Assembly (NCBI RefSeq): GCF_963668385.1
Contig: NZ_OY764327.1
Coordinates: 2,170,001-2,234,000, forward strand
From: an uncultured Carboxylicivirga sp.
GTDB taxonomy: Bacteria > Bacteroidota > Bacteroidia > Bacteroidales > Marinilabiliaceae
Length of the DNA: 64,000 nt
Direction of reading: 5' to 3'
Shown here: piece after piece, positions 1 through 64,000 of the stretch
Position numbering within the stretch: position 1 is the stretch's first letter
Layout: every line of letters begins with the position of its first letter
Notes under the pieces: model-generated
Seen by the model: the letters and a program-made list of their open reading frames with translations, nothing else
What the model was told of the DNA's origin: nothing
The model's database searches: none
Translations under genes and position numbers: made by a program

Positions 1-1018
1 GTCCACGGTTCATACCAATACTGTTTTTCCAGTAGTTCGAGCTTCTCGAAAATTTAGATGCATATTGGATGCGAACTTTTTCGCTCGCCATCATATCTTC
101 GTTCCAAATATCTTGTTTGATACCGCGAGGAGTAATACGAGCTTCGTTAATTATATTCATTCGCTCTTCAATACCCCATGAAGTAAGGTAACGTTCGGTA
201 CTTCCTGGGAAACCGATTGTCATAGCAAAATCATCTTTTTCAACCCCTTTTAAGGAGATTGGTAAATGATGTTTTGGTTGGTAAGGAACATTGTCTTTTG
301 AGTACTCAGCAGGTTTACCATCTTTACCACAATATACACGGAACATGCTAAAGTCACCAGTGTGACGAGGCCACATCCAGTTATCGGTATCGTGACCAAA
401 TTTACCAATTGATGAAGGTGGAGCACCAACAAAACGTACATCAGTAAAAGTTTCGTATACAATTAAAAAGAATTGGTTGCCTTCGAAATAATCTTCAACA
501 ATGGCTTTGTAATTGTTGTCTTCGGTTGCCTCTTTTGTAATTGCTTCCGATACTTCTTTTATTTTAGTGCGACGATCAGCCTCACTCATATCATCAGTCA
601 ATTCTGCATTGATTCTTTCTGTAACATCTTCCATATACTTCATGAAAGTTACTTTCAATCCTTCTGCAGGTAACTCTTCTTCTTTTGATTTTGCCCAAAA
701 GCCATCTTCAAGGTAGTTGTGTTCAACAGAACTTAATGCCTGGATACTTCCGTAACCACAGTGGTGATTTGTTAAAATCAATCCTTGGTCAGAAATTAAC
801 TCTCCTGTACATCCTCCTCCGAAAATAATAACGGCATCTTTCAAACTAGAGTGATTAATGCTGTAAATATCTTCAGCTGATAATTTCAGTCCAAGCTCTT
901 TCATTTTATCCATGTTAAGCTTGTTGAGTAAAGGAAGTAGCCACATCCCTTCATCGGCCTTTGCCATTTGCGCCAATCCTATGCAAGCAATCAGCAATAG
1001 TGATGCAATACGTTTCAT
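1..1018 (-). CDS. S46 family dipeptidyl-peptidase, N-terminal part (runs off window)
   Basis: The reading frame opens with MKRIASLLLIACIGLAQMAKA, a signal peptide, and continues to the window edge without a stop, so about 339 N-terminal residues are present and the C-terminus is missing. The fragments TNHHCGYGSIQ and GHDTDNWMWPRHTGDFS match the catalytic His and Asp regions of S46 peptidases (DPP7/DPP11), which remove dipeptides from peptide N-termini in the periplasm. The catalytic Ser motif would lie outside the window. These enzymes feed amino-acid fermentation in Bacteroidota. The family is clear; whether it is DPP7 or DPP11 cannot be decided without the specificity residue in the missing part. 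Confidence 0.9.
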   Translation of the reverse strand, partial: MKRIASLLLIACIGLAQMAKADEGMWLLPLLNKLNMDKMKELGLKLSAEDIYSINHSSLKDAVIIFGGGCTGELISDQGLILTNHHCGYGSIQALSSVEHNYLEDGFWAKSKEEELPAEGLKVTFMKYMEDVTERINAELTDDMSEADRRTKIKEVSEAITKEATEDNNYKAIVEDYFEGNQFFLIVYETFTDVRFVGAPPSSIGKFGHDTDNWMWPRHTGDFSMFRVYCGKDGKPAEYSKDNVPYQPKHHLPISLKGVEKDDFAMTIGFPGSTERYLTSWGIEERMNIINEARITPRGIKQDIWNEDMMASEKVRIQYASKFSRSSNYWKNSIGMNRG

Positions 1019-1183
1019 AAATTAAAAATTATTGGTGTTCAAATTATTATACAATTATAAGATAATACGATATGCTTCAAGCGTATTAATAACTGTTGTA
1101 GATGAAAAATGTTTATTTGCCTGGAAATGCAAATGTTCAGCAAAGATATAATTTTAACAGAACTATCGTCTATAATAAATAAC

Positions 1184-1214
1184 ATAAAAAAACCGGATAA
1201 GTGTTTATCCGGTT
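1184..1214 (-). terminator. Rho-independent terminator
   Basis: A 10-bp perfect stem (AACCGGATAA at 1191-1200 with TTATCCGGTT at 1205-1214) has a 4-nt loop. On the minus strand it is followed by a run of T (A-run at 1184-1190). It lies about 60 bp beyond the stop of the minus-strand gene at 1277-1720 and most likely ends that transcript. Confidence 0.8.
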
Positions 1215-1276
1215 CGCTTTCCTGACAGTAGAAGTTGTTTTCCTACTTGTCCCCATATTTTTTCTTTGACAAACTG

Positions 1277-1720
1277 CTATGCCAATTGTTTGTTGTTTAT
1301 GAATATTCCCTTAGTTGTTTTAGATATATAATCCTCAGATGCAGGAGAAGCACTTTTTGCAGGAGAAGGATAGTTTAAAAAAGTCTCGTAAAACTTAACT
1401 TGTTCAAAGTAATTCAGTTTTAATTTGGTTGGACTCATTAAATATTTTCTTGTCCAGAAATTAACAGGATCGCATACGTTAATTACTTGTAACCCCTTTA
1501 TCTTAAGGAAATAGTCTAATAGCTCTTCGTTCGAGTATTTTTCTTTTGTAATACATTTCATCGACGATATAATTGAATCTTTCTGAGAAGAACCACTATT
1601 GAAAAGTACTGATTCTAAATGACCTACAGCAAAATGTTCGGCTACAATAAAAATACCTTTCTTCCAGAACCAGAGTCCTGCTGCTACTATTGGTACTAAT
1701 ATGAGAAGTATACTAATCAT
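1277..1720 (-). CDS. Hypothetical protein with N-terminal membrane anchor
   Basis: I do not recognise this 147-residue protein. Residues 1-20 (MISILLILVPIVAAGLWFWK) form one hydrophobic segment followed by KK, so it is probably a single-pass inner-membrane protein with the rest in one compartment. The remainder is soluble, moderately charged and without cysteine pairs, repeats or an identifiable catalytic motif. It stands alone: the upstream minus-strand neighbour starts 179 bp away and a good terminator follows it. Its codon use looks like the neighbours. Function unknown. Confidence 0.6.
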   Translation of the reverse strand: MISILLILVPIVAAGLWFWKKGIFIVAEHFAVGHLESVLFNSGSSQKDSIISSMKCITKEKYSNEELLDYFLKIKGLQVINVCDPVNFWTRKYLMSPTKLKLNYFEQVKFYETFLNYPSPAKSASPASEDYISKTTKGIFINNKQLA

Positions 1721-1898
1721 TGCGTCTTATTTAAAGTTGCTTTTCCTTGTTTGTGACGATGATACGTCGTTAATTCAAAATGGTTATCCTTCTTTGCATT
1801 TTTTAATACTCGTGAATTAATTTTATAGTTGATCATTATTGATGAAGTTATAATAATGAATGACTAACACTTTATTTAAGAATATTAAAAAGTCGCTG

Positions 1899-2990
1899 CT
1901 AGTTTAATGTAGGTATAGAAAAATTTTTTGAATAGGATGTAGCACTTGCTTTATATCTGTTTTCGAAAAATGCTAGTCGATTACTTTTTAATATTTGTTT
2001 CTGAGGAACTACTATAAAATGAAATTGCTTGTGCATATGCGTGGCCAGGTATTCTTGTTCGTATTGGCCAGGTGTTGGTATTAAAATTGCCTTTCGGTTT
2101 ACATAGAATAAATCCATTAGAGTCGAATATCCAGATCGGCAAATAATCTGTTTACTTGTAGTAAGGAGATGTAAATACGTTGATGCATCACAATGTTGTA
2201 ATAATGTAATACAGCCATGTTTAGTTGGCTTTTTATCTACATTAGGTTGGCCTCGTAAAACAACAACATTCAGTTGACTATTGATATATCTTCGGATGAT
2301 TAGTTTTTCGAAGATCGAGCGTTGAGGTTCAGGACCAGAAAGAATGACTAGTATATCTGGTTCTTTAATATTCTCGTTGATTGATGTGGTTTTATTAACG
2401 ATACTCAATCGGGAGGCAATTCCTATTTTTTGAGTGGATGAATGTAGCTTTTTGTCAGATAATGAACCTGCGATGGAAGGAGTGTCATTAATGTCGGGTA
2501 TCCAGCACGAATTAAATTGACTAATCCAGTATCTTAAGGTTAGCTGAACAATGGGTTTTGACCAATACATTATTTTTCCTGTACGGATATTGGTTTGATG
2601 AGTAATAATAATTGAATGTATGAAATGATGTCGAAATCCATAGCGGTTATCAGAAATGATAAGATCAATGTTAAATTTATCGGCAAGAGTTTTTACCGTT
2701 TTTTTATCTCTTCTAATCGATTTAAAGAACCGGGGTAGTTGCCAGGCTAGTTTAACTAGTTGATTATTCGATGAGGAAAGCTTGAAGCTAAACTCTTTTA
2801 AAATTATATAAGTGAGATTGGGAAATGTTTTTTGGATAACATCAATCGAAGGTTGTTCGCCAGCAATATAGCATTGATGACCATCTTTTAATAATTTATC
2901 TATTATTGGGAGTAAACGGGTTGCATGCCCCAGTCCCCAATTTAAAGGACTAATTAATATGTGTTTCGGATGGGGCATTTTGTGTTTCAT
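1899..2990 (-). CDS. Glycosyltransferase of MurG-like GT-B fold
   Basis: This 363-residue protein begins with LISPLNWGLGHATRLLPI, the glycine-rich N-terminal loop of GT-B glycosyltransferases related to MurG and the family-28 enzymes. The C-terminal half has the sugar-nucleotide-binding pattern (CRSGYSTLMDL and IPTPGQYEQEYLA), as in UDP-sugar transferases. It probably transfers a sugar to a lipid or surface glycan at the cytoplasmic face of the membrane. No signal peptide or transmembrane helix is evident. Its start codon lies 6 bp after the stop of the radical SAM gene, so the two are probably co-transcribed. The acceptor and donor cannot be told from sequence. Confidence 0.75.
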   Translation of the reverse strand: MKHKMPHPKHILISPLNWGLGHATRLLPIIDKLLKDGHQCYIAGEQPSIDVIQKTFPNLTYIILKEFSFKLSSSNNQLVKLAWQLPRFFKSIRRDKKTVKTLADKFNIDLIISDNRYGFRHHFIHSIIITHQTNIRTGKIMYWSKPIVQLTLRYWISQFNSCWIPDINDTPSIAGSLSDKKLHSSTQKIGIASRLSIVNKTTSINENIKEPDILVILSGPEPQRSIFEKLIIRRYINSQLNVVVLRGQPNVDKKPTKHGCITLLQHCDASTYLHLLTTSKQIICRSGYSTLMDLFYVNRKAILIPTPGQYEQEYLATHMHKQFHFIVVPQKQILKSNRLAFFENRYKASATSYSKNFSIPTLN

Positions 2991-2996
2991 AATCGA

Positions 2997-3776
2997 TTAC
3001 CCAGAAACTGAAACCTCAAAACCCTTTTTCCTGGCTTGTTCAGCAATCTGATTAAGTAAATTTAAGGATACTTTTTTAAGATTGCTATAAGGGGTATCTC
3101 TTTCAATAGTATAAATCATCACTTTCGAAGGAGCTATTTTGCCTAAGGCAAGTAACCATGAATTGATATCAGCTTCTGTGGTATTGTCAATTTTTCTACC
3201 ATCAATTTCGCCTACAACAAACATGGTTTGAATAGTTACTTTACCGTTAAAAGCTTTTAGCTGATTTATTGTTTTATCAAGATCATAAGGATAGTTAGGC
3301 TGATCTATGCGTAAGATTGTTTCTGTAAGTCCCGAATCCAATTTCTGTATGTTATCATCCACTTTTAGTAAGGCATTAAAAACATCCTTTTTCTGAAGTC
3401 GCGAAGCATTAGATAACACGGCAATTCTTGCGTTGGGGCAATATTCGTTTCGTAGCTCAATGGTATCATCAATTACTTTGGCAAAATCCGGGTGAAGTGT
3501 GGGTTCTCCATTGCCGGCAAATGTAATAACATCGGGTAGCAGATGGTCAGATTGCATTTCAGTCAACTTTTCTTTTAATGCTTGTTTAACCTGCTCTCGG
3601 CTTGGCATTGAACTGTTCTTGTCTCCAAGTTCACCGTTTAAGCCACATTCGCAATAAATACAGTCGAATGAGCAGATTTTTCTATTGTTTGGCAAAAGAT
3701 TTATACCTAGCGAAACTCCTAAACGACGACTTTTTACCGGACCAAAAACGGTTTTGTCGAATAAAAATGTTGACAT
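2997..3776 (-). CDS. Radical SAM protein (COG0731-like)
   Basis: The 259-residue protein carries CSFDCIYCEC near residue 35, the CX3CX2C motif that binds the [4Fe-4S] cluster cleaving S-adenosylmethionine. TFAGNGEPTLHP follows, a GGE-type SAM-binding element. The N-terminal FGPVKSRRLGVSLGIN is typical of the small radical SAM proteins of COG0731, which are related to the tRNA wybutosine enzyme but of unknown substrate in bacteria. It is followed at 6 bp by a glycosyltransferase gene. The 214-bp divergent region upstream also serves holB. The family call is firm; the reaction is unknown. Confidence 0.8.
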   Translation of the reverse strand: MSTFLFDKTVFGPVKSRRLGVSLGINLLPNNRKICSFDCIYCECGLNGELGDKNSSMPSREQVKQALKEKLTEMQSDHLLPDVITFAGNGEPTLHPDFAKVIDDTIELRNEYCPNARIAVLSNASRLQKKDVFNALLKVDDNIQKLDSGLTETILRIDQPNYPYDLDKTINQLKAFNGKVTIQTMFVVGEIDGRKIDNTTEADINSWLLALGKIAPSKVMIYTIERDTPYSNLKKVSLNLLNQIAEQARKKGFEVSVSG

Positions 3777-3990
3777 GCTCTGAATTTTTGAACAAAGGTA
3801 ATTTTTTGTAGTAAACTGGCACTATTAGTTAAGGTTCAGAAGTAGATAAACACATTTGAACAACCAACTAATTTGTTATCTTTGAGCTTGATTTTTTCTA
3901 TCTTACAAAAGCGATTGTTGTAAGGTGAGAAAACATTCGAAAGCATAAGGAAATCAAGTAATGCGCTGATCGGAAGAGAATTAAATTAAT

Positions 3991-5112
3991 ATGAAGTTTG
4001 CAGACGTAATAGGCCACCAACATATAAAGAAGCATTTGATTAACATGGTGAATGAAGAACGTGTGAGTCATGCTCAGATGTTTACCGGGCCTGAGGGGAA
4101 TGGAAAGTTAAATATGGCTTTGGCTTTTGCTCAGTTTCTTAACTGCCAAAACCGTCAGGAGAATGATTCGTGTGGAGTGTGTCCTTCGTGTGTGAAATAC
4201 AGTAAATTGGTTCATCCTGATTTGCATTTCGTGTTTCCGGTAGTAAAAAGTCCAAAACATAAAAATCCGGTTAGTGATTCGTACCTCGAAGAGTGGCGTA
4301 AAATTGTTCTTACGAAGAAGTATTTTAATCTTCCTCAGTGGTATTCATTTTTAGAGTCGGATAAACAAGGGTTAATTTATAGTGAGGAAAGCCAGAATAT
4401 CATTAAAAAATTAAGTCTCAAAACATTTGAGGCTAAATATAAGGTGATGATTATCTGGTTGCCAGAGAAGATGCATGTGGCTGCTGCAAATAAGTTGCTG
4501 AAAATGTTGGAAGAGCCTCCGGGAGGAACCGTTTTTATTCTTGTTTCGGATAATCCATCTCAAGTATTAGGAACGATCCAAAGTAGAACTCAAATGCTAA
4601 AAATTCCGGGAATCAGTAACGATGATGTTGCTGCTGCTCTGGCTGACGAGTTTAGCATTGGTCTGGATGAAGCGCAACAGTTTGCTAAATTGGCGGTTGG
4701 TAATTATGTGGCGGCTCGCGAATTACTTGATCAGAGTGATGAACGCAAATTCTTTTTCGATATGTTTGTTAGTTTAATGCGGCAAGCCTATCAACGAAAA
4801 TTATTTGATTTAATTGATTGGTGCGATCAAATGAATAGTCAGCCTAAAGAGCGTTTGAAAAGTTTTCTTGATTTTACACTACGTTTGATTAGAGAAAACT
4901 TCATAATGAACATTCAGGAAGAAGATTTATTGTATCTTACGGCAGAAGAACGCAATTTCTCAACACGATTTTCACCATTTATTAATGATAATAACGTATT
5001 GCAGTTGAGTGAAGAGTTTAGTTTAGCCCATTCTCATCTTGAACAAAATGGGAATGCTCGAATTATATTAATGGATTTGTGTTTAAAGGTTATCATGTTG
5101 CTTAAGCAATAA
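3991..5112 (+). CDS. holB: DNA polymerase III delta' subunit
   Basis: The protein has 373 residues. N-terminal FADVIGHQHIKKHL and the modified Walker A GPEGNGKLNMALA are typical of the clamp-loader delta' subunit, whose P-loop is not expected to hydrolyse ATP. The four-cysteine zinc module (CQNRQENDSCGVCPSC, about residues 52-67) and the LLKMLEEPPGGTVFIL sensor region are standard for DnaX/HolB proteins. It acts in the replisome, loading the beta clamp. It heads a plus-strand run with the PSP1-type gene 41 bp later. ATG at 3991 is the natural start. Confidence 0.92.
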   Translation: MKFADVIGHQHIKKHLINMVNEERVSHAQMFTGPEGNGKLNMALAFAQFLNCQNRQENDSCGVCPSCVKYSKLVHPDLHFVFPVVKSPKHKNPVSDSYLEEWRKIVLTKKYFNLPQWYSFLESDKQGLIYSEESQNIIKKLSLKTFEAKYKVMIIWLPEKMHVAAANKLLKMLEEPPGGTVFILVSDNPSQVLGTIQSRTQMLKIPGISNDDVAAALADEFSIGLDEAQQFAKLAVGNYVAARELLDQSDERKFFFDMFVSLMRQAYQRKLFDLIDWCDQMNSQPKERLKSFLDFTLRLIRENFIMNIQEEDLLYLTAEERNFSTRFSPFINDNNVLQLSEEFSLAHSHLEQNGNARIILMDLCLKVIMLLKQ

Positions 5113-5153
5113 ATAGCCCAGCAAATTCTCAAGGTGTTGGAGCCTTTTATTTT

Positions 5154-6401
5154 ATGGAAAATATGGAAGAAGTTAAAGAGCAAGAACAAACGGGATGTAC
5201 CAATTGTACCAGTCGCTGTGGAAAACTAAATGTTTTTGACTGGTTGGGCGATTTACCCGAAAGCATAAATAGTACAAGCGTTGTTGAGGTTCAGTTTAAG
5301 AATACACGCAAAGGCTTTTATATTAACAGTAATGGATTAAAATTAACCAAGGGAGATGTGGTGGCTGTTGAAGCTTCACCAGGTCACGATATTGGTACCA
5401 TTACTCTTACCGGTGAATTGGTTTTACTTCAAATGAAGAAAAACAATATTTCGCCAGATACTTATGAGTTTAAACGCGTGTATCGAAAAGCCAAACCTGC
5501 TGATGTCGAAAAGTGGGAAGAAGCCAAGAATCTGGAGCATGAAACTATGCTTGAATCCAGGAGAATTTCAGAGCGCTTAAATCTGGATATGAAAATTGGT
5601 GATGTTGAATATCAAGGAGACAGAACCAAGGCTATCTTTTATTATATTGCCGATGAGCGTGTCGACTTCCGTGAGTTGATTAAAGTATTAGCCGATCGTT
5701 TTAAAGTACGTATCGAGATGCGTCAGATCGGAGCACGTCAGGAAGCAGGTAGAATTGGAGGGATTGGTCCTTGTGGAAGAGAACTTTGCTGTTCTACCTG
5801 GATGACCAACTTTGTATCAGTTACAACCAATGCTGCACGTTATCAGGAAATTTCGTTAAATCCACAAAAATTAGCTGGTCAGTGTGGAAAACTCAAATGT
5901 TGCTTAAACTATGAGTTGGATGCTTATCTGGATGCTCAAGCAGATTTTCCTAATACAAGCATTGTGCTCGAAACTGAAGAAGGGCCTTATTATCATTTTA
6001 AAACGGATATTTTCAAACGCATTATGTGGTATAGCACCGAGAAGGAATATCCTGCCGGTGTAGTTGAGGTTTCGGTTGATCGTGTTAAAGAGGTGATAAA
6101 GATTAATCGCCGAGGTAAGAAAATTGATGAGTTGGCCAGTGAAGAGTTTAAGCGAACTTCGATTAATGCTGAGCCAAGTTACGAAAATGTGGTTGGTCAG
6201 GATGATTTAACTCGTTTCGATGAAGATAAAAAGAAGAAGAAACGTCGTCCATCCCCGAATCGTGGAGGAAACAAAGGTCGTAATCAAAATAACAATAGAA
6301 GAAGACCAAACAACCAAAATAACCAGAATAATACCGGCAATCAAAATGCTCAGAACAGTCAAAGCAAACAAAGAAAAAATGACGGTAATAAAAAGAAATA
6401 G
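5154..6401 (+). CDS. ricT: PSP1/YaaT (RicT-like) regulatory iron-sulfur protein
   Basis: The 415-residue protein contains the PSP1 C-terminal domain, with GPCGRELCCSTW and GQCGKLKCCLNYE, the paired-cysteine motifs of the YaaT/RicT family. In Bacillus, RicT is part of the Y-complex that binds Fe-S clusters and promotes RNA maturation. N-terminal CTNCTSRCGKLNVFDWL is the form common in Bacteroidota. The last 60 residues form a basic, Asn/Gln/Arg-rich low-complexity tail. The next gene (gldH) starts inside this one, 23 nt before its end, so translation is probably coupled. ATG at 5154 or 5163 could be the start. Function in this phylum is inferred only from the family. Confidence 0.82.
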   Translation: MENMEEVKEQEQTGCTNCTSRCGKLNVFDWLGDLPESINSTSVVEVQFKNTRKGFYINSNGLKLTKGDVVAVEASPGHDIGTITLTGELVLLQMKKNNISPDTYEFKRVYRKAKPADVEKWEEAKNLEHETMLESRRISERLNLDMKIGDVEYQGDRTKAIFYYIADERVDFRELIKVLADRFKVRIEMRQIGARQEAGRIGGIGPCGRELCCSTWMTNFVSVTTNAARYQEISLNPQKLAGQCGKLKCCLNYELDAYLDAQADFPNTSIVLETEEGPYYHFKTDIFKRIMWYSTEKEYPAGVVEVSVDRVKEVIKINRRGKKIDELASEEFKRTSINAEPSYENVVGQDDLTRFDEDKKKKKRRPSPNRGGNKGRNQNNNRRRPNNQNNQNNTGNQNAQNSQSKQRKNDGNKKK

Positions 6402-6855
6402 CATTCTTATAGCTGTTTTATTAGCCATTGTCTTTATCAGTTGTGATAACAATGTTGTTTTTGATCAGTATGTTACTATTCCAGATGGGGGATGGAGCAA
6501 AGATTCGATGGCAGTTTTTAAAGCTGAAATACCAAGTGTTCAACAGGCCTATAATGTTTATATCAACATTCGTAATCGTTCGGAGTATCCCAATAGTAAT
6601 CTTTGGTTGTTCGTTGATGTGATGAGTCCTTCAGGTAAAGTAATGCAGCAAAAGGTAGATTGCATTTTGGCTGATGATAACGGACGTTGGTTAGGTTCTG
6701 GATGGGGCGATTTATTTCATGTTACAGTGCCTTATCAAATGGGTATAAAATTTGCTGAACAAGGTGAGTATACAATAAAAATTGTACAGGGTATGCGCAC
6801 CGATGACTTAACTGGCATACATAATATTGGAATTAGAATAGAAGAAGCTCAATAG
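6379..6855 (+). CDS. gldH: Gliding motility lipoprotein GldH
   Basis: I chose ATG at 6379, inside the end of the preceding gene, because it gives a clean lipoprotein signal: MTVIKRNSILIAVLLAIVFI then S-Cys. An earlier in-frame start would place the signal peptide internally. The mature part (FDQYVTIPDGGWSKDSMAVF, later WGDLFHVTVPYQMGIKF) matches the GldH family, outer-membrane or periplasmic lipoproteins required for gliding and found also in non-gliding Bacteroidota. It is 158 residues, normal for the family. Position after holB and the PSP1 gene agrees with a common Bacteroidota arrangement. Whether this organism glides is unknown. Confidence 0.85.
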   Translation: MTVIKRNSILIAVLLAIVFISCDNNVVFDQYVTIPDGGWSKDSMAVFKAEIPSVQQAYNVYINIRNRSEYPNSNLWLFVDVMSPSGKVMQQKVDCILADDNGRWLGSGWGDLFHVTVPYQMGIKFAEQGEYTIKIVQGMRTDDLTGIHNIGIRIEEAQ

Positions 6856-6869
6856 TAGTTCATAGAGAA

Positions 6870-7646
6870 GTGGGAAAGAATAAGTTGAAAAAGTTTGCCG
6901 AAATGGCAACTTACGATCATGTTTTTCAGGCTAATTACAGTGATCTAAAAGATGAGCCTTTCGCTTTGAAAGGAAACTGGAATAAGAATTTTTTTAAAAA
7001 TGAGAATCCAATAGTATTGGAATTGGGATGTGGAAAAGGTGAATATACAGTTGGTTTAGGGGAATTGTTTCCAAATAAAAACTTTATAGGAATTGATATT
7101 AAAGGGGCAAGGATGCACCGTGGTGCTACCGACTCTAAAAATAAAGGGATGAGCAATGTTGCTTTTATCCGAACCAAAGTTGAGTTATTAAAGTACTTTT
7201 TCGAAGAAGATGAGGTGGATGAAATTTGGCTTACCTTTAGCGATCCTCAAATGAAAAGGGTGAATAAGCGTTTGTCATCAACCCGTTTTATGAAATTATA
7301 CCTGCGTGTTATGAAGCCGGGGGGGATTATTCATTTAAAAACTGATTCAAACTTTTTATATACCTACACCGATGCTATGGTGAAGGAAAATAAACTTCCT
7401 GTTTTGGTTAATGAAACCGATTTGTATGGTTCTGGTTATGATGATGAAATACTTAGTATACAAACTCATTACGAAGCCAAATGGATTGCTCATGGCTTAA
7501 ATATCAAATATCTTAAATATAAGCTTGAGGCAAGAGAAGAATGGATCGAACCGGATATTGATATCGATTATGATTCGTATCATAGTGGAGGCCGTGGTGT
7601 TGTAAAAGAACGTGAACCACGAAAGCAAAACAATGCCCAAGAATGA
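6870..7646 (+). CDS. trmB: tRNA (guanine46-N7)-methyltransferase
   Basis: VLELGCGKGEYTVGLGE is the SAM-binding motif I of class I methyltransferases, and IWLTFSDPQMKRVNKRL contains the SDP motif diagnostic of TrmB. The enzyme makes m7G46 in the tRNA variable loop. The protein is 258 residues from a GTG start at 6870. GTG is preferred because the resulting MGKNKLKKFAEMATY agrees with the usual Bacteroidota TrmB N-terminus and no in-frame ATG precedes that block. It follows gldH after 14 bp and overlaps the next gene. Confidence 0.92.
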   Translation: MGKNKLKKFAEMATYDHVFQANYSDLKDEPFALKGNWNKNFFKNENPIVLELGCGKGEYTVGLGELFPNKNFIGIDIKGARMHRGATDSKNKGMSNVAFIRTKVELLKYFFEEDEVDEIWLTFSDPQMKRVNKRLSSTRFMKLYLRVMKPGGIIHLKTDSNFLYTYTDAMVKENKLPVLVNETDLYGSGYDDEILSIQTHYEAKWIAHGLNIKYLKYKLEAREEWIEPDIDIDYDSYHSGGRGVVKEREPRKQNNAQE

Positions 7647-7965
7647 TTTTTTCGAACAGGTTTACCAAGTAGCTGAGCTGATTCCATACGGAAGAGTTAC
7701 CAGTTACGGTGCTATTGCTAAATATTTGGGTGCTGTCCGAAGTGCCCGAATGGTTGGTTGGGCTATGAATAAATGCGGATTGTGGTATAATTATGTACCG
7801 GCCCATCGAGTGGTCAATCGTAATGGATTATTAACAGGTAAGCAGTATTTTCCGGGTGGTGAAACCATGAAAGAGCTATTGCAGAATGAAGGAATAATTG
7901 TTGAGGACAACCAGATTATTAATTTTAAAGAGGTCTTTTGGGATCCATCAGTTGAATTAATCTGA
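7633..7965 (+). CDS. Alkyltransferase-like (MGMT-like) DNA-binding protein lacking the catalytic cysteine
   Basis: FFEQVYQVAELIPYGRVTSYGAIAKYLG is the DNA-binding winged helix-turn-helix of the O6-alkylguanine-DNA alkyltransferase family (described here as residues 6-33). The active-site PCHRV is replaced by PAHRVVN, so no suicide alkyl transfer is possible. Such ATL proteins bind O6-alkylguanine, flip it out and hand the lesion to nucleotide excision repair. I prefer ATG at 7633 (MPKNDFFEQVY), which overlaps trmB by 14 nt; an ATG at 7612 would add seven residues. The stop region overlaps the convergent histidine kinase gene by 9 bp. Confidence 0.85.
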   Translation: MPKNDFFEQVYQVAELIPYGRVTSYGAIAKYLGAVRSARMVGWAMNKCGLWYNYVPAHRVVNRNGLLTGKQYFPGGETMKELLQNEGIIVEDNQIINFKEVFWDPSVELI

Positions 7966-9507
7966 TAACATATGCTGGTAATTAGGTAATGACAGAAAGA
8001 AGCAAGATCCTTTATCTTTTTCACTTTCAACCCATATTTTGCATCCTAGCATATCAGCATAAGCTTTGCAAATCGAAAGACCTAATCCAGCTCCTTCACG
8101 ACGTGTAATTTTATTATCGTTTACCTGAAAAAATTGTTCGAATACAGTTTGTTGTTCTTTAGGGCGCATTCCAATACCTGTATCTTTGATATAAAATGTA
8201 GGGCAGTTGCGCTTTTGGATAAATCCTAATTCAACACTTCCTTTTAGTGTATATTTCAAAGCATTTTTGGTGAAGTTTGTTATGATTGCATGGATTTTAT
8301 TCTGATCAGAGAAAACAAGGAAATGTTTGTAATCAGGAATTCTGGATAGTAATTCAAGACCTTTTTTATTGGCTTCGCAATTAAAAAATAAGAAGGCTTC
8401 TTTTGCTGTTTCAACGGCATCAAAATGAGTGTTGTATATGGGCATTTGGCCGGCTTCAATCTTCGAAATGTTTATAAGATTATTAAGTGTGTTAAGCATG
8501 CGTTGGCCATTATCTTCAATAATTCGCATGTACGAAATCCGAGTTTTTTCATCCAAATCCGAGTCTTCTAATAACTCCATAAAACCCAAAATACCATTCA
8601 TTGGTGTTCTAATTTCATGACTCATATTGGCCAAAAAGGCACTTTTAAGCCGGTCGCTCTCTATGGCTTTTTCTTTTGCCTTGATCAGTTCAAGTTCTGC
8701 ATTCTTTCGTTTATTTATTATTTGAGATATGCCAATAAGTAAATGTGGTTTTTGGGTGTGATGGGTTGCGAGTAATTTACCTCGACCTTCGACCCAAAAC
8801 CATTCACCACTTTTTGATCGCATGCGAAATTCACTAAAATATTCAGGGTTTTTACCTGATTGATGATCAGCGATTGCTTGTATTACATTTGCTACATCAT
8901 CCTCGTGAACCAAAGCTGTCGTTTCTTCTAACGTTGTAGGTATATCTTCTTTTGTATATCCTAAAAAATGGAATAAGTGTGGCGTTGATGAAGCTTCGCC
9001 GGTCAATAAGTTATTCTCAAATGCCGAAGCCTGAATTAACTCAAGTGACATTGATTGAATATCCATTCTTCTTTTTAAAGAACGTTGGGTTTCCTTTTTT
9101 ATAACCTGTGTTTCGTGCGAGATTAATATTTGTCCTAAATTTTGTAGGGCTGGTATGATTTGGGCAAAAATATTTAAATCGATAGGATTATCCTTTTTCA
9201 AGAAGGTAATTCGCCCGTAGTTACTAAAAGTGTAGGTTTGAGAGTAAAATTGATTTGAGCAATGACTGTTGCTATTTTTAATAGGGATGTTTAAAAAGGT
9301 ATTGATATCATAATTCTGGCTGTCCTGTTCCACATAAAAAACGCTCCATTCATCAGCTTCTTTTTGTTTAAGTATAGCTGCAGCATTGCATTTTAATAAT
9401 TGCAGGTATTGCGGAAGGCAACTTTGCAGTACCTCCTTTTCGCTTGATTTGTTATTTGCAGAAAAAATAAGGTCAAGAATCACCTTGTTTAGGTTGTTTT
9501 GGCTCAT
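7957..9507 (-). CDS. PAS-domain hybrid-less sensor histidine kinase
   Basis: The 516-residue soluble sensor kinase has no transmembrane segment. Residues 1-135 resemble a GAF-type sensor. Residues about 150-270 form a PAS domain with C-terminal PAC part (FRMRSKSGEWFWVEGRG). HisKA follows with SAFLANMSHEIRTPMNG, where His297 is the predicted phosphorylation site. The ATPase domain shows N box, DTGIGM and GAGLGLSICKAY. There is no receiver domain and no adjacent response regulator, so the partner is unknown. It is convergent with the ATL gene and overlaps it by 9 bp. Confidence 0.88.
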   Translation of the reverse strand: MSQNNLNKVILDLIFSANNKSSEKEVLQSCLPQYLQLLKCNAAAILKQKEADEWSVFYVEQDSQNYDINTFLNIPIKNSNSHCSNQFYSQTYTFSNYGRITFLKKDNPIDLNIFAQIIPALQNLGQILISHETQVIKKETQRSLKRRMDIQSMSLELIQASAFENNLLTGEASSTPHLFHFLGYTKEDIPTTLEETTALVHEDDVANVIQAIADHQSGKNPEYFSEFRMRSKSGEWFWVEGRGKLLATHHTQKPHLLIGISQIINKRKNAELELIKAKEKAIESDRLKSAFLANMSHEIRTPMNGILGFMELLEDSDLDEKTRISYMRIIEDNGQRMLNTLNNLINISKIEAGQMPIYNTHFDAVETAKEAFLFFNCEANKKGLELLSRIPDYKHFLVFSDQNKIHAIITNFTKNALKYTLKGSVELGFIQKRNCPTFYIKDTGIGMRPKEQQTVFEQFFQVNDNKITRREGAGLGLSICKAYADMLGCKIWVESEKDKGSCFFLSLPNYQHMLSD

Positions 9508-9679
9508 AGATGTTCGATTACTACAGAAATATAAAATATTTACTATAGAAGTGCAACGTTATCAGATCAATTAATGGCTAATGTGTTCTTCCCAAAACGA
9601 AGATTTTGCGAATAAATTGTTACTAATACTGTATTCTGAGCTTAAATTCTTATTTTTACAAGGTTTAAATAAAGATAAA

Positions 9680-10786
9680 ATGGAGTATTATCCTAATTTA
9701 ATTTTAGATGCGTTAAAGCATGTGATACACCCCGGAAAAGGGAAAGACATTGTATCTCTAGGGATGGTGGAAGACGACCTGCGCATTGATGGAAAAAGAA
9801 TCAGTTTTAGTTTATTGTTCGATAGAGCTAATGATCCATTAATAGGATCGTTAAAAAAAGCGTGTGTGCAGGCAATTCATACATATGTCGAAGCAGAAGC
9901 TCAGATTGAAGGAAATATTTATGTAAAGGTTAAGCCAAAAGCAAAACCTGTTGAAACAAAGACCTTGCCTGGGGTTAAAAATGTAATTGCGGTTGCTTCT
10001 GGTAAGGGGGGAGTGGGTAAATCTACTATTACTTCAAATTTGGCTGTTGCTCTTGCTAAAGCGGGATATTCGGTAGGATTGTTGGATGCTGATATATTTG
10101 GGCCTTCTGTACCTATCATGTTTCAAACAGAAGATGCTCGACCTATATTAGAAAAGGTTGATGGTAAAGATAAAATCATACCAGTAGAGAAGTATGGCGT
10201 AAAAATGTTAAGTATTGGTTACTTTGTTAATCCTGATGATGCTTTGGTATGGCGAGGAGCAATGGCGACAAATGCAATCAAACAATTGATTAACGATGGT
10301 AACTGGGGTGAGTTGGATTATTTATTATTGGATTTACCTCCGGGAACCAGCGATATCCACCTAACTTTAGTACAAAGTGTTAGTATTACAGGTGCTGTAG
10401 TAGTAACAACTCCTCAGAATGTTGCTTTGGCTGATGCTGTTAAAGGAATTAGCATGTTTAAAAGCAAAAATATCAATGTACCGGTTTTAGGATTGGTTGA
10501 AAATATGGCTTGGTTTACTCCTGCCGAATTACCAGAAAACAAATATTATATTTTTGGAAAAGATGGTGGAAAAACATTGGCCGCCAAATTGCAGGTTCCA
10601 TTGTTAGGTCAGATACCAATTGTACAAAGTATTCGAGAAGGGGGTGATAATGGAGAGCCTGCAGCTTTAAACGAAGCTTCAATTATAGGAATAGCTTTTG
10701 CCGATTTGGCTCAAAAAGTTGTTGAACGAGTTGAGCACCGTAATGCTTCAATGCCTCAAACAAAAATTGTAGAAATAAAGAAATAG
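9680..10786 (+). CDS. mrp: Mrp/ApbC-type P-loop Fe-S cluster carrier
   Basis: ATG at 9680 gives MEYYPNLILDALKHVIHPG, the start of an N-terminal MIP18/DUF59 domain; a longer upstream frame is not supported. Residues about 106-116 (SGKGGVGKST) are the deviant Walker A of Mrp/NBP35 ATPases, and LDLPPGTSDIHLTL follows. These proteins carry and insert [4Fe-4S] clusters. The usual CxxC after ENM is absent here (ENMAWFTPAELPENKYY), so cluster binding may differ from the E. coli type. The NifU-like gene follows after 2 bp, so the two form a Fe-S operon. Confidence 0.9.
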   Translation: MEYYPNLILDALKHVIHPGKGKDIVSLGMVEDDLRIDGKRISFSLLFDRANDPLIGSLKKACVQAIHTYVEAEAQIEGNIYVKVKPKAKPVETKTLPGVKNVIAVASGKGGVGKSTITSNLAVALAKAGYSVGLLDADIFGPSVPIMFQTEDARPILEKVDGKDKIIPVEKYGVKMLSIGYFVNPDDALVWRGAMATNAIKQLINDGNWGELDYLLLDLPPGTSDIHLTLVQSVSITGAVVVTTPQNVALADAVKGISMFKSKNINVPVLGLVENMAWFTPAELPENKYYIFGKDGGKTLAAKLQVPLLGQIPIVQSIREGGDNGEPAALNEASIIGIAFADLAQKVVERVEHRNASMPQTKIVEIKK

Positions 10787-10788
10787 TT

Positions 10789-11037
10789 ATGGGGGAAGAG
10801 GAGAAAACAAAACTATTTGAACAAGTTGAGGAGGCATTGGAGACGATTCGTCCTTATCTTCAAGGAGATGGAGGGAATATTACTTTACTGGAAATAACGG
10901 ATGATTTTGTAGTCAAGGTACGATTAGAAGGATCGTGCCATGGCTGTCATTTGAGTATGCAAACGCTTAAAGGTGGAGTTGAGATGGTAGTGAAAAAATC
11001 GGTGCCGCAAATAGTTGAGGTGGTTGCTGTTGATTAA
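10789..11037 (+). CDS. NifU C-terminal domain Fe-S scaffold protein
   Basis: This 82-residue protein is a stand-alone NifU C-terminal (Nfu) domain: LQGDGGNITLLEI followed by GSCHGCHLSMQTLKGGVE, with the CX2C that bridges a [4Fe-4S] cluster between two monomers. It delivers clusters to target proteins. Its ATG is 2 bp after the mrp stop, so both are translated from one message and probably work together in Fe-S assembly. Length is normal for a single Nfu domain. Confidence 0.9.
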   Translation: MGEEEKTKLFEQVEEALETIRPYLQGDGGNITLLEITDDFVVKVRLEGSCHGCHLSMQTLKGGVEMVVKKSVPQIVEVVAVD

Positions 11038-11245
11038 AACCAATAATCTTTATTACAGATAATGGATGTGTTTCTACTAAAGGATCCATTGTATGTGTAG
11101 CCTCGTTTAAGCAATCATTATACTATATAGGTAAATAGATATGAAACGTTTTAAGGTTGTCTAAATGTTTTAACTTCAATTCTCAATTGTATCCAAATTT
11201 TAAATGATCAAAATTTAGTTCTTTAAATAATACCTTGATTTTGAG

Positions 11246-12226
11246 ATGTTAATTATTCGCTCAATTACCGATAATCCTGCTTTTAATATTGCTACAGAAC
11301 AGTTTTTACTTGAAAATGTAAACGACGATTGCTTTTATCTGTACATAAATAAACCATCTGTTATTGTTGGTAAACATCAGAATTCGCTGGCCGAAATAAA
11401 TGTTGACTATGTGAGTAAAAACAATATTCCAGTTGTTAGACGGTTGACTGGTGGAGGTGCAGTGTTTCATGATCCCGGTAATCTTAACTTTTCGTTTATT
11501 ATGCAATCGCAAAAAAATGAACGAGTAAGTTTTGATAAATATTTACAGCCCATTTTAAAAGCTTTACATTCGCTTGATGTTGATGCTAAATTTGAAGGCA
11601 GAAATGATTTAACTATTCAAGGTAAAAAGTTCTCGGGAAATGCAAAATGTGTTTATAATGGAAAAATTTTGCAGCATGGAACTTTACTATTTAGTTCAGT
11701 GTTGCCCGATTTATCACAAGCTTTAAAAATAAATCCGCTTAAATATAAAGATAAAGCAGTAAAATCGGTACGTAATCGAGTTACAAATATTCAGGAACAT
11801 TTAAAGAACGACATCTCATTAATAGAATTTGAAAATCAGATAGTACACTATGTGCGAGCAGTCTTTGTAGGCTCTGAAATTTATAATCTGTCGGATAGAG
11901 ATGTTTCGGTCATCAATCAGCTTGTAGACGAAAAATTTGGTACATGGGATTGGAATTTCGGCAATTCACCAAAATATAATTTCCAAAAAGGAATAAAAAC
12001 TACTGGTGGTCATGTGGAAGTCAACCTGGAAGTGCAAAAAGGAATCATTACTCAGGTAAAATTGTATGGTGACTTTTTTACGCATGGTGAGGTGAGTGAA
12101 TTTGAAAAATTATTGGTTGGTAAACCGCACGAACAGGAACATATTAAGATTATATTAGATCAAGCCGGGGTAGAAAATTATATTGATAATGTTTCGGCCA
12201 GCGAACTAATAGAAGGTATGTTTTAG
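11246..12226 (+). CDS. lplA: Lipoate-protein ligase A
   Basis: NPAFNIATEQFLLENV, VGKHQNSLAEIN and VVRRLTGGGAVFHD are the lipoate-binding and adenylation motifs of LplA. GTLLFSSVLPDLSQAL and the C-terminal accessory domain (about residues 240-326) make this a complete two-domain ligase. It attaches free lipoic acid to the E2 subunits of 2-oxoacid dehydrogenases or to GcvH, using ATP. It stands alone: 208 bp upstream have no gene and a 500-bp gap follows. Confidence 0.92.
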   Translation: MLIIRSITDNPAFNIATEQFLLENVNDDCFYLYINKPSVIVGKHQNSLAEINVDYVSKNNIPVVRRLTGGGAVFHDPGNLNFSFIMQSQKNERVSFDKYLQPILKALHSLDVDAKFEGRNDLTIQGKKFSGNAKCVYNGKILQHGTLLFSSVLPDLSQALKINPLKYKDKAVKSVRNRVTNIQEHLKNDISLIEFENQIVHYVRAVFVGSEIYNLSDRDVSVINQLVDEKFGTWDWNFGNSPKYNFQKGIKTTGGHVEVNLEVQKGIITQVKLYGDFFTHGEVSEFEKLLVGKPHEQEHIKIILDQAGVENYIDNVSASELIEGMF

Positions 12227-12604
12227 TTAGATTGCTTCTATTTTGCATTAAATAACTTCTAGACAATTGAATTTATATAGGGGTACTGTATGCTGTAAAT
12301 AGCTTTAAAACCGTACTTAAAGGATGTGCTTTAGAACATGTTACTATTTGTAATTGCTCAATTAAATAAGTAGCGTTGTTAATAGCGATAAAATACTTGG
12401 AGCGGTGACTGTAAAACGACGAAGTATGTTCATGGTATGGCGAAGTAGTGAATCTACCACAGGTAGAAAAGTTGTTTCATAGCAGATTGTATTGCGACTG
12501 CTAATAATGATTTATAGTCTGTACTTCGAATAGCGGGTATTAAGTTGATATAGTATTAATTAACAAGTAGTCAATATAATAGTCAACAGTAGAGTAGTCC
12601 TTTT
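12227..12604. other. Intergenic stretch without recognisable gene
   Basis: Between lplA and the terminator of the large secreted protein I see no open frame with coding character, no tRNA fold and no clear repeat. Stops are frequent in all frames. Confidence 0.5.
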
Positions 12605-12647
12605 AAAAAAAAAATCCCAGACAGCAATAAAGCGTTACTGTCTGGGA
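12605..12647 (-). terminator. Rho-independent terminator of the GLUG-repeat gene
   Basis: The stem TCCCAGACAG (12615-12624) pairs perfectly with CTGTCTGGGA (12638-12647). The 10-nt A-run at 12605-12614 becomes a T-run on the minus strand. It ends the 12728-16360 transcript. Confidence 0.85.
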
Positions 12648-12727
12648 ATAATTATGAATCTAAAAATGGATTTTTGTAAAATCTATTTGAGTTTTCAACT
12701 GTGTATTTGAAGTCAGTAAACTAATAT

Positions 12728-15700
12728 TTACTTTTTAATAAACTTCACATTTTTGCCATCAGCATTCAAAATATAGATACCCTTATTGATATTAGATAGA
12801 TTAATACTGTTACTATTACTTAAATCATGGGTAAGAATTTTCTTACCTGTAATATTGTAAATCGTAACTAATCCTTTTGCTCCGTTAATATAAATTATAT
12901 CAGAAGCTGGATTAGGGAATATCTTAAAGTTATTAGTGTCAACATTGTCTATAGCGGTTACTACTGTTATAGTAAGTATTCCGTTTACATATTCAAAAGT
13001 ATAGTTGTTATCTGAACCACCATTAATGGTAATAGGATACACATTAGCTGGACTGGCAGCAGTCGCTTCTGTACTTGTTATTGGTTGTTCATCAAGTACA
13101 CTTTTATCCTCACCATTTACAAAACCGCTGTAGCTGAAGGTCAATACAGGTATCTCAGAACCTTGTTCCATTGTTTGATTATCGGCAGTGACTGTTAAAG
13201 TAGCCTTGTTTATGGTTAACTCCTGACTAACCGACTCCGCAGCTTCATAATTATCATTACCTTCCTGACTGGCAGTGATAGTACATGTACCTGCTCCAGT
13301 AATATGAATCATTCCATCAACAATGGTTGCTACTTCATCATTGGATGAGGTATAACTAACAGTTAAGTCAGACGAAGCGGTTGCTTTCAATGCTATATCT
13401 GCATTGCCGTACGTCTGTGGAGCAAGAGTATTAAAGCTGATGGTTTGAGTTAGTTTAGAAATTATTGATTTAACTTCGCTACTATAACCTGTGCCGACAG
13501 CATTAATGGCATAGGCACGAACATAAACTGTTTGTCCTCTTTCGATGGTTATAGCATCGGAGAAATTGTTTGATAACTCGCTTGCTGTTTCATTACCATT
13601 TATGACACCTAAATTAATAATAGTACTATTATCAATTGTTGGACTTGTTTCTATAGTGCTGTAGCAAAAACCATATTGAACAGGGTTTGGAGTTCCCATG
13701 TTGGTAAGACTACCCGACAGCGTTATTGTTATTTTGTCCTGGTCTGATGATGAGGTTGTTTCACTAACATTTCCTAATGCAGGTATTGTTGGTTCTATCT
13801 GCCACATAAAAACAGGAAAGCCGTTATTTGTTCCTGTAGAAATAGCCCAGATGTCATCTGTTCCATCAGATGTAAGACCGGCAAAATCCAGTTTTTCAAA
13901 GGATGAAAGTGTTTGCATGTCTGCAGTTGAAAGGTCTGTAAGTTCTTCTGTGGTATAGCTCGAAGAACTTTTACCTCCAAGACCGTTGCTTTGCCCTGAT
14001 GTTTCGGAATTAAAATAACTGTTAATTATATAGTTGTGATAGGTGTCGTAAGTGTAACTATATCCTACTAAAGCTCCTGTATAAGCATCACCGGAAACAA
14101 AACCGGTACTGTAACATTTATTTACGGTAGAACCGGTTGCATTTCTTCCTACTAAACCACCGATGTATTCACTACCTGAAATGCCGGAGACAGATCCAAT
14201 AGCATAGCAATTAGTTACTTCAGACATATCACCATTCCATCCAGCAATACCTCCGATACTTCTTGATCCTTGAACGGTAGCCGCCGAATAACTATTCAGA
14301 AGATAAGCACTACCATTATTAGCACCTACTAATCCACCAACAGAAGTAGTTCCGGTAACCGAACCGGTAGAATAGCAATTTGTTATATGTGAGTTGCTTT
14401 CATTTTGTCCGACTATCGCTCCCACGTTCTGTGTTCCCGTTACAGTAATGTTTGTAAGTCCTAGATTGCTGATAACAGAGCCAGCTGTATAGCCGAACAT
14501 ACCTATGCAATTGTCATTTGGATAATTAATGGTTAACCCGGAAATGGTATACCCCTGACCGTCATATGACCCAGTGAACTTAATTGTATTGTTTCCAATA
14601 GGAGTAAAATTGGATATCGTAGAAGCATCTATGTCGGCTGTTTGAATATAATCAGCACTCCAATCGGCTTCACCCGATTGAGACAACCACACCAAGTCTT
14701 CAATAGATGCTATTATAACTATGCCGTCCACACGATCGGGTAATGAACAAGAGACTGTATGTGCAAATCCTTGCCAAGCTAATGCGGGGTATCCGCCGTT
14801 GTCGGCAGTGCTCATGGTCCACACACTAGGGAACAACCATGAGTTTTGGGTGTATTGACAAAGGTTACCGGTCATCTCATCGGTTGTCAACCCGGTAACT
14901 AAGGCTTCCGGGTTGTTGCTGCTACCAATACCTGTTATTTGCCCGGAGGTTTCAAAATTAAAGAAACAATCTTTTACGCTACCTGCTGTAACTTGTCCCG
15001 CAAAACCGCCGGTATATATTTCTCCTGTCACCGCCCCTGTATTGTAACAGTTTCTAATGGTTGATGAGTAATTGATTCCAATAAAACCACCGGTAGAATT
15101 ACCTGACCCGGTAACACTCCCGGTGCAATAGCAGTTCTCTATTATTGAATTATTTACACTATAGCCTGCCAGTCCGCCGGTACTTAGTCCCGATCCTGTA
15201 ACTTTGCAAGTGCTGTAACAGCTTGATATAGAAGGAGAGTTGAAATTGTATCCAACAAGACCTCCTGTATAGTCACTTGCCCCGTTAACAATTCCGGCAC
15301 TATAGCAGTCGGTAATTGAAGATCTGTAATTATATCCCACAAGACCGCCTACTTGATTGCCTGCTCCGGTAATTGTTCCCGCACAATAGCAATTGATTAC
15401 TGTAGAATTGGAGGAATTACCGACAAGACCGCCAACGGATTCATTACCGGAAATTTTGGCATCCGAGATCCCGAGATTAGATACCTCTCCATTGGTAACG
15501 GAACCAAATAATCCCTCGTTGTTTGCTGTCGGGCGATTGATATACAATCCGTTAATAGTGTGGTTGTTCCCGTTGTAAGTTCCGGTAAAGTTTGTAATTG
15601 GGAAAAATCCCATCGGCTGATCTTCCGTTGTTTCATCATTATCATGATTACCTAAATTCCATGATTGCGTATCAGAGGCATCTATATCTGCCGTCTGACT

Positions 15701-16360
15701 AAAATGATATGAATAATACTCCGGAGACATGCTGAGTGCACGTAAATCATCAAGAGTTGAAATGAGAAAGGGGTTCTCTTCTGTACCTTCGCCATCAAAA
15801 GGCAAACTTTCACCATAAAGTAAAACAGCATTCTCATCATAATTGCTACATCCCTCTAGTCTGAAATGATAGACACCGGACTGAGCCTTATCTGTTGCCT
15901 GAATAGAAAATTCGTATTCGAAATAACCACTCTTTTCGCTTGAAAAACTTACAGAGGAGGTTTCATCATATACTTGAGCGCCTAAAAAAGGGGTAGAACT
16001 CATCTGCTGGGTGCCTTCTGTACCATTTACAAGATATGAAGAGTTACCCGATTTAAAATGGGCATCAGTAGAGCCTACATCAGTCCAGTCACCGGAAGTA
16101 CCTTGTTTATATTGCAATTTTAATGGCCAATCTTCAATGGGACCATCTTCAGACTGATATACATTTGCCCAAATTTCTATTCTTAAGCGAATGTTAGTGC
16201 CCGGCTCTTTTAGCTGAGCTGCTTCTAAGTTGGTTGCAGATGCCTCGTCACCGTCGTCGGCACGCCACCTGACTTGATGAGATGTTATCGAATTGGCTGT
16301 GGACTTCTGAACACTCAGAATCCCCATTAGAAAAAATAAAAAGTAAAACAGTTTGTTCAT
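12728..16360 (-). CDS. Large secreted GLUG-repeat protein with T9SS sorting domain
   Basis: The 1210-residue protein starts with a signal peptide (MNKLFYFLFFLMGILSV, mature near residue 23). Two blocks, about residues 200-500 and 540-790, carry many GLUG repeats of the form VGGLVGxN...NCYxxGxVxG, which build a right-handed beta structure seen in surface adhesins. A fibronectin-like stretch (about 830-940), a BIG2-like stretch (about 945-1025) and an MBG domain (TVTADNQTMEQGSEIPVLTF) follow. The last about 70 residues (FKIFPNPASDIIYI ... GIYILNADG) are a type A T9SS C-terminal sorting domain, so it is predicted to cross the outer membrane by type IX secretion and be anchored or released. Probably an adhesin; the ligand is unknown. 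Confidence 0.85.
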   Translation of the reverse strand: MNKLFYFLFFLMGILSVQKSTANSITSHQVRWRADDGDEASATNLEAAQLKEPGTNIRLRIEIWANVYQSEDGPIEDWPLKLQYKQGTSGDWTDVGSTDAHFKSGNSSYLVNGTEGTQQMSSTPFLGAQVYDETSSVSFSSEKSGYFEYEFSIQATDKAQSGVYHFRLEGCSNYDENAVLLYGESLPFDGEGTEENPFLISTLDDLRALSMSPEYYSYHFSQTADIDASDTQSWNLGNHDNDETTEDQPMGFFPITNFTGTYNGNNHTINGLYINRPTANNEGLFGSVTNGEVSNLGISDAKISGNESVGGLVGNSSNSTVINCYCAGTITGAGNQVGGLVGYNYRSSITDCYSAGIVNGASDYTGGLVGYNFNSPSISSCYSTCKVTGSGLSTGGLAGYSVNNSIIENCYCTGSVTGSGNSTGGFIGINYSSTIRNCYNTGAVTGEIYTGGFAGQVTAGSVKDCFFNFETSGQITGIGSSNNPEALVTGLTTDEMTGNLCQYTQNSWLFPSVWTMSTADNGGYPALAWQGFAHTVSCSLPDRVDGIVIIASIEDLVWLSQSGEADWSADYIQTADIDASTISNFTPIGNNTIKFTGSYDGQGYTISGLTINYPNDNCIGMFGYTAGSVISNLGLTNITVTGTQNVGAIVGQNESNSHITNCYSTGSVTGTTSVGGLVGANNGSAYLLNSYSAATVQGSRSIGGIAGWNGDMSEVTNCYAIGSVSGISGSEYIGGLVGRNATGSTVNKCYSTGFVSGDAYTGALVGYSYTYDTYHNYIINSYFNSETSGQSNGLGGKSSSSYTTEELTDLSTADMQTLSSFEKLDFAGLTSDGTDDIWAISTGTNNGFPVFMWQIEPTIPALGNVSETTSSSDQDKITITLSGSLTNMGTPNPVQYGFCYSTIETSPTIDNSTIINLGVINGNETASELSNNFSDAITIERGQTVYVRAYAINAVGTGYSSEVKSIISKLTQTISFNTLAPQTYGNADIALKATASSDLTVSYTSSNDEVATIVDGMIHITGAGTCTITASQEGNDNYEAAESVSQELTINKATLTVTADNQTMEQGSEIPVLTFSYSGFVNGEDKSVLDEQPITSTEATAASPANVYPITINGGSDNNYTFEYVNGILTITVVTAIDNVDTNNFKIFPNPASDIIYINGAKGLVTIYNITGKKILTHDLSNSNSINLSNINKGIYILNADGKNVKFIKK

Positions 16361-16430
16361 ATTATTTGAGTTTAAATTATAAGTTTCTTATTAATCAAGA
16401 TCATCATTTATATCCGTCTGGTTATGAAGA

Positions 16431-17990
16431 TCAATTTTTCTTAATTTTTGGTCTTTTTTTTCGGACTAAAACTGACATAGCTGTAAATACAAAAGCAAGC
16501 CAAACGAACCAATCACCTTTTTGAGTATAGAAACTCAAGTTCGAATAGCTTTTCACCTCTTCATTTATGATACATGCATCACCAGGAGATCGAACATTTT
16601 CGATGCGACCGCTTGCGGTATATTTTCCGGAATATCCTCCGTTGCTGTTAATCAGAAGTTCTCTTCGATTCTCAACTGCTCGCAGTCGCGAAATATAAAA
16701 ATGATGAAAAGCCAACCTTGTTTCGGTAAACCAGCTGTCGTTGCTCATTAGAGTCAGAAATACTGCACCTTGTTGTGTATGTGAACGTGCAATATTCGAA
16801 AACAGACTCTCGTTACAAATAAGTGTACCAATTGTACCTAAGTTAGTTTTTAAGGGTTTATCGAACTTACTTTTATAAAATCGTTCCGATTTACCGCCCC
16901 GCAACGACAATAAAGAGTTACTTAACGGCTCTTCCATTAAACTTAACAATTGCGACTTATCATATCGAGCACGCATGGCCCCGTCGTATGTGATGAACGC
17001 AGCCGAATTAAAAAACATTGAAGTATCATGTGTATCCGGAATGTTTATCCCAATTAAGTGATAAGCTCTTGTCGAGAAAGTAATATTCAGTATTTTTTCC
17101 AAAAAACCATTATCTGTAGAAAAAGCCCAAGGCGAAGCACTCTCTGTCCACAATATCAGCTCCGGATTTTGTTTTGCTGCTTGTTCATTCAGTCGATAAT
17201 AAAGTAATTGGAGCGAATCGGTATAGTATTTACTGTATTTATGCCCTGGCTTTATGTTCCCGTTTATGTAAGTAACTTTCGTTTTATTTATTGGTAGTTG
17301 AACATCAGTCAACTTCACCGCCGAATATCCTTGTAGATGTAATAGTAACAATAATCCTACAGCGTATAAGAAGTACTTTATTTTACGTGACATAATAGAG
17401 TAAAAAACTGAATAATTAGCAAGTATTACACAGAAGCTAATAAGCCAAGGACCAGCCACCGATGCTGTTTGAATCATATAAAGATCGGTTGTTTGAGTAT
17501 ATGCCAACATGTGGCATAACCACGGAAGAGAGTGTAAAAGCAGTGAACTCCCCCATTCGATAAGCACCCAAAGACCTGCTATAAACATGGCTTTCTGGAT
17601 AAAAGTATATCGTGTTTTTGAAATCTTCTTTTTAGCTAAAAACAGACTATATAAAAATGCATATAGACCATACTGTAATGAAAAATAGATACCTGAAATT
17701 ATCACAAACACCAGACCTAAAGAAGTATCGGTGCCTGTATATTCTTGAGTAACCTTATACATCCAAAAGCACAAGCAAAAACCAACAAGGCTACCAATTG
17801 CAGTGCCGATTCCAAAAGACTGTTTGGGTGTTTTGGTTTCTAATGCCAATAGAAAAGGGACCATGGCAACCCACGCAAGCGGAAATAAAAAATAGTTGTA
17901 AGTTATACCAATGATAATTACGCTAAGTATTATGTAAATTATTGTTTTGTATTTTAATAAAAGTATATTGGATTTTTTACTATTTGTCAT
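16431..17990 (-). CDS. lnt: Apolipoprotein N-acyltransferase
   Basis: About seven hydrophobic segments in the first 230 residues are followed by a nitrilase-type domain. The catalytic Glu is in LILWTESASPWAF, the Lys in ARYDKSQLLSLMEEPLSNS, and the Cys in GTLICNESLFSN, matching the Glu-Lys-Cys triad of Lnt. The enzyme adds the third acyl chain to lipoproteins at the periplasmic face of the inner membrane. I start at the ATG at 17990 (MTNSKKSN); the codon before it is TTG. It is 519 residues, normal. Lipoproteins such as GldH in this window would be substrates. Confidence 0.9.
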   Translation of the reverse strand: MTNSKKSNILLLKYKTIIYIILSVIIIGITYNYFLFPLAWVAMVPFLLALETKTPKQSFGIGTAIGSLVGFCLCFWMYKVTQEYTGTDTSLGLVFVIISGIYFSLQYGLYAFLYSLFLAKKKISKTRYTFIQKAMFIAGLWVLIEWGSSLLLHSLPWLCHMLAYTQTTDLYMIQTASVAGPWLISFCVILANYSVFYSIMSRKIKYFLYAVGLLLLLHLQGYSAVKLTDVQLPINKTKVTYINGNIKPGHKYSKYYTDSLQLLYYRLNEQAAKQNPELILWTESASPWAFSTDNGFLEKILNITFSTRAYHLIGINIPDTHDTSMFFNSAAFITYDGAMRARYDKSQLLSLMEEPLSNSLLSLRGGKSERFYKSKFDKPLKTNLGTIGTLICNESLFSNIARSHTQQGAVFLTLMSNDSWFTETRLAFHHFYISRLRAVENRRELLINSNGGYSGKYTASGRIENVRSPGDACIINEEVKSYSNLSFYTQKGDWFVWLAFVFTAMSVLVRKKRPKIKKN

Positions 17991-17993
17991 CAA

Positions 17994-18521
17994 TTATGTT
18001 TTATATAGTATTTGATTTTTAAAAGATGAAATTGTGAAAAAATACATGTCGGAGTTCCTATAAATAAATTATTCTTTCGATGTACTTTGAATTAATTTCA
18101 AGTAGTGAAATTAAATTATTGTAGAAAAACAGATCGGTCAGATCGTACAAATCGATTTACGATGTGTCCAAATTTGTGTTAAAAAATGCAATTTTGTCGT
18201 TGCTTTTGAAATGCGGTAGGCTTTGATTTTGTAAGTATAAGTCTGTGTAGATAAAGTCTTAAGATATTTTGGATCTATTGGTATATATATTGGACTAATG
18301 TTATAATCAGGAAAAGATGCTGCTGTTAACTTAAAAATGAATCTATTTGAAATGGAATGATTATAAAATAATAAAGCTTGCATTAACTCTAGTTGCTTTT
18401 AAAAAAAAAATGGTAACTTCATGATTATCATAACAAAAGTTACTGATTGGATAAGAAGCTTTGGGAAAAAAGAGATATTTTTGTGCCAGAATTCTTATTC
18501 AATTATAACCTGTATTTTTTA
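17994..18521. other. Divergent intergenic region of lnt and the AraC-type gene
   Basis: No convincing gene is present. A 246-nt open frame on the minus strand (18138-18383) lacks coding character. TATTTTTG at 18476-18483 fits the Bacteroidota -7 promoter element TAnnTTTG and lies 39 bp before the ATG at 18522, so it may serve the AraC-type gene. Confidence 0.4.
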
Positions 18522-19646
18522 ATGTTTGATTTAAAACTAATCGTTTTAAGCGCAGTTATTATTGCTGCCTTGATGGCTCTGTTTATTATTTTCTTTGATT
18601 TACTTAACGATGGAAGACGCCATCGAAGTTTAAAATATAAACTAATACTCTATTTTGCGAGCCATATTGTAACTGAGTTGTGCTTTTTATTCTATTTCTA
18701 TGCACCACATGTTTTCTTATGGATGAATGGATTGTTGATGCTAAGTATTTTATTGATTCCTGTTTTTTTGTATGCTTTTATATATGAGATAACGGCTATT
18801 GATCCGAATGAAAGATTTTCCAAATTACATTATATAATACCCGTATTGTTGACCTTGGCAATGGTCATTTTAAGTTTTGTAACGCCGGTTGATGATCAGA
18901 TGCAAATAATAAAAGCTAATGGAGCATATACAGGAGGCTCAATATTGTTTTTTATTTTTTCTAATAAATTGTTTTTTCGTTTGGGGTTTACTATTGTATA
19001 TGTAATATTAAGCTTCAGACGTTTACCTGCCTATCGCAGATATATGGTTGGATATTCATCTAACGAGGTTAAAACATCGCTTCACTGGGTTCCTGTCTTA
19101 TTGTTTTTTATCATTAGCTTATTGATTGTGCCTTTGCATGGTGTATTTATATCGCGGTCAGCTCTGGCTTTGTCTTTTAGTGCTTATTTTCAGGTAGCCG
19201 TATTAGTTGTTCAACATAGTTTTTTGGCCTATCATGTTGTGAAAGGTAATTATATATTACAAGAGTTTGAATTGCCACAAAAGGAGGTGCAAATTGCTAC
19301 ATCGATTAACAAAGAAAAGCATTCGGTGATAAAGGGTTCAATAGATGCAATAGAGTTTGATTCGAAAATGAAATTATATAAACCTTATTTGGAGGCTAAT
19401 TTGAAGATTTCGGATTTAGCTGAAAAGGTTGGAGTTAATCGTACCTATCTATCAACTTTTATTAATACAGAGTATAATATGAATTTTAGTAGCTATATTA
19501 ATATGCTTCGATTAAAGGAATACAAGAATTTGCGCGAAAAAGAAGAATATAAAGATAGATCAAACTCAGAGTTGGCAGAGAAAGCCGGCTTTGGCAGTTA
19601 TCGAAGTTATACCCGTTGTGCTTCACAATACTCAGATAAATTATGA
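18522..19646 (+). CDS. Membrane-bound AraC-family transcriptional regulator
   Basis: From ATG at 18522 the protein has 374 residues. Roughly seven hydrophobic segments fill residues 5-240 and a DNA-binding AraC-type domain the last 90 (LAEKVGVNRTYLSTFINTEY ... LRLKEYKNL ... SELAEKAGFGSYRSY). The second helix-turn-helix is degenerate: the usual GF.s.syF.r.FK becomes FGSYRSYTRCASQY. A TTG 75 nt upstream would extend it, but a -7 element lies between, so I prefer the ATG. Such 7TM-AraC proteins are common in Bacteroidota and respond to unknown signals at the inner membrane. It is the last backbone gene before the tRNA-Arg. Confidence 0.75.
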   Translation: MFDLKLIVLSAVIIAALMALFIIFFDLLNDGRRHRSLKYKLILYFASHIVTELCFLFYFYAPHVFLWMNGLLMLSILLIPVFLYAFIYEITAIDPNERFSKLHYIIPVLLTLAMVILSFVTPVDDQMQIIKANGAYTGGSILFFIFSNKLFFRLGFTIVYVILSFRRLPAYRRYMVGYSSNEVKTSLHWVPVLLFFIISLLIVPLHGVFISRSALALSFSAYFQVAVLVVQHSFLAYHVVKGNYILQEFELPQKEVQIATSINKEKHSVIKGSIDAIEFDSKMKLYKPYLEANLKISDLAEKVGVNRTYLSTFINTEYNMNFSSYINMLRLKEYKNLREKEEYKDRSNSELAEKAGFGSYRSYTRCASQYSDKL

Positions 19647-19755
19647 TATTTGAAAATTATCTTTTGGTTCGGTTTATCAGGTATGAGGAAAAAATTATTT
19701 TCTTCTTGGTAACTTAAAAGCTATATCAAATAAAAAAGGGTTTTGTAAAAAAATA

Positions 19756-21414
19756 CTACATTTGCGCACCTGAAAGGCCCCATAGTTCAATGGATAGAAT
19801 ATCAGATTCCGGTTCTGACGATATGGGTTCGAATCCCGTTGGGGTCACTAAAGCGGGGATTTTGTCATTATTGATGAAATCCCCTTTTTTATGTCCTTCT
19901 GTGTACCTTGCCAGTTCTGGGATTAGAGAGAAAAAAGAATTTACACGAGGGGTTCGAACTTGGTTGTTTTCGTGATTGTAGTAAATTCCTTCGGGGAATA
20001 GCATTTTTTGGAATACTTTCTTACTGTCAATACTAAGTGATTCCCACATATTCAATAAATTAGAACTTATTTTAGTGACAAATTTCAAAGCTTTATTGAG
20101 GTTCGAACTATAATTGCCCATTGAATTTAATTCCTGCTCAATTTCGATGATTTCTTTCTCGAATTTAGGCTTAAACTTATTATATAAGGTGCGGTCTATT
20201 TCTCCGATTACAAATCTTTCTTCGATTGCATCCAGTTTCTTTTGTACTTCACTTTTTTGAGCTTTGAGTTTTTTTGAGTCTTCACTCTTCGATTTGAAAA
20301 ATACATTCATTTGTTCTGATAGTACGACATTGATTACTTCTTGCTCATCTTTGTCGATATGAAAAGCAGAAACTAAATTCTGAAACATTTGGTGCAATGC
20401 TTTGGCACTTTTATTCACTCTGCAACCTTTCGTTCTGCATTTGTAATAGTAAATTCCTTTCTTTTTAACCAAATATCCGGTCATTGGCTTTCCACATTTC
20501 TCACACTTTGTAAATACTTTTAATGGCAGGTTCTCGTTGTCTTTGTCATGCACAAAGCCATGAACTCTATTTTCCTGTCGAATATTATTTACTTGTAAAA
20601 ACAAATCACGAGTTACCATTGGTTCATGACGACCCTCAATAACCTCACCCGGTAGCATTTTGCTTGTAATTAAACCACAGTAAAACGGATTTGTAAATAG
20701 GTTGTGTAATCTTTTTTCAGAAATATCTACGCCCAATGTTTTTAATTTACGAGATATTTCTGCATTAGGAGTTTGTTTATATGCTTTCCATTCGAAAGCC
20801 TTCTTCAATATTTTACCTTCTTCATTTACAACTAAATTACGCTCAGTTGCTTTTCCTTTATTGAGGTCAGTATAACCCCTTGGAGCAGCCCAAACCCAAT
20901 GTCCTTTTATTAGCAGTTCTTTCATTCCGGTTACTACCTTATCTCGCCTCAATTCATTGTCCATTTGCCCTACAAGGAAAAGAATATTTTGTTGGAACGA
21001 GCCAGCAGGAGTTGTTGGGTCTAATTCTTGCGTAACTGCTAATGTAATAATCCCATGCTTTTTGATTAAGTCATTTGCAATAGAAGCTCCATTAATACCT
21101 GAGCGAGAAAAGCGCTCATAAGAATATACGATTACATAATTAATGCTTTTCGACCTCTTTACAAAGGTTAGCATCTTGTTGAATTCTTTACGGTCATCAG
21201 TTTTGGCTGATTCGTAAGTTCCACCAAAATAGCCTACAACATTTAATCCCCTTCGTTCAGCAAACTTTTCGCAATGCTTTTTCTGAGAACCAAGACTTGT
21301 ATTATCTTCCTGGTCTGCCGATGAAACTCTTGTATAAATTACCGCATTGTTACCCTCCTTGAATTTTTTAGGGACTTTCGGTGCAAATTGTTGAAAAAGG
21401 GATAAGTTGCTCAT
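19756..21414 (-). CDS. Large serine recombinase (integrase) of the tRNA-Arg element
   Basis: The protein has 552 residues. Resolvase domain: AVIYTRVSSADQED, with predicted nucleophile Ser31, and YSYERFSRSG. A recombinase (PF07508-like) domain covers about residues 180-290. A zinc ribbon CEKCGKPM ... YYKCRTKGC is at about 305-335, and a coiled coil lies at about 365-430. This is the domain order of large serine integrases. The gene reads into the tRNA-Arg on the opposite strand: the last about 30 codons, including TPTGFEPISSEPESD, are tRNA antisense, and the stop TAG overlaps the tRNA promoter. Integration or excision at the tRNA would therefore change its C-terminus. It closes the minus-strand integration module. 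Confidence 0.9.
   Translation of the reverse strand: MSNLSLFQQFAPKVPKKFKEGNNAVIYTRVSSADQEDNTSLGSQKKHCEKFAERRGLNVVGYFGGTYESAKTDDRKEFNKMLTFVKRSKSINYVIVYSYERFSRSGINGASIANDLIKKHGIITLAVTQELDPTTPAGSFQQNILFLVGQMDNELRRDKVVTGMKELLIKGHWVWAAPRGYTDLNKGKATERNLVVNEEGKILKKAFEWKAYKQTPNAEISRKLKTLGVDISEKRLHNLFTNPFYCGLITSKMLPGEVIEGRHEPMVTRDLFLQVNNIRQENRVHGFVHDKDNENLPLKVFTKCEKCGKPMTGYLVKKKGIYYYKCRTKGCRVNKSAKALHQMFQNLVSAFHIDKDEQEVINVVLSEQMNVFFKSKSEDSKKLKAQKSEVQKKLDAIEERFVIGEIDRTLYNKFKPKFEKEIIEIEQELNSMGNYSSNLNKALKFVTKISSNLLNMWESLSIDSKKVFQKMLFPEGIYYNHENNQVRTPRVNSFFSLIPELARYTEGHKKGDFINNDKIPALVTPTGFEPISSEPESDILSIELWGLSGAQM
19757..19764 (+). promoter_or_regulatory. -7 promoter element of tRNA-Arg
   Basis: TACATTTG fits TAnnTTTG exactly and ends 11 bp before the mature tRNA 5' end, as expected for a start a few bases upstream of the tRNA. 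The recombinase stop codon lies over it on the other strand. Confidence 0.65.
19776..19847 (+). tRNA. tRNA-Arg (anticodon CCG)
   Basis: This 72-nt cloverleaf has acceptor GGCCCCA pairing with TGGGGTC plus discriminator A, with one G-T pair. The D arm is AGTTCAATGGATAGAAT. The anticodon stem TCAGA/TCTGA holds the loop TTCCGGT, giving anticodon CCG. The T arm is ATGGG-TTCGAAT-CCCGT. No CCA is encoded. It has its own -7 element upstream and a terminator immediately downstream. It is the integration site of the 43-kb element. Confidence 0.96.
19855..19890 (+). terminator. Terminator following tRNA-Arg
   Basis: GGGGATTT (19855-19862) pairs with AAATCCCC (19877-19884), followed by six T. It ends the tRNA transcript. 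It lies inside the recombinase coding region on the other strand, so it was brought in by the element. Confidence 0.85.
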
Positions 21415-21474
21415 AAACTACATTTTTAGACTTACTCTCTACAAATATACTGATTCCCTGGATTTTACATAACA

Positions 21475-21678
21475 CTATATCTCTTGCTCCACAACTTCTT
21501 CCTTTGATAAGGACTCAAGAATCAATAAAGAAAAGGTTTCAGCGCAATCAAAAAGGTCATTGTATTCCTGTTCTGTAATATCCTTGTATTTATTTCTTCT
21601 TTGCAGTTCCCCTATGGGAAGGCGTTGTTTTGCCCTCTGAGTAGCATCCTGAATAGTATGTGAATCCGGTTTTTGCAT
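21475..21678 (-). CDS. Small hypothetical protein of the integration module
   Basis: I do not recognise this 67-residue protein. It is charged and helical in character (RAKQRLPIGELQRRNKYKD, then SLSKEEVVEQEI), has no cysteine or membrane segment, and lies 60 bp upstream of the recombinase on the same strand. Small helical proteins in this position often act as recombination directionality factors or regulators. That role is only suggested by position here. Confidence 0.55.
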   Translation of the reverse strand: MQKPDSHTIQDATQRAKQRLPIGELQRRNKYKDITEQEYNDLFDCAETFSLLILESLSKEEVVEQEI

Positions 21679-21979
21679 AATTGCTATAAAAATTATGCTA
21701 CAAACCTATACCCATTGCGTAGTCTGCTCTGGCTGGTTTTGATCAGATTTTTTTAGAATTGTCTTGAATATGCTAAATGTGGTTATTTTTGTTTGTATTT
21801 GTCTATTTGTAAGGTTGTCAATGGTAACTTAATGAGTGAATTTGCTAAAAGAATTGGTCATTTTATCATATAAATCATAGGTAATATAGCAAGAATTATA
21901 GCTTAAGGACTATAAAGAATATTAGAATTAGAACTATGTGAGTTCTAAAAAGAACTATTTTTTAGCATTATACAATCCC
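21679..21979. other. Gap inside the integration module
   Basis: About 300 bp between the 67-residue gene and the J-domain gene, AT-rich, with no open frame of coding character. The 67-residue gene may have its own promoter here, but I cannot identify a convincing -7/-33 pair. Confidence 0.35.
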
Positions 21980-22357
21980 TTATAACTCATTCAAGATGTC
22001 CACTATTTCATTTAGCACATCTTTCTTTATCGAAGAATTTGTCGTTGTAATCTTCCGACGTAGATAATATTGTGGCACTTGCTTTTTAATAAGCACCTTT
22101 GCCATTTTCCCCAAAATAATCAACAATTCTTTTTCAGGTGATTCACCTTGAAAAAAGTCATTGGGTGTAGCCTTTGAAAAATGACTACTAACGGGATTGT
22201 GACACTCTTGCAATCTTGAAAGTGTAATTCTATATTCATCCTGCATTTTTTGAAACTCAAGTACAGTTCCCCCGGCATCAGGATGGAGTTGCTTTGCTAA
22301 ATGACGATAAAGTAGTTTGGCTTGTTCTACATTAGTAATACCCTGAAAATACTTCAT
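21980..22357 (-). CDS. J-domain protein of the integration module
   Basis: The 125-residue protein begins with a compact J domain: VEQAKLLYRHLAKQLHPDAGG with the essential HPD at residues 25-27, followed by FQKMQDEYRITLSRL. J domains stimulate DnaK-type ATPases; in mobile elements they are used to remodel replication or recombination proteins. The rest is basic and helical (RRKITTTNSSIKKDVLNEIV) without a Gly/Phe or zinc-finger region. Its ATG overlaps the stop of the upstream DUF4248-like gene by 4 nt, so the two are translationally coupled. Confidence 0.75.
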   Translation of the reverse strand: MKYFQGITNVEQAKLLYRHLAKQLHPDAGGTVLEFQKMQDEYRITLSRLQECHNPVSSHFSKATPNDFFQGESPEKELLIILGKMAKVLIKKQVPQYYLRRKITTTNSSIKKDVLNEIVDILNEL

Positions 22358-22587
22358 AGCTGTTCAAATTCTTCAAGTGATATACTAAAGTGTTCCAGGA
22401 TTAAAAGGAGTTGTTGTTTGTTGTAATAATGGCATCTGGTATTTCCGGCATTTGCAATTTGTTCTTTTAACGGTGGGCAAATCTCAATTTCACATCTGAG
22501 TTGCTGCATTGCCGACCTTACAGAAATACTATTGGGATATAACTTTTTTACAATGTCTTGTTTTAATATTGTTCTTCGTATTATCAT
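22354..22587 (-). CDS. DUF4248-like small protein heading the integration module
   Basis: ATG at 22587 gives 77 residues (MIIRRTILKQDIVKKLYPNS). The pattern LYPNSxSxxSAMQxLRxEI ... CPxLKxQIAxAG ... KQQLLLILEHF resembles DUF4248, small putative helix-turn-helix proteins of Bacteroidota; the family name is my recognition, not a search. A close paralogue is encoded at 62369-62602 at the other end of the element, with the same start context and an upstream leader of identical length. An upstream ATG (22629) lies in the leader and is not used in the paralogue. Probably a DNA-binding regulator. Confidence 0.65.
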   Translation of the reverse strand: MIIRRTILKQDIVKKLYPNSISVRSAMQQLRCEIEICPPLKEQIANAGNTRCHYYNKQQLLLILEHFSISLEEFEQL

Positions 22588-22696
22588 ATTTGAAAAATTT
22601 TGCAAGAAATGAATACTTTTTTGAAACAAAAAGCATTTTGAAAAGCATGAGTGGAATTAAACAGGATTTTATTACTAATAAAACAAAGTATATCGT

Positions 22697-22828
22697 AATA
22701 AATCAAAAAACATAAAGGGTCTATAAACACGAAAAGCCTCTGTAAGAGGCTTGTTTTAAGTGTTATATGTATTTCTTTAGGCACAATTCATTGTATTACA
22801 CCCTTTGGTAAATTGTTCTGTAAATATA
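22697..22828 (-). promoter_or_regulatory. Promoter/leader A, repeated at 62712-62843
   Basis: This 132-bp block recurs without gaps upstream of the other DUF4248-like gene. Fixed elements, in minus-strand order, are a -7-like TATATTTA (22821-22828), AAGGGTGTAA (22796-22805), a hairpin AAGCCTC-N5-GAGGCTT (22734-22752), CGTGTTTATAG (22721-22731) and TGTTTTTTGATTTATT (22697-22712). The distance from the -7 element to the start codon is 234 bp in both copies. The leader RNA would be about 228 nt. A conserved structured leader suggests shared control of both operons; the signal is unknown. Confidence 0.6.
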
Positions 22829-22909
22829 TTAATTTGGAATTAAATTGGAAAAAATTTTCATTATTGAAGGCCAAAACTAACTTTGAAAACCAAATACTCA
22901 AAAAAACAC

Positions 22910-23008
22910 GTTAACCGTGTTAACTTTGTTAACTGTGCTTGTAAATAACAGAAATTCTGTCACTTAATGGTTAACACATCAGTAATTCCTATGTTAACCC
23001 ATGTTAAC
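22910..23008. repeat. GTTAAC iteron cluster, left of cargo
   Basis: GTTAAC occurs at 22910, 22919 and 22928 (9-bp period), then at 22970, 22993 and 23003. A matching cluster lies at 57736-57830. Regularly spaced short repeats next to a primase-bearing module suggest initiator-binding iterons of a replication origin, or operator sites. Confidence 0.6.
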
Positions 23009-23071
23009 TGTTCTAAGTATATTGTATCAGAGGATTAAAAGATAGTTTTTTAGAGCAATAGAGTTATCAAC

Positions 23072-23857
23072 CTAACTCGAATAAACATGCACACTATTTT
23101 GTGCTGCCGGAAGGTAGTTGATTCCAAACCAACAAATGAGTAATACTACAAATGCCAACATTAAAATCAGAAAAATGCTTTTATGGCTTAAATTACTTTT
23201 TATTCTGAAATGAATATAAATCAGGTAAACTGCCCAAGTAAGAAATGCCCATGTCTCTTTGGGGTCCCAAGTCCAATAATGCCCCCATGCTGCTTTTGCC
23301 CATAAAGCCCCAAAAATAAGCCCTAACGTGAGGAAGCCAAAGCCGACATAGACTATGTTATCTGTTTTTAATACAAAATCCTCTTTCAGATTATCCTTTC
23401 TAATAGCATATAATCCAAGCAATCCGAAAAGTGCAGATAAGCCCAATAAGGCGTAAGCAATCATATACACAATTACATGAGGTACAAACCAAATGCTTTG
23501 CAATGCTGGCATTAGTGTTTTACTGTGAATATCAGGATTTAGGTAGTTCAATAATAAAAATAGAATAGCCATACCAAGTGAATACATAAGTATTAGCTTG
23601 ATTTTCCAGCGCTTAAATATTACATAGCCTGAAATTGCCAGGAAGAATGAATACCAAAGTCTTGTCTCTCCAAGAGTTCTTAATGGAGGGCGTTGAAGAT
23701 TAGCCCAAAGCAAAATAATAAATACAGCCAGGCTTAAAGTCCCAAGAATAGCCCCGACATTAGCTATTTTACCTGCTTTGTTAGATAAGGATGATACAAT
23801 TGCAATGAACCATGCTGCCAACGAAATAATTGCAAATACTTCAAAATTATGCCACAT
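23072..23857 (-). CDS. ccsA: Cytochrome c assembly protein CcsA (ResC/HemX-CcmC superfamily)
   Basis: The 261-residue protein has about eight hydrophobic segments. WAKAAWGHYWTWDPKETWAF is the WWD haem-handling motif of the CcsA/CcmC family. With CcsB (ResB-like) it forms the system II cytochrome c synthase, which exports haem and attaches it to CXXCH. Its start overlaps the ccsB stop by one base (TAATG). As the last gene of the nrfHA-ccsBA operon it most likely serves the nine haem sites of NrfA and NrfH. Confidence 0.9.
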   Translation of the reverse strand: MWHNFEVFAIISLAAWFIAIVSSLSNKAGKIANVGAILGTLSLAVFIILLWANLQRPPLRTLGETRLWYSFFLAISGYVIFKRWKIKLILMYSLGMAILFLLLNYLNPDIHSKTLMPALQSIWFVPHVIVYMIAYALLGLSALFGLLGLYAIRKDNLKEDFVLKTDNIVYVGFGFLTLGLIFGALWAKAAWGHYWTWDPKETWAFLTWAVYLIYIHFRIKSNLSHKSIFLILMLAFVVLLICWFGINYLPAAQNSVHVYSS

Positions 23858-25122
23858 TACACACCCTCCTTTCTATTTCCAGTCCATATCAGATAGCATG
23901 TTCCGGCAATAATTAAAAAGAATCCCAAATATACCAAAGGCAACCAGGGGTCTTTAACCAGTTCTAATGTGCTTTGAGTTGACCACCGCCCCATCGATGC
24001 ATCATAGCTGGTTTGATATACTTTCCATCCGGCAATCTTGATTGGTTTATTTACCTCGATGATAGTATCGTAAAAAGCGCCTTCTTTTTCGAAGACAGAT
24101 ATTTCTGACAGGAATCGTTTTGCTTCGGGTTCGGTCATAAGCATGATAGTGCTTGAATCTATCGGGTACATTTCCTGGCGGTATAAAGCACTCGGACTTG
24201 AAATCCAGAATGTATCAACCATTCCGTTGTATGACTTTGTTATCATCGTTGATTGTGTTGCCCCCATCCCCAACACAGGTTCAAACCTATTCAAAACAGG
24301 AGCAGAACTCATTAAAAGCTTTTCAATCTTAAAATCGTAATCCTTATAGTTGAATTGCAAGCCCTTGTTTGGGTCTATCATTAAAGGTTTGTTGTTTTGA
24401 TTGATTATCTCCCCGGTTTTGTTATCAACGAATGCAATTTTCGCAGGATATTCTTCAATGGAGAAATCTCGTAGCTTAATGGCAAAATTCAATTCTACTG
24501 TACTGTTTCCGTTCTCAACTCCATACCAGGTAGTTTTGCCTTCTTCAAGAAACATATTCAGTTTTTGTATGTCTCCTGCTCCTAAATGAGCCGATGCGAT
24601 ACAAAGCCACAAACCAAAATGGTTTAGAAAGAATCCAATATTTCTTTTTGATAATTTTGTAATCCTTTTTATGGTTACTGTACCAAGTATGATTAAAAAG
24701 AAAACCACTCCGATTGTGTAAGTCCAGCTTGATGTTACATCAAACAGAAAAAACAACGAATCTGTTTGTCTTTGTGGAACTAATGCCATTGAAAGAGATG
24801 GTACAACGAACAATATTATCCCTGCAATAGATGCAGGAACGCTGTAAAACCATTTGAAAAATGCTCTTTTTTTTGATAACAGGTATAGCAATAACGAGAT
24901 ATTTGCTAAGAGTGCAACTGAAATAACATTGGCTGGCCATGAAATCTTCGGAGCTTTTGTTCCTGTTATAAATTCAAGCCCCAATGATGCCAAAAGCAGG
25001 GCAAAAGCTATCAAGAAGCTTTCTGAGTACCTCCAGGGAAGTACCCACAAGCTTTTCTTTTCTTTCGTATTTTGCAAGGTCTTTATTCTAATATTTTGAT
25101 TCTCTTTGACTGGCTTCTTCAA
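23857..25122 (-). CDS. ccsB: ResB-like cytochrome c biogenesis protein (CcsB)
   Basis: The 421-residue protein has four hydrophobic segments near the N-terminus (about 30-180), a periplasmic domain and a final helix (LPLVYLGFFLIIAGTCYLIW), the ResB layout. It is the partner of CcsA in system II cytochrome c maturation. No ATG is available near the N-terminus. TTG at 25122 (35-nt overlap with nrfA) or TTG at 25077 (11 bp after the nrfA stop) are possible starts; I keep the longer one. It lies between nrfA and ccsA in one operon. Confidence 0.85.
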   Translation of the reverse strand: MKKPVKENQNIRIKTLQNTKEKKSLWVLPWRYSESFLIAFALLLASLGLEFITGTKAPKISWPANVISVALLANISLLLYLLSKKRAFFKWFYSVPASIAGIILFVVPSLSMALVPQRQTDSLFFLFDVTSSWTYTIGVVFFLIILGTVTIKRITKLSKRNIGFFLNHFGLWLCIASAHLGAGDIQKLNMFLEEGKTTWYGVENGNSTVELNFAIKLRDFSIEEYPAKIAFVDNKTGEIINQNNKPLMIDPNKGLQFNYKDYDFKIEKLLMSSAPVLNRFEPVLGMGATQSTMITKSYNGMVDTFWISSPSALYRQEMYPIDSSTIMLMTEPEAKRFLSEISVFEKEGAFYDTIIEVNKPIKIAGWKVYQTSYDASMGRWSTQSTLELVKDPWLPLVYLGFFLIIAGTCYLIWTGNRKEGV

Positions 25123-26587
25123 GCCATTTAGGAACTACGGTTTCAAGAAATTCTGCTTTATCAGCATTTAATTTAGCCATATCTAAACCAATATATTTCT
25201 GGGCTTTCGCTTTGGTCGAAATATCAGGCATTTCAACTTCTTTATTATGACCAAGGTCAGCTAATAAACGAGTAAGTTTAATTCTTGCTTCTTGTGCAAT
25301 ATTGATACCCGATGAAACAATGCGTCCGGTTTCAACTGGAGAATGGAATGATGCACCATGAGCAGCAACGGAATAATCCCATCGCCATTGAGCATGTCGA
25401 ATATCCATAAGTATGGGTTGCATTTGTTTTTCGTTTGCACCTTTGTCCCATGCTGCTTTAGCTTCTACGTGTGCTTTAACCAATAAATCTTCTAGAATAT
25501 TTACATTTTCTTTAATCTTATCCTGACGAGAATATACATCGGCTATGAGTTTGTGAGCTTCTTCTCGATGGCAAACTTGGCATGAATTAGCCACATTGTT
25601 GAGCGGACTTTGAATATGATGGTCGGTAAATTTTACTCCCCCTTCGCTCTTATAAGGCATGTGACAATCGGCGCAAGAAACCCCTCGTTGTGCATGAACA
25701 CCTGTTAAGTAAGTTTCATAACCCGGATGTTGTGCTTTTAGCATCGGAGCCTTACTTAATTGATGCGTCCAGTCACTAAAGTTCATATTGTCATAGTATT
25801 CTTCTGCGGCTTCAACGGTCATTCCATTATCCCAGGGGAAAGTAAGGTAAGGAACACCTTCGATTTTATCCTTATTGAAGTAATATTCGACATGACATTG
25901 GGCGCAAACTAAAGTTCGCATTTCCTGATGCGTGGCTTTACTTATGTCTTTTCCTTGTCTTTCAAATGCTTCAATCAATGCAGGACGAGAAATGCGTAAT
26001 TGCATGGTATTTACGTCGTGACAATCGGCACAACCAATCGGATTAACAATCTCAGCTCCCCATTTTTCCCATGAACCTTTATAAAACTCTGCAATCCCCA
26101 CTTCATTCATCATTCTTGGAACATCGGGGCTTTTACAAGTCCAGCAGGTATTTGGCATTGGACTTTTTACACTATCATTTGGTGCGCCAGTTCTTAAAAT
26201 ATTACGGACATCATTTACCGCATAATAGTGGCCTCGTCCCTGGTTATATTCTTTAGAAAAACCATATCCAGCCCAAAGTACAACCATTCTAGGGTCTTCC
26301 TCCAATTCATCTATAGTTGCAGAACCATTGTATTTACTTCTAAATGTTGTATCAGAAGTATTATAGTATGATTCGAATTCACGAGGAAAATTAGCTCCCC
26401 ACTTTTCATTACGGGGTTCAAACTGAGAAAAATCGTTTTTGGGTGCATAGGCAAACACCGCTTCGCTTCTTCTTTCTACAACACTTGAGGCTAACAATCC
26501 TAAAAGGAATACAACTATTATTGTTCCGAGGAAAAGAATCCAGCCTTTCCAAGGTTTTTCTTTGATTTGTTCGCTGAATGATTTCAT
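25088..26587 (-). CDS. nrfA: Cytochrome c nitrite reductase, ammonia-forming (pentahaem)
   Basis: The 499-residue protein has an N-terminal anchor or uncleaved signal (residues 14-34) and five haem sites: CWTCK (148-152), CADCH (186-190), CAQCH (228-232), CADCH (305-309) and CQVCH (336-340). The lysine in CWTCK is the proximal ligand of the catalytic haem, diagnostic for NrfA. The enzyme reduces nitrite to ammonium with six electrons in the periplasm, and also reduces NO and hydroxylamine. NrfH, encoded 9 bp upstream, supplies electrons from menaquinol. The operon promoter has a candidate HcpR operator. Confidence 0.97.
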   Translation of the reverse strand: MKSFSEQIKEKPWKGWILFLGTIIVVFLLGLLASSVVERRSEAVFAYAPKNDFSQFEPRNEKWGANFPREFESYYNTSDTTFRSKYNGSATIDELEEDPRMVVLWAGYGFSKEYNQGRGHYYAVNDVRNILRTGAPNDSVKSPMPNTCWTCKSPDVPRMMNEVGIAEFYKGSWEKWGAEIVNPIGCADCHDVNTMQLRISRPALIEAFERQGKDISKATHQEMRTLVCAQCHVEYYFNKDKIEGVPYLTFPWDNGMTVEAAEEYYDNMNFSDWTHQLSKAPMLKAQHPGYETYLTGVHAQRGVSCADCHMPYKSEGGVKFTDHHIQSPLNNVANSCQVCHREEAHKLIADVYSRQDKIKENVNILEDLLVKAHVEAKAAWDKGANEKQMQPILMDIRHAQWRWDYSVAAHGASFHSPVETGRIVSSGINIAQEARIKLTRLLADLGHNKEVEMPDISTKAKAQKYIGLDMAKLNADKAEFLETVVPKWLEEASQRESKY

Positions 26588-26596
26588 ATGGTTATG

Positions 26597-27196
26597 CTAA
26601 TTAGTTTCTTTTAGTGCTTCTTTTAACCAATCTGGTACAGGACTTTCAGGTAATGGTACTTTTGCATTAGGCGTACTTGAAAGACTGTTCACCCTGCCAT
26701 GGGGAACTTCTCGATGGCATTCCCAACATGTTCTGTCCGTTCTGTTTGAATGAAAGTCGGCATGAATGGTATTCATTTTTGAATCTGTAATAAGGTCACT
26801 GTGGCATCGAATGCAATTTTGCTGAACAACCTGATGTCCGGCTTCCTTAATTTGGATGACCTGAGGTTCTGCTCTCATAGTAAAGATGGTTGCATGTCGC
26901 ATACCATCTTTCCCTTTAAAATAATATTTATTGAGTACGTTATTGTGAGGTACGTGACAGTCGTTACAATTAGCCCATTCTCTATGGGAGCTATGCATCC
27001 ATGTAGCATATTGAGGAGCCATAATATGGCAGTTAACACAGGTTTTAGGGTTGTCAGATAAATAAGATGATGCGTTGGAAATGTAAAATAGGAAGAAAAA
27101 AAGACCAACTAAGATAGCGGAAACAATAATGACTGGAATTCGCCATTTATCTGGAGGTAAAATCTTTTTCAATAGAATCATAGTCTTTAATTTCAT
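26597..27196 (-). CDS. nrfH: NrfH tetrahaem quinol dehydrogenase
   Basis: The 199-residue NapC/NirT-family protein has one N-terminal helix (about 20-42) and four haem sites: CVNCH (53-57), CNDCH (77-81), CIRCH (128-132) and CWECH (157-161). It oxidises menaquinol at the inner membrane and passes electrons to NrfA. First gene of the nrfHA-ccsBA operon. A perfect -7 element (TATATTTG, minus strand, 27264-27271) and an upstream 18-bp palindrome control it. Confidence 0.96.
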   Translation of the reverse strand: MKLKTMILLKKILPPDKWRIPVIIVSAILVGLFFFLFYISNASSYLSDNPKTCVNCHIMAPQYATWMHSSHREWANCNDCHVPHNNVLNKYYFKGKDGMRHATIFTMRAEPQVIQIKEAGHQVVQQNCIRCHSDLITDSKMNTIHADFHSNRTDRTCWECHREVPHGRVNSLSSTPNAKVPLPESPVPDWLKEALKETN

Positions 27197-27263
27197 TATA
27201 TATTAAAACTATCCTCCCCTCATTTTCATTAAAACAAATTAATGAAAATTCAATCTTGCAATA

Positions 27264-27271
27264 CAAATATA
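27264..27271 (-). promoter_or_regulatory. -7 element of the nrfH promoter
   Basis: On the minus strand this reads TATATTTG, a perfect TAnnTTTG. The palindrome at 27292-27309 ends exactly 20 bp upstream, putting it near -43, the position of a class II CRP-type activator site. Confidence 0.75.
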
Positions 27272-27291
27272 GGTTGTCGCAAATAAAGAAT

Positions 27292-27309
27292 CTGTACCAT
27301 TTGTTACAG
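27292..27309. promoter_or_regulatory. Candidate HcpR/FNR-type operator, nrfH / PepSY divergent region
   Basis: CTGTACCATTTGTTACAG is an imperfect 18-bp palindrome of the CRP/FNR class and near-identical to the perfect one at 32690. On the minus side a -7 element lies 20 bp away. On the plus side TAAAATTG (27330-27337), one mismatch from TAnnTTTG, lies also exactly 20 bp away. One site may therefore activate both directions. Confidence 0.75.
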
Positions 27310-27446
27310 CTTGTGATTTTTCTATTTCATAAAATTGCATCTAATAAATTTAAGACTTTTTAAAGAGATTAAAAAAAATATTCAGTATTTACGATTTTTA
27401 AGATGCTGTAATTTAGATAAGAACGAACGTTTAGACTGATTGATAA

Positions 27447-28955
27447 ATGGGAAAATTTTATAGAAAACTTCATAAGTGGCCAGGACTACTCATTGCATTT
27501 TTGCTTTTATATTTTGCGATTACAGGGATAATTATGAATCACCGTGAGTTTTTCTCAGGCATTGATGTTTCACGAAGTAGCCTCCCAAATGATTTCCGTT
27601 ATAAGAATTGGAACAATAGTGCCATTAAGGGTAATCTTATTATAAGTTCAGATAGCATTCTGGTCTTTGGTAATATTGGTGTATGGCTTACAGATTCTAC
27701 TTTTACGAATTATCAATCATTAAATAATGGTTTTCCACATGGTAGCGACAATCGTAAAATTTTTGACTTACATCTTTCAACCGATGGAAATTTATACGCT
27801 GCTACACAATTCGGATTGTTTGCTTTTAATAAGAAGAATAAGCAATGGACTAAGTTTGATTTAGATGTTAATATTAAACGCTTTGTGGCGATTGAAAGTA
27901 TTGGGGATACGCTTTACGTTTTGAATCGCTCTTATTTGTTTAAAGGGAAATCCGATGGAATTAGTACCCATTTTCAGAAAATGGAGCTGAAACAACCAAT
28001 TAATTACAGCGATAAGGTTTCGCTTTTTGAGACTATGTGGCAAATTCATTCAGGTGAAATTTTCGGAATTCCCGGAAAGCTGTTTGTTGATGTGTTAGGA
28101 TTAGTAACTATCTTTTTATCGATTACCGGAATTTTTTACTTCTTTTTCCCAGGATGGATAAAGCGTAGAAAGAAAAAGTCGAAAACAGTTACATCAATAG
28201 TAAAGACGAACCGATGGTCGTTAAAATGGCACAATAAAACAGGAGCATGGTTATTTGTTTGCCTGATAGTTTTGTTTTTTACAGGCATGTTCTTACGCCC
28301 TCCGTTGCTTATTGCTATTGCCTATTCAAAAGTAAGCCCTGTAAAATATTCTCATCTCGATCAGCATAATCCCTGGTATGATAAATTGAGGGACTTAAAT
28401 TTTGATGAACAACGAAATGAATTTCTTTTGGCAACATCGGAAGGAATCTATTATATGGACAAAGATAATCTGGCTCCAATAGCTTTTAAGGTTCAGCCTC
28501 CGGTAAGTGTTATGGGAATTAATGTGCTTGAACCTTTCAATGATGGAGCATACATTTTAGGTTCGTTCAGCGGTTTGTTCTTATGGCATCCCGCTCATCC
28601 TGAGATTTACAACTATGCAAAAGGTACTTTATATGCAGGAAATACAACTGGCAGACCTGTTGGCGATTTTAAAGTTACAGGATTGATAACTGATTTGGAC
28701 GACAAAAAATATATGATTGACTATGACAAAGGAGCCATTCCTTTGTATCACGATAAGTTATTTCCGGAAATGCCAAATAATGTCCTTAAAGAATCGAAAA
28801 TGTCACTCTGGAACTTATCACTTGAAATTCACACAGGACGTTTTTTTCGATTTCTTCTTGGTAACTTTTACATTCTCCTGGTTCCATTGTCTGGGTTGGT
28901 GGGTGTAATGGTTGTTTTGAGCGGGTATTTGTTATGGCGAAAAAAGTTTAGATAG
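27447..28955 (+). CDS. PepSY-associated transmembrane protein
   Basis: The 502-residue protein has helices at about 12-30, 205-230, 262-285 and near the C-terminus (FYILLVPLSGLVGVMVVLSG), with conserved His residues in the helices (KLHKWPGLL, KWHNKTGAW, EIHTGRFF), the PepSY_TM layout. The periplasmic part between helices 1 and 2 looks like a beta-propeller-like sensor (SSDSILVFGNIGVW, HLSTDGNLYAATQFGLFAF). Related proteins act in reductive iron or haem processes. It is divergent from nrfH and shares the central palindrome, so it probably belongs to the same regulon. Exact role unknown. Confidence 0.75.
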   Translation: MGKFYRKLHKWPGLLIAFLLLYFAITGIIMNHREFFSGIDVSRSSLPNDFRYKNWNNSAIKGNLIISSDSILVFGNIGVWLTDSTFTNYQSLNNGFPHGSDNRKIFDLHLSTDGNLYAATQFGLFAFNKKNKQWTKFDLDVNIKRFVAIESIGDTLYVLNRSYLFKGKSDGISTHFQKMELKQPINYSDKVSLFETMWQIHSGEIFGIPGKLFVDVLGLVTIFLSITGIFYFFFPGWIKRRKKKSKTVTSIVKTNRWSLKWHNKTGAWLFVCLIVLFFTGMFLRPPLLIAIAYSKVSPVKYSHLDQHNPWYDKLRDLNFDEQRNEFLLATSEGIYYMDKDNLAPIAFKVQPPVSVMGINVLEPFNDGAYILGSFSGLFLWHPAHPEIYNYAKGTLYAGNTTGRPVGDFKVTGLITDLDDKKYMIDYDKGAIPLYHDKLFPEMPNNVLKESKMSLWNLSLEIHTGRFFRFLLGNFYILLVPLSGLVGVMVVLSGYLLWRKKFR

Positions 28956-29008
28956 GTCAATAACCAATAGATATTTTGTAAATTGTTATAAACTAAAATT
29001 TTAAGAAT

Positions 29009-29185
29009 ATGGAAGCAAAAGAGCAAGTTTTAGAAGTCATGAAAAAGGAGGGCACTCCATTAAATGCTGGTAAAATAGTTGAATTAACGGGACTAGACCG
29101 TAAGGTTGTTGATAAGGCAATGACAGAATTAAAAAAAGAAGAAGCTATCGTTTCTCCTAAAAGGTGTTATTGGACTGCAAAATAA
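29009..29185 (+). CDS. Small winged-helix-like protein
   Basis: A 58-residue frame begins [20 protein letters not shown] and ends KRCYWTAK. It has the pattern of a minimal winged helix: helix 1 [11 protein letters not shown], helix 2 AGKIVELTG, recognition helix [15 protein letters not shown] and a short hairpin [11 protein letters not shown]. Such single-domain proteins in anaerobe genomes are annotated as transcriptional regulators or MarR-like fragments. It begins 53 bp after the PepSY gene and ends 12 bp before the cupin gene, so it is likely co-transcribed with both. Confidence 0.7.
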
Positions 29186-29197
29186 TATTTTAAAATT

Positions 29198-29536
29198 ATG
29201 ATTTCAAGAAGCTATAAAACAGAAGAACCAAAAGAAAACCCGCATAAGGTTGATGTTAAGCAGTTGTATAATAAGGAATCGGCACAAGTAATGCACATTA
29301 CCTTAAAACCCGGTGAAACATTAAAACCGCACAAAACACCAGTTGATGTAACCTTTTATGTGTTGGAGGGAACTCCAACGGTACATGTAGGTGATGAATC
29401 GGTGGTGATTGAAAAAGATACCTTGATTGAAAGTCCTGCTGATATTGTTCATTATTTGAGTAACGAAGGAACAAGTCAAGCCAGAATATTGGTTACAAAA
29501 GCACCAAGACCAACTTCGCAAACCAAGCTTTTATAA
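29198..29536 (+). CDS. Cupin-domain protein (first copy)
   Basis: The 112-residue single-domain cupin has motif 1 HITLKPGETLKPHKTPVDVTFYVLEG (residues about 31-56) and motif 2 ESPADIVHYLSNEG. Histidines and a glutamate suitable for a metal site are partly kept. It is followed at 17 bp by a DUF438/hemerythrin gene. The same pair, cupin plus DUF438 protein, recurs at 34489 and 34967. Ligand unknown; the context suggests nitrosative stress or metal-bound NO chemistry. Confidence 0.75.
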   Translation: MISRSYKTEEPKENPHKVDVKQLYNKESAQVMHITLKPGETLKPHKTPVDVTFYVLEGTPTVHVGDESVVIEKDTLIESPADIVHYLSNEGTSQARILVTKAPRPTSQTKLL

Positions 29537-29553
29537 ACTAAAATCCAATTGTC

Positions 29554-30807
29554 ATGAGCGAACTTATTAATAATTCAAAATATCGTAAAGAGCGGTTAAA
29601 AGAACTTATTCTAAAACTACACGAAGGAGAATCGGCAGAAGCTGTAAAAAAAGAACTGGTTGAAACGCTAAAAAATATTCCTTACGGTGAAGTAGTTGAA
29701 GTAGAACAGGAACTGATGCAGGAAGGCTTACCAGAAGAAGAAGTTTTAAAATTATGTGATGTTCATGGTTCGGTTCTTGAAGGCAATGTAGATTTAAGCG
29801 GAGCAAAAGATATTCCAGACGGACATCCGGTTGATGTTTTCAAGAATGAGAATATTGAGCTGAAAAAAGTTGCCGAAAAAGCGAAAACCCTTTTAAAGGC
29901 ATTAAGTGCAGTTGATGATTCGGAGTTTCAGCAATTTATATTCGGATTACAAGGTGTGTTTAATCAATTGATGGATGTTGACAAGCACTACCTTCGTAAA
30001 GAGTACCTTGTTTTTCCACATTTAGAGAAAAATGAGATTACCGGCCCACCCAAGGTCATGTGGGGTAAACATGATGAGATAAGGGAACAATTGAAAGGTT
30101 GTATCGAGGTTTTAAACACTAAAAATATTACCAAGACCGATTTAGTTGATTCTCTCGATTTGTTGTTTTTCCCGACTCTGCAAGCCGTAATTGATATGGT
30201 ACAAAAAGAGGAAGAAATTCTTTTTCCAATGAGTATGGATGTACTCACAACAGAGGATTGGTGGAGCATTCATAAACAAACGCTGGAATTTGGTTTTTGC
30301 CTTTATGACCCACAAGTTGAATGGAAACCCGAAGGGCTAACCGATGAGAAAGATGATACAGGGGTTACTTCTGACGGAAGCATTCAATTGCCCTCCGGAA
30401 GCTTTTCAGCAAAGGAAATAATGGCTATTCTAAACTCCGTTCCATTCGATATGACCTTTGTAGATAAAAACGACAAAGTAAAATATTTCACACAAGGAAA
30501 GGAGCGCATTTTTGTTCGAAACCGTTCCATAATCAACCGTGATGTTCGTTTGTGCCACCCTCCCGGAAGCACCCATATTGTCGAGAAAATTCTGGAAGAC
30601 TTTAAATCGGGAAAAGCATCCCATGCTCCGTTCTGGATTCAAATGAAAGGCAAGTTTATTAAGATTGAATACTTTGCTCTGCGTGGTGAAGATGGTGAAT
30701 ACCTTGGAACACTTGAAGTTTCTCAAGATTTATCAGAAAACAGGGCTTTAGAAGGTGAAAGACGTATTTTAGAATATACAGACGATAAAGAAAAAGACAA
30801 TGGATAA
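29554..30807 (+). CDS. DUF438 - hemerythrin-like - PAS protein (first copy)
   Basis: This 417-residue soluble protein has three parts. Residues about 10-75 are DUF438 (RKERLKELILKLHEGE). Residues about 85-240 are a hemerythrin-like four-helix bundle with HYLRKEYLVFPHLE, KHDEIREQL and EEEILFPMS supplying His/Glu ligands for a diiron site. Residues about 285-405 are a PAS domain containing CHPPGSTHIVEKIL. Hemerythrin-like proteins bind O2 or NO, and DUF438 proteins commonly sit in NO-response loci. It overlaps the next gene by 8 nt. A diverged copy is at 34967. Confidence 0.85.
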   Translation: MSELINNSKYRKERLKELILKLHEGESAEAVKKELVETLKNIPYGEVVEVEQELMQEGLPEEEVLKLCDVHGSVLEGNVDLSGAKDIPDGHPVDVFKNENIELKKVAEKAKTLLKALSAVDDSEFQQFIFGLQGVFNQLMDVDKHYLRKEYLVFPHLEKNEITGPPKVMWGKHDEIREQLKGCIEVLNTKNITKTDLVDSLDLLFFPTLQAVIDMVQKEEEILFPMSMDVLTTEDWWSIHKQTLEFGFCLYDPQVEWKPEGLTDEKDDTGVTSDGSIQLPSGSFSAKEIMAILNSVPFDMTFVDKNDKVKYFTQGKERIFVRNRSIINRDVRLCHPPGSTHIVEKILEDFKSGKASHAPFWIQMKGKFIKIEYFALRGEDGEYLGTLEVSQDLSENRALEGERRILEYTDDKEKDNG

Positions 30808-31324
30808 ACTGATAATTACTCCCAAAACGAAGATATTCGATTTGTTGGAAGCATATCCTCAATTGGAGGATGTGCTAATAGCTGTTGCTCCACCGTTCAA
30901 AAAGTTGAAGAATCCTGTATTGCGAAAAACCATTACAAAGATTACTACTTTAAGTCAGGCTTCTGTAATTGGTGGTATCAAAGTTGAAGAACTCATAAAC
31001 AAGCTTCGGGCAGAAGTAGGGCAATCAGCAACCGATTCTATAGAAACAGAAGGTAGTCATTTCATTACAGAACAACCTGACTGGTTTGATGAATCGCATG
31101 TCTCAGAATCAATTGATATTGGGGAAATGCTAAATGCAGGTGAACAGCCAGTGCATGAAGTATTAGCTTTATTGAAGAAACTTGAACCAGGAAAAATATT
31201 AAAAGTAATTGCACCTTTTATTCCGGCTCCACTTATTGATAAATCACTAAGTTTGAACTATGAGCATTGGCTTGACAAAAAGGGTGAAGAAGAATTTTTC
31301 GTGTATTTCAGAAATCATTCATAA
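30800..31324 (+). CDS. DUF1858 - DUF2249 protein
   Basis: The 174-residue protein joins an N-terminal DUF1858-like domain (ITPKTKIFDLLEAYPQLEDVL, about residues 5-65) to a C-terminal DUF2249-like domain (VHEVLALLKKLEPGKILKVIAPF ... PLIDKSL, about 115-174). Both domains recur in denitrification and nitrosative-stress operons beside hemerythrin-like proteins. Its start lies 8 nt inside the upstream DUF438 gene, showing translational coupling. The DUF2249 fold resembles TusA, so a redox-carrier role is possible, but the TusA-type cysteine is not visible. Confidence 0.75.
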   Translation: MDKLIITPKTKIFDLLEAYPQLEDVLIAVAPPFKKLKNPVLRKTITKITTLSQASVIGGIKVEELINKLRAEVGQSATDSIETEGSHFITEQPDWFDESHVSESIDIGEMLNAGEQPVHEVLALLKKLEPGKILKVIAPFIPAPLIDKSLSLNYEHWLDKKGEEEFFVYFRNHS

Positions 31325-31331
31325 CGAAAAT

Positions 31332-31859
31332 ATGAAGCAAATAATATTAACACTAGTTTACCTGGTGTTTATTGTTCAATTGGGGCAATCTCAGGACAAT
31401 AAGTTTAAACGATTAGAATTTCTATTGGGGAATTGGCATGGAACAGGTTCCGGCTTCGGTAATAATAACTCAGTCATTGAATCGAGTTTCAATTTGGTTA
31501 TGGATAACAATTACATTGAAGTAAGCAATGAATCTAAATTCGAACCCACAGAAAAGAATCCGGAAGGTGAACATCATATTGACAAAGGCTTTATAAGTTT
31601 TGATAAAACCCGAAGTGCAATTGTCTTTCGGCAATTCAACAGCGAAGGATATTATAACAAGTATGTACTGGTTGATTCCTTATCGAACGATACAACATTG
31701 GTGTTCAATACCGAATTTATCGAAAACTTTGTACCCGGAGGAAAAGCTCGCTGGATTATAAAAAAGCTCTCAGAAACAGAAATAGAAACGACATTTGATG
31801 TTTCATTTCCCAATAAGGAATACACTTGTTTTGGGACGAATAAACTTACCAAGCAATGA
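31332..31859 (+). CDS. Exported beta-barrel-like protein, possibly nitrobindin/lipocalin-like
   Basis: ATG at 31332 gives 175 residues with a signal peptide (MKQIILTLVYLVFIVQLGQSQ). The mature part begins FKRLEFLLGNWHGTGSGFG, like the first strand of DUF1579 and nitrobindin-like barrels (G.W.G.G.G), and is then built of alternating strands. Nitrobindins bind haem and handle NO or peroxynitrite. A haem-ligand His is not certain here, so the function is a guess strengthened by the neighbouring NO-response genes. Last gene of the 29009-31859 run; a terminator overlaps its stop. Confidence 0.5.
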   Translation: MKQIILTLVYLVFIVQLGQSQDNKFKRLEFLLGNWHGTGSGFGNNNSVIESSFNLVMDNNYIEVSNESKFEPTEKNPEGEHHIDKGFISFDKTRSAIVFRQFNSEGYYNKYVLVDSLSNDTTLVFNTEFIENFVPGGKARWIIKKLSETEIETTFDVSFPNKEYTCFGTNKLTKQ

Positions 31860-31882
31860 TTTGAAAGGCCATTGCTTGTTTT
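31851..31882 (+). terminator. Terminator between convergent operons
   Basis: AAGCAATG (31851-31858) pairs with CATTGCTT (31870-31877), followed by GTTTTTA. It ends the plus-strand run; the hcpR-like gene ends at 31882 on the other strand. Confidence 0.7.
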
Positions 31883-32637
31883 TACTTTAGCAATCCCGAA
31901 AGGGCTTTTTTATCCACAATTTTTATATTTCGTCCATCTGCTTCGATAATGCCCTCATTATGCATTTCACGTATTACCCTTCCCAGCGATGGGCGTGAAA
32001 TTCCAAATATATTGGCAAGTTCACTTTGTGAGTTTTTAATCGTAAATTCCATTTTACCTTCTCGTCTAACATGTTCAAGCAGATAATTTGCAAATTTGCC
32101 TCTAATGGATTGTAAGCCCAAAAGCTTAATCTTTTTTGTGAGTTTCTGTGCCCGATTGGATATAATATCGAGATAGTTTTTTAACACAGTATTTTCATTA
32201 CAAAACAAGTTCATCAGGTCTTGTCTCGGTATAAACAAGATTTTGGTTTCTTCAATGGCTATCACATCAACAGGAAGTGTATTATCCTCACCAAATAAAA
32301 ATGCAGAAGCAATTGTATCAGGAGCATGAAGTTCTTCAATACGCAATGACTTTCCCTGGAAGTCCATCATTTCACCAACAGCAGCACCTTTAACAATTAT
32401 TCTGAGACTGTTGCATGTATCACCACTACTTGCAATCAGTTCATCTTTTTGGTAGGTTTTCACCTGGTGATGGACTTTTTTAATTATCTCACCAATGGCC
32501 TCAGCCTTTAAATCTTTAAAAATATAGCTCGATTTCAGTGCATCTACATAGTTTAAAAAGCAAAAACTACATTTATCATTACAAGGTTGAATATATTTTT
32601 CATTGAAATTATTATCCTCCGTAGCTGTACTTCCCAT
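31882..32637 (-). CDS. hcpR: Crp/Fnr-family regulator, HcpR-like
   Basis: The 251-residue protein has a cyclic-nucleotide-binding-type sensor fold (about 40-150), a dimerisation helix and a winged HTH (NSQSELANIFGISRPSLGRVIREM). Cys19-X3-Cys23-X2-Cys26 (PCNDKCSFC) at the N-terminus plus Cys75 resembles the four cluster ligands of FNR, so it may carry an Fe-S cluster sensing O2 or NO; this is inferred. Divergent from hcp, with the palindrome CTGTAACATATGTTACAG between them. Its own -7 element (TAACTTTG, minus strand, 32666-32673) lies 16 bp from the palindrome, suggesting autoregulation. Confidence 0.85.
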   Translation of the reverse strand: MGSTATEDNNFNEKYIQPCNDKCSFCFLNYVDALKSSYIFKDLKAEAIGEIIKKVHHQVKTYQKDELIASSGDTCNSLRIIVKGAAVGEMMDFQGKSLRIEELHAPDTIASAFLFGEDNTLPVDVIAIEETKILFIPRQDLMNLFCNENTVLKNYLDIISNRAQKLTKKIKLLGLQSIRGKFANYLLEHVRREGKMEFTIKNSQSELANIFGISRPSLGRVIREMHNEGIIEADGRNIKIVDKKALSGLLK

Positions 32638-32689
32638 AAACTGTGACTTAGATATTTATTTTCGACAAAGTTAGAAAAAAATGACCTTC

Positions 32690-32707
32690 CTGTAACATAT
32701 GTTACAG
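32690..32707. promoter_or_regulatory. Candidate HcpR/FNR-type operator, hcpR / hcp divergent region
   Basis: CTGTAACATATGTTACAG is a perfect 18-bp palindrome. The plus-strand -7 element GAACTTTG (32728-32735) lies exactly 20 bp downstream, the same spacing as at nrfH. The hcpR -7 element lies 16 bp away on the other side. Confidence 0.8.
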
Positions 32708-32775
32708 CTATTGCTTTCAAAATGACTGAACTTTGTATCGTTGATTTAGAATAAAAATTTAAAAAAGATAAGATT

Positions 32776-34419
32776 ATGAGCATGTTTTGTTACCAATGTC
32801 AGGAAGCTGCAAAAGGGGAAGGTTGTACTATCAAAGGAGTTTGTGGTAAAGAAGATTCAACAGCGAACTTACAGGATTTATTAGTGTATGTAACCAAAGG
32901 TGTATCATTGGTTACTGAAATTGCAAAGAAGAACTCGGTTGCCATTGATAAAGCCGACAAATTTGTTTTTGAGGCATTATTTGTGACCATTACCAACGCT
33001 AATTTTGATGATAATAAAATCACCAATAAAATTATTGAAGGTATTCAGGTTCGTGATGCTTTAAAGAAAGAACTGGAAGATAAAGGTGTAGAAATTCCAA
33101 ACCTTCCGGCTAATGCGACTTGGGTTGCAGAGGGCGAAGAAGCAATTAAAGCTAAAAGTGAAATTGTTGGAATATTAACAGAGCAAAACGAGGATATTCG
33201 TTCATTGAAAGAGTTGTTAACCTACGGATTAAAAGGGATGGCTGCTTATGCCGAACATGCTTTTAATTTAGGTTATACTGACGAGAAAGTATTTGCATTT
33301 ATGCATAAGGCATTAGTTGCCACTACCAGAACTGACATTACTGTTGATGAATTGGTTGGCTTAACTTTGGAATGCGGTGAGTATGGTGTAAATGTGATGG
33401 CACTGTTAGATAAGGCCAATACAGAATCTTATGGAAATCCTGAAATCACAAAAGTAAATATTGGTGTACGTAACAATCCGGCAATCCTTATCAGCGGTCA
33501 CGACCTGAAAGATATGGAAGAGCTGTTAAAGCAAACCGAAGGAACCGGGGTTGATGTTTATACACACAGCGAGATGTTGCCAGCTCACTATTATCCTGCA
33601 TTTAAAAAGTACGAACACTTTGTAGGAAACTATGGTAATGCATGGTGGAAACAAAAAGAAGAATTTGAATCATTTAACGGAGCGATTTTATTTACAACAA
33701 ACTGTATTGTTCCTCCAAAAGATAGTTACAAAACTAGAGTTTATACAACAGGTGCATCAGGTTTCGATGGTTGTACTCATATTCCGGACAGACAAGACGG
33801 ACAACCAAAAGATTTTTCTGCAATCATTGAACACGCTAAAAGATTGCCTGCTCCAACCGAGATTGAAACAGGTGAAATTGTGGGTGGATTTGCACACAAC
33901 CAGGTAATGCAATTAGCCGACAAAGTAGTTGATGCTGTTAAAACAGGAGCTATTAAGAAATTCCTTGTAATGGCAGGATGTGATGGAAGAATGAAAGGAC
34001 GTGAATACTATACAGATTTTGCAGACCAATTACCACAAGATACTGTTATTCTTACCGCAGGATGTGCGAAATATCGTTACAACAAATTACCATTGGGTGA
34101 TATAGGTGGCATTCCTCGTGTATTGGATGCAGGACAATGTAACGATTCATATTCTTTGGCTGTTGTAGCTCTAAAACTGAAAGAAGTATTTGAACTGAAT
34201 GATATTAACGAACTGCCAATTGCATATAACATTGCATGGTACGAGCAAAAAGCTGTGATTGTATTATTAGCTTTATTGCATTTAGGAGTGAAAAACATTC
34301 ACCTGGGGCCAACATTGCCAGCTTTCCTTTCTCCAAATGTGGTCAATGTTTTGGTTGAGAACTTCGGAATAGCCGGAATTGGAACCGTTGAAGAAGATTT
34401 GAAGCTTCATTTGGCTTAA
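32776..34419 (+). CDS. hcp: Hybrid-cluster protein (hydroxylamine reductase / NO reductase)
   Basis: The 547-residue protein starts [16 protein letters not shown], with the N-terminal cluster motif CX2CX8CX5C (Cys5, 8, 17, 23). C-terminal [15 protein letters not shown] and the Glu/Cys ligands of the 4Fe-2O-2S hybrid cluster are present. Hcp protects anaerobes from NO by reducing it to N2O and also reduces hydroxylamine in vitro. It is transcribed divergently from hcpR and preceded by the candidate operator at class II spacing. A terminator follows. Confidence 0.95.
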
Positions 34420-34437
34420 TATAAAACATACTCATGT

Positions 34438-34468
34438 AGAACGCTGCAAAACAGATGTGTAGCGTTCT
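34438..34468 (+). terminator. Terminator or attenuator after hcp
   Basis: AGAACGCT (34438-34445) pairs with AGCGTTCT (34461-34468), followed by ATTTT. Only 20 bp separate it from the next start codon, so the downstream cupin may depend on read-through. Confidence 0.7.
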
Positions 34469-34488
34469 ATTTTAAAACGTAATTAGCT

Positions 34489-34821
34489 ATGATTGAAAAG
34501 ATATTTAATACCGCAGAAGTTTACAACCTGAAAGACATGGTTGATTATTCCGATGGTTCAACTGTAAGCAAGATTATTACACGTAATGAAAAGGGAAATT
34601 TAACCTTGTTTGCCTTTGATAAAGGACAAAACCATAGTGAACATTCAGCTCCGTTTGATGCCATTGTTCAGGTTTTGGAAGGTTCGGGTACAATTATAAT
34701 CAATAAGAAGGAGCATAAGGTAAGTGAAGGACAATTGATTATTATGCCAGCCAACATTCCTCATGCTGTAGAAGCAACAGAAAAGTTTAAGATGTTGCTG
34801 ATAATGATTAAAGCATCCTAA
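34489..34821 (+). CDS. Cupin-domain protein (second copy)
   Basis: The 110-residue cupin has motif 1 GQNHSEHSAPFDAIVQVLEGSG (two His and the motif glutamate) and motif 2 MPANIPHAVEA with a third His, giving a full 3-His/Glu metal site. It is better conserved in that respect than the copy at 29198. It lies just behind the hcp terminator and before the second DUF438 gene. A metal-dependent function in NO or nitrite stress is suggested by position only. Confidence 0.8.
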   Translation: MIEKIFNTAEVYNLKDMVDYSDGSTVSKIITRNEKGNLTLFAFDKGQNHSEHSAPFDAIVQVLEGSGTIIINKKEHKVSEGQLIIMPANIPHAVEATEKFKMLLIMIKAS

Positions 34822-34878
34822 AATTAATCGTTGTGAGCATAATAACTACAAGTTCTCAAAAACTTAAACGTTACTCAT

Positions 34879-34912
34879 AAACCGTTGTGAATTTCATTTT
34901 GCAGCGGTTTTT
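34879..34912 (+). terminator. Terminator after the second cupin gene
   Basis: AAACCGTTG (34879-34887) pairs with CAGCGGTTT (34902-34910) with one G-T pair, followed by TT. It separates the cupin from the DUF438 gene at 34967. Confidence 0.6.
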
Positions 34913-34966
34913 GCTTATAGTAAATATTAATATTTGTAAATTATAAGGCTAATTAATGTTTTTGAT

Positions 34967-36157
34967 ATGTCGGAATTCACAAATACAAAACAACAACGGA
35001 TAAAAAAATTGCTTGAGGTTTCTAAACTAATTTTGGAAACAGGGAACGCTCATTCATTCATTACTGAAAACAAGGATTTTATTTCTACGGTAATTCCAAC
35101 TGATTTTATTACCCTTTTCGATGAAATTATAAAAGATGGATATAACATGGAGGATATTAAAGTACTTACAAATAAAGTCCTGAATATTTTCCATGTTCCT
35201 ATTCGTGATTATGTAAGAGTTGAACCCAAACCGGATTCATTTCTTGATGTATTGGAACAGAATAACCACGAAATGGAATTGTTATTGAATAAAGTCCGTC
35301 CGGTTTTTAAAGAATTTGTGAAAGACTCAGGTAATTCTGATTTACAGAAAAAACTGACTGAACTCTTTACCCGTCTTGAAATTTTTGCAAAACATTACAC
35401 TATAAAGGAAAATGTTCTATTCCCAATCATAGAGGAATCATGGCCGGACTATCGCTGTTTACAGATTATGTGGTCGTTTCACGATGATATTCGCAGAAAT
35501 ATTAAATTCGTAATCAGTCAATTACAAGAAGGCAATATCGACCTTAAACCATTCAATAAAGGTGTTGGCGATATATTCTTTAATATGCACGCCATAAAGT
35601 TCAGAGAAGAACGTATTCTTTTTCCTTATATATTATCGACTATCACCGAAAATCAGTTAGAAAAGATGAATCGTGAAGGCTTTGAGCTGGGCTATCCATT
35701 TATCCAACCTAATTTAAAGATGGACAAAGAAGTAAAACCAGATTATGAAGGGAACCTTGTAAATCTTGGAACGGGTAAAGTAAGTATCGAGCAAATTAAA
35801 CTCATTTTTAATCATCTTCCGGTGGATATTACCTTTGTAGATGAGAACAACAAAGTTTGTTATTTCTCAACACCGCCTAGACGTATTTTTCCTCGTACAA
35901 CAGCCATTATTGGACGTGAAGTAAGCAACTGTCACCCTCCTGAAAGTGTTCATGTGGTTGAACAAATTGTTGAATCATTCAGAAATGGCGAAAAAGACCA
36001 GGCTAACTTCTGGATTAAAATGCGAGGTGAATTTATTCTTATTCAATATTTTGCCGTTCGTGATGAATCTGGCAACTACAAAGGAGTTATTGAAGTTTCG
36101 CAAGAAATATCAGGAATCAAAGCATTGGAAGGTGAAAAACGATTGTTGGATTGGTAA
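34967..36157 (+). CDS. DUF438 - hemerythrin-like - PAS protein (second copy)
   Basis: This 396-residue protein has the same domain order as the product of 29554-30807. DUF438-like residues about 8-80 are degenerate. The hemerythrin-like bundle has HYTIKENVLFPIIE, SFHDDIRRNI and REERILFPYIL (about 90-235). The PAS domain has NCHPPESVHVVEQIV (about 270-390). His and Glu ligands for a diiron centre are kept. The two copies are clearly diverged, so this is not a recent duplication. A terminator precedes it, so it probably has its own promoter. Confidence 0.85.
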   Translation: MSEFTNTKQQRIKKLLEVSKLILETGNAHSFITENKDFISTVIPTDFITLFDEIIKDGYNMEDIKVLTNKVLNIFHVPIRDYVRVEPKPDSFLDVLEQNNHEMELLLNKVRPVFKEFVKDSGNSDLQKKLTELFTRLEIFAKHYTIKENVLFPIIEESWPDYRCLQIMWSFHDDIRRNIKFVISQLQEGNIDLKPFNKGVGDIFFNMHAIKFREERILFPYILSTITENQLEKMNREGFELGYPFIQPNLKMDKEVKPDYEGNLVNLGTGKVSIEQIKLIFNHLPVDITFVDENNKVCYFSTPPRRIFPRTTAIIGREVSNCHPPESVHVVEQIVESFRNGEKDQANFWIKMRGEFILIQYFAVRDESGNYKGVIEVSQEISGIKALEGEKRLLDW

Positions 36158-36175
36158 TCTTAAATCTTTTAAAAT

Positions 36176-36532
36176 ATGGAATTATCAAAATTAAGGCTTG
36201 AGAAGTTTAAACATATCAAGGTTGTAAATTTTCCCACTGATATTAAAATCGAACTTGGTTCTACTGACATTGAAGCGGAAGTCATTATCTATTACATTGA
36301 TAAGATTGAAGATGTAAAAGCATTTGTTGAATTGAGCAACAGCTCGAATCTTCCAAAAGAAAACCGAACAATAATGGTTTATAAAAAGGGACGAAAAGAT
36401 GGTGTTAATCGTGACTCCATATTTATGCCCTTTAAGGAACAAGTATATAAAGGATTTAAGTTGAAAGCTCCCATGCTTTGTTCTATTTCTAAAGAATTGA
36501 GTGCTTGTGTAATGTGTAAAGAAATAGGATAG
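36176..36532 (+). CDS. Hypothetical protein
   Basis: I do not recognise this 118-residue protein. The first about 60 residues alternate strand-like segments (HIKVVNFPTDIKIELG, EAEVIIYYIDKIEDV). The C-terminus carries CSISKELSACVMC, three cysteines that could bind a metal or form a redox pair. It follows the second DUF438 gene by 18 bp and precedes the DUF2200 gene by 3 bp, so all three are likely co-transcribed. Confidence 0.6.
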   Translation: MELSKLRLEKFKHIKVVNFPTDIKIELGSTDIEAEVIIYYIDKIEDVKAFVELSNSSNLPKENRTIMVYKKGRKDGVNRDSIFMPFKEQVYKGFKLKAPMLCSISKELSACVMCKEIG

Positions 36533-36535
36533 AGA

Positions 36536-36883
36536 ATGGATAATGTAAAAATCTTTAAGATGCCTTTTGCCAAAGTCTATCCGCTTTATATTCAAAAAGC
36601 TGAAAGAAAAGGGAGAACCCAGAAAGAAGTGGATGAAATTATCTATTGGCTCACTGGCTATGATAAATACAGTCTATTTCAAATTTTATCGAATAAATCT
36701 GATTTTGAGACTTTCTTTAAGTATGCACCAAAAATAAATCCAAATGCCGCTAAAATTAAGGGCATTGTATGCGGTGTTCGGGTCGAGAATATTGAAGATA
36801 AGTTAATGCAGCAAATTAGGTTTCTCGATAAATTGATTGACGAACTGGCAAAAGGAAAATCAATGGAGAAAATTTTAAGGTAA
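36536..36883 (+). CDS. DUF2200 protein
   Basis: The 115-residue protein fits DUF2200 ([37 protein letters not shown], described at residues 6-42), a small soluble family of unknown function widespread in bacteria. Length is typical. It ends 20 bp before the stop of the convergent hsdR gene and so marks the end of the nitrosative-stress block. Confidence 0.8.
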
Positions 36884-36903
36884 TGACAAACAAGTGGGTC
36901 TTA

Positions 36904-39795
36904 TTAACTCCCTGAAATACCGCTTATAAATGTATCAACGAAATCAATAATCTTTTCGGTGATTCTTTCAGAAATGGTCTTCCTTTCTTTTAAGGATGGT
37001 TTCTTTTTCATCATCCCAATAATATCATCACGTAATGGCTTTTTCTCGGTAAACATATAGTTTCCGATTACCTCCTGTAACATTTCTGCATCCAGATTCT
37101 CTTCTTCACTAAGTTTTTCAATGGCAACAATTCTTTCTTTGCTCCAGTAGTTTTCAAATTCTTCAGGTATATCTTCAGAATCTTTAATTGATGGTAAATT
37201 TTCCTGAATAAATCGCTCGATTAATTCACGTTTACTACGCATACGAGCATCTCCGGTCATTAAATCAAGAATAGCTTTTTTCTGTTTTTCCTGTTCTTCT
37301 TCTGTTGAATCTTTAAGTTTAGCCAGAAGCTTTAAAATATATGCAACGTTTATTTCATCACGGTGAATTAACTCCAACTCAAAATCAATATCTCCTAGTA
37401 TAGAGACCTTTTCTTTTTGGTGTGTCGATTTTGCTTTATCGTATAAGTCAAGGTATTTGCTTTTATAATCTTCAAAACCTTGCTCTTCCATTGATAAATC
37501 ATCAAAAGTAAACTCAGTGAATGTTACAAGTACATTTCTTAAACGCATCAACTCACGAAATGCTTTTATAAACTCAAGCTCCTGTTCTTCATCAATCAAA
37601 TCGTTTACGCTATCAACAGTTGGGGCTATTTTTAATAACTCTTCAAATGCCTGGTTGAATTTGGCAACATACTCTTCGTATGGCTGCATTATAATTTCAT
37701 CCTTAGCATTGATATTTGAAAATAAAGAAATCGCTTTGTCGGTAGCACCTTTTAAATTTCTAAAGCAAACAATGTTTCCTTGTGATTTTAACTCATTTAA
37801 AATGCGGTTGGTTCTGGAATAGGCTTGAATTAAACCGTGATATTTCAAATTTTTATCTACATATAAGGTATTTAACGTTTTGCTGTCGAAACCAGTTAAA
37901 AACATGTTTACCACCAGTAATATATCAATCTGCTTGTGTTTTACTCGCTTAGCAACATCATTATAGTAATTATAAAAGCTTTTGCTGTCTTTTGTAGTGA
38001 AATTCGTACCAAAGTCCTTATTATAGTTTCCTATAAACTCTTCAAGATAGTCTCTTGAATGTTGAGTATTATATGTAGCTTGTGGTTCAGCTGCTATATT
38101 CATTAGTTGGTCAGACTCAAAAGCAAACTCTTCATCTATAAAATTGCCTACAGCATCTTTGTCATCTTCATTGGCCTGATAAGAAAAGATTGTTGCTACT
38201 TTTAGATTATGAAGCCCTTGTTCTTTCTTTTGTTGAAATAACTTATAGTATTCAACTACCGGACTAAAACCTGTTTTGGGTTCGATACTTGATACAGCAA
38301 GAATACTTGTAAACTCTTTATTATGAGTTTTTCTATTATGATTTGCAATAATGTAATCCACTATATTGTTAAGACGGATGGGTGCATTCATTACCTCTGC
38401 TTCGTCAATAGCTTCAACCTCAATATCTAAAATATTATCTTTCTTTTTAAAAGTACTGATGTACTCAACTGAAAATTTTAGAACATTCTCGTCTCTAATG
38501 GCATCGGTAATTACATATTGATGCAGCTTTTTCTCAAACAACATTTTAGTTGTCCGTTTCCCGAACTCATTAGTTCCTGCATTTTCTTCGAAAATAGGTG
38601 TGCCGGTGAAACCAAACATTTGGCATTTAGTAAAGAAATTCTTAATGTCATCGTGTGTTTTACCGAATTGAGAACGATGACACTCATCAAAAATGAAAAC
38701 TATCCGTTTTTCGCTTTGAGTCTCCATTTGAGCCAAATACCTTTTCTTGCTAATGGCGGTGTTTAGCTTCTGAATTGTGGTTACAATTAGTTTATTATCA
38801 CCTGTCATCTGTTTTACCAGGGTGTTGGTGTTGTTTGTTCCATCAATACTCCCTTTGCTAAATGCATTAAACTCTTTGGTGGTTTGGTAGTCAAGGTCTT
38901 TACGGTCAACCACAAAAACAACCTTGTGTACTTTTGGATAGTTTGTAAGTATTTGAGCTGTTTTAAAAGATGTAAGTGTTTTCCCGGAACCTGTTGTATG
39001 CCATATGTAGCCAAACTTCCTGGTTGTCTCAACTCGTTCAACAATGGCTTCTACGGCATAAAACTGATACGGGCGTAAAACCATTAATATCTTGTCCGAT
39101 TCATGAATTACAATATATTTTGTAATCATCTTTGAGATATGGCAAGGTTCTAAGAAAACATTGGTGAAATCAACAAGTTGCGTAATGAGTTTATTATTTA
39201 CATCACTCCAATAAAATGTTTGTTTAAATGACCTGGCTTTTACCGGACTATTGGCATAATACTTTGTATTAACCCCGTTGCTGATTACAAAAATCTGAAT
39301 AAATTGAAACAAGCCATGGCCAGCCCAATATGAGTGTCTTTCATAACGATTGGTTTGATTGAAAGCCTCTTTTAATTCAAGTCCCCTTCGCTTTAATTCA
39401 ATCTGAACCAAAGGCAAACCATTTATTAGAATTGTAACATCGTAACGATTCTTATAATTCCCCTCCATGGTTACTTGTTGTGTAACCTGGAATTGATTTT
39501 GACACCAATGAATTTGATTGATTAACTCTATCGTTTTATGCTCGCCATTATCGTTGACGTAGGGAACCCGGTCTCGTAGAATTTTAGCTCGCTCAAATAT
39601 GTTACCTTTATTTAAAAAGTTGAGAATTTGTTTGAAGTCCTGCGCAGACAATGAAACTTTATTATGAACTTCGAGCTGTAATTTCAGATTAGCCAGTAAA
39701 TCATTCTCATCATTAATAACAACATTTTTATATCCTAACTTTTGTAACTGTGCAACAAGGTTATTTTCGAGTATCTGTTCAGGTTGAGTAGACAT
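36904..39795 (-). CDS. hsdR: Type I restriction enzyme R subunit
   Basis: 963 residues from ATG at 39795 (MSTQPEQILENNLV, the usual N-terminus; an ATG ten codons earlier is possible). The nuclease region includes PLVQIELKRRG (PD-D/ExK lysine), and the helicase has WHTTGSGKTLTSF (Walker A) and FIFDECHRSQFG (DEAD). It translocates and cleaves DNA not methylated at the site recognised by HsdS. It is separated from hsdMS by the recombinase and the silent hsdS, so it has its own promoter or relies on read-through. Confidence 0.95.
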   Translation of the reverse strand: MSTQPEQILENNLVAQLQKLGYKNVVINDENDLLANLKLQLEVHNKVSLSAQDFKQILNFLNKGNIFERAKILRDRVPYVNDNGEHKTIELINQIHWCQNQFQVTQQVTMEGNYKNRYDVTILINGLPLVQIELKRRGLELKEAFNQTNRYERHSYWAGHGLFQFIQIFVISNGVNTKYYANSPVKARSFKQTFYWSDVNNKLITQLVDFTNVFLEPCHISKMITKYIVIHESDKILMVLRPYQFYAVEAIVERVETTRKFGYIWHTTGSGKTLTSFKTAQILTNYPKVHKVVFVVDRKDLDYQTTKEFNAFSKGSIDGTNNTNTLVKQMTGDNKLIVTTIQKLNTAISKKRYLAQMETQSEKRIVFIFDECHRSQFGKTHDDIKNFFTKCQMFGFTGTPIFEENAGTNEFGKRTTKMLFEKKLHQYVITDAIRDENVLKFSVEYISTFKKKDNILDIEVEAIDEAEVMNAPIRLNNIVDYIIANHNRKTHNKEFTSILAVSSIEPKTGFSPVVEYYKLFQQKKEQGLHNLKVATIFSYQANEDDKDAVGNFIDEEFAFESDQLMNIAAEPQATYNTQHSRDYLEEFIGNYNKDFGTNFTTKDSKSFYNYYNDVAKRVKHKQIDILLVVNMFLTGFDSKTLNTLYVDKNLKYHGLIQAYSRTNRILNELKSQGNIVCFRNLKGATDKAISLFSNINAKDEIIMQPYEEYVAKFNQAFEELLKIAPTVDSVNDLIDEEQELEFIKAFRELMRLRNVLVTFTEFTFDDLSMEEQGFEDYKSKYLDLYDKAKSTHQKEKVSILGDIDFELELIHRDEINVAYILKLLAKLKDSTEEEQEKQKKAILDLMTGDARMRSKRELIERFIQENLPSIKDSEDIPEEFENYWSKERIVAIEKLSEEENLDAEMLQEVIGNYMFTEKKPLRDDIIGMMKKKPSLKERKTISERITEKIIDFVDTFISGISGS

Positions 39796-39894
39796 ATTTC
39801 GTTTAATTCTATAGCTAAATGTCAAAAATAGCTATAACAAATAAGAAATAAGTATCCTCATTGCTTTTTTGTTTTAATCAAGCCATTAGCCTTA

Positions 39895-40821
39895 TTAATT
39901 CAATGACTTAAACATTTGGTTTATTGCCTTTTTCTTCTGTTCTGCATTAGGATGAACATAGAGGTTTAAGGTTGTACTAATATTTGAGTGACCCAATAAT
40001 ACACTTACCGTTTTATAGTCGCAATTGCTTTCGATGCAGCGTGTTGCAAAGGTGTGGCGTAAACTATGAAATTTTAAATGTGGCACACCAAGATTATCCA
40101 TAAAGCTTTTATAATAATTTCGATAGGTACGTGGTTCTGTACTCTTAATTTCGTTTGTTAATACGAAAAAGGATGCATTGACTATCTTTTTAACGGATTT
40201 CACCATACGCAACAATTCACGGTTCATGGGTATCTCACGAACAGAGTTTTTGGTTTTAGGACTATCGATTATTAGTTCAGTTTTACCAATGTTGTTTTCC
40301 ATGGTATAAATGCGTTGGATGGTTTTATTTACACTTATCATGCCTGTTTCGGTATTAATATCATCCCAGGTAAGGGCGCAAACTTCCCCAATTCGCAGTC
40401 CTGTAGTTAGGCATAAGTAAATACCCAAATTTCGAAATGTGAAATGCTCTTGCACATGGTGCATTATCTTTTTTTGTTCGTTACGACTAAAAACCTCTAA
40501 TTGTTGGCCTTTTTGTTCGGTAGGATAGCGGATTTCAAATGGTTCGTATTGTAACAGATTTTGCTTAGCCCCGAATTTTAGAATCATTTTCAGAACAATT
40601 AGTATATCCATTATTGTTTTCTTACTTAATCCTTCGTCTAATTTTTTAAAGACAAATGCTTGTACTTCCTCTTCGCTTATTTGGTAGTTTTTACCAAAGG
40701 ACGGCTGCAAGTGATTTTTTACCAATAACATATAAGCTGAGATGGTTGATTTTTTCACATACTGTTTTTTGTCAGCCAACCATAGTTGACTGATTGCTGA
40801 GATTTTCTTCTGATTTTTCAT
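39895..40821 (-). CDS. Tyrosine recombinase of the invertible hsdS locus
   Basis: 308 residues from ATG at 40821. The N-terminal SAM-like core-binding domain is followed by a catalytic domain with TGLRIGEVCALTWDDI (first Arg), PHLKFHSLRHTFATR (His-x-x-Arg) and LGHSNISTTLNLYVH (His/Tyr nucleophile). It is complete. Position between hsdR and the silent hsdS, with inverted repeats in both hsdS genes, matches the recombinases that invert hsdS segments in Bacteroides and pneumococci. It is probably not the integrase of the 43-kb element, which has its own serine recombinase. Confidence 0.88.
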   Translation of the reverse strand: MKNQKKISAISQLWLADKKQYVKKSTISAYMLLVKNHLQPSFGKNYQISEEEVQAFVFKKLDEGLSKKTIMDILIVLKMILKFGAKQNLLQYEPFEIRYPTEQKGQQLEVFSRNEQKKIMHHVQEHFTFRNLGIYLCLTTGLRIGEVCALTWDDINTETGMISVNKTIQRIYTMENNIGKTELIIDSPKTKNSVREIPMNRELLRMVKSVKKIVNASFFVLTNEIKSTEPRTYRNYYKSFMDNLGVPHLKFHSLRHTFATRCIESNCDYKTVSVLLGHSNISTTLNLYVHPNAEQKKKAINQMFKSLN

Positions 40822-40885
40822 ATACACTTTTTAAAATTAAAAGCGCAAAGGAAGTTATAAGAGTATTTAATATTCGCTATTCCTT

Positions 40886-40908
40886 AATGTTCCAAATTTG
40901 AGATTCCC
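40886..40908. repeat. Inverted repeat 1, silent copy
   Basis: A 23-bp sequence identical to the reverse complement of 43246-43268; it encodes NVPNLRFP at the start of both hsdS genes. Recombination here swaps the first target-recognition domain and everything after it. Confidence 0.9.
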
Positions 40909-42019
40909 AGAGTTTGAGGGAGAATGGAAAATTAAAACACTGGAGAGTCATACTGTTAAAATTGGTGATGGAATTCATGGTACGCCAAAATATGATGATA
41001 ATGGAGAATATTATTTTATTAATGGAAATAACTTGGTAAATGGTAATATTAAAATAAATGAACAGACAAAAAGGGTATCTGAAGATGAAGCGATAAAACA
41101 TAAAAGAGACTTGGGGTCTCGCACCTTACTTTTGTCAATTAATGGAACCGTTGGGAATGTTGCTTTTTACAAAGACGAAAAAGTAATGTTGGGGAAAAGT
41201 GCAGCATATTTAAATATTGAAGACTATATTGATGTTAATTTTATTTATCATGTTTTAAACACACCCAAAACACAATATTTCTTTTATTCCGAGTTAACTG
41301 GAACAACAATCAAGAACCTTTCTCTAAAATCCATTCGTGAAACTCGAATAGCAACGCCAAACTTGGAGGAACAAACTAAAATTGCAGATTTTCTTCAAAA
41401 AATTAATGAACGGATTGAAACCCAAAACAAAATAATTGAGCATCAAGAATCCTTAATAAAAGGTTTAATGCAACAAATTTTTACTCAGCAATTGCGATTT
41501 AAAGCAAATAATGGAAGTTTATTTCCTGATTGGCAGGAGAAGAAATTAGGAAAGTTGTTTCGCATTGGTAGTGGTAGAGATTACAAACATTTACAACAAG
41601 GTAACATCCCAGTCTATGGAACCGGGGGATACATGACTTCTGTTGATAATTATTTATATGAAGGTGAAAGTGTGGGTATTGGAAGAAAAGGAACAATTGA
41701 TAAGCCAGTATTCTTAACTGGTAAATTCTGGACTGTAGACACTTTATTTTATACACATTCTTTTAAGGATGTTCTACCTTATTTTGTGTTTTTACTTTTT
41801 AAACAAATTAACTGGTTAAAATATAACGAAGCATCAGGAGTACCAAGTTTGTCAAAAACTACAATTGAAAAGATTAAAGTTAAAATTCCAGTTATTGAAG
41901 AACAGCAAAAGATTGTTAAATCCTTTTATTCAATAAGTAAAAGAATTGAAAATGAAAAGCAAATCTTAGAACATTATAAACAGCAAAAAAAGCACCTACT
42001 ACAAAACCTGTTTATATAA
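40886..42019 (+). CDS. hsdS: Silent type I specificity cassette (hsdS without start codon)
   Basis: The frame starts exactly with the 5' inverted repeat (VPNLRFPEFEGEW) and continues for 377 residues through two target-recognition domains, a central repeat (TQNKIIEHQESLIKGLMQQIF) and the C-terminal LLQNLFI. Upstream there is an in-frame stop at 40868 and no ATG, so the gene has no translation start and is unlikely to be expressed. It points toward the active hsdS and can exchange domains with it by inversion. Shown as CDS because the frame is intact. Confidence 0.88.
   Translation, partial: NVPNLRFPEFEGEWKIKTLESHTVKIGDGIHGTPKYDDNGEYYFINGNNLVNGNIKINEQTKRVSEDEAIKHKRDLGSRTLLLSINGTVGNVAFYKDEKVMLGKSAAYLNIEDYIDVNFIYHVLNTPKTQYFFYSELTGTTIKNLSLKSIRETRIATPNLEEQTKIADFLQKINERIETQNKIIEHQESLIKGLMQQIFTQQLRFKANNGSLFPDWQEKKLGKLFRIGSGRDYKHLQQGNIPVYGTGGYMTSVDNYLYEGESVGIGRKGTIDKPVFLTGKFWTVDTLFYTHSFKDVLPYFVFLLFKQINWLKYNEASGVPSLSKTTIEKIKVKIPVIEEQQKIVKSFYSISKRIENEKQILEHYKQQKKHLLQNLFI
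41419..41440. repeat. Inverted repeat 2, silent copy
   Basis: A 22-bp sequence identical to the reverse complement of 42714-42735, in the central conserved region (TQNKIIE). It allows exchange of the second target-recognition domain alone. Confidence 0.9.
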
Positions 42020-42031
42020 ACAGGTTTTGTA
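42000..42031. repeat. Perfect palindrome joining the two hsdS 3' ends
   Basis: A 32-bp perfect palindrome holds the last codons (QNLFI and stop) of both hsdS genes, which overlap tail to tail by 8 bp (42012-42019). It can be the axis of the inversion and may also act as a bidirectional terminator. Confidence 0.85.
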
Positions 42032-43295
42032 AAAAATACTGTTTTTGAGATTTAAGCTTATCTAAATGCTCTGTTTCTAATCCTATTTTCTTGTCTAAAG
42101 CAGAAAGTGTTGACACTATTTTAATTTGTTCCGGTATTGGTGGAATGCTTAAATTAATTTCTGCTAATCTTTTTGTTGAAATACCTAAAACTTTAGTTCC
42201 TTGAGAGATACGCATAATTGCTAATCTTACATATTGAGTTTTCATCAAATGACCTGCAAATCCAACAGTTAGACGCTTGTCTTTTCGTCTAGCAAGTAAA
42301 GTATGTAAGCCAGCCAATATTTTCCCTTTATTGATATTAACGACTTCAACAGCTTTTCCTATATCAGCGTAATCTTCAGAAGCATCTGCAATTACTAAAT
42401 CACCCTCTTGTATGTAACAATCATCTGAAAATCTTTTTATATCTGTATTGGCATTTATGAAAGGAACAATTTCTTTTTCAACATCAAAATGTGAATGATA
42501 TTTTGTATGAATGTCTCCATAGTGAATGTTCTTTACCAACCCATAATTAAGATTTAAATTATCTCTGGATAAAGAATTTGTTGATTTAAAGGAATATATA
42601 TCACCAAGTCTAATATTCTCCCACTCAGAAAAGTTACAGTCATTAGCATCTTTAAACCTCATTTCTTGATTAAATATTCTCTGCATCATACCTTTCTTGA
42701 GCAATTTATAATCCTCAATTATTTTGTTTTGGGTTGATATACGACCATCGATAACAGTAAGCAATTTTGCTATCTTATTTTGCTCTGAAAAAGAAGGTAT
42801 TTTCAATTTTAAAGAACGATATTCTTCAGCATTTATACCCGGTTGCCCAGACCGCATTGACATTATTTTTACCCACTTGTTGTAATTTGAACGAAGAGTA
42901 TTAAAAAATACAAAGCTTTCATTAGCCCTATCTACATTAGCTTTAATTAAAAATCCCGCATAATAAAGATTGCCGTCATTTTCATTATAGAGATAACTTT
43001 TCCCCACACTTGCACCAGTTCTTGCAAACACAATATCTCCTTTGGATAGTTTATATTTGTCTTCAATAGTTCCATCTGGAGATGTTAATGGATTCGGCAC
43101 AAATTCACGAGTATTCTCATCAATATCTGTAATTCTAATATATTTGTTGTTACCATCAAATTCTATTGCCGCTGAGTTCATCCCATAAGAGAAATCACTT
43201 GCTATTTCATCAAACCTCTTTTCAATCCACTCTCCACTAAACTCCGGGAATCTCAAATTTGGAACATTGAGTGTATTTTTTCTATTTTCTTTCAT
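42012..43295 (-). CDS. hsdS: Active type I specificity subunit
   Basis: 427 residues from ATG at 43295 (MKENRKNTLNVPNLRFPEF). Two target-recognition domains (about 20-180 and 225-385) are separated by the conserved helix TQNKIIEDYKLLKKGMMQRIF. The end is FLQNLFI. It lies 48 bp downstream of hsdM on the same strand, so this is the expressed allele. It determines the bipartite DNA site modified by HsdM. Inverted repeats shared with the silent cassette predict up to four specificities. Confidence 0.93.
   Translation of the reverse strand: MKENRKNTLNVPNLRFPEFSGEWIEKRFDEIASDFSYGMNSAAIEFDGNNKYIRITDIDENTREFVPNPLTSPDGTIEDKYKLSKGDIVFARTGASVGKSYLYNENDGNLYYAGFLIKANVDRANESFVFFNTLRSNYNKWVKIMSMRSGQPGINAEEYRSLKLKIPSFSEQNKIAKLLTVIDGRISTQNKIIEDYKLLKKGMMQRIFNQEMRFKDANDCNFSEWENIRLGDIYSFKSTNSLSRDNLNLNYGLVKNIHYGDIHTKYHSHFDVEKEIVPFINANTDIKRFSDDCYIQEGDLVIADASEDYADIGKAVEVVNINKGKILAGLHTLLARRKDKRLTVGFAGHLMKTQYVRLAIMRISQGTKVLGISTKRLAEINLSIPPIPEQIKIVSTLSALDKKIGLETEHLDKLKSQKQYFLQNLFI
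42714..42735. repeat. Inverted repeat 2, active copy
   Basis: Reverse complement of 41419-41440, 22 bp perfect, between the two target-recognition domains. Confidence 0.9.
43246..43268. repeat. Inverted repeat 1, active copy
   Basis: Reverse complement of 40886-40908, 23 bp perfect, within codons 10-18 of the active hsdS. Confidence 0.9.
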
Positions 43296-43343
43296 TTCAA
43301 CTATTTTCTTTCTTAATTAAATAACATTAGGGATTCAGTTAGA

Positions 43344-44912
43344 TTAAAAAAAACTCAATCCCAATTCCTGAAAATAGCCGTTAATTTCAAGGTCCAGTTC
43401 TGAGCGTTTGGCTTCCAGTGTTTTAATTTCCTGCATTACCGCATTAATATCCACAGGCTCTTCCTCTTCAAATGTATCAACATAGCGAGGAATGTTTAGG
43501 TTATAATCGTTCTCTGCAATCTCTTCTAAAGACGCAAGGTAGGAGTACTTATCAATGGCTTCACGATTTCGATATGTGGTTACAATTTTCTCAACATCAC
43601 AATCCCTCAATTCATTTTGATTACCAACTTTAATAAAGTGGTCATCGCCACTGGCATCAATAAATACCACATTGTCATCAACTTCACGGCACTTTTTAAA
43701 TACCAAAATACAGGTTGGTATAGATGTTCCGTAGAAAATATTGGCAGGTAAGCCTATTACAGCATCAAGATAATTGCGGTCTTCAATTAAATATCTGCGA
43801 ATAACACCTTCGGCTGCACCACGAAACAAAACTCCGTGAGGTAATACTGTAGCCATTGTTCCGTTATCGGCCAATTGGTGAACCATGTGGGTAACAAAGG
43901 CATAATCAGCTTTAGTTTTTGGTGCCAATTTACCGTATTGACTAAAACGTTCATCGGTGCTGTTCAATGGATTTTCATCGCTTTTCCAATGAGCTGAGAA
44001 TGGGGGATTAGCAACCACAGCCTCAAAACGTTTATCGAGATGTTGTGGGTTTTCTAAAGTATCTTCCTGGCGAATATCGAAATTACGGTAATGAACATCG
44101 TGCAAAATCATGTTCATGCGAGCAAGATTAAATGTAGTACGGTTAAGTTCCTGTCCGTAGTATTCGTCAACAACTTCAACCTCTTTAGCTACACGCAACA
44201 ACAAAGAACCGGAACCGCATGTTGGGTCATAAACCGATTTTAATTTCTTCTTTCCGCTGGTAACAATCTTAGCCAGTATTTTAGATACTTGTTGGGGAGT
44301 ATAGAACTCTCCGGCTGATTTTCCGGCTCCGGCAGCAAATTTTGCAATTAAATATTCGTAAGCATCTCCCAATACATCAGAATCAACATCTTGTAGTTTA
44401 AAATCAATTTTGTCGAGATGATTCAATATTTTAACTATAATTTCATTTCTTGCACCAACAGTCCTACCAATCTTTGTTGACGTTAAATCCAAATCTTCGA
44501 ATAAAGCCGTGAAATCGTCCTCTGATTCAGTTCCCATTGTACTTTGTTCAATGTGATTCATTACGGCTTGCAAGTCTTCTATAATATAGTTGCTTTCACT
44601 TTCGGTATCAGCATTCCCTTTTTTAGCCAGTTCAGAAAACAACTCTTTAGGTTTTAAAAAGTAACCTAGTTTCAAAAGCGATTCCTCTTTTATAGCTTCT
44701 AAGGTTTCGGTATCAGTTACTTTTATATAATCGGTTATCTTTTCTCCTTCAAGTAATTCATTGGCATATAAGTATTGTTTTTCACTCAGGTACTTATAAA
44801 AGATAAAACCGAGAATATAATCCCGGTAATCATCTGCACTAATCTTGCCTCTTAATAAATTGGCAATGCCCCAAAGTTGGGCTTCCAATAATTTCTTCTG
44901 GTCTTCTGACAT
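43344..44912 (-). CDS. hsdM: Type I restriction-modification methyltransferase subunit
   Basis: 522 residues. HsdM N-terminal helical domain (LRGKISADDYRDYILGFIFYK, described at about 19-39), SAM-binding VYDPTCGSGSLLLRV and catalytic AVVANPPFSAHW (NPPF). It makes N6-methyladenine at the site chosen by HsdS. It heads hsdS by 48 bp and follows the YhcG-type nuclease gene by 33 bp, so the four genes 46603-42012 form one transcription unit. Confidence 0.95.
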   Translation of the reverse strand: MSEDQKKLLEAQLWGIANLLRGKISADDYRDYILGFIFYKYLSEKQYLYANELLEGEKITDYIKVTDTETLEAIKEESLLKLGYFLKPKELFSELAKKGNADTESESNYIIEDLQAVMNHIEQSTMGTESEDDFTALFEDLDLTSTKIGRTVGARNEIIVKILNHLDKIDFKLQDVDSDVLGDAYEYLIAKFAAGAGKSAGEFYTPQQVSKILAKIVTSGKKKLKSVYDPTCGSGSLLLRVAKEVEVVDEYYGQELNRTTFNLARMNMILHDVHYRNFDIRQEDTLENPQHLDKRFEAVVANPPFSAHWKSDENPLNSTDERFSQYGKLAPKTKADYAFVTHMVHQLADNGTMATVLPHGVLFRGAAEGVIRRYLIEDRNYLDAVIGLPANIFYGTSIPTCILVFKKCREVDDNVVFIDASGDDHFIKVGNQNELRDCDVEKIVTTYRNREAIDKYSYLASLEEIAENDYNLNIPRYVDTFEEEEPVDINAVMQEIKTLEAKRSELDLEINGYFQELGLSFF

Positions 44913-44945
44913 ATCGTATGTTTCTTAAAATCAGTCTAAAATATT

Positions 44946-45989
44946 TTATTCCTTGTCTCGTTTTTCAATAAGCCTTTTAGCAGTAATTGTAAATTGATGC
45001 AATTTTTTGGCTAAAAGCTCTTTAGGTAAATGTTGGGTTATGTATTCGGCAACCTTTATGTTTGCTTTATCCAATTGAAGAAGCTCAATTTGTTCCTGGT
45101 TTCCTTCAGCACAAAGTATTAAGCCTATTGGTCGTTCTTCATCCGGTTCGGTATCATGTTTTTCAAGATATCGCAAATACAGTTCCATTTGTCCTTTATA
45201 GGCAGGTTTAAATTTCCCGATTTTAAGGTCTATAGCTATTAAACGTTTCAATTTCCGGTGATAAAACAACAAATCAAGATTAAAATCGGTATTGTCGATT
45301 ATCATACGTTTTTGTCGGGCAACAAAGGTGAAACCAGAACCCAATTCAATTAAGAAGTTTTCTATCTCCCTAAGTATGGCAGCTTCCAGGTCTTTCTCTG
45401 CATAAGTATCTTTTAGGTTTAAGAAGTCAAGGACATAATGGTCTTTAAAAACTAAATCCGGAGAGAGTTTATCGCTTTCTTTTAATGCTTGAAGTTCTAG
45501 TTTCGCAAGTTCTTCGGGCTTTTTACTGATAGCTGTGCGTTCAAACAGCATTGAGTCTATTTTCTTTTGCAGGGTACGTGTGCTCCAGTTTTCAATTCGA
45601 CACATCTGTGCATAAAACTCACGTTCTAAGTCTGTATTTAAAGGAATAAGCAGTTTAAAATGAGACCAACTCAATTGTCGCCACAGTGTAGCGACAATTT
45701 GATTATCAGAAAAAGACTCGTAGAATTGCATCATTCTATTTAAATTTTTGGCAGAGTAACCAGACCCATATTCCAATGTTAATTTTGCACTCAGTGCATG
45801 CAAAATTTGTTTTCCGTAATCAGCTCGCTTATTTTCAAGGATATCTTCTTTAATTCGCTTACCAATGTTCCAGTATGTGGCGGTAATTCCAATATTCACC
45901 GCCTGAGCTACCTGCTGTTTACCATGGTCAATTAGCTGTTGAATATCTGCAAATAGATTGCTGTTTATATCTAACTTGTCTTCTGACAT
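44946..45989 (-). CDS. YhcG-type DUF1016 PD-(D/E)XK nuclease
   Basis: The 347-residue protein has an N-terminal DUF1016_N part (AVNIGITATYWNIGKRIKEDI) and a C-terminal nuclease part (FNLDLLFYHRKLKRLIAIDLK, acidic residue then DLK, followed by GQMELYLRYL), the YhcG/RpnA-like endonuclease family. Such proteins often accompany type I restriction loci and are thought to act in defence or plasmid control. It lies between the DUF6088 gene (14 bp) and hsdM. Exact role unknown. Confidence 0.85.
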   Translation of the reverse strand: MSEDKLDINSNLFADIQQLIDHGKQQVAQAVNIGITATYWNIGKRIKEDILENKRADYGKQILHALSAKLTLEYGSGYSAKNLNRMMQFYESFSDNQIVATLWRQLSWSHFKLLIPLNTDLEREFYAQMCRIENWSTRTLQKKIDSMLFERTAISKKPEELAKLELQALKESDKLSPDLVFKDHYVLDFLNLKDTYAEKDLEAAILREIENFLIELGSGFTFVARQKRMIIDNTDFNLDLLFYHRKLKRLIAIDLKIGKFKPAYKGQMELYLRYLEKHDTEPDEERPIGLILCAEGNQEQIELLQLDKANIKVAEYITQHLPKELLAKKLHQFTITAKRLIEKRDKE

Positions 45990-46003
45990 ATTCTGTTTTT
46001 TAT

Positions 46004-46603
46004 CTATTTATCAATTGCCTGTTTCATTATTTCTCTAATCCACACCGGGGCTAATGCAATATCGTGTTGCAACAATTTGAGGTCTTCCTTTTGTAAAAGC
46101 GTATTAATTTTCTGAAGTTCCACCTCAGTGGCTTTATCTTTGCCTATTTCACGCAAAGCCTGTATAACCAAAGAGCTGATTTTACCTTTTGCTTTAAGGT
46201 TTTTAGGAGTGGTTCTTTTTAGTTTTATGGTTCTTTTTCCGACCTTAATAATACGGGGAGCACCATCGGTGAGGAAAACTAATTTTAAAGGTACTTGTGT
46301 ACTTAAACCTAAAGCATGTAATGCGTATGCTCCTGTAGAGATGAGTTTAATTTTATCGCGTCTGGCAATGGCTTTAGCTACATCCTCGGCGGTAGGCAAT
46401 ACTTCTCCAATATATTTGTCTATTATCGGACGCACGTATATACCATGAGCAACAGACCTTATCAGACCTTTTTCTTTTAAGTTTTGCAAAGCTTTTCTTA
46501 TTGATTCTGCCGAACCTCTATGGCTAAAATCATCGGAAAACAATAGATAACCTTTAGGTTTTGACTTAATTGTCTTTTCTATCTTAAATTCAACGCTTTG
46601 CAT
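46004..46603 (-). CDS. DUF6088 protein (AbiEi-like antitoxin/regulator fold)
   Basis: The 199-residue protein begins with a winged-helix-like region (AESIRKALQNLKEKGLIRSVAHGIYVRP) followed by an AbiEi-like alpha/beta part (LISTGAYALHALGLSTQVPLKLVFLTDGAPRIIKVG). In type IV toxin-antitoxin systems this fold is the DNA-binding antitoxin that represses its own operon. It is the first gene of the nuclease-hsdMS operon. A palindrome covers its -7 element (46624-46650), fitting autorepression. No AbiEii-type nucleotidyltransferase is nearby; the partner could be the YhcG nuclease. Confidence 0.7.
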   Translation of the reverse strand: MQSVEFKIEKTIKSKPKGYLLFSDDFSHRGSAESIRKALQNLKEKGLIRSVAHGIYVRPIIDKYIGEVLPTAEDVAKAIARRDKIKLISTGAYALHALGLSTQVPLKLVFLTDGAPRIIKVGKRTIKLKRTTPKNLKAKGKISSLVIQALREIGKDKATEVELQKINTLLQKEDLKLLQHDIALAPVWIREIMKQAIDK

Positions 46604-46623
46604 ATTTATTGCATGAGAAAATT

Positions 46624-46650
46624 TTCACAAATATAGAATAAATATGTGAA
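46624..46650 (-). promoter_or_regulatory. Promoter with palindromic operator, DUF6088-hsdMS operon
   Basis: The palindrome TTCACA (46624-46629) / TGTGAA (46645-46650) surrounds a minus-strand -7 element TATATTTG (46628-46635), 25 bp before the start codon. The arrangement is that of a repressor site. Confidence 0.55.
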
Positions 46651-46951
46651 GCAGAAATTAAGGTAAGTCAATTGTATTTATTTCAGGAAATATGAGAATG
46701 TAAGCCAACACTTAAAATTTCATGTAAACTTTGTAAATATTGTAAATCAACAGGTGTATCGCATTGGAAATCTATATAATACATATTTACTTCATCGGAA
46801 ATGTGAAGTAAATATATTCTCCTAATATTTAACTATGAAATTGGTGTGAGGCTCATTTTTCAGACAGGCATGTTATCCAGCAAATTTGACGAATGAGTTG
46901 AATGCAATTAAGATTATATATGCAATGTGGTACAAAATGTTAAATTGAGAA
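46651..46951. other. Intergenic region with a 12-bp inverted repeat
   Basis: ATATTTACTTCA (46783-46794) and TGAAGTAAATAT (46804-46815) form a perfect 12-bp inverted repeat with a 9-nt spacer. The arm sequence ATGTGAAG is shared with the operator at 46640. No gene is visible between 46651 and the terminator at 46952. Confidence 0.6.
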
Positions 46952-46976
46952 CAGGGTAAGATTAAAACTTACCCTG
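46952..46976 (-). terminator. Hairpin over the stop codon of the exchanger gene
   Basis: CAGGGTAAG (46952-46960) pairs with CTTACCCTG (46968-46976). The stop codon of the gene at 46969 is inside the stem. There is no long T-run, so efficiency is uncertain. Confidence 0.5.
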
Positions 46977-47889
46977 CTGTAAAGCTATAGTACCATCTAA
47001 TTGCGCCTATTAAAAGAAGTATACCACCTTCCCATCTTGTAAGTCTCCATCTGGTTCTAAGAAACAATAAGGTCAAAACAATCATACCTATAAGAAGTAT
47101 CAGATTTGAACGAACACCTTCATCAACATTTAAGTTTTGAATAATACCTGTAACGCCGAGTACTCCAAACATATTGAATATATCACTACCTATAAGATTT
47201 CCGATTGAAATACCATGATGACCTTTAGCCGCAGCAGTTATAGATGTAGCTAATTCGGGGGCAGATGTTCCGAATGCAACGATTGTTGCACCGATAACCC
47301 ATTCAGACATACCAAATATCCTTGCAACATTAACAGATGATTCTACCAAAAAATGAGAACCTACCAGAATTAATCCTAATCCAAGCGGTAGCAGAAGAAA
47401 ATCGTACCAATGTACCTTTTCATTGATTTCAATTTCTTCAATAGGTTCTTTTTTAACAAACAGGAATGCTAAATAGGCAAAAAGCAAAGTAAAGAGGATT
47501 CCTCCTTCAATTTTCGTCATTGATAAATCCCACAGAAAGAATGTAAGCAAAACAGTACCAGATAATAAGAAAAAGCCATCACGGTAAACCAGGGGTTTAG
47601 ATGATTTTAAAGTGCCTATAAGAGCTGTTCCTCCTAATATAAACCCTAGGTTAAAGATGTTTGAACCAACAACATTTCCTATGGCAATGTCTCCCATACC
47701 TTTCATTGCTGATAAAAATGTAACGCCAAATTCAGGAGCAGATGTTCCAAATGCTACAATTGTCAATCCAATTACTAATTCAGGAATCTTAAGCCAATTA
47801 GCAATTCTGACAGATGAATCAACCAACCATGAGGACCCAAAGGCTAAAGCAAAAATACAAGCTATTATTATTACTATATCCAAATACAT
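46969..47889 (-). CDS. Na+/Ca2+ exchanger family antiporter (first copy)
   Basis: 306 residues from ATG at 47889 (MYLDIVIIIACIFALAFG); a start 12 codons earlier is less likely. Ten hydrophobic segments with the two alpha repeats VGLTIVAFGTSAPEFGVT-like (near residue 45) and GATIVAFGTSAPELATS (near residue 200), each followed by GNxxGSxxFN, define the CaCA (YrbG-type) family. It exports Ca2+ or a related cation in exchange for Na+ or H+. A second member is at 56489. Confidence 0.9.
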   Translation of the reverse strand: MYLDIVIIIACIFALAFGSSWLVDSSVRIANWLKIPELVIGLTIVAFGTSAPEFGVTFLSAMKGMGDIAIGNVVGSNIFNLGFILGGTALIGTLKSSKPLVYRDGFFLLSGTVLLTFFLWDLSMTKIEGGILFTLLFAYLAFLFVKKEPIEEIEINEKVHWYDFLLLPLGLGLILVGSHFLVESSVNVARIFGMSEWVIGATIVAFGTSAPELATSITAAAKGHHGISIGNLIGSDIFNMFGVLGVTGIIQNLNVDEGVRSNLILLIGMIVLTLLFLRTRWRLTRWEGGILLLIGAIRWYYSFTAG

Positions 47890-47968
47890 CGCAATCAGTT
47901 TATTTATGAATAAATTAAGTAACACAGAGCTATAGAGTATTACTCAACTAAAAAGTAAGATTTAATCT

Positions 47969-49306
47969 TTAAAACGATACCAGGCTATTCAGGTAAACTT
48001 CAACATTAGTAAACGTATCTGATAAGTCATATCCATTAGCATCATTTAATTTGTCGTTTAGTCCTTTTTGGTTTTGTTCCCATACGTCAGGCATTCCATC
48101 TTTATCTGTATCAACATCAGCTTTTTCTGATATTATTGATGGATATCCGCCAACTTCCGTTTGGCTGTTAATGATACCATTTTCGCCATAAGTACTTTTC
48201 TTGTTCTTGACTTCACCAATGATTCTTGTATCAATTTCATCTCGTTGCTTACTTGCACCTGCTGAATTAAGCACCTTAGTAAAAGCTGATACCGGGCTTT
48301 CTATTTTATAATCCGATATTTCTATTGTAGCTTTTAATTCAATAGAATCAATAGAACCAACTTCAATTTCAATTCCCTTCAAATTGTCTTGAGTAACCTC
48401 TGGAAATCCTTCAAGATAATTATTAGTAATATTGTAATTACTGTATGGTTTATATGGTTCTAAAAATTGTTTACTAGCTGATTTTGAGGTTGCTGGTCCA
48501 GGGAAAAAAAAGTTTCCGGCAATTTTATAATTTCCATCTTCTCCTGCATACATACATTTTGACTTCCAATTATAAACCACATTGTTTACAAATTCTGCTT
48601 TTTCCCTTTCCGGTTGCTTGTGGTATCTACTACCATTTATTCTTGGATTCCGACTTTTGTGATGAGCTAACAAGTTATGGTGAAAGGAACTATTCATGCC
48701 ACCCCATATACCTCCGTAACCATGTGAACCTTTGTGATGCACTGATTCATTTAAACTCTCTGAAATAATACAATATTGAAGTGTGAAATTTTCATTATCA
48801 TAGAACGAACACACTTCATCGGTAGCCCAGCTTACACTACAATGGTCAATAATAATGTCCTTCTGCTCTTTCCCTTTAAGTGCATCCAGTTCAATTCCTG
48901 CTTTATCACCAGGGCGTATTCTTAAATATCTTACAATCACATTGTTTGCACCCACTTTCATACCATAATTTACGAGGGTTATACCTAAACCGGGTGCACT
49001 TTGTCCTGCTATGGTAATGTTATCATTGTTAATATCAAGTGATGATTGCAATTCAATGACTCCGCTTACAGAAAAGACAATTATTCTAGCTCCTTTTTTC
49101 TGGATGCCATCTCGTAAACTACCTGGCCCATCATCATTCAGATTGGTTACTTTATATACAATTCCCCCACGTCCTCCGGTGGTGTATTTACCGGCACCTT
49201 CAGCTCCAGGAAAAGCGATGGCTCGGTTATCTTTGGTTATTTCACCTGTTGCAAAGGCTTGATAAACAGATAAGCTTAAGAATAAATTAAACAAAAAATA
49301 CTTCAT
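47969..49306 (-). CDS. Secreted pectate-lyase-like (PL1-type) protein
   Basis: 445 residues with signal peptide (MKYFLFNLFLSLSVYQAFA). The mature part starts FPGAEGAGKYTTGGRGG and contains ITIAGQSAPGLGITL, RYLRIRPGD, IDHCSVSWATDEV and RNPRING, the stacked motifs of PL1-type right-handed beta-helix lyases common in Bacteroidota polysaccharide loci. C-terminal DTDKDGMPDVWEQNQ is a calcium-binding type-3 thrombospondin-like stretch. It probably cleaves a polyuronate outside the cytoplasm. No SusCD pair is nearby, which is unusual for such an enzyme. Confidence 0.85.
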   Translation of the reverse strand: MKYFLFNLFLSLSVYQAFATGEITKDNRAIAFPGAEGAGKYTTGGRGGIVYKVTNLNDDGPGSLRDGIQKKGARIIVFSVSGVIELQSSLDINNDNITIAGQSAPGLGITLVNYGMKVGANNVIVRYLRIRPGDKAGIELDALKGKEQKDIIIDHCSVSWATDEVCSFYDNENFTLQYCIISESLNESVHHKGSHGYGGIWGGMNSSFHHNLLAHHKSRNPRINGSRYHKQPEREKAEFVNNVVYNWKSKCMYAGEDGNYKIAGNFFFPGPATSKSASKQFLEPYKPYSNYNITNNYLEGFPEVTQDNLKGIEIEVGSIDSIELKATIEISDYKIESPVSAFTKVLNSAGASKQRDEIDTRIIGEVKNKKSTYGENGIINSQTEVGGYPSIISEKADVDTDKDGMPDVWEQNQKGLNDKLNDANGYDLSDTFTNVEVYLNSLVSF

Positions 49307-49426
49307 TGGTGATAATATTTTAATTAAATAATTATGGTAGATAAAAATGAAATAGGTTTAAATTATTAAATGTCCTGGAACACCTAAAATCTAAACCTAA
49401 TCATTTCCCAATTTATAGTAGAACCC

Positions 49427-49633
49427 TTATTCTGCTTTTATAGTATCAGCTACCGCATTTAATGTGTCAGTCTGAGCAACAGTTGCTTCTAATGTATCTG
49501 GCTGGCTCATAACATCTTCTATTTGAACGGTATCTTTTGCTTCACCGGAAGCATCACTTTTTGCTCCACTATTACAAGATGTAACGAACAAAATACCTAA
49601 AAATACGAAAGAAAAAAGAACTTGTTTTTTCAT
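49427..49633 (-). CDS. Small lipoprotein under the two-component system
   Basis: The 68-residue protein has a lipoprotein signal (MKKQVLFSFVFLGILFVTSC, Cys20) and a short acidic, Asp/Thr/Gln-rich mature part without recognisable fold (DTVQIEDVMSQPDTLEATV). It is divergent from the response-regulator gene. Its promoter shows TACATTTG with a CTTTAG-N5-CTTTAG site at 10 bp, so it is predicted to be a target of that regulator. Function unknown. Confidence 0.75.
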   Translation of the reverse strand: MKKQVLFSFVFLGILFVTSCNSGAKSDASGEAKDTVQIEDVMSQPDTLEATVAQTDTLNAVADTIKAE

Positions 49634-49667
49634 ACTTTAAATAATTACAGGTTTTGAAATACAATTG

Positions 49668-49750
49668 CAAATGTAAATTACAACTCTAAAGCAATTCTAA
49701 AGTTTTAATGATATTCTTTAGAAACACTTTAGTTTTGTGTGTTATTTTTG
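49668..49750. promoter_or_regulatory. Divergent promoters with two CTTTAG-N5-CTTTAG sites
   Basis: On the minus strand CTTTAG-N5-CTTTAG (49686-49702) is followed after 10 bp by TACATTTG (49668-49675). On the plus strand CTTTAG-N5-CTTTAG (49716-49732) is followed after 10 bp by TATTTTTG (49743-49750). An 11-bp direct repeat is the usual footprint of an OmpR/PhoB-type dimer. The same arrangement recurs at 51832. Confidence 0.8.
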
Positions 49751-49804
49751 AAGAAAATTGAGATATGTCTATTTTAAACGAGATTGAATTTAAGATTTCA
49801 TTTT

Positions 49805-50482
49805 ATGAAGGTATTAGTTATAGAAGACGAGCAACTGCTATTGCAAAGCATATTGTCATATCTTTCCAATGAGAATTATATATGCGATAGTGCAGATAAC
49901 TTTAATAGTGCTTCAGAAAAAATTGCCTTTAATGATTACGATTGTTATGTGGTTGATATAATGTTAGGTGAAAATAACGGATTAACTCTGATTGAAAATC
50001 TAAAAAATACCAATAAAGAAGGTGGGGTAATTATTATATCTGCAAAAAACTCACTTGATGACAGACTGAATGGTTTAAATATTGGTGCAGACGATTATTT
50101 GACAAAGCCATTCCATTTATCAGAATTAAATGCACGTATAAAAGCCATATTAAGGAGAAGACAGAACAAAGGATTTAAGAATTTGGTTTTTAATGAAATA
50201 TTAATAGACTTGGATTCTCAGGATACATTTGTAAATGATGTTAAGCTGGAATTAACAACAAAGGAGTTTCAGTTACTCAAATATTTTGTAATTAACAAAA
50301 ACCGTGTAATTAAAAAACAATCCATTGTTGACCATTTATGGTCGGATGAATACAACTTTTCTTCCTACGATTTTATTTATACTCATCTGACCAATTTGAG
50401 AAAAAAATTATCAATCGCAGGTTGTAAGGATTACATCCGAACAATTTATGGACTTGGATATAAGTTTTCGGAGACTGTGTAA
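49805..50482 (+). CDS. OmpR/PhoB-family response regulator
   Basis: 225 residues from ATG at 49805 (MKVLVIEDEQLL). Receiver domain with acidic pocket Glu7-Asp8, phospho-acceptor Asp51 (CYVVDIMLGE) and Lys in LTKPFHL. C-terminal winged helix with RVIKKQSIVDHLW and the IYTHLTNLRKKL recognition helix. It is predicted to bind CTTTAG direct repeats at its own promoter, the lipoprotein promoter and the operon at 51895. Its kinase is encoded 67 bp downstream. Confidence 0.92.
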   Translation: MKVLVIEDEQLLLQSILSYLSNENYICDSADNFNSASEKIAFNDYDCYVVDIMLGENNGLTLIENLKNTNKEGGVIIISAKNSLDDRLNGLNIGADDYLTKPFHLSELNARIKAILRRRQNKGFKNLVFNEILIDLDSQDTFVNDVKLELTTKEFQLLKYFVINKNRVIKKQSIVDHLWSDEYNFSSYDFIYTHLTNLRKKLSIAGCKDYIRTIYGLGYKFSETV

Positions 50483-50549
50483 TGGCTTATGAGCTAATAA
50501 GATTGAGTTAGGTACTTTAAATGTGGTCATAAATAAATTAATCTTGAAG

Positions 50550-51815
50550 ATGAAATTATTAACCAGAACACTCATTTATTTTTTACTTATATCAATTCCA
50601 ACCTTTGTATTGGGAAGTTTTGCCTTTTATTTTTTCTTAAAATATGCAATGATTCAGCAAGTTGATGAATCATTAAAGACCGACAAACAAGAAATAATAG
50701 ATTTTGTAAATAACAATAAGAATGATGTTTCAGAATTATATAAAGCAATTAGTTGCACATATTTTTTAGTTCCTGATTCAGTATATGAACCAAGAAAAGA
50801 AGTGTTCAGTTTTATCAGCGAGTATGATAGTCTGGATATGGATTACAAACCTTTTCGACAATTAAAAACCTCTATTCAGATTAAAACTGACCATTACCAA
50901 CTAGTAATGCGTGAATCTCTTGTTGATAGCGATTCACTTATATATAGTATCCTTTTTTTTGCGATTGTTCTATTAGCTATGTTAACGATAGGAATCGCAC
51001 TACTAAACTGGTTTATCTCAAAACGAATTTGGAATCCTTTTTACCAGCTTCTTGCAATTATCTCAAACTTTAAACCGGGGAAGGATGTGAAAACAGAAAT
51101 AAAGTCAAATAATATTCAAGAGTTTGGCAGTTTAAATATAGCCATAGGTAAAATGATTAATCGCATCAATAAAGATTTTAACAAACAAAAAAAATTTATA
51201 GACAATATTGCTCACGAACTTCAAACACCGCTGGCTATTGCAAATTCTCAACTTGAGCTTTTCATGCAGGATTCGTCCTTAAATGAAAAAACAGCCAATA
51301 TGATTGATGGTCTGGATAAGACCTTGCTCAAAATGAAAAATATGAATCAATCATTATTGCTACTATCAAGAATTCAAAATGAGCAATTTAATGAAAGTAA
51401 AATTATTGAACTGGATAATATTATTATTGAATATTTAAAAATTTATCAAGACCAGATTCAAATAATGAATATAACCATAGACATTAGTTCTTTAAAAGCT
51501 ATTTCTATCAATATGAATGAGGCATTATCGAATATTTTGATAGGCAATTTACTTAGTAACGCATTAAAACATAATGTGCTGGATGGATATATTCGAATTG
51601 CTTCAACAATTAAAACGATGACAATTGAAAACAGTGGCCATGAACTGAATATGGACACGGAGGAATTGTTCTCCCCATATGTAAGTAGAAGTAACAATTC
51701 AGATTCATTGGGAATGGGATTATCAATCATAAAGGAGATATGCAATTACTACAATTTTAATGTGGAGTATAGTTTGAAACAAAACATACATAAAATTCAA
51801 ATCACTTTTAATTAA
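50550..51815 (+). CDS. Membrane sensor histidine kinase
   Basis: 421 residues from ATG at 50550 (MKLLTRTLIYFLLIS); GTG at 50523 would add nine. Two transmembrane helices (about 7-30 and 132-157) enclose a periplasmic domain of about 100 residues with no known fold. HAMP-like linker, then FIDNIAHELQTPLAIANSQ with His222, and an ATPase domain in which the N box is NLLSNALKHN and the G2 box SLGMGLSIIKEI. It pairs with the preceding response regulator. The signal is unknown. Confidence 0.9.
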   Translation: MKLLTRTLIYFLLISIPTFVLGSFAFYFFLKYAMIQQVDESLKTDKQEIIDFVNNNKNDVSELYKAISCTYFLVPDSVYEPRKEVFSFISEYDSLDMDYKPFRQLKTSIQIKTDHYQLVMRESLVDSDSLIYSILFFAIVLLAMLTIGIALLNWFISKRIWNPFYQLLAIISNFKPGKDVKTEIKSNNIQEFGSLNIAIGKMINRINKDFNKQKKFIDNIAHELQTPLAIANSQLELFMQDSSLNEKTANMIDGLDKTLLKMKNMNQSLLLLSRIQNEQFNESKIIELDNIIIEYLKIYQDQIQIMNITIDISSLKAISINMNEALSNILIGNLLSNALKHNVLDGYIRIASTIKTMTIENSGHELNMDTEELFSPYVSRSNNSDSLGMGLSIIKEICNYYNFNVEYSLKQNIHKIQITFN

Positions 51816-51831
51816 AAACATAACAAAGCGA

Positions 51832-51866
51832 CTTTAGATTCTCTTTAGATTTTTAGGATAAGTTTG
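51832..51866 (+). promoter_or_regulatory. Promoter of the 51895 operon with CTTTAG-N5-CTTTAG site
   Basis: CTTTAG at 51832-51837 and 51843-51848, then 10 bp, then the -7 element TAAGTTTG (51859-51866). Layout identical to the two sites upstream of the response regulator. Confidence 0.78.
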
Positions 51867-51894
51867 CCATTCTCGAAATCAAAAAGAAAATCAA

Positions 51895-52797
51895 ATGAAA
51901 GGAAAGATTTATATCGCATTTTTTGTGTGTGCTATTATCGCATTACACACAAACATAACTATTGCCCAAACCAGTATTGAGTCATTGTACAATTTCAATG
52001 CTCCTGTAAATAAAGTTACATTACCTGATGTTTTAAAAGAAATTTCTGGAATGACATTTGTCGATGATAATACATTGGCGTGCATTCAGGACGAAAATGG
52101 AAAGATATATTTCTATAACTTATTAAAAAAGACCATTACAAGAACCCACACTTTTGCAAAAGAGGGTGATTTTGAAGGAATTGCTTATGCCAATGGCTTT
52201 TTGTATGTTTTGCGCAGTGATGGAGTATTATTTGAAATCCCTGATAGCCAATCACCAACAAAAACCGAAATATCATATACCTTAAATGTACCTTCAAAAA
52301 ATTGTGAAGGTTTGTGTTACGATAAAAAAAACAACAGGCTATTAATCGCTTCCAAAGGAAAACCTGACAATCTGAATAAAGAGGATGCTAAAAGATATAG
52401 GTATATTTATTGTTTCGATTTAGCCAATAAAACGCTGTGCTCAAATTCATTTTACACTATTGATTTAAAAGAAATTGAATCGTATATAAAGAAACATGGT
52501 ATAGAATTTCATTATACAAAAACAAATAAGGACGGTGAAGAGGAAGAAAAGAAACCCAAGGTTAGAGCCTCTGAACTTGCTGTGCATCCGTTGAGTGGGG
52601 ATATCTATATAGAATCAGCAGTTGAACATGTAATGTACAGATTTAGCCCATCTGGAAACTTTGTTGATTTGGCAATTTTAAGTGAAGATGTTCATCCTCA
52701 GCCCGAAGGAATTTCATTTACAAAGAATGGTGATGTTTATATCTCGAATGAAGCAAATGGTGGACTTCCTACATTAATGTTGTTTGAAATTAAATGA
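51895..52797 (+). CDS. SdiA-regulated-like beta-propeller protein, exported
   Basis: 300 residues with signal peptide (MKGKIYIAFFVCAIIALHT, cleaved near residue 25). Repeats such as LKEISGMTFVDDNTLACIQDE, EGDFEGIAYANGFLYVLRSDG and PQPEGISFTKNGDVYISNE are blades of the SdiA-regulated / phytase-like propeller family. Periplasmic or surface location. First of four overlapping genes: it overlaps the glycosyltransferase gene by 4 nt. Predicted to be controlled by the upstream two-component system. Ligand unknown. Confidence 0.78.
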   Translation: MKGKIYIAFFVCAIIALHTNITIAQTSIESLYNFNAPVNKVTLPDVLKEISGMTFVDDNTLACIQDENGKIYFYNLLKKTITRTHTFAKEGDFEGIAYANGFLYVLRSDGVLFEIPDSQSPTKTEISYTLNVPSKNCEGLCYDKKNNRLLIASKGKPDNLNKEDAKRYRYIYCFDLANKTLCSNSFYTIDLKEIESYIKKHGIEFHYTKTNKDGEEEEKKPKVRASELAVHPLSGDIYIESAVEHVMYRFSPSGNFVDLAILSEDVHPQPEGISFTKNGDVYISNEANGGLPTLMLFEIK

Positions 52798-53549
52798 GCA
52801 GAAATAACAATTTAAGCATTATAATTATTGCTTATAATGAGGAGAAGTATCTCCCTGTATTATTGGACTCATTAAAAAATCAGTCGGTTAAAAACTTTGA
52901 AGTAATTGTCGTTGACAGTAACAGTAGTGATAAAACACCGGAATTAGCTGAATCATTTAAAACAAAGTTTACATACTTTAAATATTTAAAACTGCCTTAT
53001 ACTAATGGCCCAGCCCGTGCCAGAAATAAAGGAATTGAATTGGCTTCATACGAAAGGTTAATTTTTCTTGATGCAGATACAAGAGTTCGATATGATTTTG
53101 TTGAAAGATTAACAAAGGAATTACTAAAATATGACCCTGATGTAGCAACTTGTCCGGTAAGAATAGCAGAAAACCATTTACCTTCAAATCTGGGTGCAAT
53201 GTTCCTGAATAGCTTTATGATTGCGATGAAACCAGTTTATTCGGCAGCCTACGGAGCCTGCCTGATAAGTACTAAAGAATTGCATCTTGCAGTTGAAGGA
53301 TTCCGTGAAGACCTTGCTCTATGCGAGGATTGTAATTACGTGAAACGTTCCAGGAGACAGCATGGTTTTAAATACAAAATTCTTTCTCCCTATTTTTATA
53401 CATCAGACCGAAGAGCAATGAAAGAAGGCGGTATTGGGTTTATGTTGAAATATATAAAGATTCACGTTTTCAGGATGCTTACCGGCAAAGAGATTTTAAA
53501 AGGAACAATTAACTATGAATATGGAAATTATTCCGCAAGCATTAATTAG
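52794..53549 (+). CDS. Family 2 glycosyltransferase
   Basis: The 251-residue cytoplasmic GT-A enzyme starts LSIIIIAYNEEKYLPVLLDSL and has VDSNSSDKTPELA for the nucleotide sugar and FLDADTRV as the DxD-type metal site. C-terminal hydrophobic stretch GIGFMLKYIKIHVFRM may touch the membrane. It probably glycosylates a lipid, since the next gene encodes a PAP2-type lipid enzyme. It overlaps the upstream gene by 4 nt and ends 1 bp before the next start. Confidence 0.88.
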   Translation: MSRNNNLSIIIIAYNEEKYLPVLLDSLKNQSVKNFEVIVVDSNSSDKTPELAESFKTKFTYFKYLKLPYTNGPARARNKGIELASYERLIFLDADTRVRYDFVERLTKELLKYDPDVATCPVRIAENHLPSNLGAMFLNSFMIAMKPVYSAAYGACLISTKELHLAVEGFREDLALCEDCNYVKRSRRQHGFKYKILSPYFYTSDRRAMKEGGIGFMLKYIKIHVFRMLTGKEILKGTINYEYGNYSASIN

Positions 53550-53550
53550 A

Positions 53551-54273
53551 ATGAACAAGTGTATTGTAAAGATTATTGAAATTTTAACAGAGCTGGTTAA
53601 TCTGATAAAGAATAAGTATTTCTATTTAGGTTTGGTTGCTTTGATTGGCGGGATTCAACTAAATTTTCTATCGCAAACATACTTACATAATTACATTAAT
53701 GAAGGCAAAACACTTCCAGTTCTTTCAGATTTGATACTCGATAATCTACCATATTGGGATGTTGACTATTTATACGATATATTCAGCCTGGTATCTGTTT
53801 TTGTTTTTGGTATTTATGTTATACACAAACGAGAATATAAGAAAGTACCTTACTTTCTTCTGTTATGCGGAATTTTCCACATGGTAAGAGGTGTTTTTAT
53901 TGTATTAACCCCATTTGGCAATCCTCCAATGTTTGATGGTACGCAAGGTATGTTTAATGGATTTTCTAAATATGAATTGGGCGTATATCCATCCGGGCAT
54001 ACAGGTATTGCATACATGTATTTTATTTTAGCTAAAGATAAATATTATAGAGCAGTGCTTTTATTTAGCGTGTTAATGATCATTGCATCATTGTTTTTGT
54101 CCAGAGGTCATTATAGTATTGATATTTTATCAGGTATTTTTTTCGCTTTTGCAATAAAGGCTTATGCCGATAAATATATATTCAATTGGATTTACAATGA
54201 AGACCAAAAAATAATTACACAGTTAGTCAATAGTAAATATAAATTAGAGAAATATGAAAAAACTATTGATTAG
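53551..54273 (+). CDS. PAP2-type membrane phosphatase / lipid phosphotransferase
   Basis: 240 residues from ATG at 53551, with five to six hydrophobic segments. YPSGHTGIAYMYF and SRGHYSIDILSGIFF are the C2 and C3 motifs of the PAP2 superfamily. Together with LTPFGNPPMFDG the pattern resembles the PAP2_C group that includes sphingomyelin synthase-like transferases. It acts on a lipid phosphate or phospholipid head group. Bacteroidota make sphingolipids, so an unusual lipid is plausible. Its 3' end overlaps the next gene by 20 nt. Confidence 0.8.
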   Translation: MNKCIVKIIEILTELVNLIKNKYFYLGLVALIGGIQLNFLSQTYLHNYINEGKTLPVLSDLILDNLPYWDVDYLYDIFSLVSVFVFGIYVIHKREYKKVPYFLLLCGIFHMVRGVFIVLTPFGNPPMFDGTQGMFNGFSKYELGVYPSGHTGIAYMYFILAKDKYYRAVLLFSVLMIIASLFLSRGHYSIDILSGIFFAFAIKAYADKYIFNWIYNEDQKIITQLVNSKYKLEKYEKTID

Positions 54274-54679
54274 TCTTGCCTTCCTGTCATTTGTAATAGT
54301 GCTTAATGCTCAAGTTTTAAGCATTTCGTTTGAGAATGTTAGAAATTCGAAAGGTGTTTTTCGTGTTGGATTTTTTACCAGTCAGAAAAGCTATAAAGAA
54401 GGCAATCCTGTTTATTATAAAACAGTTCCCAAGAATAGTATAGTAAACGGGATGTTGACTTATATATTTAATGATATTCCTTCAGGAATTTATGGCATTG
54501 TTGTTTTAGATGATGAAAATTCAAATGACAAAACAGACTATTCATGGATGATTCCATGTGAAGGTTTTGGATTTTCAAATTATGTTGTTGATAAACTTAA
54601 AATACCAGAATTTGACGATTTCGATTTTAAACTGGGTGCTGATTGTTGTGTTAAAATTGCACTCAAATATCTTAAATAA
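54254..54679 (+). CDS. DUF2141 exported protein
   Basis: The 141-residue protein has a signal peptide (MKKLLISLAFLSFVIVLNA) and the DUF2141 pattern: LSISFENVRNSKGVFRVGFF, IFNDIPSGIYGIVVLDDENSN and WMIPCEGFGFSN. The fold is predicted to be a small Ig-like sandwich outside the cytoplasm. Last gene of the 51895 operon, overlapping the PAP2 gene by 20 nt. DUF2141 proteins often accompany lipid or carotenoid enzymes in Bacteroidota; function unknown. Confidence 0.85.
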   Translation: MKKLLISLAFLSFVIVLNAQVLSISFENVRNSKGVFRVGFFTSQKSYKEGNPVYYKTVPKNSIVNGMLTYIFNDIPSGIYGIVVLDDENSNDKTDYSWMIPCEGFGFSNYVVDKLKIPEFDDFDFKLGADCCVKIALKYLK

Positions 54680-54877
54680 TTACTCCAAAAACCTTTCTAT
54701 TTCTTTTCGCTCCCCAAAAACAACTAAAACATCCTCTTTATTCAATATCGTATCGGCTTTTGCTATGCCCTTAACTTCAAAAGATGCTTGCTTAAAACCT
54801 AATAGGTTACGTTTCTTTGATTTTGAAAGAGTTGTTAATACTGTCAGGTTGTAATTGTGTCTTAGTTGTTACTCATC
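54680..54877 (-). pseudogene. Fragment of a potassium-channel/TrkA C-terminal domain gene
   Basis: In one minus-strand frame the sequence reads NYNLTVLTTLSKSKKRN, then LGFKQASFEVKGIAKADTIL and NKEDVLVVFGERKEIERFLE before a stop at 54680. This is the ligand-binding RCK_C (TrkA-C) domain that ends Trk/Ktr regulators and gated K+ channels. A stop lies just upstream (about 54876) and no N-terminal part is present, so about 60 codons of a once longer gene remain. It is a scar of rearrangement within the cargo. Confidence 0.6.
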
Positions 54878-54902
54878 TTTTTTGAGACACTGCTATAAAT
54901 CA

Positions 54903-55859
54903 CTATATGTTCTGTTTAATAATTGACGCTATATCTGTTGCAATATTATCTAAAAGGTTTCTCTCTTCTTTAAAGAAAGGCCCCTCACAAATTTCTGGGC
55001 ACTGTTTAGAATATATTATTTCTATTTTACCAACCTTTTCATCATCAACAATAATATCCGATTCAAGTAAATGGATTTCTTTTTCAATATTTGAGCTTAC
55101 ATATTCAGCTCCGTTTATTGTAATTCTTACCGAAGTAATTTCTGGATACTGCCAGGCAGAAGGTATTATATTGATAATTTGATTTAACATTTCTCCCAAT
55201 GAGACCTCTCTTTGTTTTGTAACTTTTGCTAATTCGTATAGGAATGCCAATTCCTTTACCCTTTCTTGCAGTAGCGATTGTGTATATTGATTTATTAAAA
55301 TAGCGCTTAATGTTTGAGCAAACTCTTCAAGTAGATTTGTTCCTAAACTTGAAAATATTTCAAGCTTAACATTCTTTAGTTGTATTAGTCCAACCCTGTC
55401 ATTACTATATAAAAAAGGTATTATTAAAATTGAATAATCACCAAACTGTTTTGGATTGTTATTGTTTGCAACAATTCCTAATTTTTGTCTGTATGGAATG
55501 GCGAAATTGCCAAAATTTATTGTCCAAAAAGTTCCTTTGTCGGTAAAAAAGCTAGACGAATGTTCAAATCTATCCTTAAGTATTGACATCCATAGGCTAT
55601 GAATTTCCTTTTCTTGTATATGATTTGATAAATCTTCAATGTTTACAATTTTGAAATCAAAACCGTTTTTGGTACTGTTTACTAATTCAAATTGCGTTTC
55701 ACTTTTTTGTAACTTTAGAAAGAATGTTAGTTCTGAACACTCCAACCAATCTTTAATAATAGTTGAAATTTTCTTTAGAAAAATTGACCTCGGAAACTCC
55801 TGATTAGCAATCTTTAATATTTCGTATGATATTTTTGTAAGGGTATATTTCATTTCCAT
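54903..55859 (-). CDS. GAF-domain protein without output domain
   Basis: The 318-residue soluble protein has two sensor-like halves. Residues about 10-195 form a GAF-like domain (YSILIIPFLYSNDRVGLIQL). LLQERVKELAFLYELAKV is a linker helix, and residues about 220-318 (WQYPEITSVRITINGAEYVS ... PFFKEERNLLDNIATDI) match the sensor block that precedes kinase domains in many Bacteroidota histidine kinases. Here the frame ends where HisKA or HATPase would begin, so this is either a stand-alone sensor or a truncated kinase. Confidence 0.7.
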   Translation of the reverse strand: MEMKYTLTKISYEILKIANQEFPRSIFLKKISTIIKDWLECSELTFFLKLQKSETQFELVNSTKNGFDFKIVNIEDLSNHIQEKEIHSLWMSILKDRFEHSSSFFTDKGTFWTINFGNFAIPYRQKLGIVANNNNPKQFGDYSILIIPFLYSNDRVGLIQLKNVKLEIFSSLGTNLLEEFAQTLSAILINQYTQSLLQERVKELAFLYELAKVTKQREVSLGEMLNQIINIIPSAWQYPEITSVRITINGAEYVSSNIEKEIHLLESDIIVDDEKVGKIEIIYSKQCPEICEGPFFKEERNLLDNIATDIASIIKQNI

Positions 55860-56064
55860 TTATTCATTAGTCAAAACACTGTTTCATTTTTTTACAAAGG
55901 TAGGAAATGGTTTCAGATAAATGCGACTTAATAATCTTACAAAGATTTTACTTTATTCTTTACTGTTCAACCTAATATTTATTAATTCCTATTATTAATC
56001 CGACTGAAATAAAGTTAGAGATAATAAAAAAAATCGTAGATATAATAATATTGTTTGCAAATAG

Positions 56065-56107
56065 AAAAACACAGTCTATATATAGCTAATTGAAGACTGT
56101 GTTTTTT
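56065..56107 (-). terminator. Terminator of the HU gene (possibly bidirectional)
   Basis: AAAAACACAGTCT (56065-56077) pairs with AGACTGTGTTTTT (56094-56106). A-rich on one side and T-rich on the other, so it can act for both strands; it lies 22 bp beyond the HU stop. Confidence 0.8.
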
Positions 56108-56128
56108 ATTATCTCACCCTAAAAAAGC

Positions 56129-56401
56129 TTAATTTACAGCTTCATCCAAAGCCTTACCCGGCTTAAACTTAGCAACTTTCTTTGCAGCTATCTGAATTTC
56201 TTTCCCCGTCTGAGGATTTCTACCAGTACGAGCTGAACGTTCGCTGATAGAAAATGTACCAAATCCTATTAATTGAATGCTTTCGCCTTTTGCTAAAGTA
56301 TTTTTGATTGCCTCTGTTGTTGCATTTAGTGCTTTCTCTGAATCTGCTTTTGTTAAGCCACTTGCCTCTGCAATGGCACTTACTAATTCTGATTTATTCA
56401 T
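56129..56401 (-). CDS. HU-family DNA-binding protein
   Basis: The 90-residue histone-like protein has MNKSELVSAIAEASGLTKAD, IQLIGFGTFSISERSARTGR and NPQTGKEIQIAAKKVAKFKP, the complete HU/IHF fold with the DNA-intercalating Pro in RNPQTG. It bends and compacts DNA. Being on the element, it may help recombination or replication of the element, or simply be cargo. It has its own terminator. Confidence 0.93.
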   Translation of the reverse strand: MNKSELVSAIAEASGLTKADSEKALNATTEAIKNTLAKGESIQLIGFGTFSISERSARTGRNPQTGKEIQIAAKKVAKFKPGKALDEAVN

Positions 56402-56488
56402 TCTTTTAATTTTTTAGATTGAGTGAAATATTCAATGCGAGATAGTGAATTCCAATTATACTAATGGTGCATCGAAAAACTTACTCCA

Positions 56489-57454
56489 TCAAATCGCTTT
56501 ATAGACTAAGACGATTGTGTAAGAAAGATAGAGCATTAGCAATAACGCTGCTTCCCAACGGTCAAGTTTTTTACGAATTCCTGTAAACATAGCGATAAAA
56601 AGTAATAGGGTTCCTGTTATTAATATCAGGAGGTCTGTATTAAAGTTAGGATTAAAATCAATCGGGTGAATAAAGGAGCTTATTGATAGAATGAGAAACA
56701 AATTAAAAATATTTGAACCAATAACATTGCCAATAGCTATATCACTGTTCTTTTTTAATGCTGCTACAACCGATGTAACAAGTTCAGGTAAAGAGGTTCC
56801 GGCAGCAACAATGGTTAATCCGATTATTTTTTCACTAACACCCAATTGACTTGCAATTTTCACACTGTTCTCAACCACAAATTTTCCACCAAGAATAAGA
56901 CCTGCTAATCCAACAATTATTAAACTCCAAATTTTCACATTTGAAGTAGTTACAGATTGATTTGATTCACTTGTATTATTCTTCTCTTTCTTCATCTGGC
57001 TAAAAACATAATAAAGAAATGCTCCAAAAGAAAAAAGAAGTAGTAGTCCGTCAATCCTGCTAATAATAAATATACTTGAACCTGTAAAGTAATTATTGGC
57101 AAATAATAAGACAAGTAGAGCTGCTATTAATGAAATAGGGATTTCTTTCCAAGCTGTTGATGACTGAACTTGAATTGGATAAATTAACCCGGCAATTCCG
57201 AGAATTATAAACAAATTAAAATTGTTACTTCCTATTACATTCCCTAAAACGATATCAGAATAACCTTGAACCGATGCTATTGAATTTACGACAAGCTCTG
57301 GTGCAGAAGTACCAAACGCAACTATTGTAAGACCAATAACTAAATCAGAAACATTATGTTTTTTTGCTAACGAAGACGCTCCATCAACCAACCAATTAGC
57401 CCCAAATATTAAGGCAATGAAACCAATTGCAACAAATAGGAATAACAATATCAT
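56489..57454 (-). CDS. Na+/Ca2+ exchanger family antiporter (second copy)
   Basis: 321 residues, ten hydrophobic segments, alpha repeats GLTIVAFGTSAPELVVNS and GLTIVAAGTSLPELVTSVV, each with GNVIGSNxFNL. Same CaCA family as the gene at 46969 but clearly diverged, with a hydrophilic loop (KKEKNNTSESNQSVTTS) in the middle. It exports Ca2+ or another cation. Last cargo gene before the right GTTAAC cluster. Confidence 0.9.
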   Translation of the reverse strand: MILLFLFVAIGFIALIFGANWLVDGASSLAKKHNVSDLVIGLTIVAFGTSAPELVVNSIASVQGYSDIVLGNVIGSNNFNLFIILGIAGLIYPIQVQSSTAWKEIPISLIAALLVLLFANNYFTGSSIFIISRIDGLLLLFSFGAFLYYVFSQMKKEKNNTSESNQSVTTSNVKIWSLIIVGLAGLILGGKFVVENSVKIASQLGVSEKIIGLTIVAAGTSLPELVTSVVAALKKNSDIAIGNVIGSNIFNLFLILSISSFIHPIDFNPNFNTDLLILITGTLLLFIAMFTGIRKKLDRWEAALLLMLYLSYTIVLVYKAI

Positions 57455-57735
57455 TTTGAGTATAATTAGACTATATCAAACATACAAAATTCCATAATTG
57501 TATGTATTGGAAGGGGTTGATAATCTATTAAAATTCTATCGAGGCAATCCGCTTCAACCTAATTTCAAGGAATAAATGATTTTCGCCTTTCTTGGTAATT
57601 TTATTGTAATAGCGGATTCGAGCTTTCTTGATTGCCAAAAATAGTTCCTTTGATTGGCAATTGCAGCAAGTGTCATTTTACCAATAATGAAGTCCATTTC
57701 TAAAATTTCATCAAAGATTACTAACAAGTATGTAT
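57455..57735. other. Gap between cargo and right iteron cluster
   Basis: No confident gene. Two short minus-strand frames (57554-57697, 47 codons; another ending at 57528) have partly protein-like sequence, the second slightly like the arm-binding N-terminus of a tyrosine recombinase, but both are too short to call. Confidence 0.35.
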
Positions 57736-57830
57736 GTTAACCATGTCTACCTCATGTTAACCGCTAAAGAGTTGTAATACTGAATAATATGATATGTGTT
57801 TAACACGGTTAACATAGTTAACAAAGTTAT
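57736..57830. repeat. GTTAAC iteron cluster, right of cargo
   Basis: GTTAAC occurs at 57736, 57756, 57808 and 57817; GTTTAAC at 57798 and GTTAT at 57826 continue the 9-bp period. It resembles the cluster at 22910-23008 in reverse orientation. It lies just beyond the stop of the primase-helicase gene, a usual place for an origin. Confidence 0.6.
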
Positions 57831-57887
57831 TCGTTCAATATCTTTTCAAGTTTAAAAAGGACAAAAAAAATACCGATTAAAACGGTA

Positions 57888-60587
57888 TTATAAGTTCAGT
57901 TCAACATCATTTATTATTATCCCCATACTTTCGGGTATATCTTCATATTTAAACCGATAACAGCTCCCTAACGGTTTTTTATTAATTGCTTTATCTCTCG
58001 ACTTCTGCGTTGTATTTTGAATGAAAGATATATTACCTTTTGATGTAAGCAATGATTTCAATGAGTTCGCATCCAAATCGTTTAAGCCGTTCTTTTTTAC
58101 ATATTCCTTGTAATATGGAAACAGGAGAGGAAATTTAATAAACAGGTTCTTATTTACCGGGTCTTTTAAGTAATGCGTGTTTACTTTAATCTCACTTTTT
58201 GGTTGGCTCAGTTTAAAAGCAATGGCTTCCCAAAATATGGAAACATCTTTAATGGTACTGGCCATCTCATTTTGCTTAATTGTATTTTCAATAACGGACT
58301 GTTTGTATGTTGGATAATCAAATGGAAGTTCCAAATTGTTTTGTAATAGCTGGACAGGAGTTAGCAATAAAGCTAGGTGTTTAATCTGTCGGTCAGATAT
58401 TTCAGTAACAGCCGTTATTTCCGGTTTTAGTTCGTAAAAGATAGAATCAAACACTGTTTTAAACCTCGATTCAATTACATTCCGGTATTTTAGAAGTTCT
58501 CTGGTAATATTACAAAAGCCTTGTTCTTTTTCTTTTAAAAGGGTTTTATAAGCTTGGGTGCTTTCATCTGAAAACTTATTGTCCTCAAAATGTAGTACAA
58601 TCATTCGGGCAAATAGTGCAGCTTCAGATGTTGGCAGCTCGTTACCATCTACCATACAGGCAGAACTGATTTCAAGTGTCGTAGTTTTATTATCGTTACT
58701 CTTTTGAGCCATAGTGTAAAGCTCTCCATCGTACCCAGTTTTAAAAACATCAACCGTTTTCTTATCAATGGCATTGGTGTATTCTTTCAGATAATAAAGT
58801 GCATTATTTCGTTGAGTAAGTGAACGAGAAAAACCTTTGTCAGTTGAGTTTAGTAATGATATGCCATGATTCGGTTCGCCAAACAGATGCAGAAAGAAGT
58901 TGACAAAATTTGATTTACCAGCACCCTGGTCACCAAATAGGAACAGGAATGGGAAAAAGCCTGTAAGTTCAAGTATAAAATCACGACACAAAGCAAGTAT
59001 GATGAAGGATATGCCAATTGCGCCATTTATACCATAAGCCTTGTAAATCAGTTCCGACCACTCTTTAAAGTTCAAGTTTCCTGCTTTGTATGTAAATTTC
59101 CGTTGTCCGGAATAGCTTTTGTCATCAAGGTTTGTGTATGCAAATGGAGGTAAGTAAAAGGCGGATTTACCATGATTCACAATACCTAGCTTATCAGGAT
59201 AAAGCAATTTATTATCATGGGTTATTGTTGCATCCGCAAAACAATAGGCTTTCGATTCTTGCTGATAACCAAGCTGATTAACTGCAATGGCATTTTTCTC
59301 ATTATCGTACAGGTAAGTCAGGATAGTGTCAAGGTTTTGGGTGTTCCCAAAAAAAGTTAAGCCACGCCCGGATATGCTACGAATTACTTTCTTAAACTTA
59401 TCGAGGTTTAGCTCAGAGCTTGTAATTTCATTTACTGTAATCTCTCCTGTATTTCGTTGAAACTTAATCAAGCGTTTGCTTTCCTTTGTGCCATCCATTA
59501 AGTGATAAACCGAATCCATCAGAAAGTTGGATAGCTTTCTCTCAACAGGTTTGCTTTTATGAAACTCATTGGCATAGTAACATCCATTTTTCTTATAGAA
59601 ATTGTATTCTTCAATGTCGGTTAGTTCATCAATGCTAAATTTTGGAATAGGCTTATTAATAATATCTTCCCAAAGCAATTGGTAATTATCGGTATTTTGA
59701 AGAAAGCCTACGATTGTTTTATCTTGAAGTAAATCATTAGCATCCTTATTATCAGGCAAAACCAATCTACGCAGCGATTTAATGTCAAATCGGTTGGATA
59801 AAATAAAATCTTGATAATACTCTGCACAATTATTTCCTGCATTATCGTTGTCCATTGCCAGAACAACATTTTTCCCTTCAATATACTTTTGCAATATTTT
59901 AGTGTTTTTAATTTTGTTTTCAGTGGAAAACAAAGCGATGGATGAACAGCCTTTCATTGATAATGCATTTACAACGCCCTCTTTTATGAAAACAACATCA
60001 TTATCGGGATTGTACATTCTATCATAGATACTGCCGTTTAAAGTTCCGTTATTTTTGGCTTTCGACTTCCCCTTTTCAGGATTAATCATCCTGCGGTTAA
60101 TGAGTTGATTGTTGGCATCAATAAAAACAATGGCATTGGCATGTGAATCATACCAATAACTATTGTCAGGCAAAGCATCAATAAAACTAATTCCACGAGA
60201 TTTTAGGTAATCGGTAGCTGTTTCTTTAGGATTGTTTTTTATGGCAAAAAGCATTTTGTCGAAAGCACTTGTTATATTCTGTGATGGCTGGAACGGCTCT
60301 TTAATGCCGAGATATTCCTCCTTCAAATATTTGATAGCCTTATGTTCGTTCCAACCTGAGTTTAGAGAAATCAAGAAATCAATAGTGCTACCACCTGATC
60401 CACATGAAAAACATTTGTAGAAATTATTTTTCCTTTTAATGCTAAAAGCCGGAGATTGGTTCGTGCCTTTACCGCTACCACAAAAAGGACATTTTTCCAG
60501 TTGATTGGTCTTATTAAAGCAAGTTCCGGTTTCCTTTTCAATTAATGCTTTTATATCAATTTGCTTTACTTTTTCAATTGTTTGCAT
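57888..60587 (-). CDS. Primase-helicase of the element's replication module
   Basis: 899 residues from ATG at 60587 (the codon two before is TTG). N-terminal CHC2-type zinc finger CPFCGSG ... FYKCFSCGSGG (about 33-65). Toprim-like domain with VVFIKEGVVNALSMKG and VVLAMDNDNAGNN (DxDxxG, about 200-250). C-terminal P-loop ATPase with FLFGDQGAGKSNFVNFF (about 550). This zinc finger-Toprim-helicase fusion is typical of autonomously replicating mobile elements and phages. It synthesises primers and unwinds DNA, perhaps from the adjacent iterons. Confidence 0.85.
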   Translation of the reverse strand: MQTIEKVKQIDIKALIEKETGTCFNKTNQLEKCPFCGSGKGTNQSPAFSIKRKNNFYKCFSCGSGGSTIDFLISLNSGWNEHKAIKYLKEEYLGIKEPFQPSQNITSAFDKMLFAIKNNPKETATDYLKSRGISFIDALPDNSYWYDSHANAIVFIDANNQLINRRMINPEKGKSKAKNNGTLNGSIYDRMYNPDNDVVFIKEGVVNALSMKGCSSIALFSTENKIKNTKILQKYIEGKNVVLAMDNDNAGNNCAEYYQDFILSNRFDIKSLRRLVLPDNKDANDLLQDKTIVGFLQNTDNYQLLWEDIINKPIPKFSIDELTDIEEYNFYKKNGCYYANEFHKSKPVERKLSNFLMDSVYHLMDGTKESKRLIKFQRNTGEITVNEITSSELNLDKFKKVIRSISGRGLTFFGNTQNLDTILTYLYDNEKNAIAVNQLGYQQESKAYCFADATITHDNKLLYPDKLGIVNHGKSAFYLPPFAYTNLDDKSYSGQRKFTYKAGNLNFKEWSELIYKAYGINGAIGISFIILALCRDFILELTGFFPFLFLFGDQGAGKSNFVNFFLHLFGEPNHGISLLNSTDKGFSRSLTQRNNALYYLKEYTNAIDKKTVDVFKTGYDGELYTMAQKSNDNKTTTLEISSACMVDGNELPTSEAALFARMIVLHFEDNKFSDESTQAYKTLLKEKEQGFCNITRELLKYRNVIESRFKTVFDSIFYELKPEITAVTEISDRQIKHLALLLTPVQLLQNNLELPFDYPTYKQSVIENTIKQNEMASTIKDVSIFWEAIAFKLSQPKSEIKVNTHYLKDPVNKNLFIKFPLLFPYYKEYVKKNGLNDLDANSLKSLLTSKGNISFIQNTTQKSRDKAINKKPLGSCYRFKYEDIPESMGIIINDVELNL

Positions 60588-60628
60588 CTGCAATGTTATT
60601 GAGCCTTAACCTGGCTATTTAAATCCTT

Positions 60629-61747
60629 TTATTCTTCTTTCCCTGCGCTTTCATCATCGTCCTCAATACTCAAACGCTGTTTTTCCTTTTCGAGATGCTG
60701 AACCATGCTTTTAGTAAGCTCTTTGCTTTCCATGCAATTGCCAATTATTGTTATCATATAAATAGCAAATTGAATATCGCTTTGTTTTAGTGCTTTTGCA
60801 GTATCGTTTATGGCATTAAAGATTTGTTTTTGCTGCTCTGTTTTTGGGATAGGCATTTCTTCTATGTCAACATCGTGTTGGGTTATGGAAGAATGCCCAT
60901 GTAGTTCTTCATCCTCTTCAACAAAACCCAGGGCAGCTTGTAACTCATCTTTTGATAAACCCATTAATTCGGCTGCCTTTGGGCTATTCCCAAGTATCTT
61001 GCTTCCAATTCCTGAGAGTACACCCGTTGCTACACGTTTTAATAGTTCTGTGTTTGAATACCCGGCAAGTCTGGTTTCAAGCTCTGACACCTCTGTTTTG
61101 TACTCAGAATTTGCCTTTTCTAATTCCTGATTTTGTATTTTTAGGCTATCTCGTTCAGAAGTTATATCGAGTAACTGCTTTTTCAATGAGTTGAGTTCGG
61201 TTTCCTGTTTGTAATCGCTGAATTTTTTCTCAAACTGCATTAAAGAATTTTCATACCGGGAATTATTTACCGCTCCCAATAGTCCGGCTAATCCGCTTAA
61301 GGCATTTCCGTTGTTTTCTTTGTCGGCATCATTTCCTGTTAATGCACCAAATAACAAATTGAAGTTTTCAATACTTCCCAATCCACCTATATTATTATTC
61401 AATTGGTATTTTTTAATTGCCATATCAACCGCCTGCTCTATCTGCGCCAGATTTGATACAGGTTTCTCAGCTTTCCTGTTCTCCTCTAAATCAATGTTGT
61501 ATCGTGTAACTAATCCTGCTTTTGGACTTTTACCACGATAAATATCTACTTTGATATTACCGCCATCTTGATTGACAATATCTTTAGCCGATTTCATATT
61601 CTCATTAAAAGCTTCAATATTATTGGTTCTTGGTACAATCAGTATAAGTCCTGAATTGTCTTCGACTAATATTTCATAAGCGTAAGTTGCGTTCTCTTGC
61701 AAATTCCGATATATGGCATCTTGCAAATTGCTATGTTTTTCCTTCAT
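60629..61747 (-). CDS. Coiled-coil hypothetical protein of the replication module
   Basis: 372 residues, not recognised. Residues about 1-100 are globular (YAYEILVEDNSGLILIVPRT). About 115-160 are glycine- and asparagine-rich (NNNIGGLGSIENFNLLFG). About 165-240 form a coiled coil (KKQLLDITSERDSLKIQNQE). The last 100 residues are acidic and helical. The gene lies 41 bp upstream of the primase gene, so it likely works with it, for example as a scaffold or loader. No enzymatic motif is visible. Confidence 0.6.
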   Translation of the reverse strand: MKEKHSNLQDAIYRNLQENATYAYEILVEDNSGLILIVPRTNNIEAFNENMKSAKDIVNQDGGNIKVDIYRGKSPKAGLVTRYNIDLEENRKAEKPVSNLAQIEQAVDMAIKKYQLNNNIGGLGSIENFNLLFGALTGNDADKENNGNALSGLAGLLGAVNNSRYENSLMQFEKKFSDYKQETELNSLKKQLLDITSERDSLKIQNQELEKANSEYKTEVSELETRLAGYSNTELLKRVATGVLSGIGSKILGNSPKAAELMGLSKDELQAALGFVEEDEELHGHSSITQHDVDIEEMPIPKTEQQKQIFNAINDTAKALKQSDIQFAIYMITIIGNCMESKELTKSMVQHLEKEKQRLSIEDDDESAGKEE

Positions 61748-61779
61748 TGTTGCTTTTTTTTATGTTGTACTTAATTCTT

Positions 61780-61857
61780 TTGGTATTAAAAGCTATTGGT
61801 CAGGTACATTTTTCTATAAAAAGCTATTATGACCTGCTTTATAGCGATTAATACCAA
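61780..61857. repeat. Long imperfect inverted repeat in the replication module
   Basis: TTGGTATTAA (61780-61789) and TTAATACCAA (61848-61857) are perfect complements. Inside them GCTAT (61792-61796) faces ATAGC (61841-61845) and CAGGT (61801-61805) faces ACCTG (61832-61836). It lies in a gene-free 327-bp stretch. Possible roles: origin of transfer or replication, or an operator. Confidence 0.5.
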
Positions 61858-62074
61858 TTGTGAGCAATTAAAACCTATCAAACAGCAACTTATTTAAATA
61901 TTGAAGCTATTAAGTAGTGACTGCTCATCTATTATTTTTTAAACTCTTTCTGTGATTTTCTCTTTGACTTACTTCTAATAGACTTTTCAATACTATAGAG
62001 CAAAAGAGAGGGATTCTTAACGCATTAGACTGAAACTATGGGGTGTTATTAATAACCCATAGCTTACCTTCATC

Positions 62075-62296
62075 TTACTCATCATCTTCTTCCGAGTAAT
62101 CATCATTCAGGTCTTCCAAATGGTCAATCATTTCAATAATAGCCTGGCTGTGTTCCTCTGGTTCGTATTCTACTTTAACAAGGATTTCATCATCTTCATT
62201 TGTGCCAATGATTGCGCCTTCAAGTTCATACTCTCCCAATAACCCGGCAAATTCAACCATTAAATCTTCCGAAACATTAAATGTTCTAATCTTCAT
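62075..62296 (-). CDS. Small highly acidic protein
   Basis: 73 residues, not recognised, with about one third Asp/Glu and an acidic tail (LEDLNDDYSEEDDE). The first part alternates strands and helix (GLLGEYELEGAIIGTNEDDE). Strongly acidic small proteins on mobile elements are sometimes DNA mimics that block restriction or DNA-binding proteins; no motif proves that here. It lies between the second DUF4248-like gene and the inverted repeat at 61780. Confidence 0.6.
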   Translation of the reverse strand: MKIRTFNVSEDLMVEFAGLLGEYELEGAIIGTNEDDEILVKVEYEPEEHSQAIIEMIDHLEDLNDDYSEEDDE

Positions 62297-62368
62297 AATT
62301 TTAAATTTTAATTAAACAAAAAATTGACTACTCATTTCGGGGGAGGGAGTATTGTCTAATATGGTGTA

Positions 62369-62602
62369 TTACAGCTCCTCAAACTCTTCTGGCTCAACAC
62401 AGAAATGTTCGAGTATTAATAAAAGTTGCTGCTTGTTGTAGTAGTGCCGTTTAGTATGACCAGCTTTCGCAATCTGCCTTTTTAAATCGGGGCATGTGTC
62501 TATTTCACGCCTTAGATGCTGCATGGCAGATTTAATTGAGACACTATTAGGATATAACTTTGTTACTAACTCTTGCTTTAATATTGTTCTGCGATTTATC
62601 AT
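62369..62602 (-). CDS. DUF4248-like small protein heading the replication module
   Basis: 77 residues, a close paralogue of the product of 22354-22587: RRTILKQELVTKLYPNS, SAMQHLRREIDTCPDLKRQIA, HYYNKQQLLLILEHF. Both are the first genes of minus-strand operons and both have the same leader and promoter at identical distance. Probable small DNA-binding regulator coordinating integration and replication functions. The family name is by recognition. Confidence 0.65.
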   Translation of the reverse strand: MINRRTILKQELVTKLYPNSVSIKSAMQHLRREIDTCPDLKRQIAKAGHTKRHYYNKQQLLLILEHFCVEPEEFEEL

Positions 62603-62711
62603 AGCGATGAATTTTATTTAGATAATTGATTTTTTTTAGAGGAATTGATGTTGAGAATAGAATACAACTGTAGAACCTTGATATTTCGCATAATAAATCG
62701 AAACATAAGGC

Positions 62712-62843
62712 AATAAATCAAAAAACACTTAGGGACTATAAACACGAAAAGCCCCTGAACGGAGCTTATTTTAAAAGAATCGACATGTATTTTCGGCATA
62801 ATTATAAAAATTACACCCTTGACAATTAGCAAAGGCAAATATA
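62712..62843 (-). promoter_or_regulatory. Promoter/leader B, repeated at 22697-22828
   Basis: Same 132-bp block as leader A, without gaps. In minus-strand order: -7 element TATATTTG (62836-62843, perfect here), AAGGGTGTAA (62811-62820), a weaker hairpin AAGC-N-CC ... GG-N-GCTT, CGTGTTTATAG and TGTTTTTTGATTTATT. The -7 element is 234 bp from the start codon, as in copy A. The hairpin bases differ between copies but pairing is largely kept. Confidence 0.6.
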
Positions 62844-62979
62844 TAATTTTAGCTGAAAATTGCTGAAAGTTTTCGCTTGAATTTATTTGTAGCGGATTAA
62901 TTAACATATCTCGAATTCTAATAAGTTAATCAAGTACTCCGCTACGGATTACAGTAGAAATTGCCTCTAAATCTTCAAG

Positions 62980-63012
62980 GATATAGTTCGAAATTTGACC
63001 GCTTGGGATCAC
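62980..63012 (+). other. Candidate right attachment site (attR)
   Basis: GATATAGTTCGAA (62980-62992) and TTGGGATCAC (63003-63012) resemble GATATGGGTTCGAA and TTGGGGTCAC of the tRNA-Arg 3' half in the same orientation, but no complete tRNA is present. A terminator follows directly. Serine integrases need only short shared cores, so partial similarity is expected. Confidence 0.5.
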
Positions 63013-63043
63013 AAATCCTCCTGATTATCAGGAGGATTTTTTT
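63013..63043 (+). terminator. Orphan terminator at the right end of the element
   Basis: AAATCCTCCTGA (63013-63024) pairs perfectly with TCAGGAGGATTT (63028-63039), followed by more T. No plus-strand gene precedes it for more than 5 kb. It is best explained as the original terminator of tRNA-Arg, displaced by the insertion. Confidence 0.8.
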
Positions 63044-63489
63044 GTTTAAGTAATGAGTATGTATACGCAAATTTAACTTTTTTATATAAAATCAATTGGA
63101 CTGTTGCTATTTGTGCGTTTTGTATTTAGCTGTTGATAATACATCTCATTACGAAAAGCATTGGTTGTGATTTCATTTGTTTGTGTATACAGCTTTATCT
63201 GGATTTTAGCTTACCTAAGCTGAAAATTGTTTATGAGGAATAGACTGTCAGGACAAGTAAATTATAGCATGTTTTATTTCAACATTATTGTATGTGTAGC
63301 AGGTTGTTTACTTTTTTAGATTTGCTGTTAAGTATAAAAAGCAGATGGTTAATCAAGTAAAATAATCTGTTAATCACAATACAATAAAATTAAGTGTTAC
63401 GATTGAGGTGTTTTTGCAATTAACCTATAATTAATGTGATGAAGGATTGAAGCTGTTGGAGATGTCTAACGTATAAAAATCCATTTTTT
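63044..63489. other. Intergenic region to the right of the element
   Basis: About 450 bp, AT-rich, without an open frame of coding character. I see no repeat or RNA gene in it. It probably holds the promoter of the gene at 63490. Confidence 0.4.
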
Positions 63490-64000
63490 ATGGCAGTAAT
63501 GATTCCGGAGCGTCGCTCCACAGAAATGCATCTGAACACGGCATATCGACATATGCGTTTATGTTCGCAGGTGAAAGGAGCCGAGTCGCTTATTCAACCC
63601 ATTAGAAAAGTTATTGATGAATTAAAATCGGCCAGTGTCAAATCCGAAGAAGCCAAAATTACCAAAGAAGCGGCTTACGATCTGGTTTGTATGCAGGATG
63701 CTGTTCTCGACGATGAAATACGTACCTTCTTTGATGAGGTAAAAATGTTTGATCGTAAAAATCCTACCGTTAAGGTGATGAAAGCACTGTTTCCGGAAGA
63801 AAGCTTCGGTAAAATTGTAAATGCTCCCTTATATGCTGAGCCCGATGAGGCTGAAAAGATTTTAACCCGCTTACAACGTTTGGGAGAAGAGCATACTTTG
63901 CAAAAAGATCAGGAGGGTTTACAAAATGCTATTACAAGCTCGCGCGAAGGTTTAAGTAATTACAATCATTTAATTTCGCAATGGAAAATGGCCGAGGCCG
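63490..64000 (+). CDS. Hypothetical protein, N-terminal part (runs off window)
   Basis: ATG at 63490 opens a frame that continues past the window end (170 codons visible): MAVMIPERRSTEMHLNTAYR ... KVIDELKSASVKSEEAKITK ... KMFDRKNPTVKVMKALFPEES. The sequence is helical and charged, with no signal peptide or membrane segment. I do not recognise it. It is the first backbone gene to the right of the element. Confidence 0.65.
   Translation, partial: MAVMIPERRSTEMHLNTAYRHMRLCSQVKGAESLIQPIRKVIDELKSASVKSEEAKITKEAAYDLVCMQDAVLDDEIRTFFDEVKMFDRKNPTVKVMKALFPEESFGKIVNAPLYAEPDEAEKILTRLQRLGEEHTLQKDQEGLQNAITSSREGLSNYNHLISQWKMAEA

What the first reader, a model, noticed from the sequence alone, without database searches (positions are those of the whole stretch)
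22354..62843. Twin promoter-leader-DUF4248 heads on the integration and replication modules
Blocks 22697-22828 and 62712-62843 align without gaps over 132 bp, and in both the -7 element is exactly 234 bp from the start codon of paralogous 77-residue proteins. Conserved features are a hairpin, CGTGTTTATAG, TGTTTTTTGATTTATT and AAGGGTGTAA. A leader of about 228 nt kept at constant length in two copies implies RNA-level control shared by the two operons, so recombinase and primase would be induced together. I know of no named regulatory RNA with these features.
Basis: partly seen in the sequence, partly recalled or inferred. Interest (0 to 1): 0.78.

Follow-up and report, generated by a model that had tools for sequence, protein, structure and literature searches.

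The report
Translated leader heading mobile-island operons
Two matching stretches of DNA at the ends of a mobile island look like untranslated leaders, but related genomes show that they are kept readable by ribosomes up to the next gene although the peptide they would make hardly matters, which suggests an unusual control switch shared by mobile and defence genes in one group of bacteria.

Summary
In detail: 86 of 132 bases match without gaps, and both -7 elements lie 234 bp from the ATG of DUF4248 paralogues. Both copies sit in what I read as one ~43-kb tRNA-Arg island; two more islands repeat the layout. It is not a recent duplication: a covariance model finds 60 matches in 22 of 71 family genomes. 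Nor is it a constant-length untranslated RNA. An ORF starts inside the first hairpin and stays open towards the DUF4248 start. In 50 of 50 distinct leaders that frame has 0 stops in 4828 codons, against 284 and 232 in the other frames; 0, 120 and 104 in 20 clusters. Amino-acid constraint is weak or absent (pN/pS 0.64-1.00; DUF4248 0.15-0.27). Leaders of 280 nt or more carry A-runs phased at 10.4-10.5 bp (power 10.25, codon shuffles 1.64). Best reading: a translated leader coupled to DUF4248, overlying a phased array of DNA sites, used as a portable control head for recombinase, primase and restriction operons. Translation, coupling and protein binding are inferred. New variant of a known kind.

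The parts
22821..22828 (-). -7-like element TATATTTA of leader a
   Evidence: sequence; Bacteroidota -7 consensus TAnnTTTG is recalled, not tested
22779..22803 (-). hairpin 1 of leader a; its 3' arm holds the GTG start codon (22784-22782) of the leader ORF
   Evidence: 96.2% of cells paired over 32 leaders, many of them chosen with a hairpin pattern; weak fold in this copy (-3.6 kcal/mol, z -0.17)
22734..22752 (-). hairpin 2 of leader a (AAGCCTCT-TAC-AGAGGCTT)
22584..22784 (-). leader ORF a, 66 codons, GTG start, TGA overlaps the DUF4248 ATG (ATGA)
22354..22587 (-). DUF4248 gene a (77 aa)
21980..22357 (-). small DnaJ-like gene (Pfam DnaJ E 0.032, below cut-off), overlaps the DUF4248 stop by 4 nt
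19756..21414 (-). large serine recombinase (552 aa); its 3' end runs through the tRNA-Arg attachment site
19776..19848 (+). tRNA-Arg (CCG), attachment site at the left end of the island
22905..23008 (.). GTTAAC repeats upstream of leader a
57733..57850 (.). GTTAAC repeats beyond the primase 3' end
57888..60593 (-). primase with CHC2 zinc finger, Toprim and DUF927 (901 aa)
60629..61747 (-). 372-aa protein of unknown family in the primase operon
62075..62296 (-). 73-aa acidic protein in the primase operon
62369..62602 (-). DUF4248 gene b (77 aa)
62614..62799 (-). leader ORF b, 61 codons from the ATG inside hairpin 1 (62799-62797), ends 11 nt before the DUF4248 start; the frame is also open further upstream (97 codons from another start)
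62749..62767 (-). hairpin 2 of leader b
62795..62818 (-). hairpin 1 of leader b, 3' arm holds the ATG start
62836..62843 (-). -7-like element TATATTTG of leader b
   Evidence: sequence
63003..63039 (+). right end of the island (TTGGGATCAC) followed by a terminator hairpin, read as the displaced terminator of the tRNA-Arg

Best explanation
The block is the 5' end of a translated leader. Transcription starts just below the -7 element. The first conserved hairpin (GGGyrTAAT-loop-ATTrTGCC) holds the start codon of a leader ORF in its 3' arm. Ribosomes that start there read through the leader and stop at or near the DUF4248 ATG, most often in an ATGA overlap, so DUF4248 (and by further 4-nt overlaps often the DnaJ-like gene) is translated by termination-reinitiation. 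Selection keeps the frame open more than the peptide: reading delivers ribosomes and may also shield the AT-rich leader from Rho. In longer leaders the read region also carries degenerate TCAAAAGC units on one face of the helix (10.4-10.5 bp), most simply sites for a small DNA-binding protein that polymerises one subunit per turn; DUF4248 itself is the first candidate, giving autoregulation. The module is a portable head on recombinase, primase and restriction operons of mobile islands. Shown by comparison: conservation, hairpin pairing, open frame, weak or no amino-acid constraint, phasing. Inferred: transcription start, translation, coupling, gating by hairpin 1, the protein that binds.
For: Open frame: 50 of 50 distinct leaders, 0 stops in 4828 codons versus 284 and 232 in the other frames; after clustering by alignment, 20 leaders (75%): 0, 120, 104; 9 leaders (65%): 0, 50, 47. 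ORF ends at +4 (ATGA) in 33 of 50. Cases not used before: L166 (IMG/VR) and L168 (another family) fit. No codon signature: pN/pS 0.64-1.00, codon-position differences 2441/2356/2350 in the 458-nt set, DUF4248 0.15-0.27 on the same pairs. Hairpin 1 pattern within 600 nt upstream in 25 of 26 loci fetched by DUF4248 alone, and in 0 of 19 DUF4248 loci of other genomes of the class. Pairing 95.3% of cells against 31-52% when slid. Phasing: power 10.25 (19 leaders) versus 1.64 for codon shuffles; 9.25 versus 1.69 in 15 clustered leaders; A-run starts fall in all codon positions (67, 68, 97). Precedent: island SGI1 needs translation of leader S004 for RepA (PMC7826253, passages).
Against: No transcript, ribosome or protein data. 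Covariation proper is small: 2 pairs with both sides changed, and shuffles reach the covariation score in 38 of 500; most support is wobble, and many aligned leaders were chosen with a hairpin pattern. Of 50 leaders 17 do not end at +4: 8 end 10-19 nt before the DUF4248 start or match, 2 end 4 nt before, 6 end 5-14 nt inside, 1 ends 59 nt inside. An in-frame stop within 45 nt upstream (37 of 50) is no commoner than in another frame (38, 24), so the ORF start is not marked by it. Four leader-like sites without a DUF4248 match keep a long open frame (L082, L085, L086, L114), so the frame is not always tied to DUF4248. pN/pS falls to 0.45-0.49 in single 3' blocks of two sets, so some peptide constraint is possible. 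DUF4248's predicted fold matches nothing significantly. Phasing is weaker in short leaders like those of the window (5.2, n=6), other window stretches are phased more strongly, and in L059 stretches on the other strand exceed the leader.
Confidence: 0.62

Rival explanations
1. The leader ORF is an ordinary, fast-evolving small protein gene (for instance a small membrane protein or toxin-like peptide) that merely precedes DUF4248.
For: Open frame in 50 of 50; hydrophobic N-terminal part (LFVFI...) and a recurring C-terminal NPNPTL in several sets; pN/pS 0.45-0.49 in single 3' blocks; long open frames also at four sites without a DUF4248 match.
Against: pN/pS 0.64-1.00 overall with the other two frames alike (0.68-1.01); equal change at all codon positions in the 458-nt set; no Pfam match above cut-off for 6 peptides; length mostly 60-160 codons with unlike middles.
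Confidence: 0.15
2. A non-coding attenuator: hairpin 2 is an intrinsic terminator and hairpin 1 a sensor or protein site; the open frame is incidental.
For: Hairpin 2 scores as terminator-like on the minus strand in both copies; both hairpins are conserved.
Against: The tail after hairpin 2 is only about four T, and CTTAT, CTTAA or CAATA in divergent leaders; chance does not account for 0 stops in 4828 codons.
Confidence: 0.1
3. The leader is mainly a DNA element: curved or protein-wrapped DNA at an origin next to iteron-like repeats, kept translated only to avoid Rho termination or R-loops there.
For: 10.5-bp phasing is confined to the leader (10.25; upstream 1.80, DUF4248 gene 0.68, after it 1.56); short repeats with locus-specific words directly upstream in the loci I read (GTTAAC, TTACTTAG, GTTACATTC, TGAGGGA); relatives of a DnaG-type primase upstream in 14 of 26 loci.
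Against: Stops coincide with the DUF4248 start in an ATGA overlap in 33 of 50, which protection alone does not require; short leaders have weaker phasing.
Confidence: 0.13

Closest known systems
SGI1 S004-repA leader ORF (PMC7826253; passages seen)
   Same: Integrated island; leader ORF overlaps the start of the next gene; leader translation in cis is needed there.
   Different: One replication gene in one element; there a stem-loop at the overlap hides the repA start. Here the conserved hairpin holds the leader's own start, the head is used on many operons, the next gene is DUF4248, and longer leaders carry a phased array.
Plasmid R1 tap-repA and IncI/IncB repY-repZ type leader peptides (recalled; titles seen in a reference list)
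   Same: Leader ORF translation coupled to a downstream gene of a replicon, RNA hairpin at the 5' end.
   Different: Antisense RNA and pseudoknot control there; neither tested here. No sequence relation shown.
M. tuberculosis uPPE2-ppe2 AUGA uORF (PMC11260477; passages seen)
   Same: Out-of-frame uORF ending in an AUGA overlap; downstream expression depends on it, mainly by termination-reinitiation.
   Different: Ligand riboswitch in front; a single gene pair.
toiL-topAI uORF of E. coli (PMC12121999; passages seen)
   Same: Translation in a 5' region linked to Rho termination.
   Different: Senses antibiotics by ribosome stalling in the uORF.
BldC and RdfS small winged-helix proteins (PMC5859096, PMC11963761; passages seen)
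   Same: Small DNA-binding proteins that line up head to tail on DNA, with one DNA turn per BldC subunit on a long site; RdfS controls an integrative element and its own promoter.
   Different: DUF4248 shows no significant fold match and its DNA binding is unknown; the array here lies in an open leader.

Membership tests
Leader ORF with translational coupling (termination-reinitiation) | Uninterrupted ORF that ends at or overlaps the next start codon | tested here: met
   50 of 50 open; +4 overlap in 33 of 50, 16 others within 19 nt, 1 reads 59 nt in
Leader ORF with translational coupling (termination-reinitiation) | Downstream expression depends on leader translation | not testable with these tools
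   needs reporter or mutant
Leader ORF with translational coupling (termination-reinitiation) | Downstream start hidden by RNA structure until ribosomes arrive | not tested
   structure at the DUF4248 start was not examined
CopA/Inc-type antisense-controlled plasmid leader | Antisense RNA complementary to the 5' hairpin | not tested
   only a generic promoter scan was run
Intrinsic-terminator attenuator | GC hairpin plus U tract, conserved | tested here: not met
   hairpin conserved, U tract not
Known Rfam family | Score above gathering threshold | tested here: not met
   only tRNA in the window; leader a also searched permissively, hits far below threshold
BldC/RdfS-like filament regulator | Repeated sites at about one helical turn | tested here: met
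   10.4-10.5 bp phasing in 19 leaders, 15 after clustering; unit degenerate
BldC/RdfS-like filament regulator | Winged-helix fold of the encoded protein | tested here: inconclusive
   pLDDT 87 model, no significant PDB match; HTH_69 E 0.0015, below cut-off, for copy a only
Integrative island with site-specific recombinase | Recombinase at one end, tRNA attachment site, displaced tRNA end or terminator at the other | tested here: met
   an empty site could not be shown
Integrative conjugative or mobilizable element | Relaxase or type IV secretion genes | tested here: inconclusive
   none among the 30 window proteins scanned with Pfam; not all ORFs were scanned

The most novel reading that the evidence does not exclude
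A leader that is selected to be read rather than for what it encodes: a ribosome path of about 60-160 codons from a hairpin-held start codon to a coupled gene, laid in its longer forms over a helically phased array of DNA sites, so that one stretch carries an RNA code, a frame without a message and a DNA-binding code, and serves as a portable control head for unrelated cargo operons of an island family.
Probability: 0.45. Interest if true: 0.78.

Novelty: new variant of a known kind. Interest (0 to 1): 0.62.

Why it matters
Long 5' leaders are usually read as untranslated regulatory RNA. Here comparison shows a frame held open over thousands of codons with little or no amino-acid constraint, which gene finders and RNA finders could both misjudge. 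If right, it is a tractable case of selection for translation itself, and it gives a handle on how these islands switch recombinase, primase and restriction cargo with one shared head. It also gives DUF4248, a family of unknown function, a concrete candidate role and a candidate DNA target.

Tried and rejected
Two separate small elements: at first the 3.2-kb and 5.3-kb duplicated units looked independent. Rejected: tRNA-Arg lies at one end and a terminator hairpin that would suit the tRNA at the other, in two islands of this genome, and both modules recur about 30 kb apart in another species (no tRNA was found by ARAGORN in the two stretches taken there).

Intrinsic attenuator: rejected for the divergent leaders because the U tract is not kept. 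Known RNA family: none. DNA palindrome read as an operator: not excluded, but several changes keep U-G pairing while breaking DNA symmetry.

Empty-site check failed: the flanks are hardly conserved in the 13 other genomes of the genus. An exact-pattern scan of viral contigs found none; DUF4248 b had no match in plasmid or phage records at E 1e-5. Three weak class hits outside the order (L095-L097, E 0.001-0.009) show no hairpin 1 by my pattern.

Script faults: one search read the leader ORF one base off; corrected, and its translations are not used. The 29 and 19 representatives were thinned at 75% identity only among leaders of equal length, so near relatives of unlike length stayed in; one search repeats both tests after alignment-based thinning. 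A first attempt at this failed (gap costs put all leaders in one cluster) and is not used; the other parts are. In one search the 5000 bootstraps compare the highest power between 10 and 10.75 bp (10.26 against a background mean of 3.20), not the power at 10.5 bp alone.

Rows left out: one search counts only leaders that match a hairpin pattern and are followed within 900 nt by a DUF4248 match, identical leaders dropped; 13 printed rows had no DUF4248 match (6 are the opposite strand of one palindromic hairpin, 1 more is on the opposite strand of L114, 6 are leader-like sites). The 50 include one degenerate copy (L122, 85 nt, no ATG for DUF4248) and one whose DUF4248 start was placed one base off (L115). 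Of 19 DUF4248 loci of other genomes, 15 were put through; 7 of these parsed, one of them (L136) in a wrong frame; all 19 were then tested for the hairpin pattern.
Full report
OBSERVATION. The two blocks are real. They align gaplessly with 86 of 132 identities, and both -7-like octamers end 234 bp before the ATG of 77-residue DUF4248 proteins. No Rfam family other than tRNA reaches its threshold in the window. The homology continues into the genes (378 bp at 70%).

ONE ISLAND. The leader-a unit (about 3.2 kb, with a serine recombinase) and the leader-b unit (about 5.3 kb, with a CHC2/Toprim/DUF927 primase) each have a near copy elsewhere in the genome, at 96% and 92%. On the left, tRNA-Arg(CCG) ends where the shared sequence begins; on the right, the shared sequence ends at TTGGGATCAC and is followed at once by a terminator hairpin of 12 pairs. 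The second copy has ends of the same kind around tRNA-Arg(ACG), its terminator read by eye in the alignment. I read this as one ~43-kb island, 19.85-63.01 kb, with the tRNA terminator displaced, and a second of ~33 kb across the contig origin (taking the contig as circular). A third set lies in another species (G006; modules 97% and 92% identical, about 30 kb apart). In all three, GTTAAC repeats lie on the cargo side of both modules. The cargo proteins scanned here include NrfHA-ResBC-like proteins, Hcp, a Crp-type regulator and a type I restriction system. Empty sites could not be shown.

HOW WIDE. A pattern search found the motif in relatives, and a scan of genome contigs with DUF4248 b gave 26 loci titled Carboxylicivirga, Plebeiobacterium, Saccharicrinis, Geofilum, Breznakibacter, Marinilabilia, Marinilabiliaceae or Bacteroidales. 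A covariance model from 32 leaders finds 60 matches in 22 of 71 genomes of the family, 7 of 21 genera (E up to 0.01), matches in 7 of 393 genomes sampled from the order, 5 of them from 4 other families (E up to 0.001), and in 5 of 395 from the class, 3 of them weak. The window's genome has 9 such leaders and 13 DUF4248 matches; the other 4 have no leader match and no hairpin pattern. Nor has any of 19 DUF4248 loci from 11 other genomes of the class. So the leader belongs to one branch of DUF4248.

THE LEADER IS AN OPEN FRAME. Of the 26 loci fetched by DUF4248 alone, 25 have hairpin 1 by pattern within 600 nt upstream. An ATG (44) or GTG (6) in its 3' arm opens a frame. Of 50 distinct leaders followed by a DUF4248 match, 50 have no stop in that frame up to 20 nt before the DUF4248 start: 0 in 4828 codons, against 284 and 232 in the other two frames (start codons and ends). 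Base composition predicts about 176 stops for the 29 representatives, where 0 are seen. After alignment-based thinning the counts are 0, 120, 104 (20 leaders, 75%), 0, 85, 79 (15, 70%) and 0, 50, 47 (9, 65%). The frame ends at +4, in an ATGA overlap, in 33 of 50; 8 end 10-19 nt before the DUF4248 start, 2 end 4 nt before, 6 end 5-14 nt inside and 1 ends 59 nt inside. An in-frame stop lies within 45 nt upstream of the start in 37 of 50, no more than in another frame (38 and 24), so this does not mark the start. Length from start codon to DUF4248 start is 196-479 nt, apart from one degenerate 85-nt copy. Two cases found later, L166 (IMG/VR) and L168 (another family), have hairpin, open frame, ATGA end and phasing. 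Among leader-like sites without a DUF4248 match, three have a short frame of 6, 8 and 65 codons (L120, L109, L169) and four a long one (L082, L085, L086, L114).

THE PEPTIDE HARDLY MATTERS. Over five sets of equal length pN/pS of the frame is 0.64-1.00, like the other two frames (0.68-1.01), and differences are spread evenly over codon positions (2441, 2356, 2350 in the 458-nt set; 654, 623, 517 in the 197-nt set). DUF4248 on the same pairs gives 0.15-0.27, so the test has power. Single 3' blocks of two sets fall to 0.45-0.49, so weak peptide constraint is not excluded. Six leader peptides have no Pfam match over its cut-off.

RNA. Hairpin 1 and hairpin 2 pair in 96.2% and 94.2% of cells; sliding the partners drops the total from 95.3% to 31-52%. 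Part of the alignment was chosen with a hairpin pattern, which favours hairpin 1. Changes are mostly G-C/G-U and A-U/G-U, so formal covariation is slight: 2 pairs with both sides changed, and the covariation score is reached in 38 of 500 shuffles. Hairpin 1 folds weakly in copy a (-3.6 kcal/mol, z -0.17) and better in copy b (-7.9, z -3.1).

DNA. In 19 leaders of 280 nt or more, AAA has a mean spectral power of 10.25 at 10.5 bp against 1.79 for background windows and 1.64 for codon shuffles (maximum 2.95 of 500); the highest power between 10 and 10.75 bp is reached by none of 5000 background bootstraps. After thinning, 15 leaders give 9.25 against 1.69, and 5 give 9.99 against 1.58. The peak is at 10.4-10.5 and A-runs start in all three codon positions (67, 68, 97). 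The stretches before and after show nothing like it (1.80, 0.68, 1.56). In 14 loci with leaders of 215 nt or more, the leader is the most phased stretch on its strand in 13; in L059 the other strand has higher stretches. The unit reads roughly TTCAAAAGCA. Phasing is weaker in the short leaders (5.2, n=6), and in the window other stretches exceed them.

CARGO. A small DnaJ-like gene follows DUF4248 in 16 of 26 loci, often with a 4-nt overlap. Beyond come, in the loci scanned, HsdM, N6_N4 methylase, MmeI, type IIG-like methylase, a LuxR-type ATPase and others; in the window, recombinase or primase. Relatives of the DnaG-type primase of L043 lie upstream in 14 of 26 loci; in several of these I read short repeats with locus-specific words between primase and leader.

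MECHANISM. I favour a translated leader coupled to DUF4248 by termination-reinitiation, started from a hairpin-held codon, over an array of protein sites in the longer forms. Shown by comparison: openness, weak peptide constraint, hairpins, phasing. Inferred: that ribosomes read it, that DUF4248 depends on it, what opens hairpin 1, and that DUF4248 binds the array. The DUF4248 model is confident (pLDDT 87) but matches no solved fold significantly. SGI1 S004-repA shows that an island can depend on such a leader (PMC7826253, passages); uPPE2 shows the AUGA relay (PMC11260477, passages); toiL shows the link to Rho (PMC12121999, passages); BldC and RdfS show small proteins lined up on DNA (PMC5859096, PMC11963761, passages).

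NOVELTY. A full-text search for DUF4248 gave 3 papers, of which I saw passages of one; it treats a Porphyromonas transcript. Eight further searches (listings capped at 6 to 8 papers) listed none that I recognised as describing this leader; subscription papers are mostly not held. I file it as a new variant of leader-ORF coupling, unusual in its length, its lack of peptide constraint, its phased array and its use as a portable head.

Noticed in passing
window 39895-43295: Tyrosine recombinase gene between the hsdR and hsdS parts of a type I restriction system, with inverted repeats between 40883-41504 and 42650-43271: looks like an invertible specificity gene.
   Followed up: partly
window 44946-45989: YhcG/DUF1016 nuclease-like gene (PADLOC candidate PDC-S02) inside the type I restriction cluster.
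   Followed up: no
window 62819-62847, + strand: A perfect 12-of-12 TTGACA-17-TATAAT match reading away from leader b and overlapping its -7 region on the other strand; Bacteroidota are not expected to use this promoter type (recalled).
   Followed up: no
window 22905-23008 and 57733-57850; L043, L047, L048, L053, L057, L059 upstream of the leader: Iteron-like short repeats whose word differs by locus: GTTAAC, TTACTTAG, GTTACATTC, TGAGGGA. They lie between a primase gene and the leader, or at both edges of the cargo.
   Followed up: partly
window 19756-19848: The recombinase reading frame runs antisense through the tRNA-Arg, so its last residues are supplied by the attachment site; the same holds in L011.
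   Followed up: partly
L010 and L014 (own genome 5.259-5.275 Mb): Two leader-DUF4248-DnaJ-like heads face each other about 15.6 kb apart around a type IIG-like methylase and a relative (32% identity) of the 372-aa protein of the primase operon.
   Followed up: partly
own genome 3182856-3183810 and 5674536-5675491 (L131, L139, L146, L147): Two further pairs of DUF4248 genes without the leader; the stretch before L146 and L147 has other short repeats (ATTACTATTTATTAC-like).
   Followed up: partly
window 23072-36157: Cargo that looks like nitrite and nitric-oxide handling: NrfHA-ResBC-like genes, Hcp (prismane), Crp-type regulator, hemerythrin-PAS proteins.
   Followed up: no
L044, L033, L055, L061 leaders: A 21-bp in-frame insert (VCRTGRR) near the leader 3' end recurs in otherwise different leaders.
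   Followed up: no
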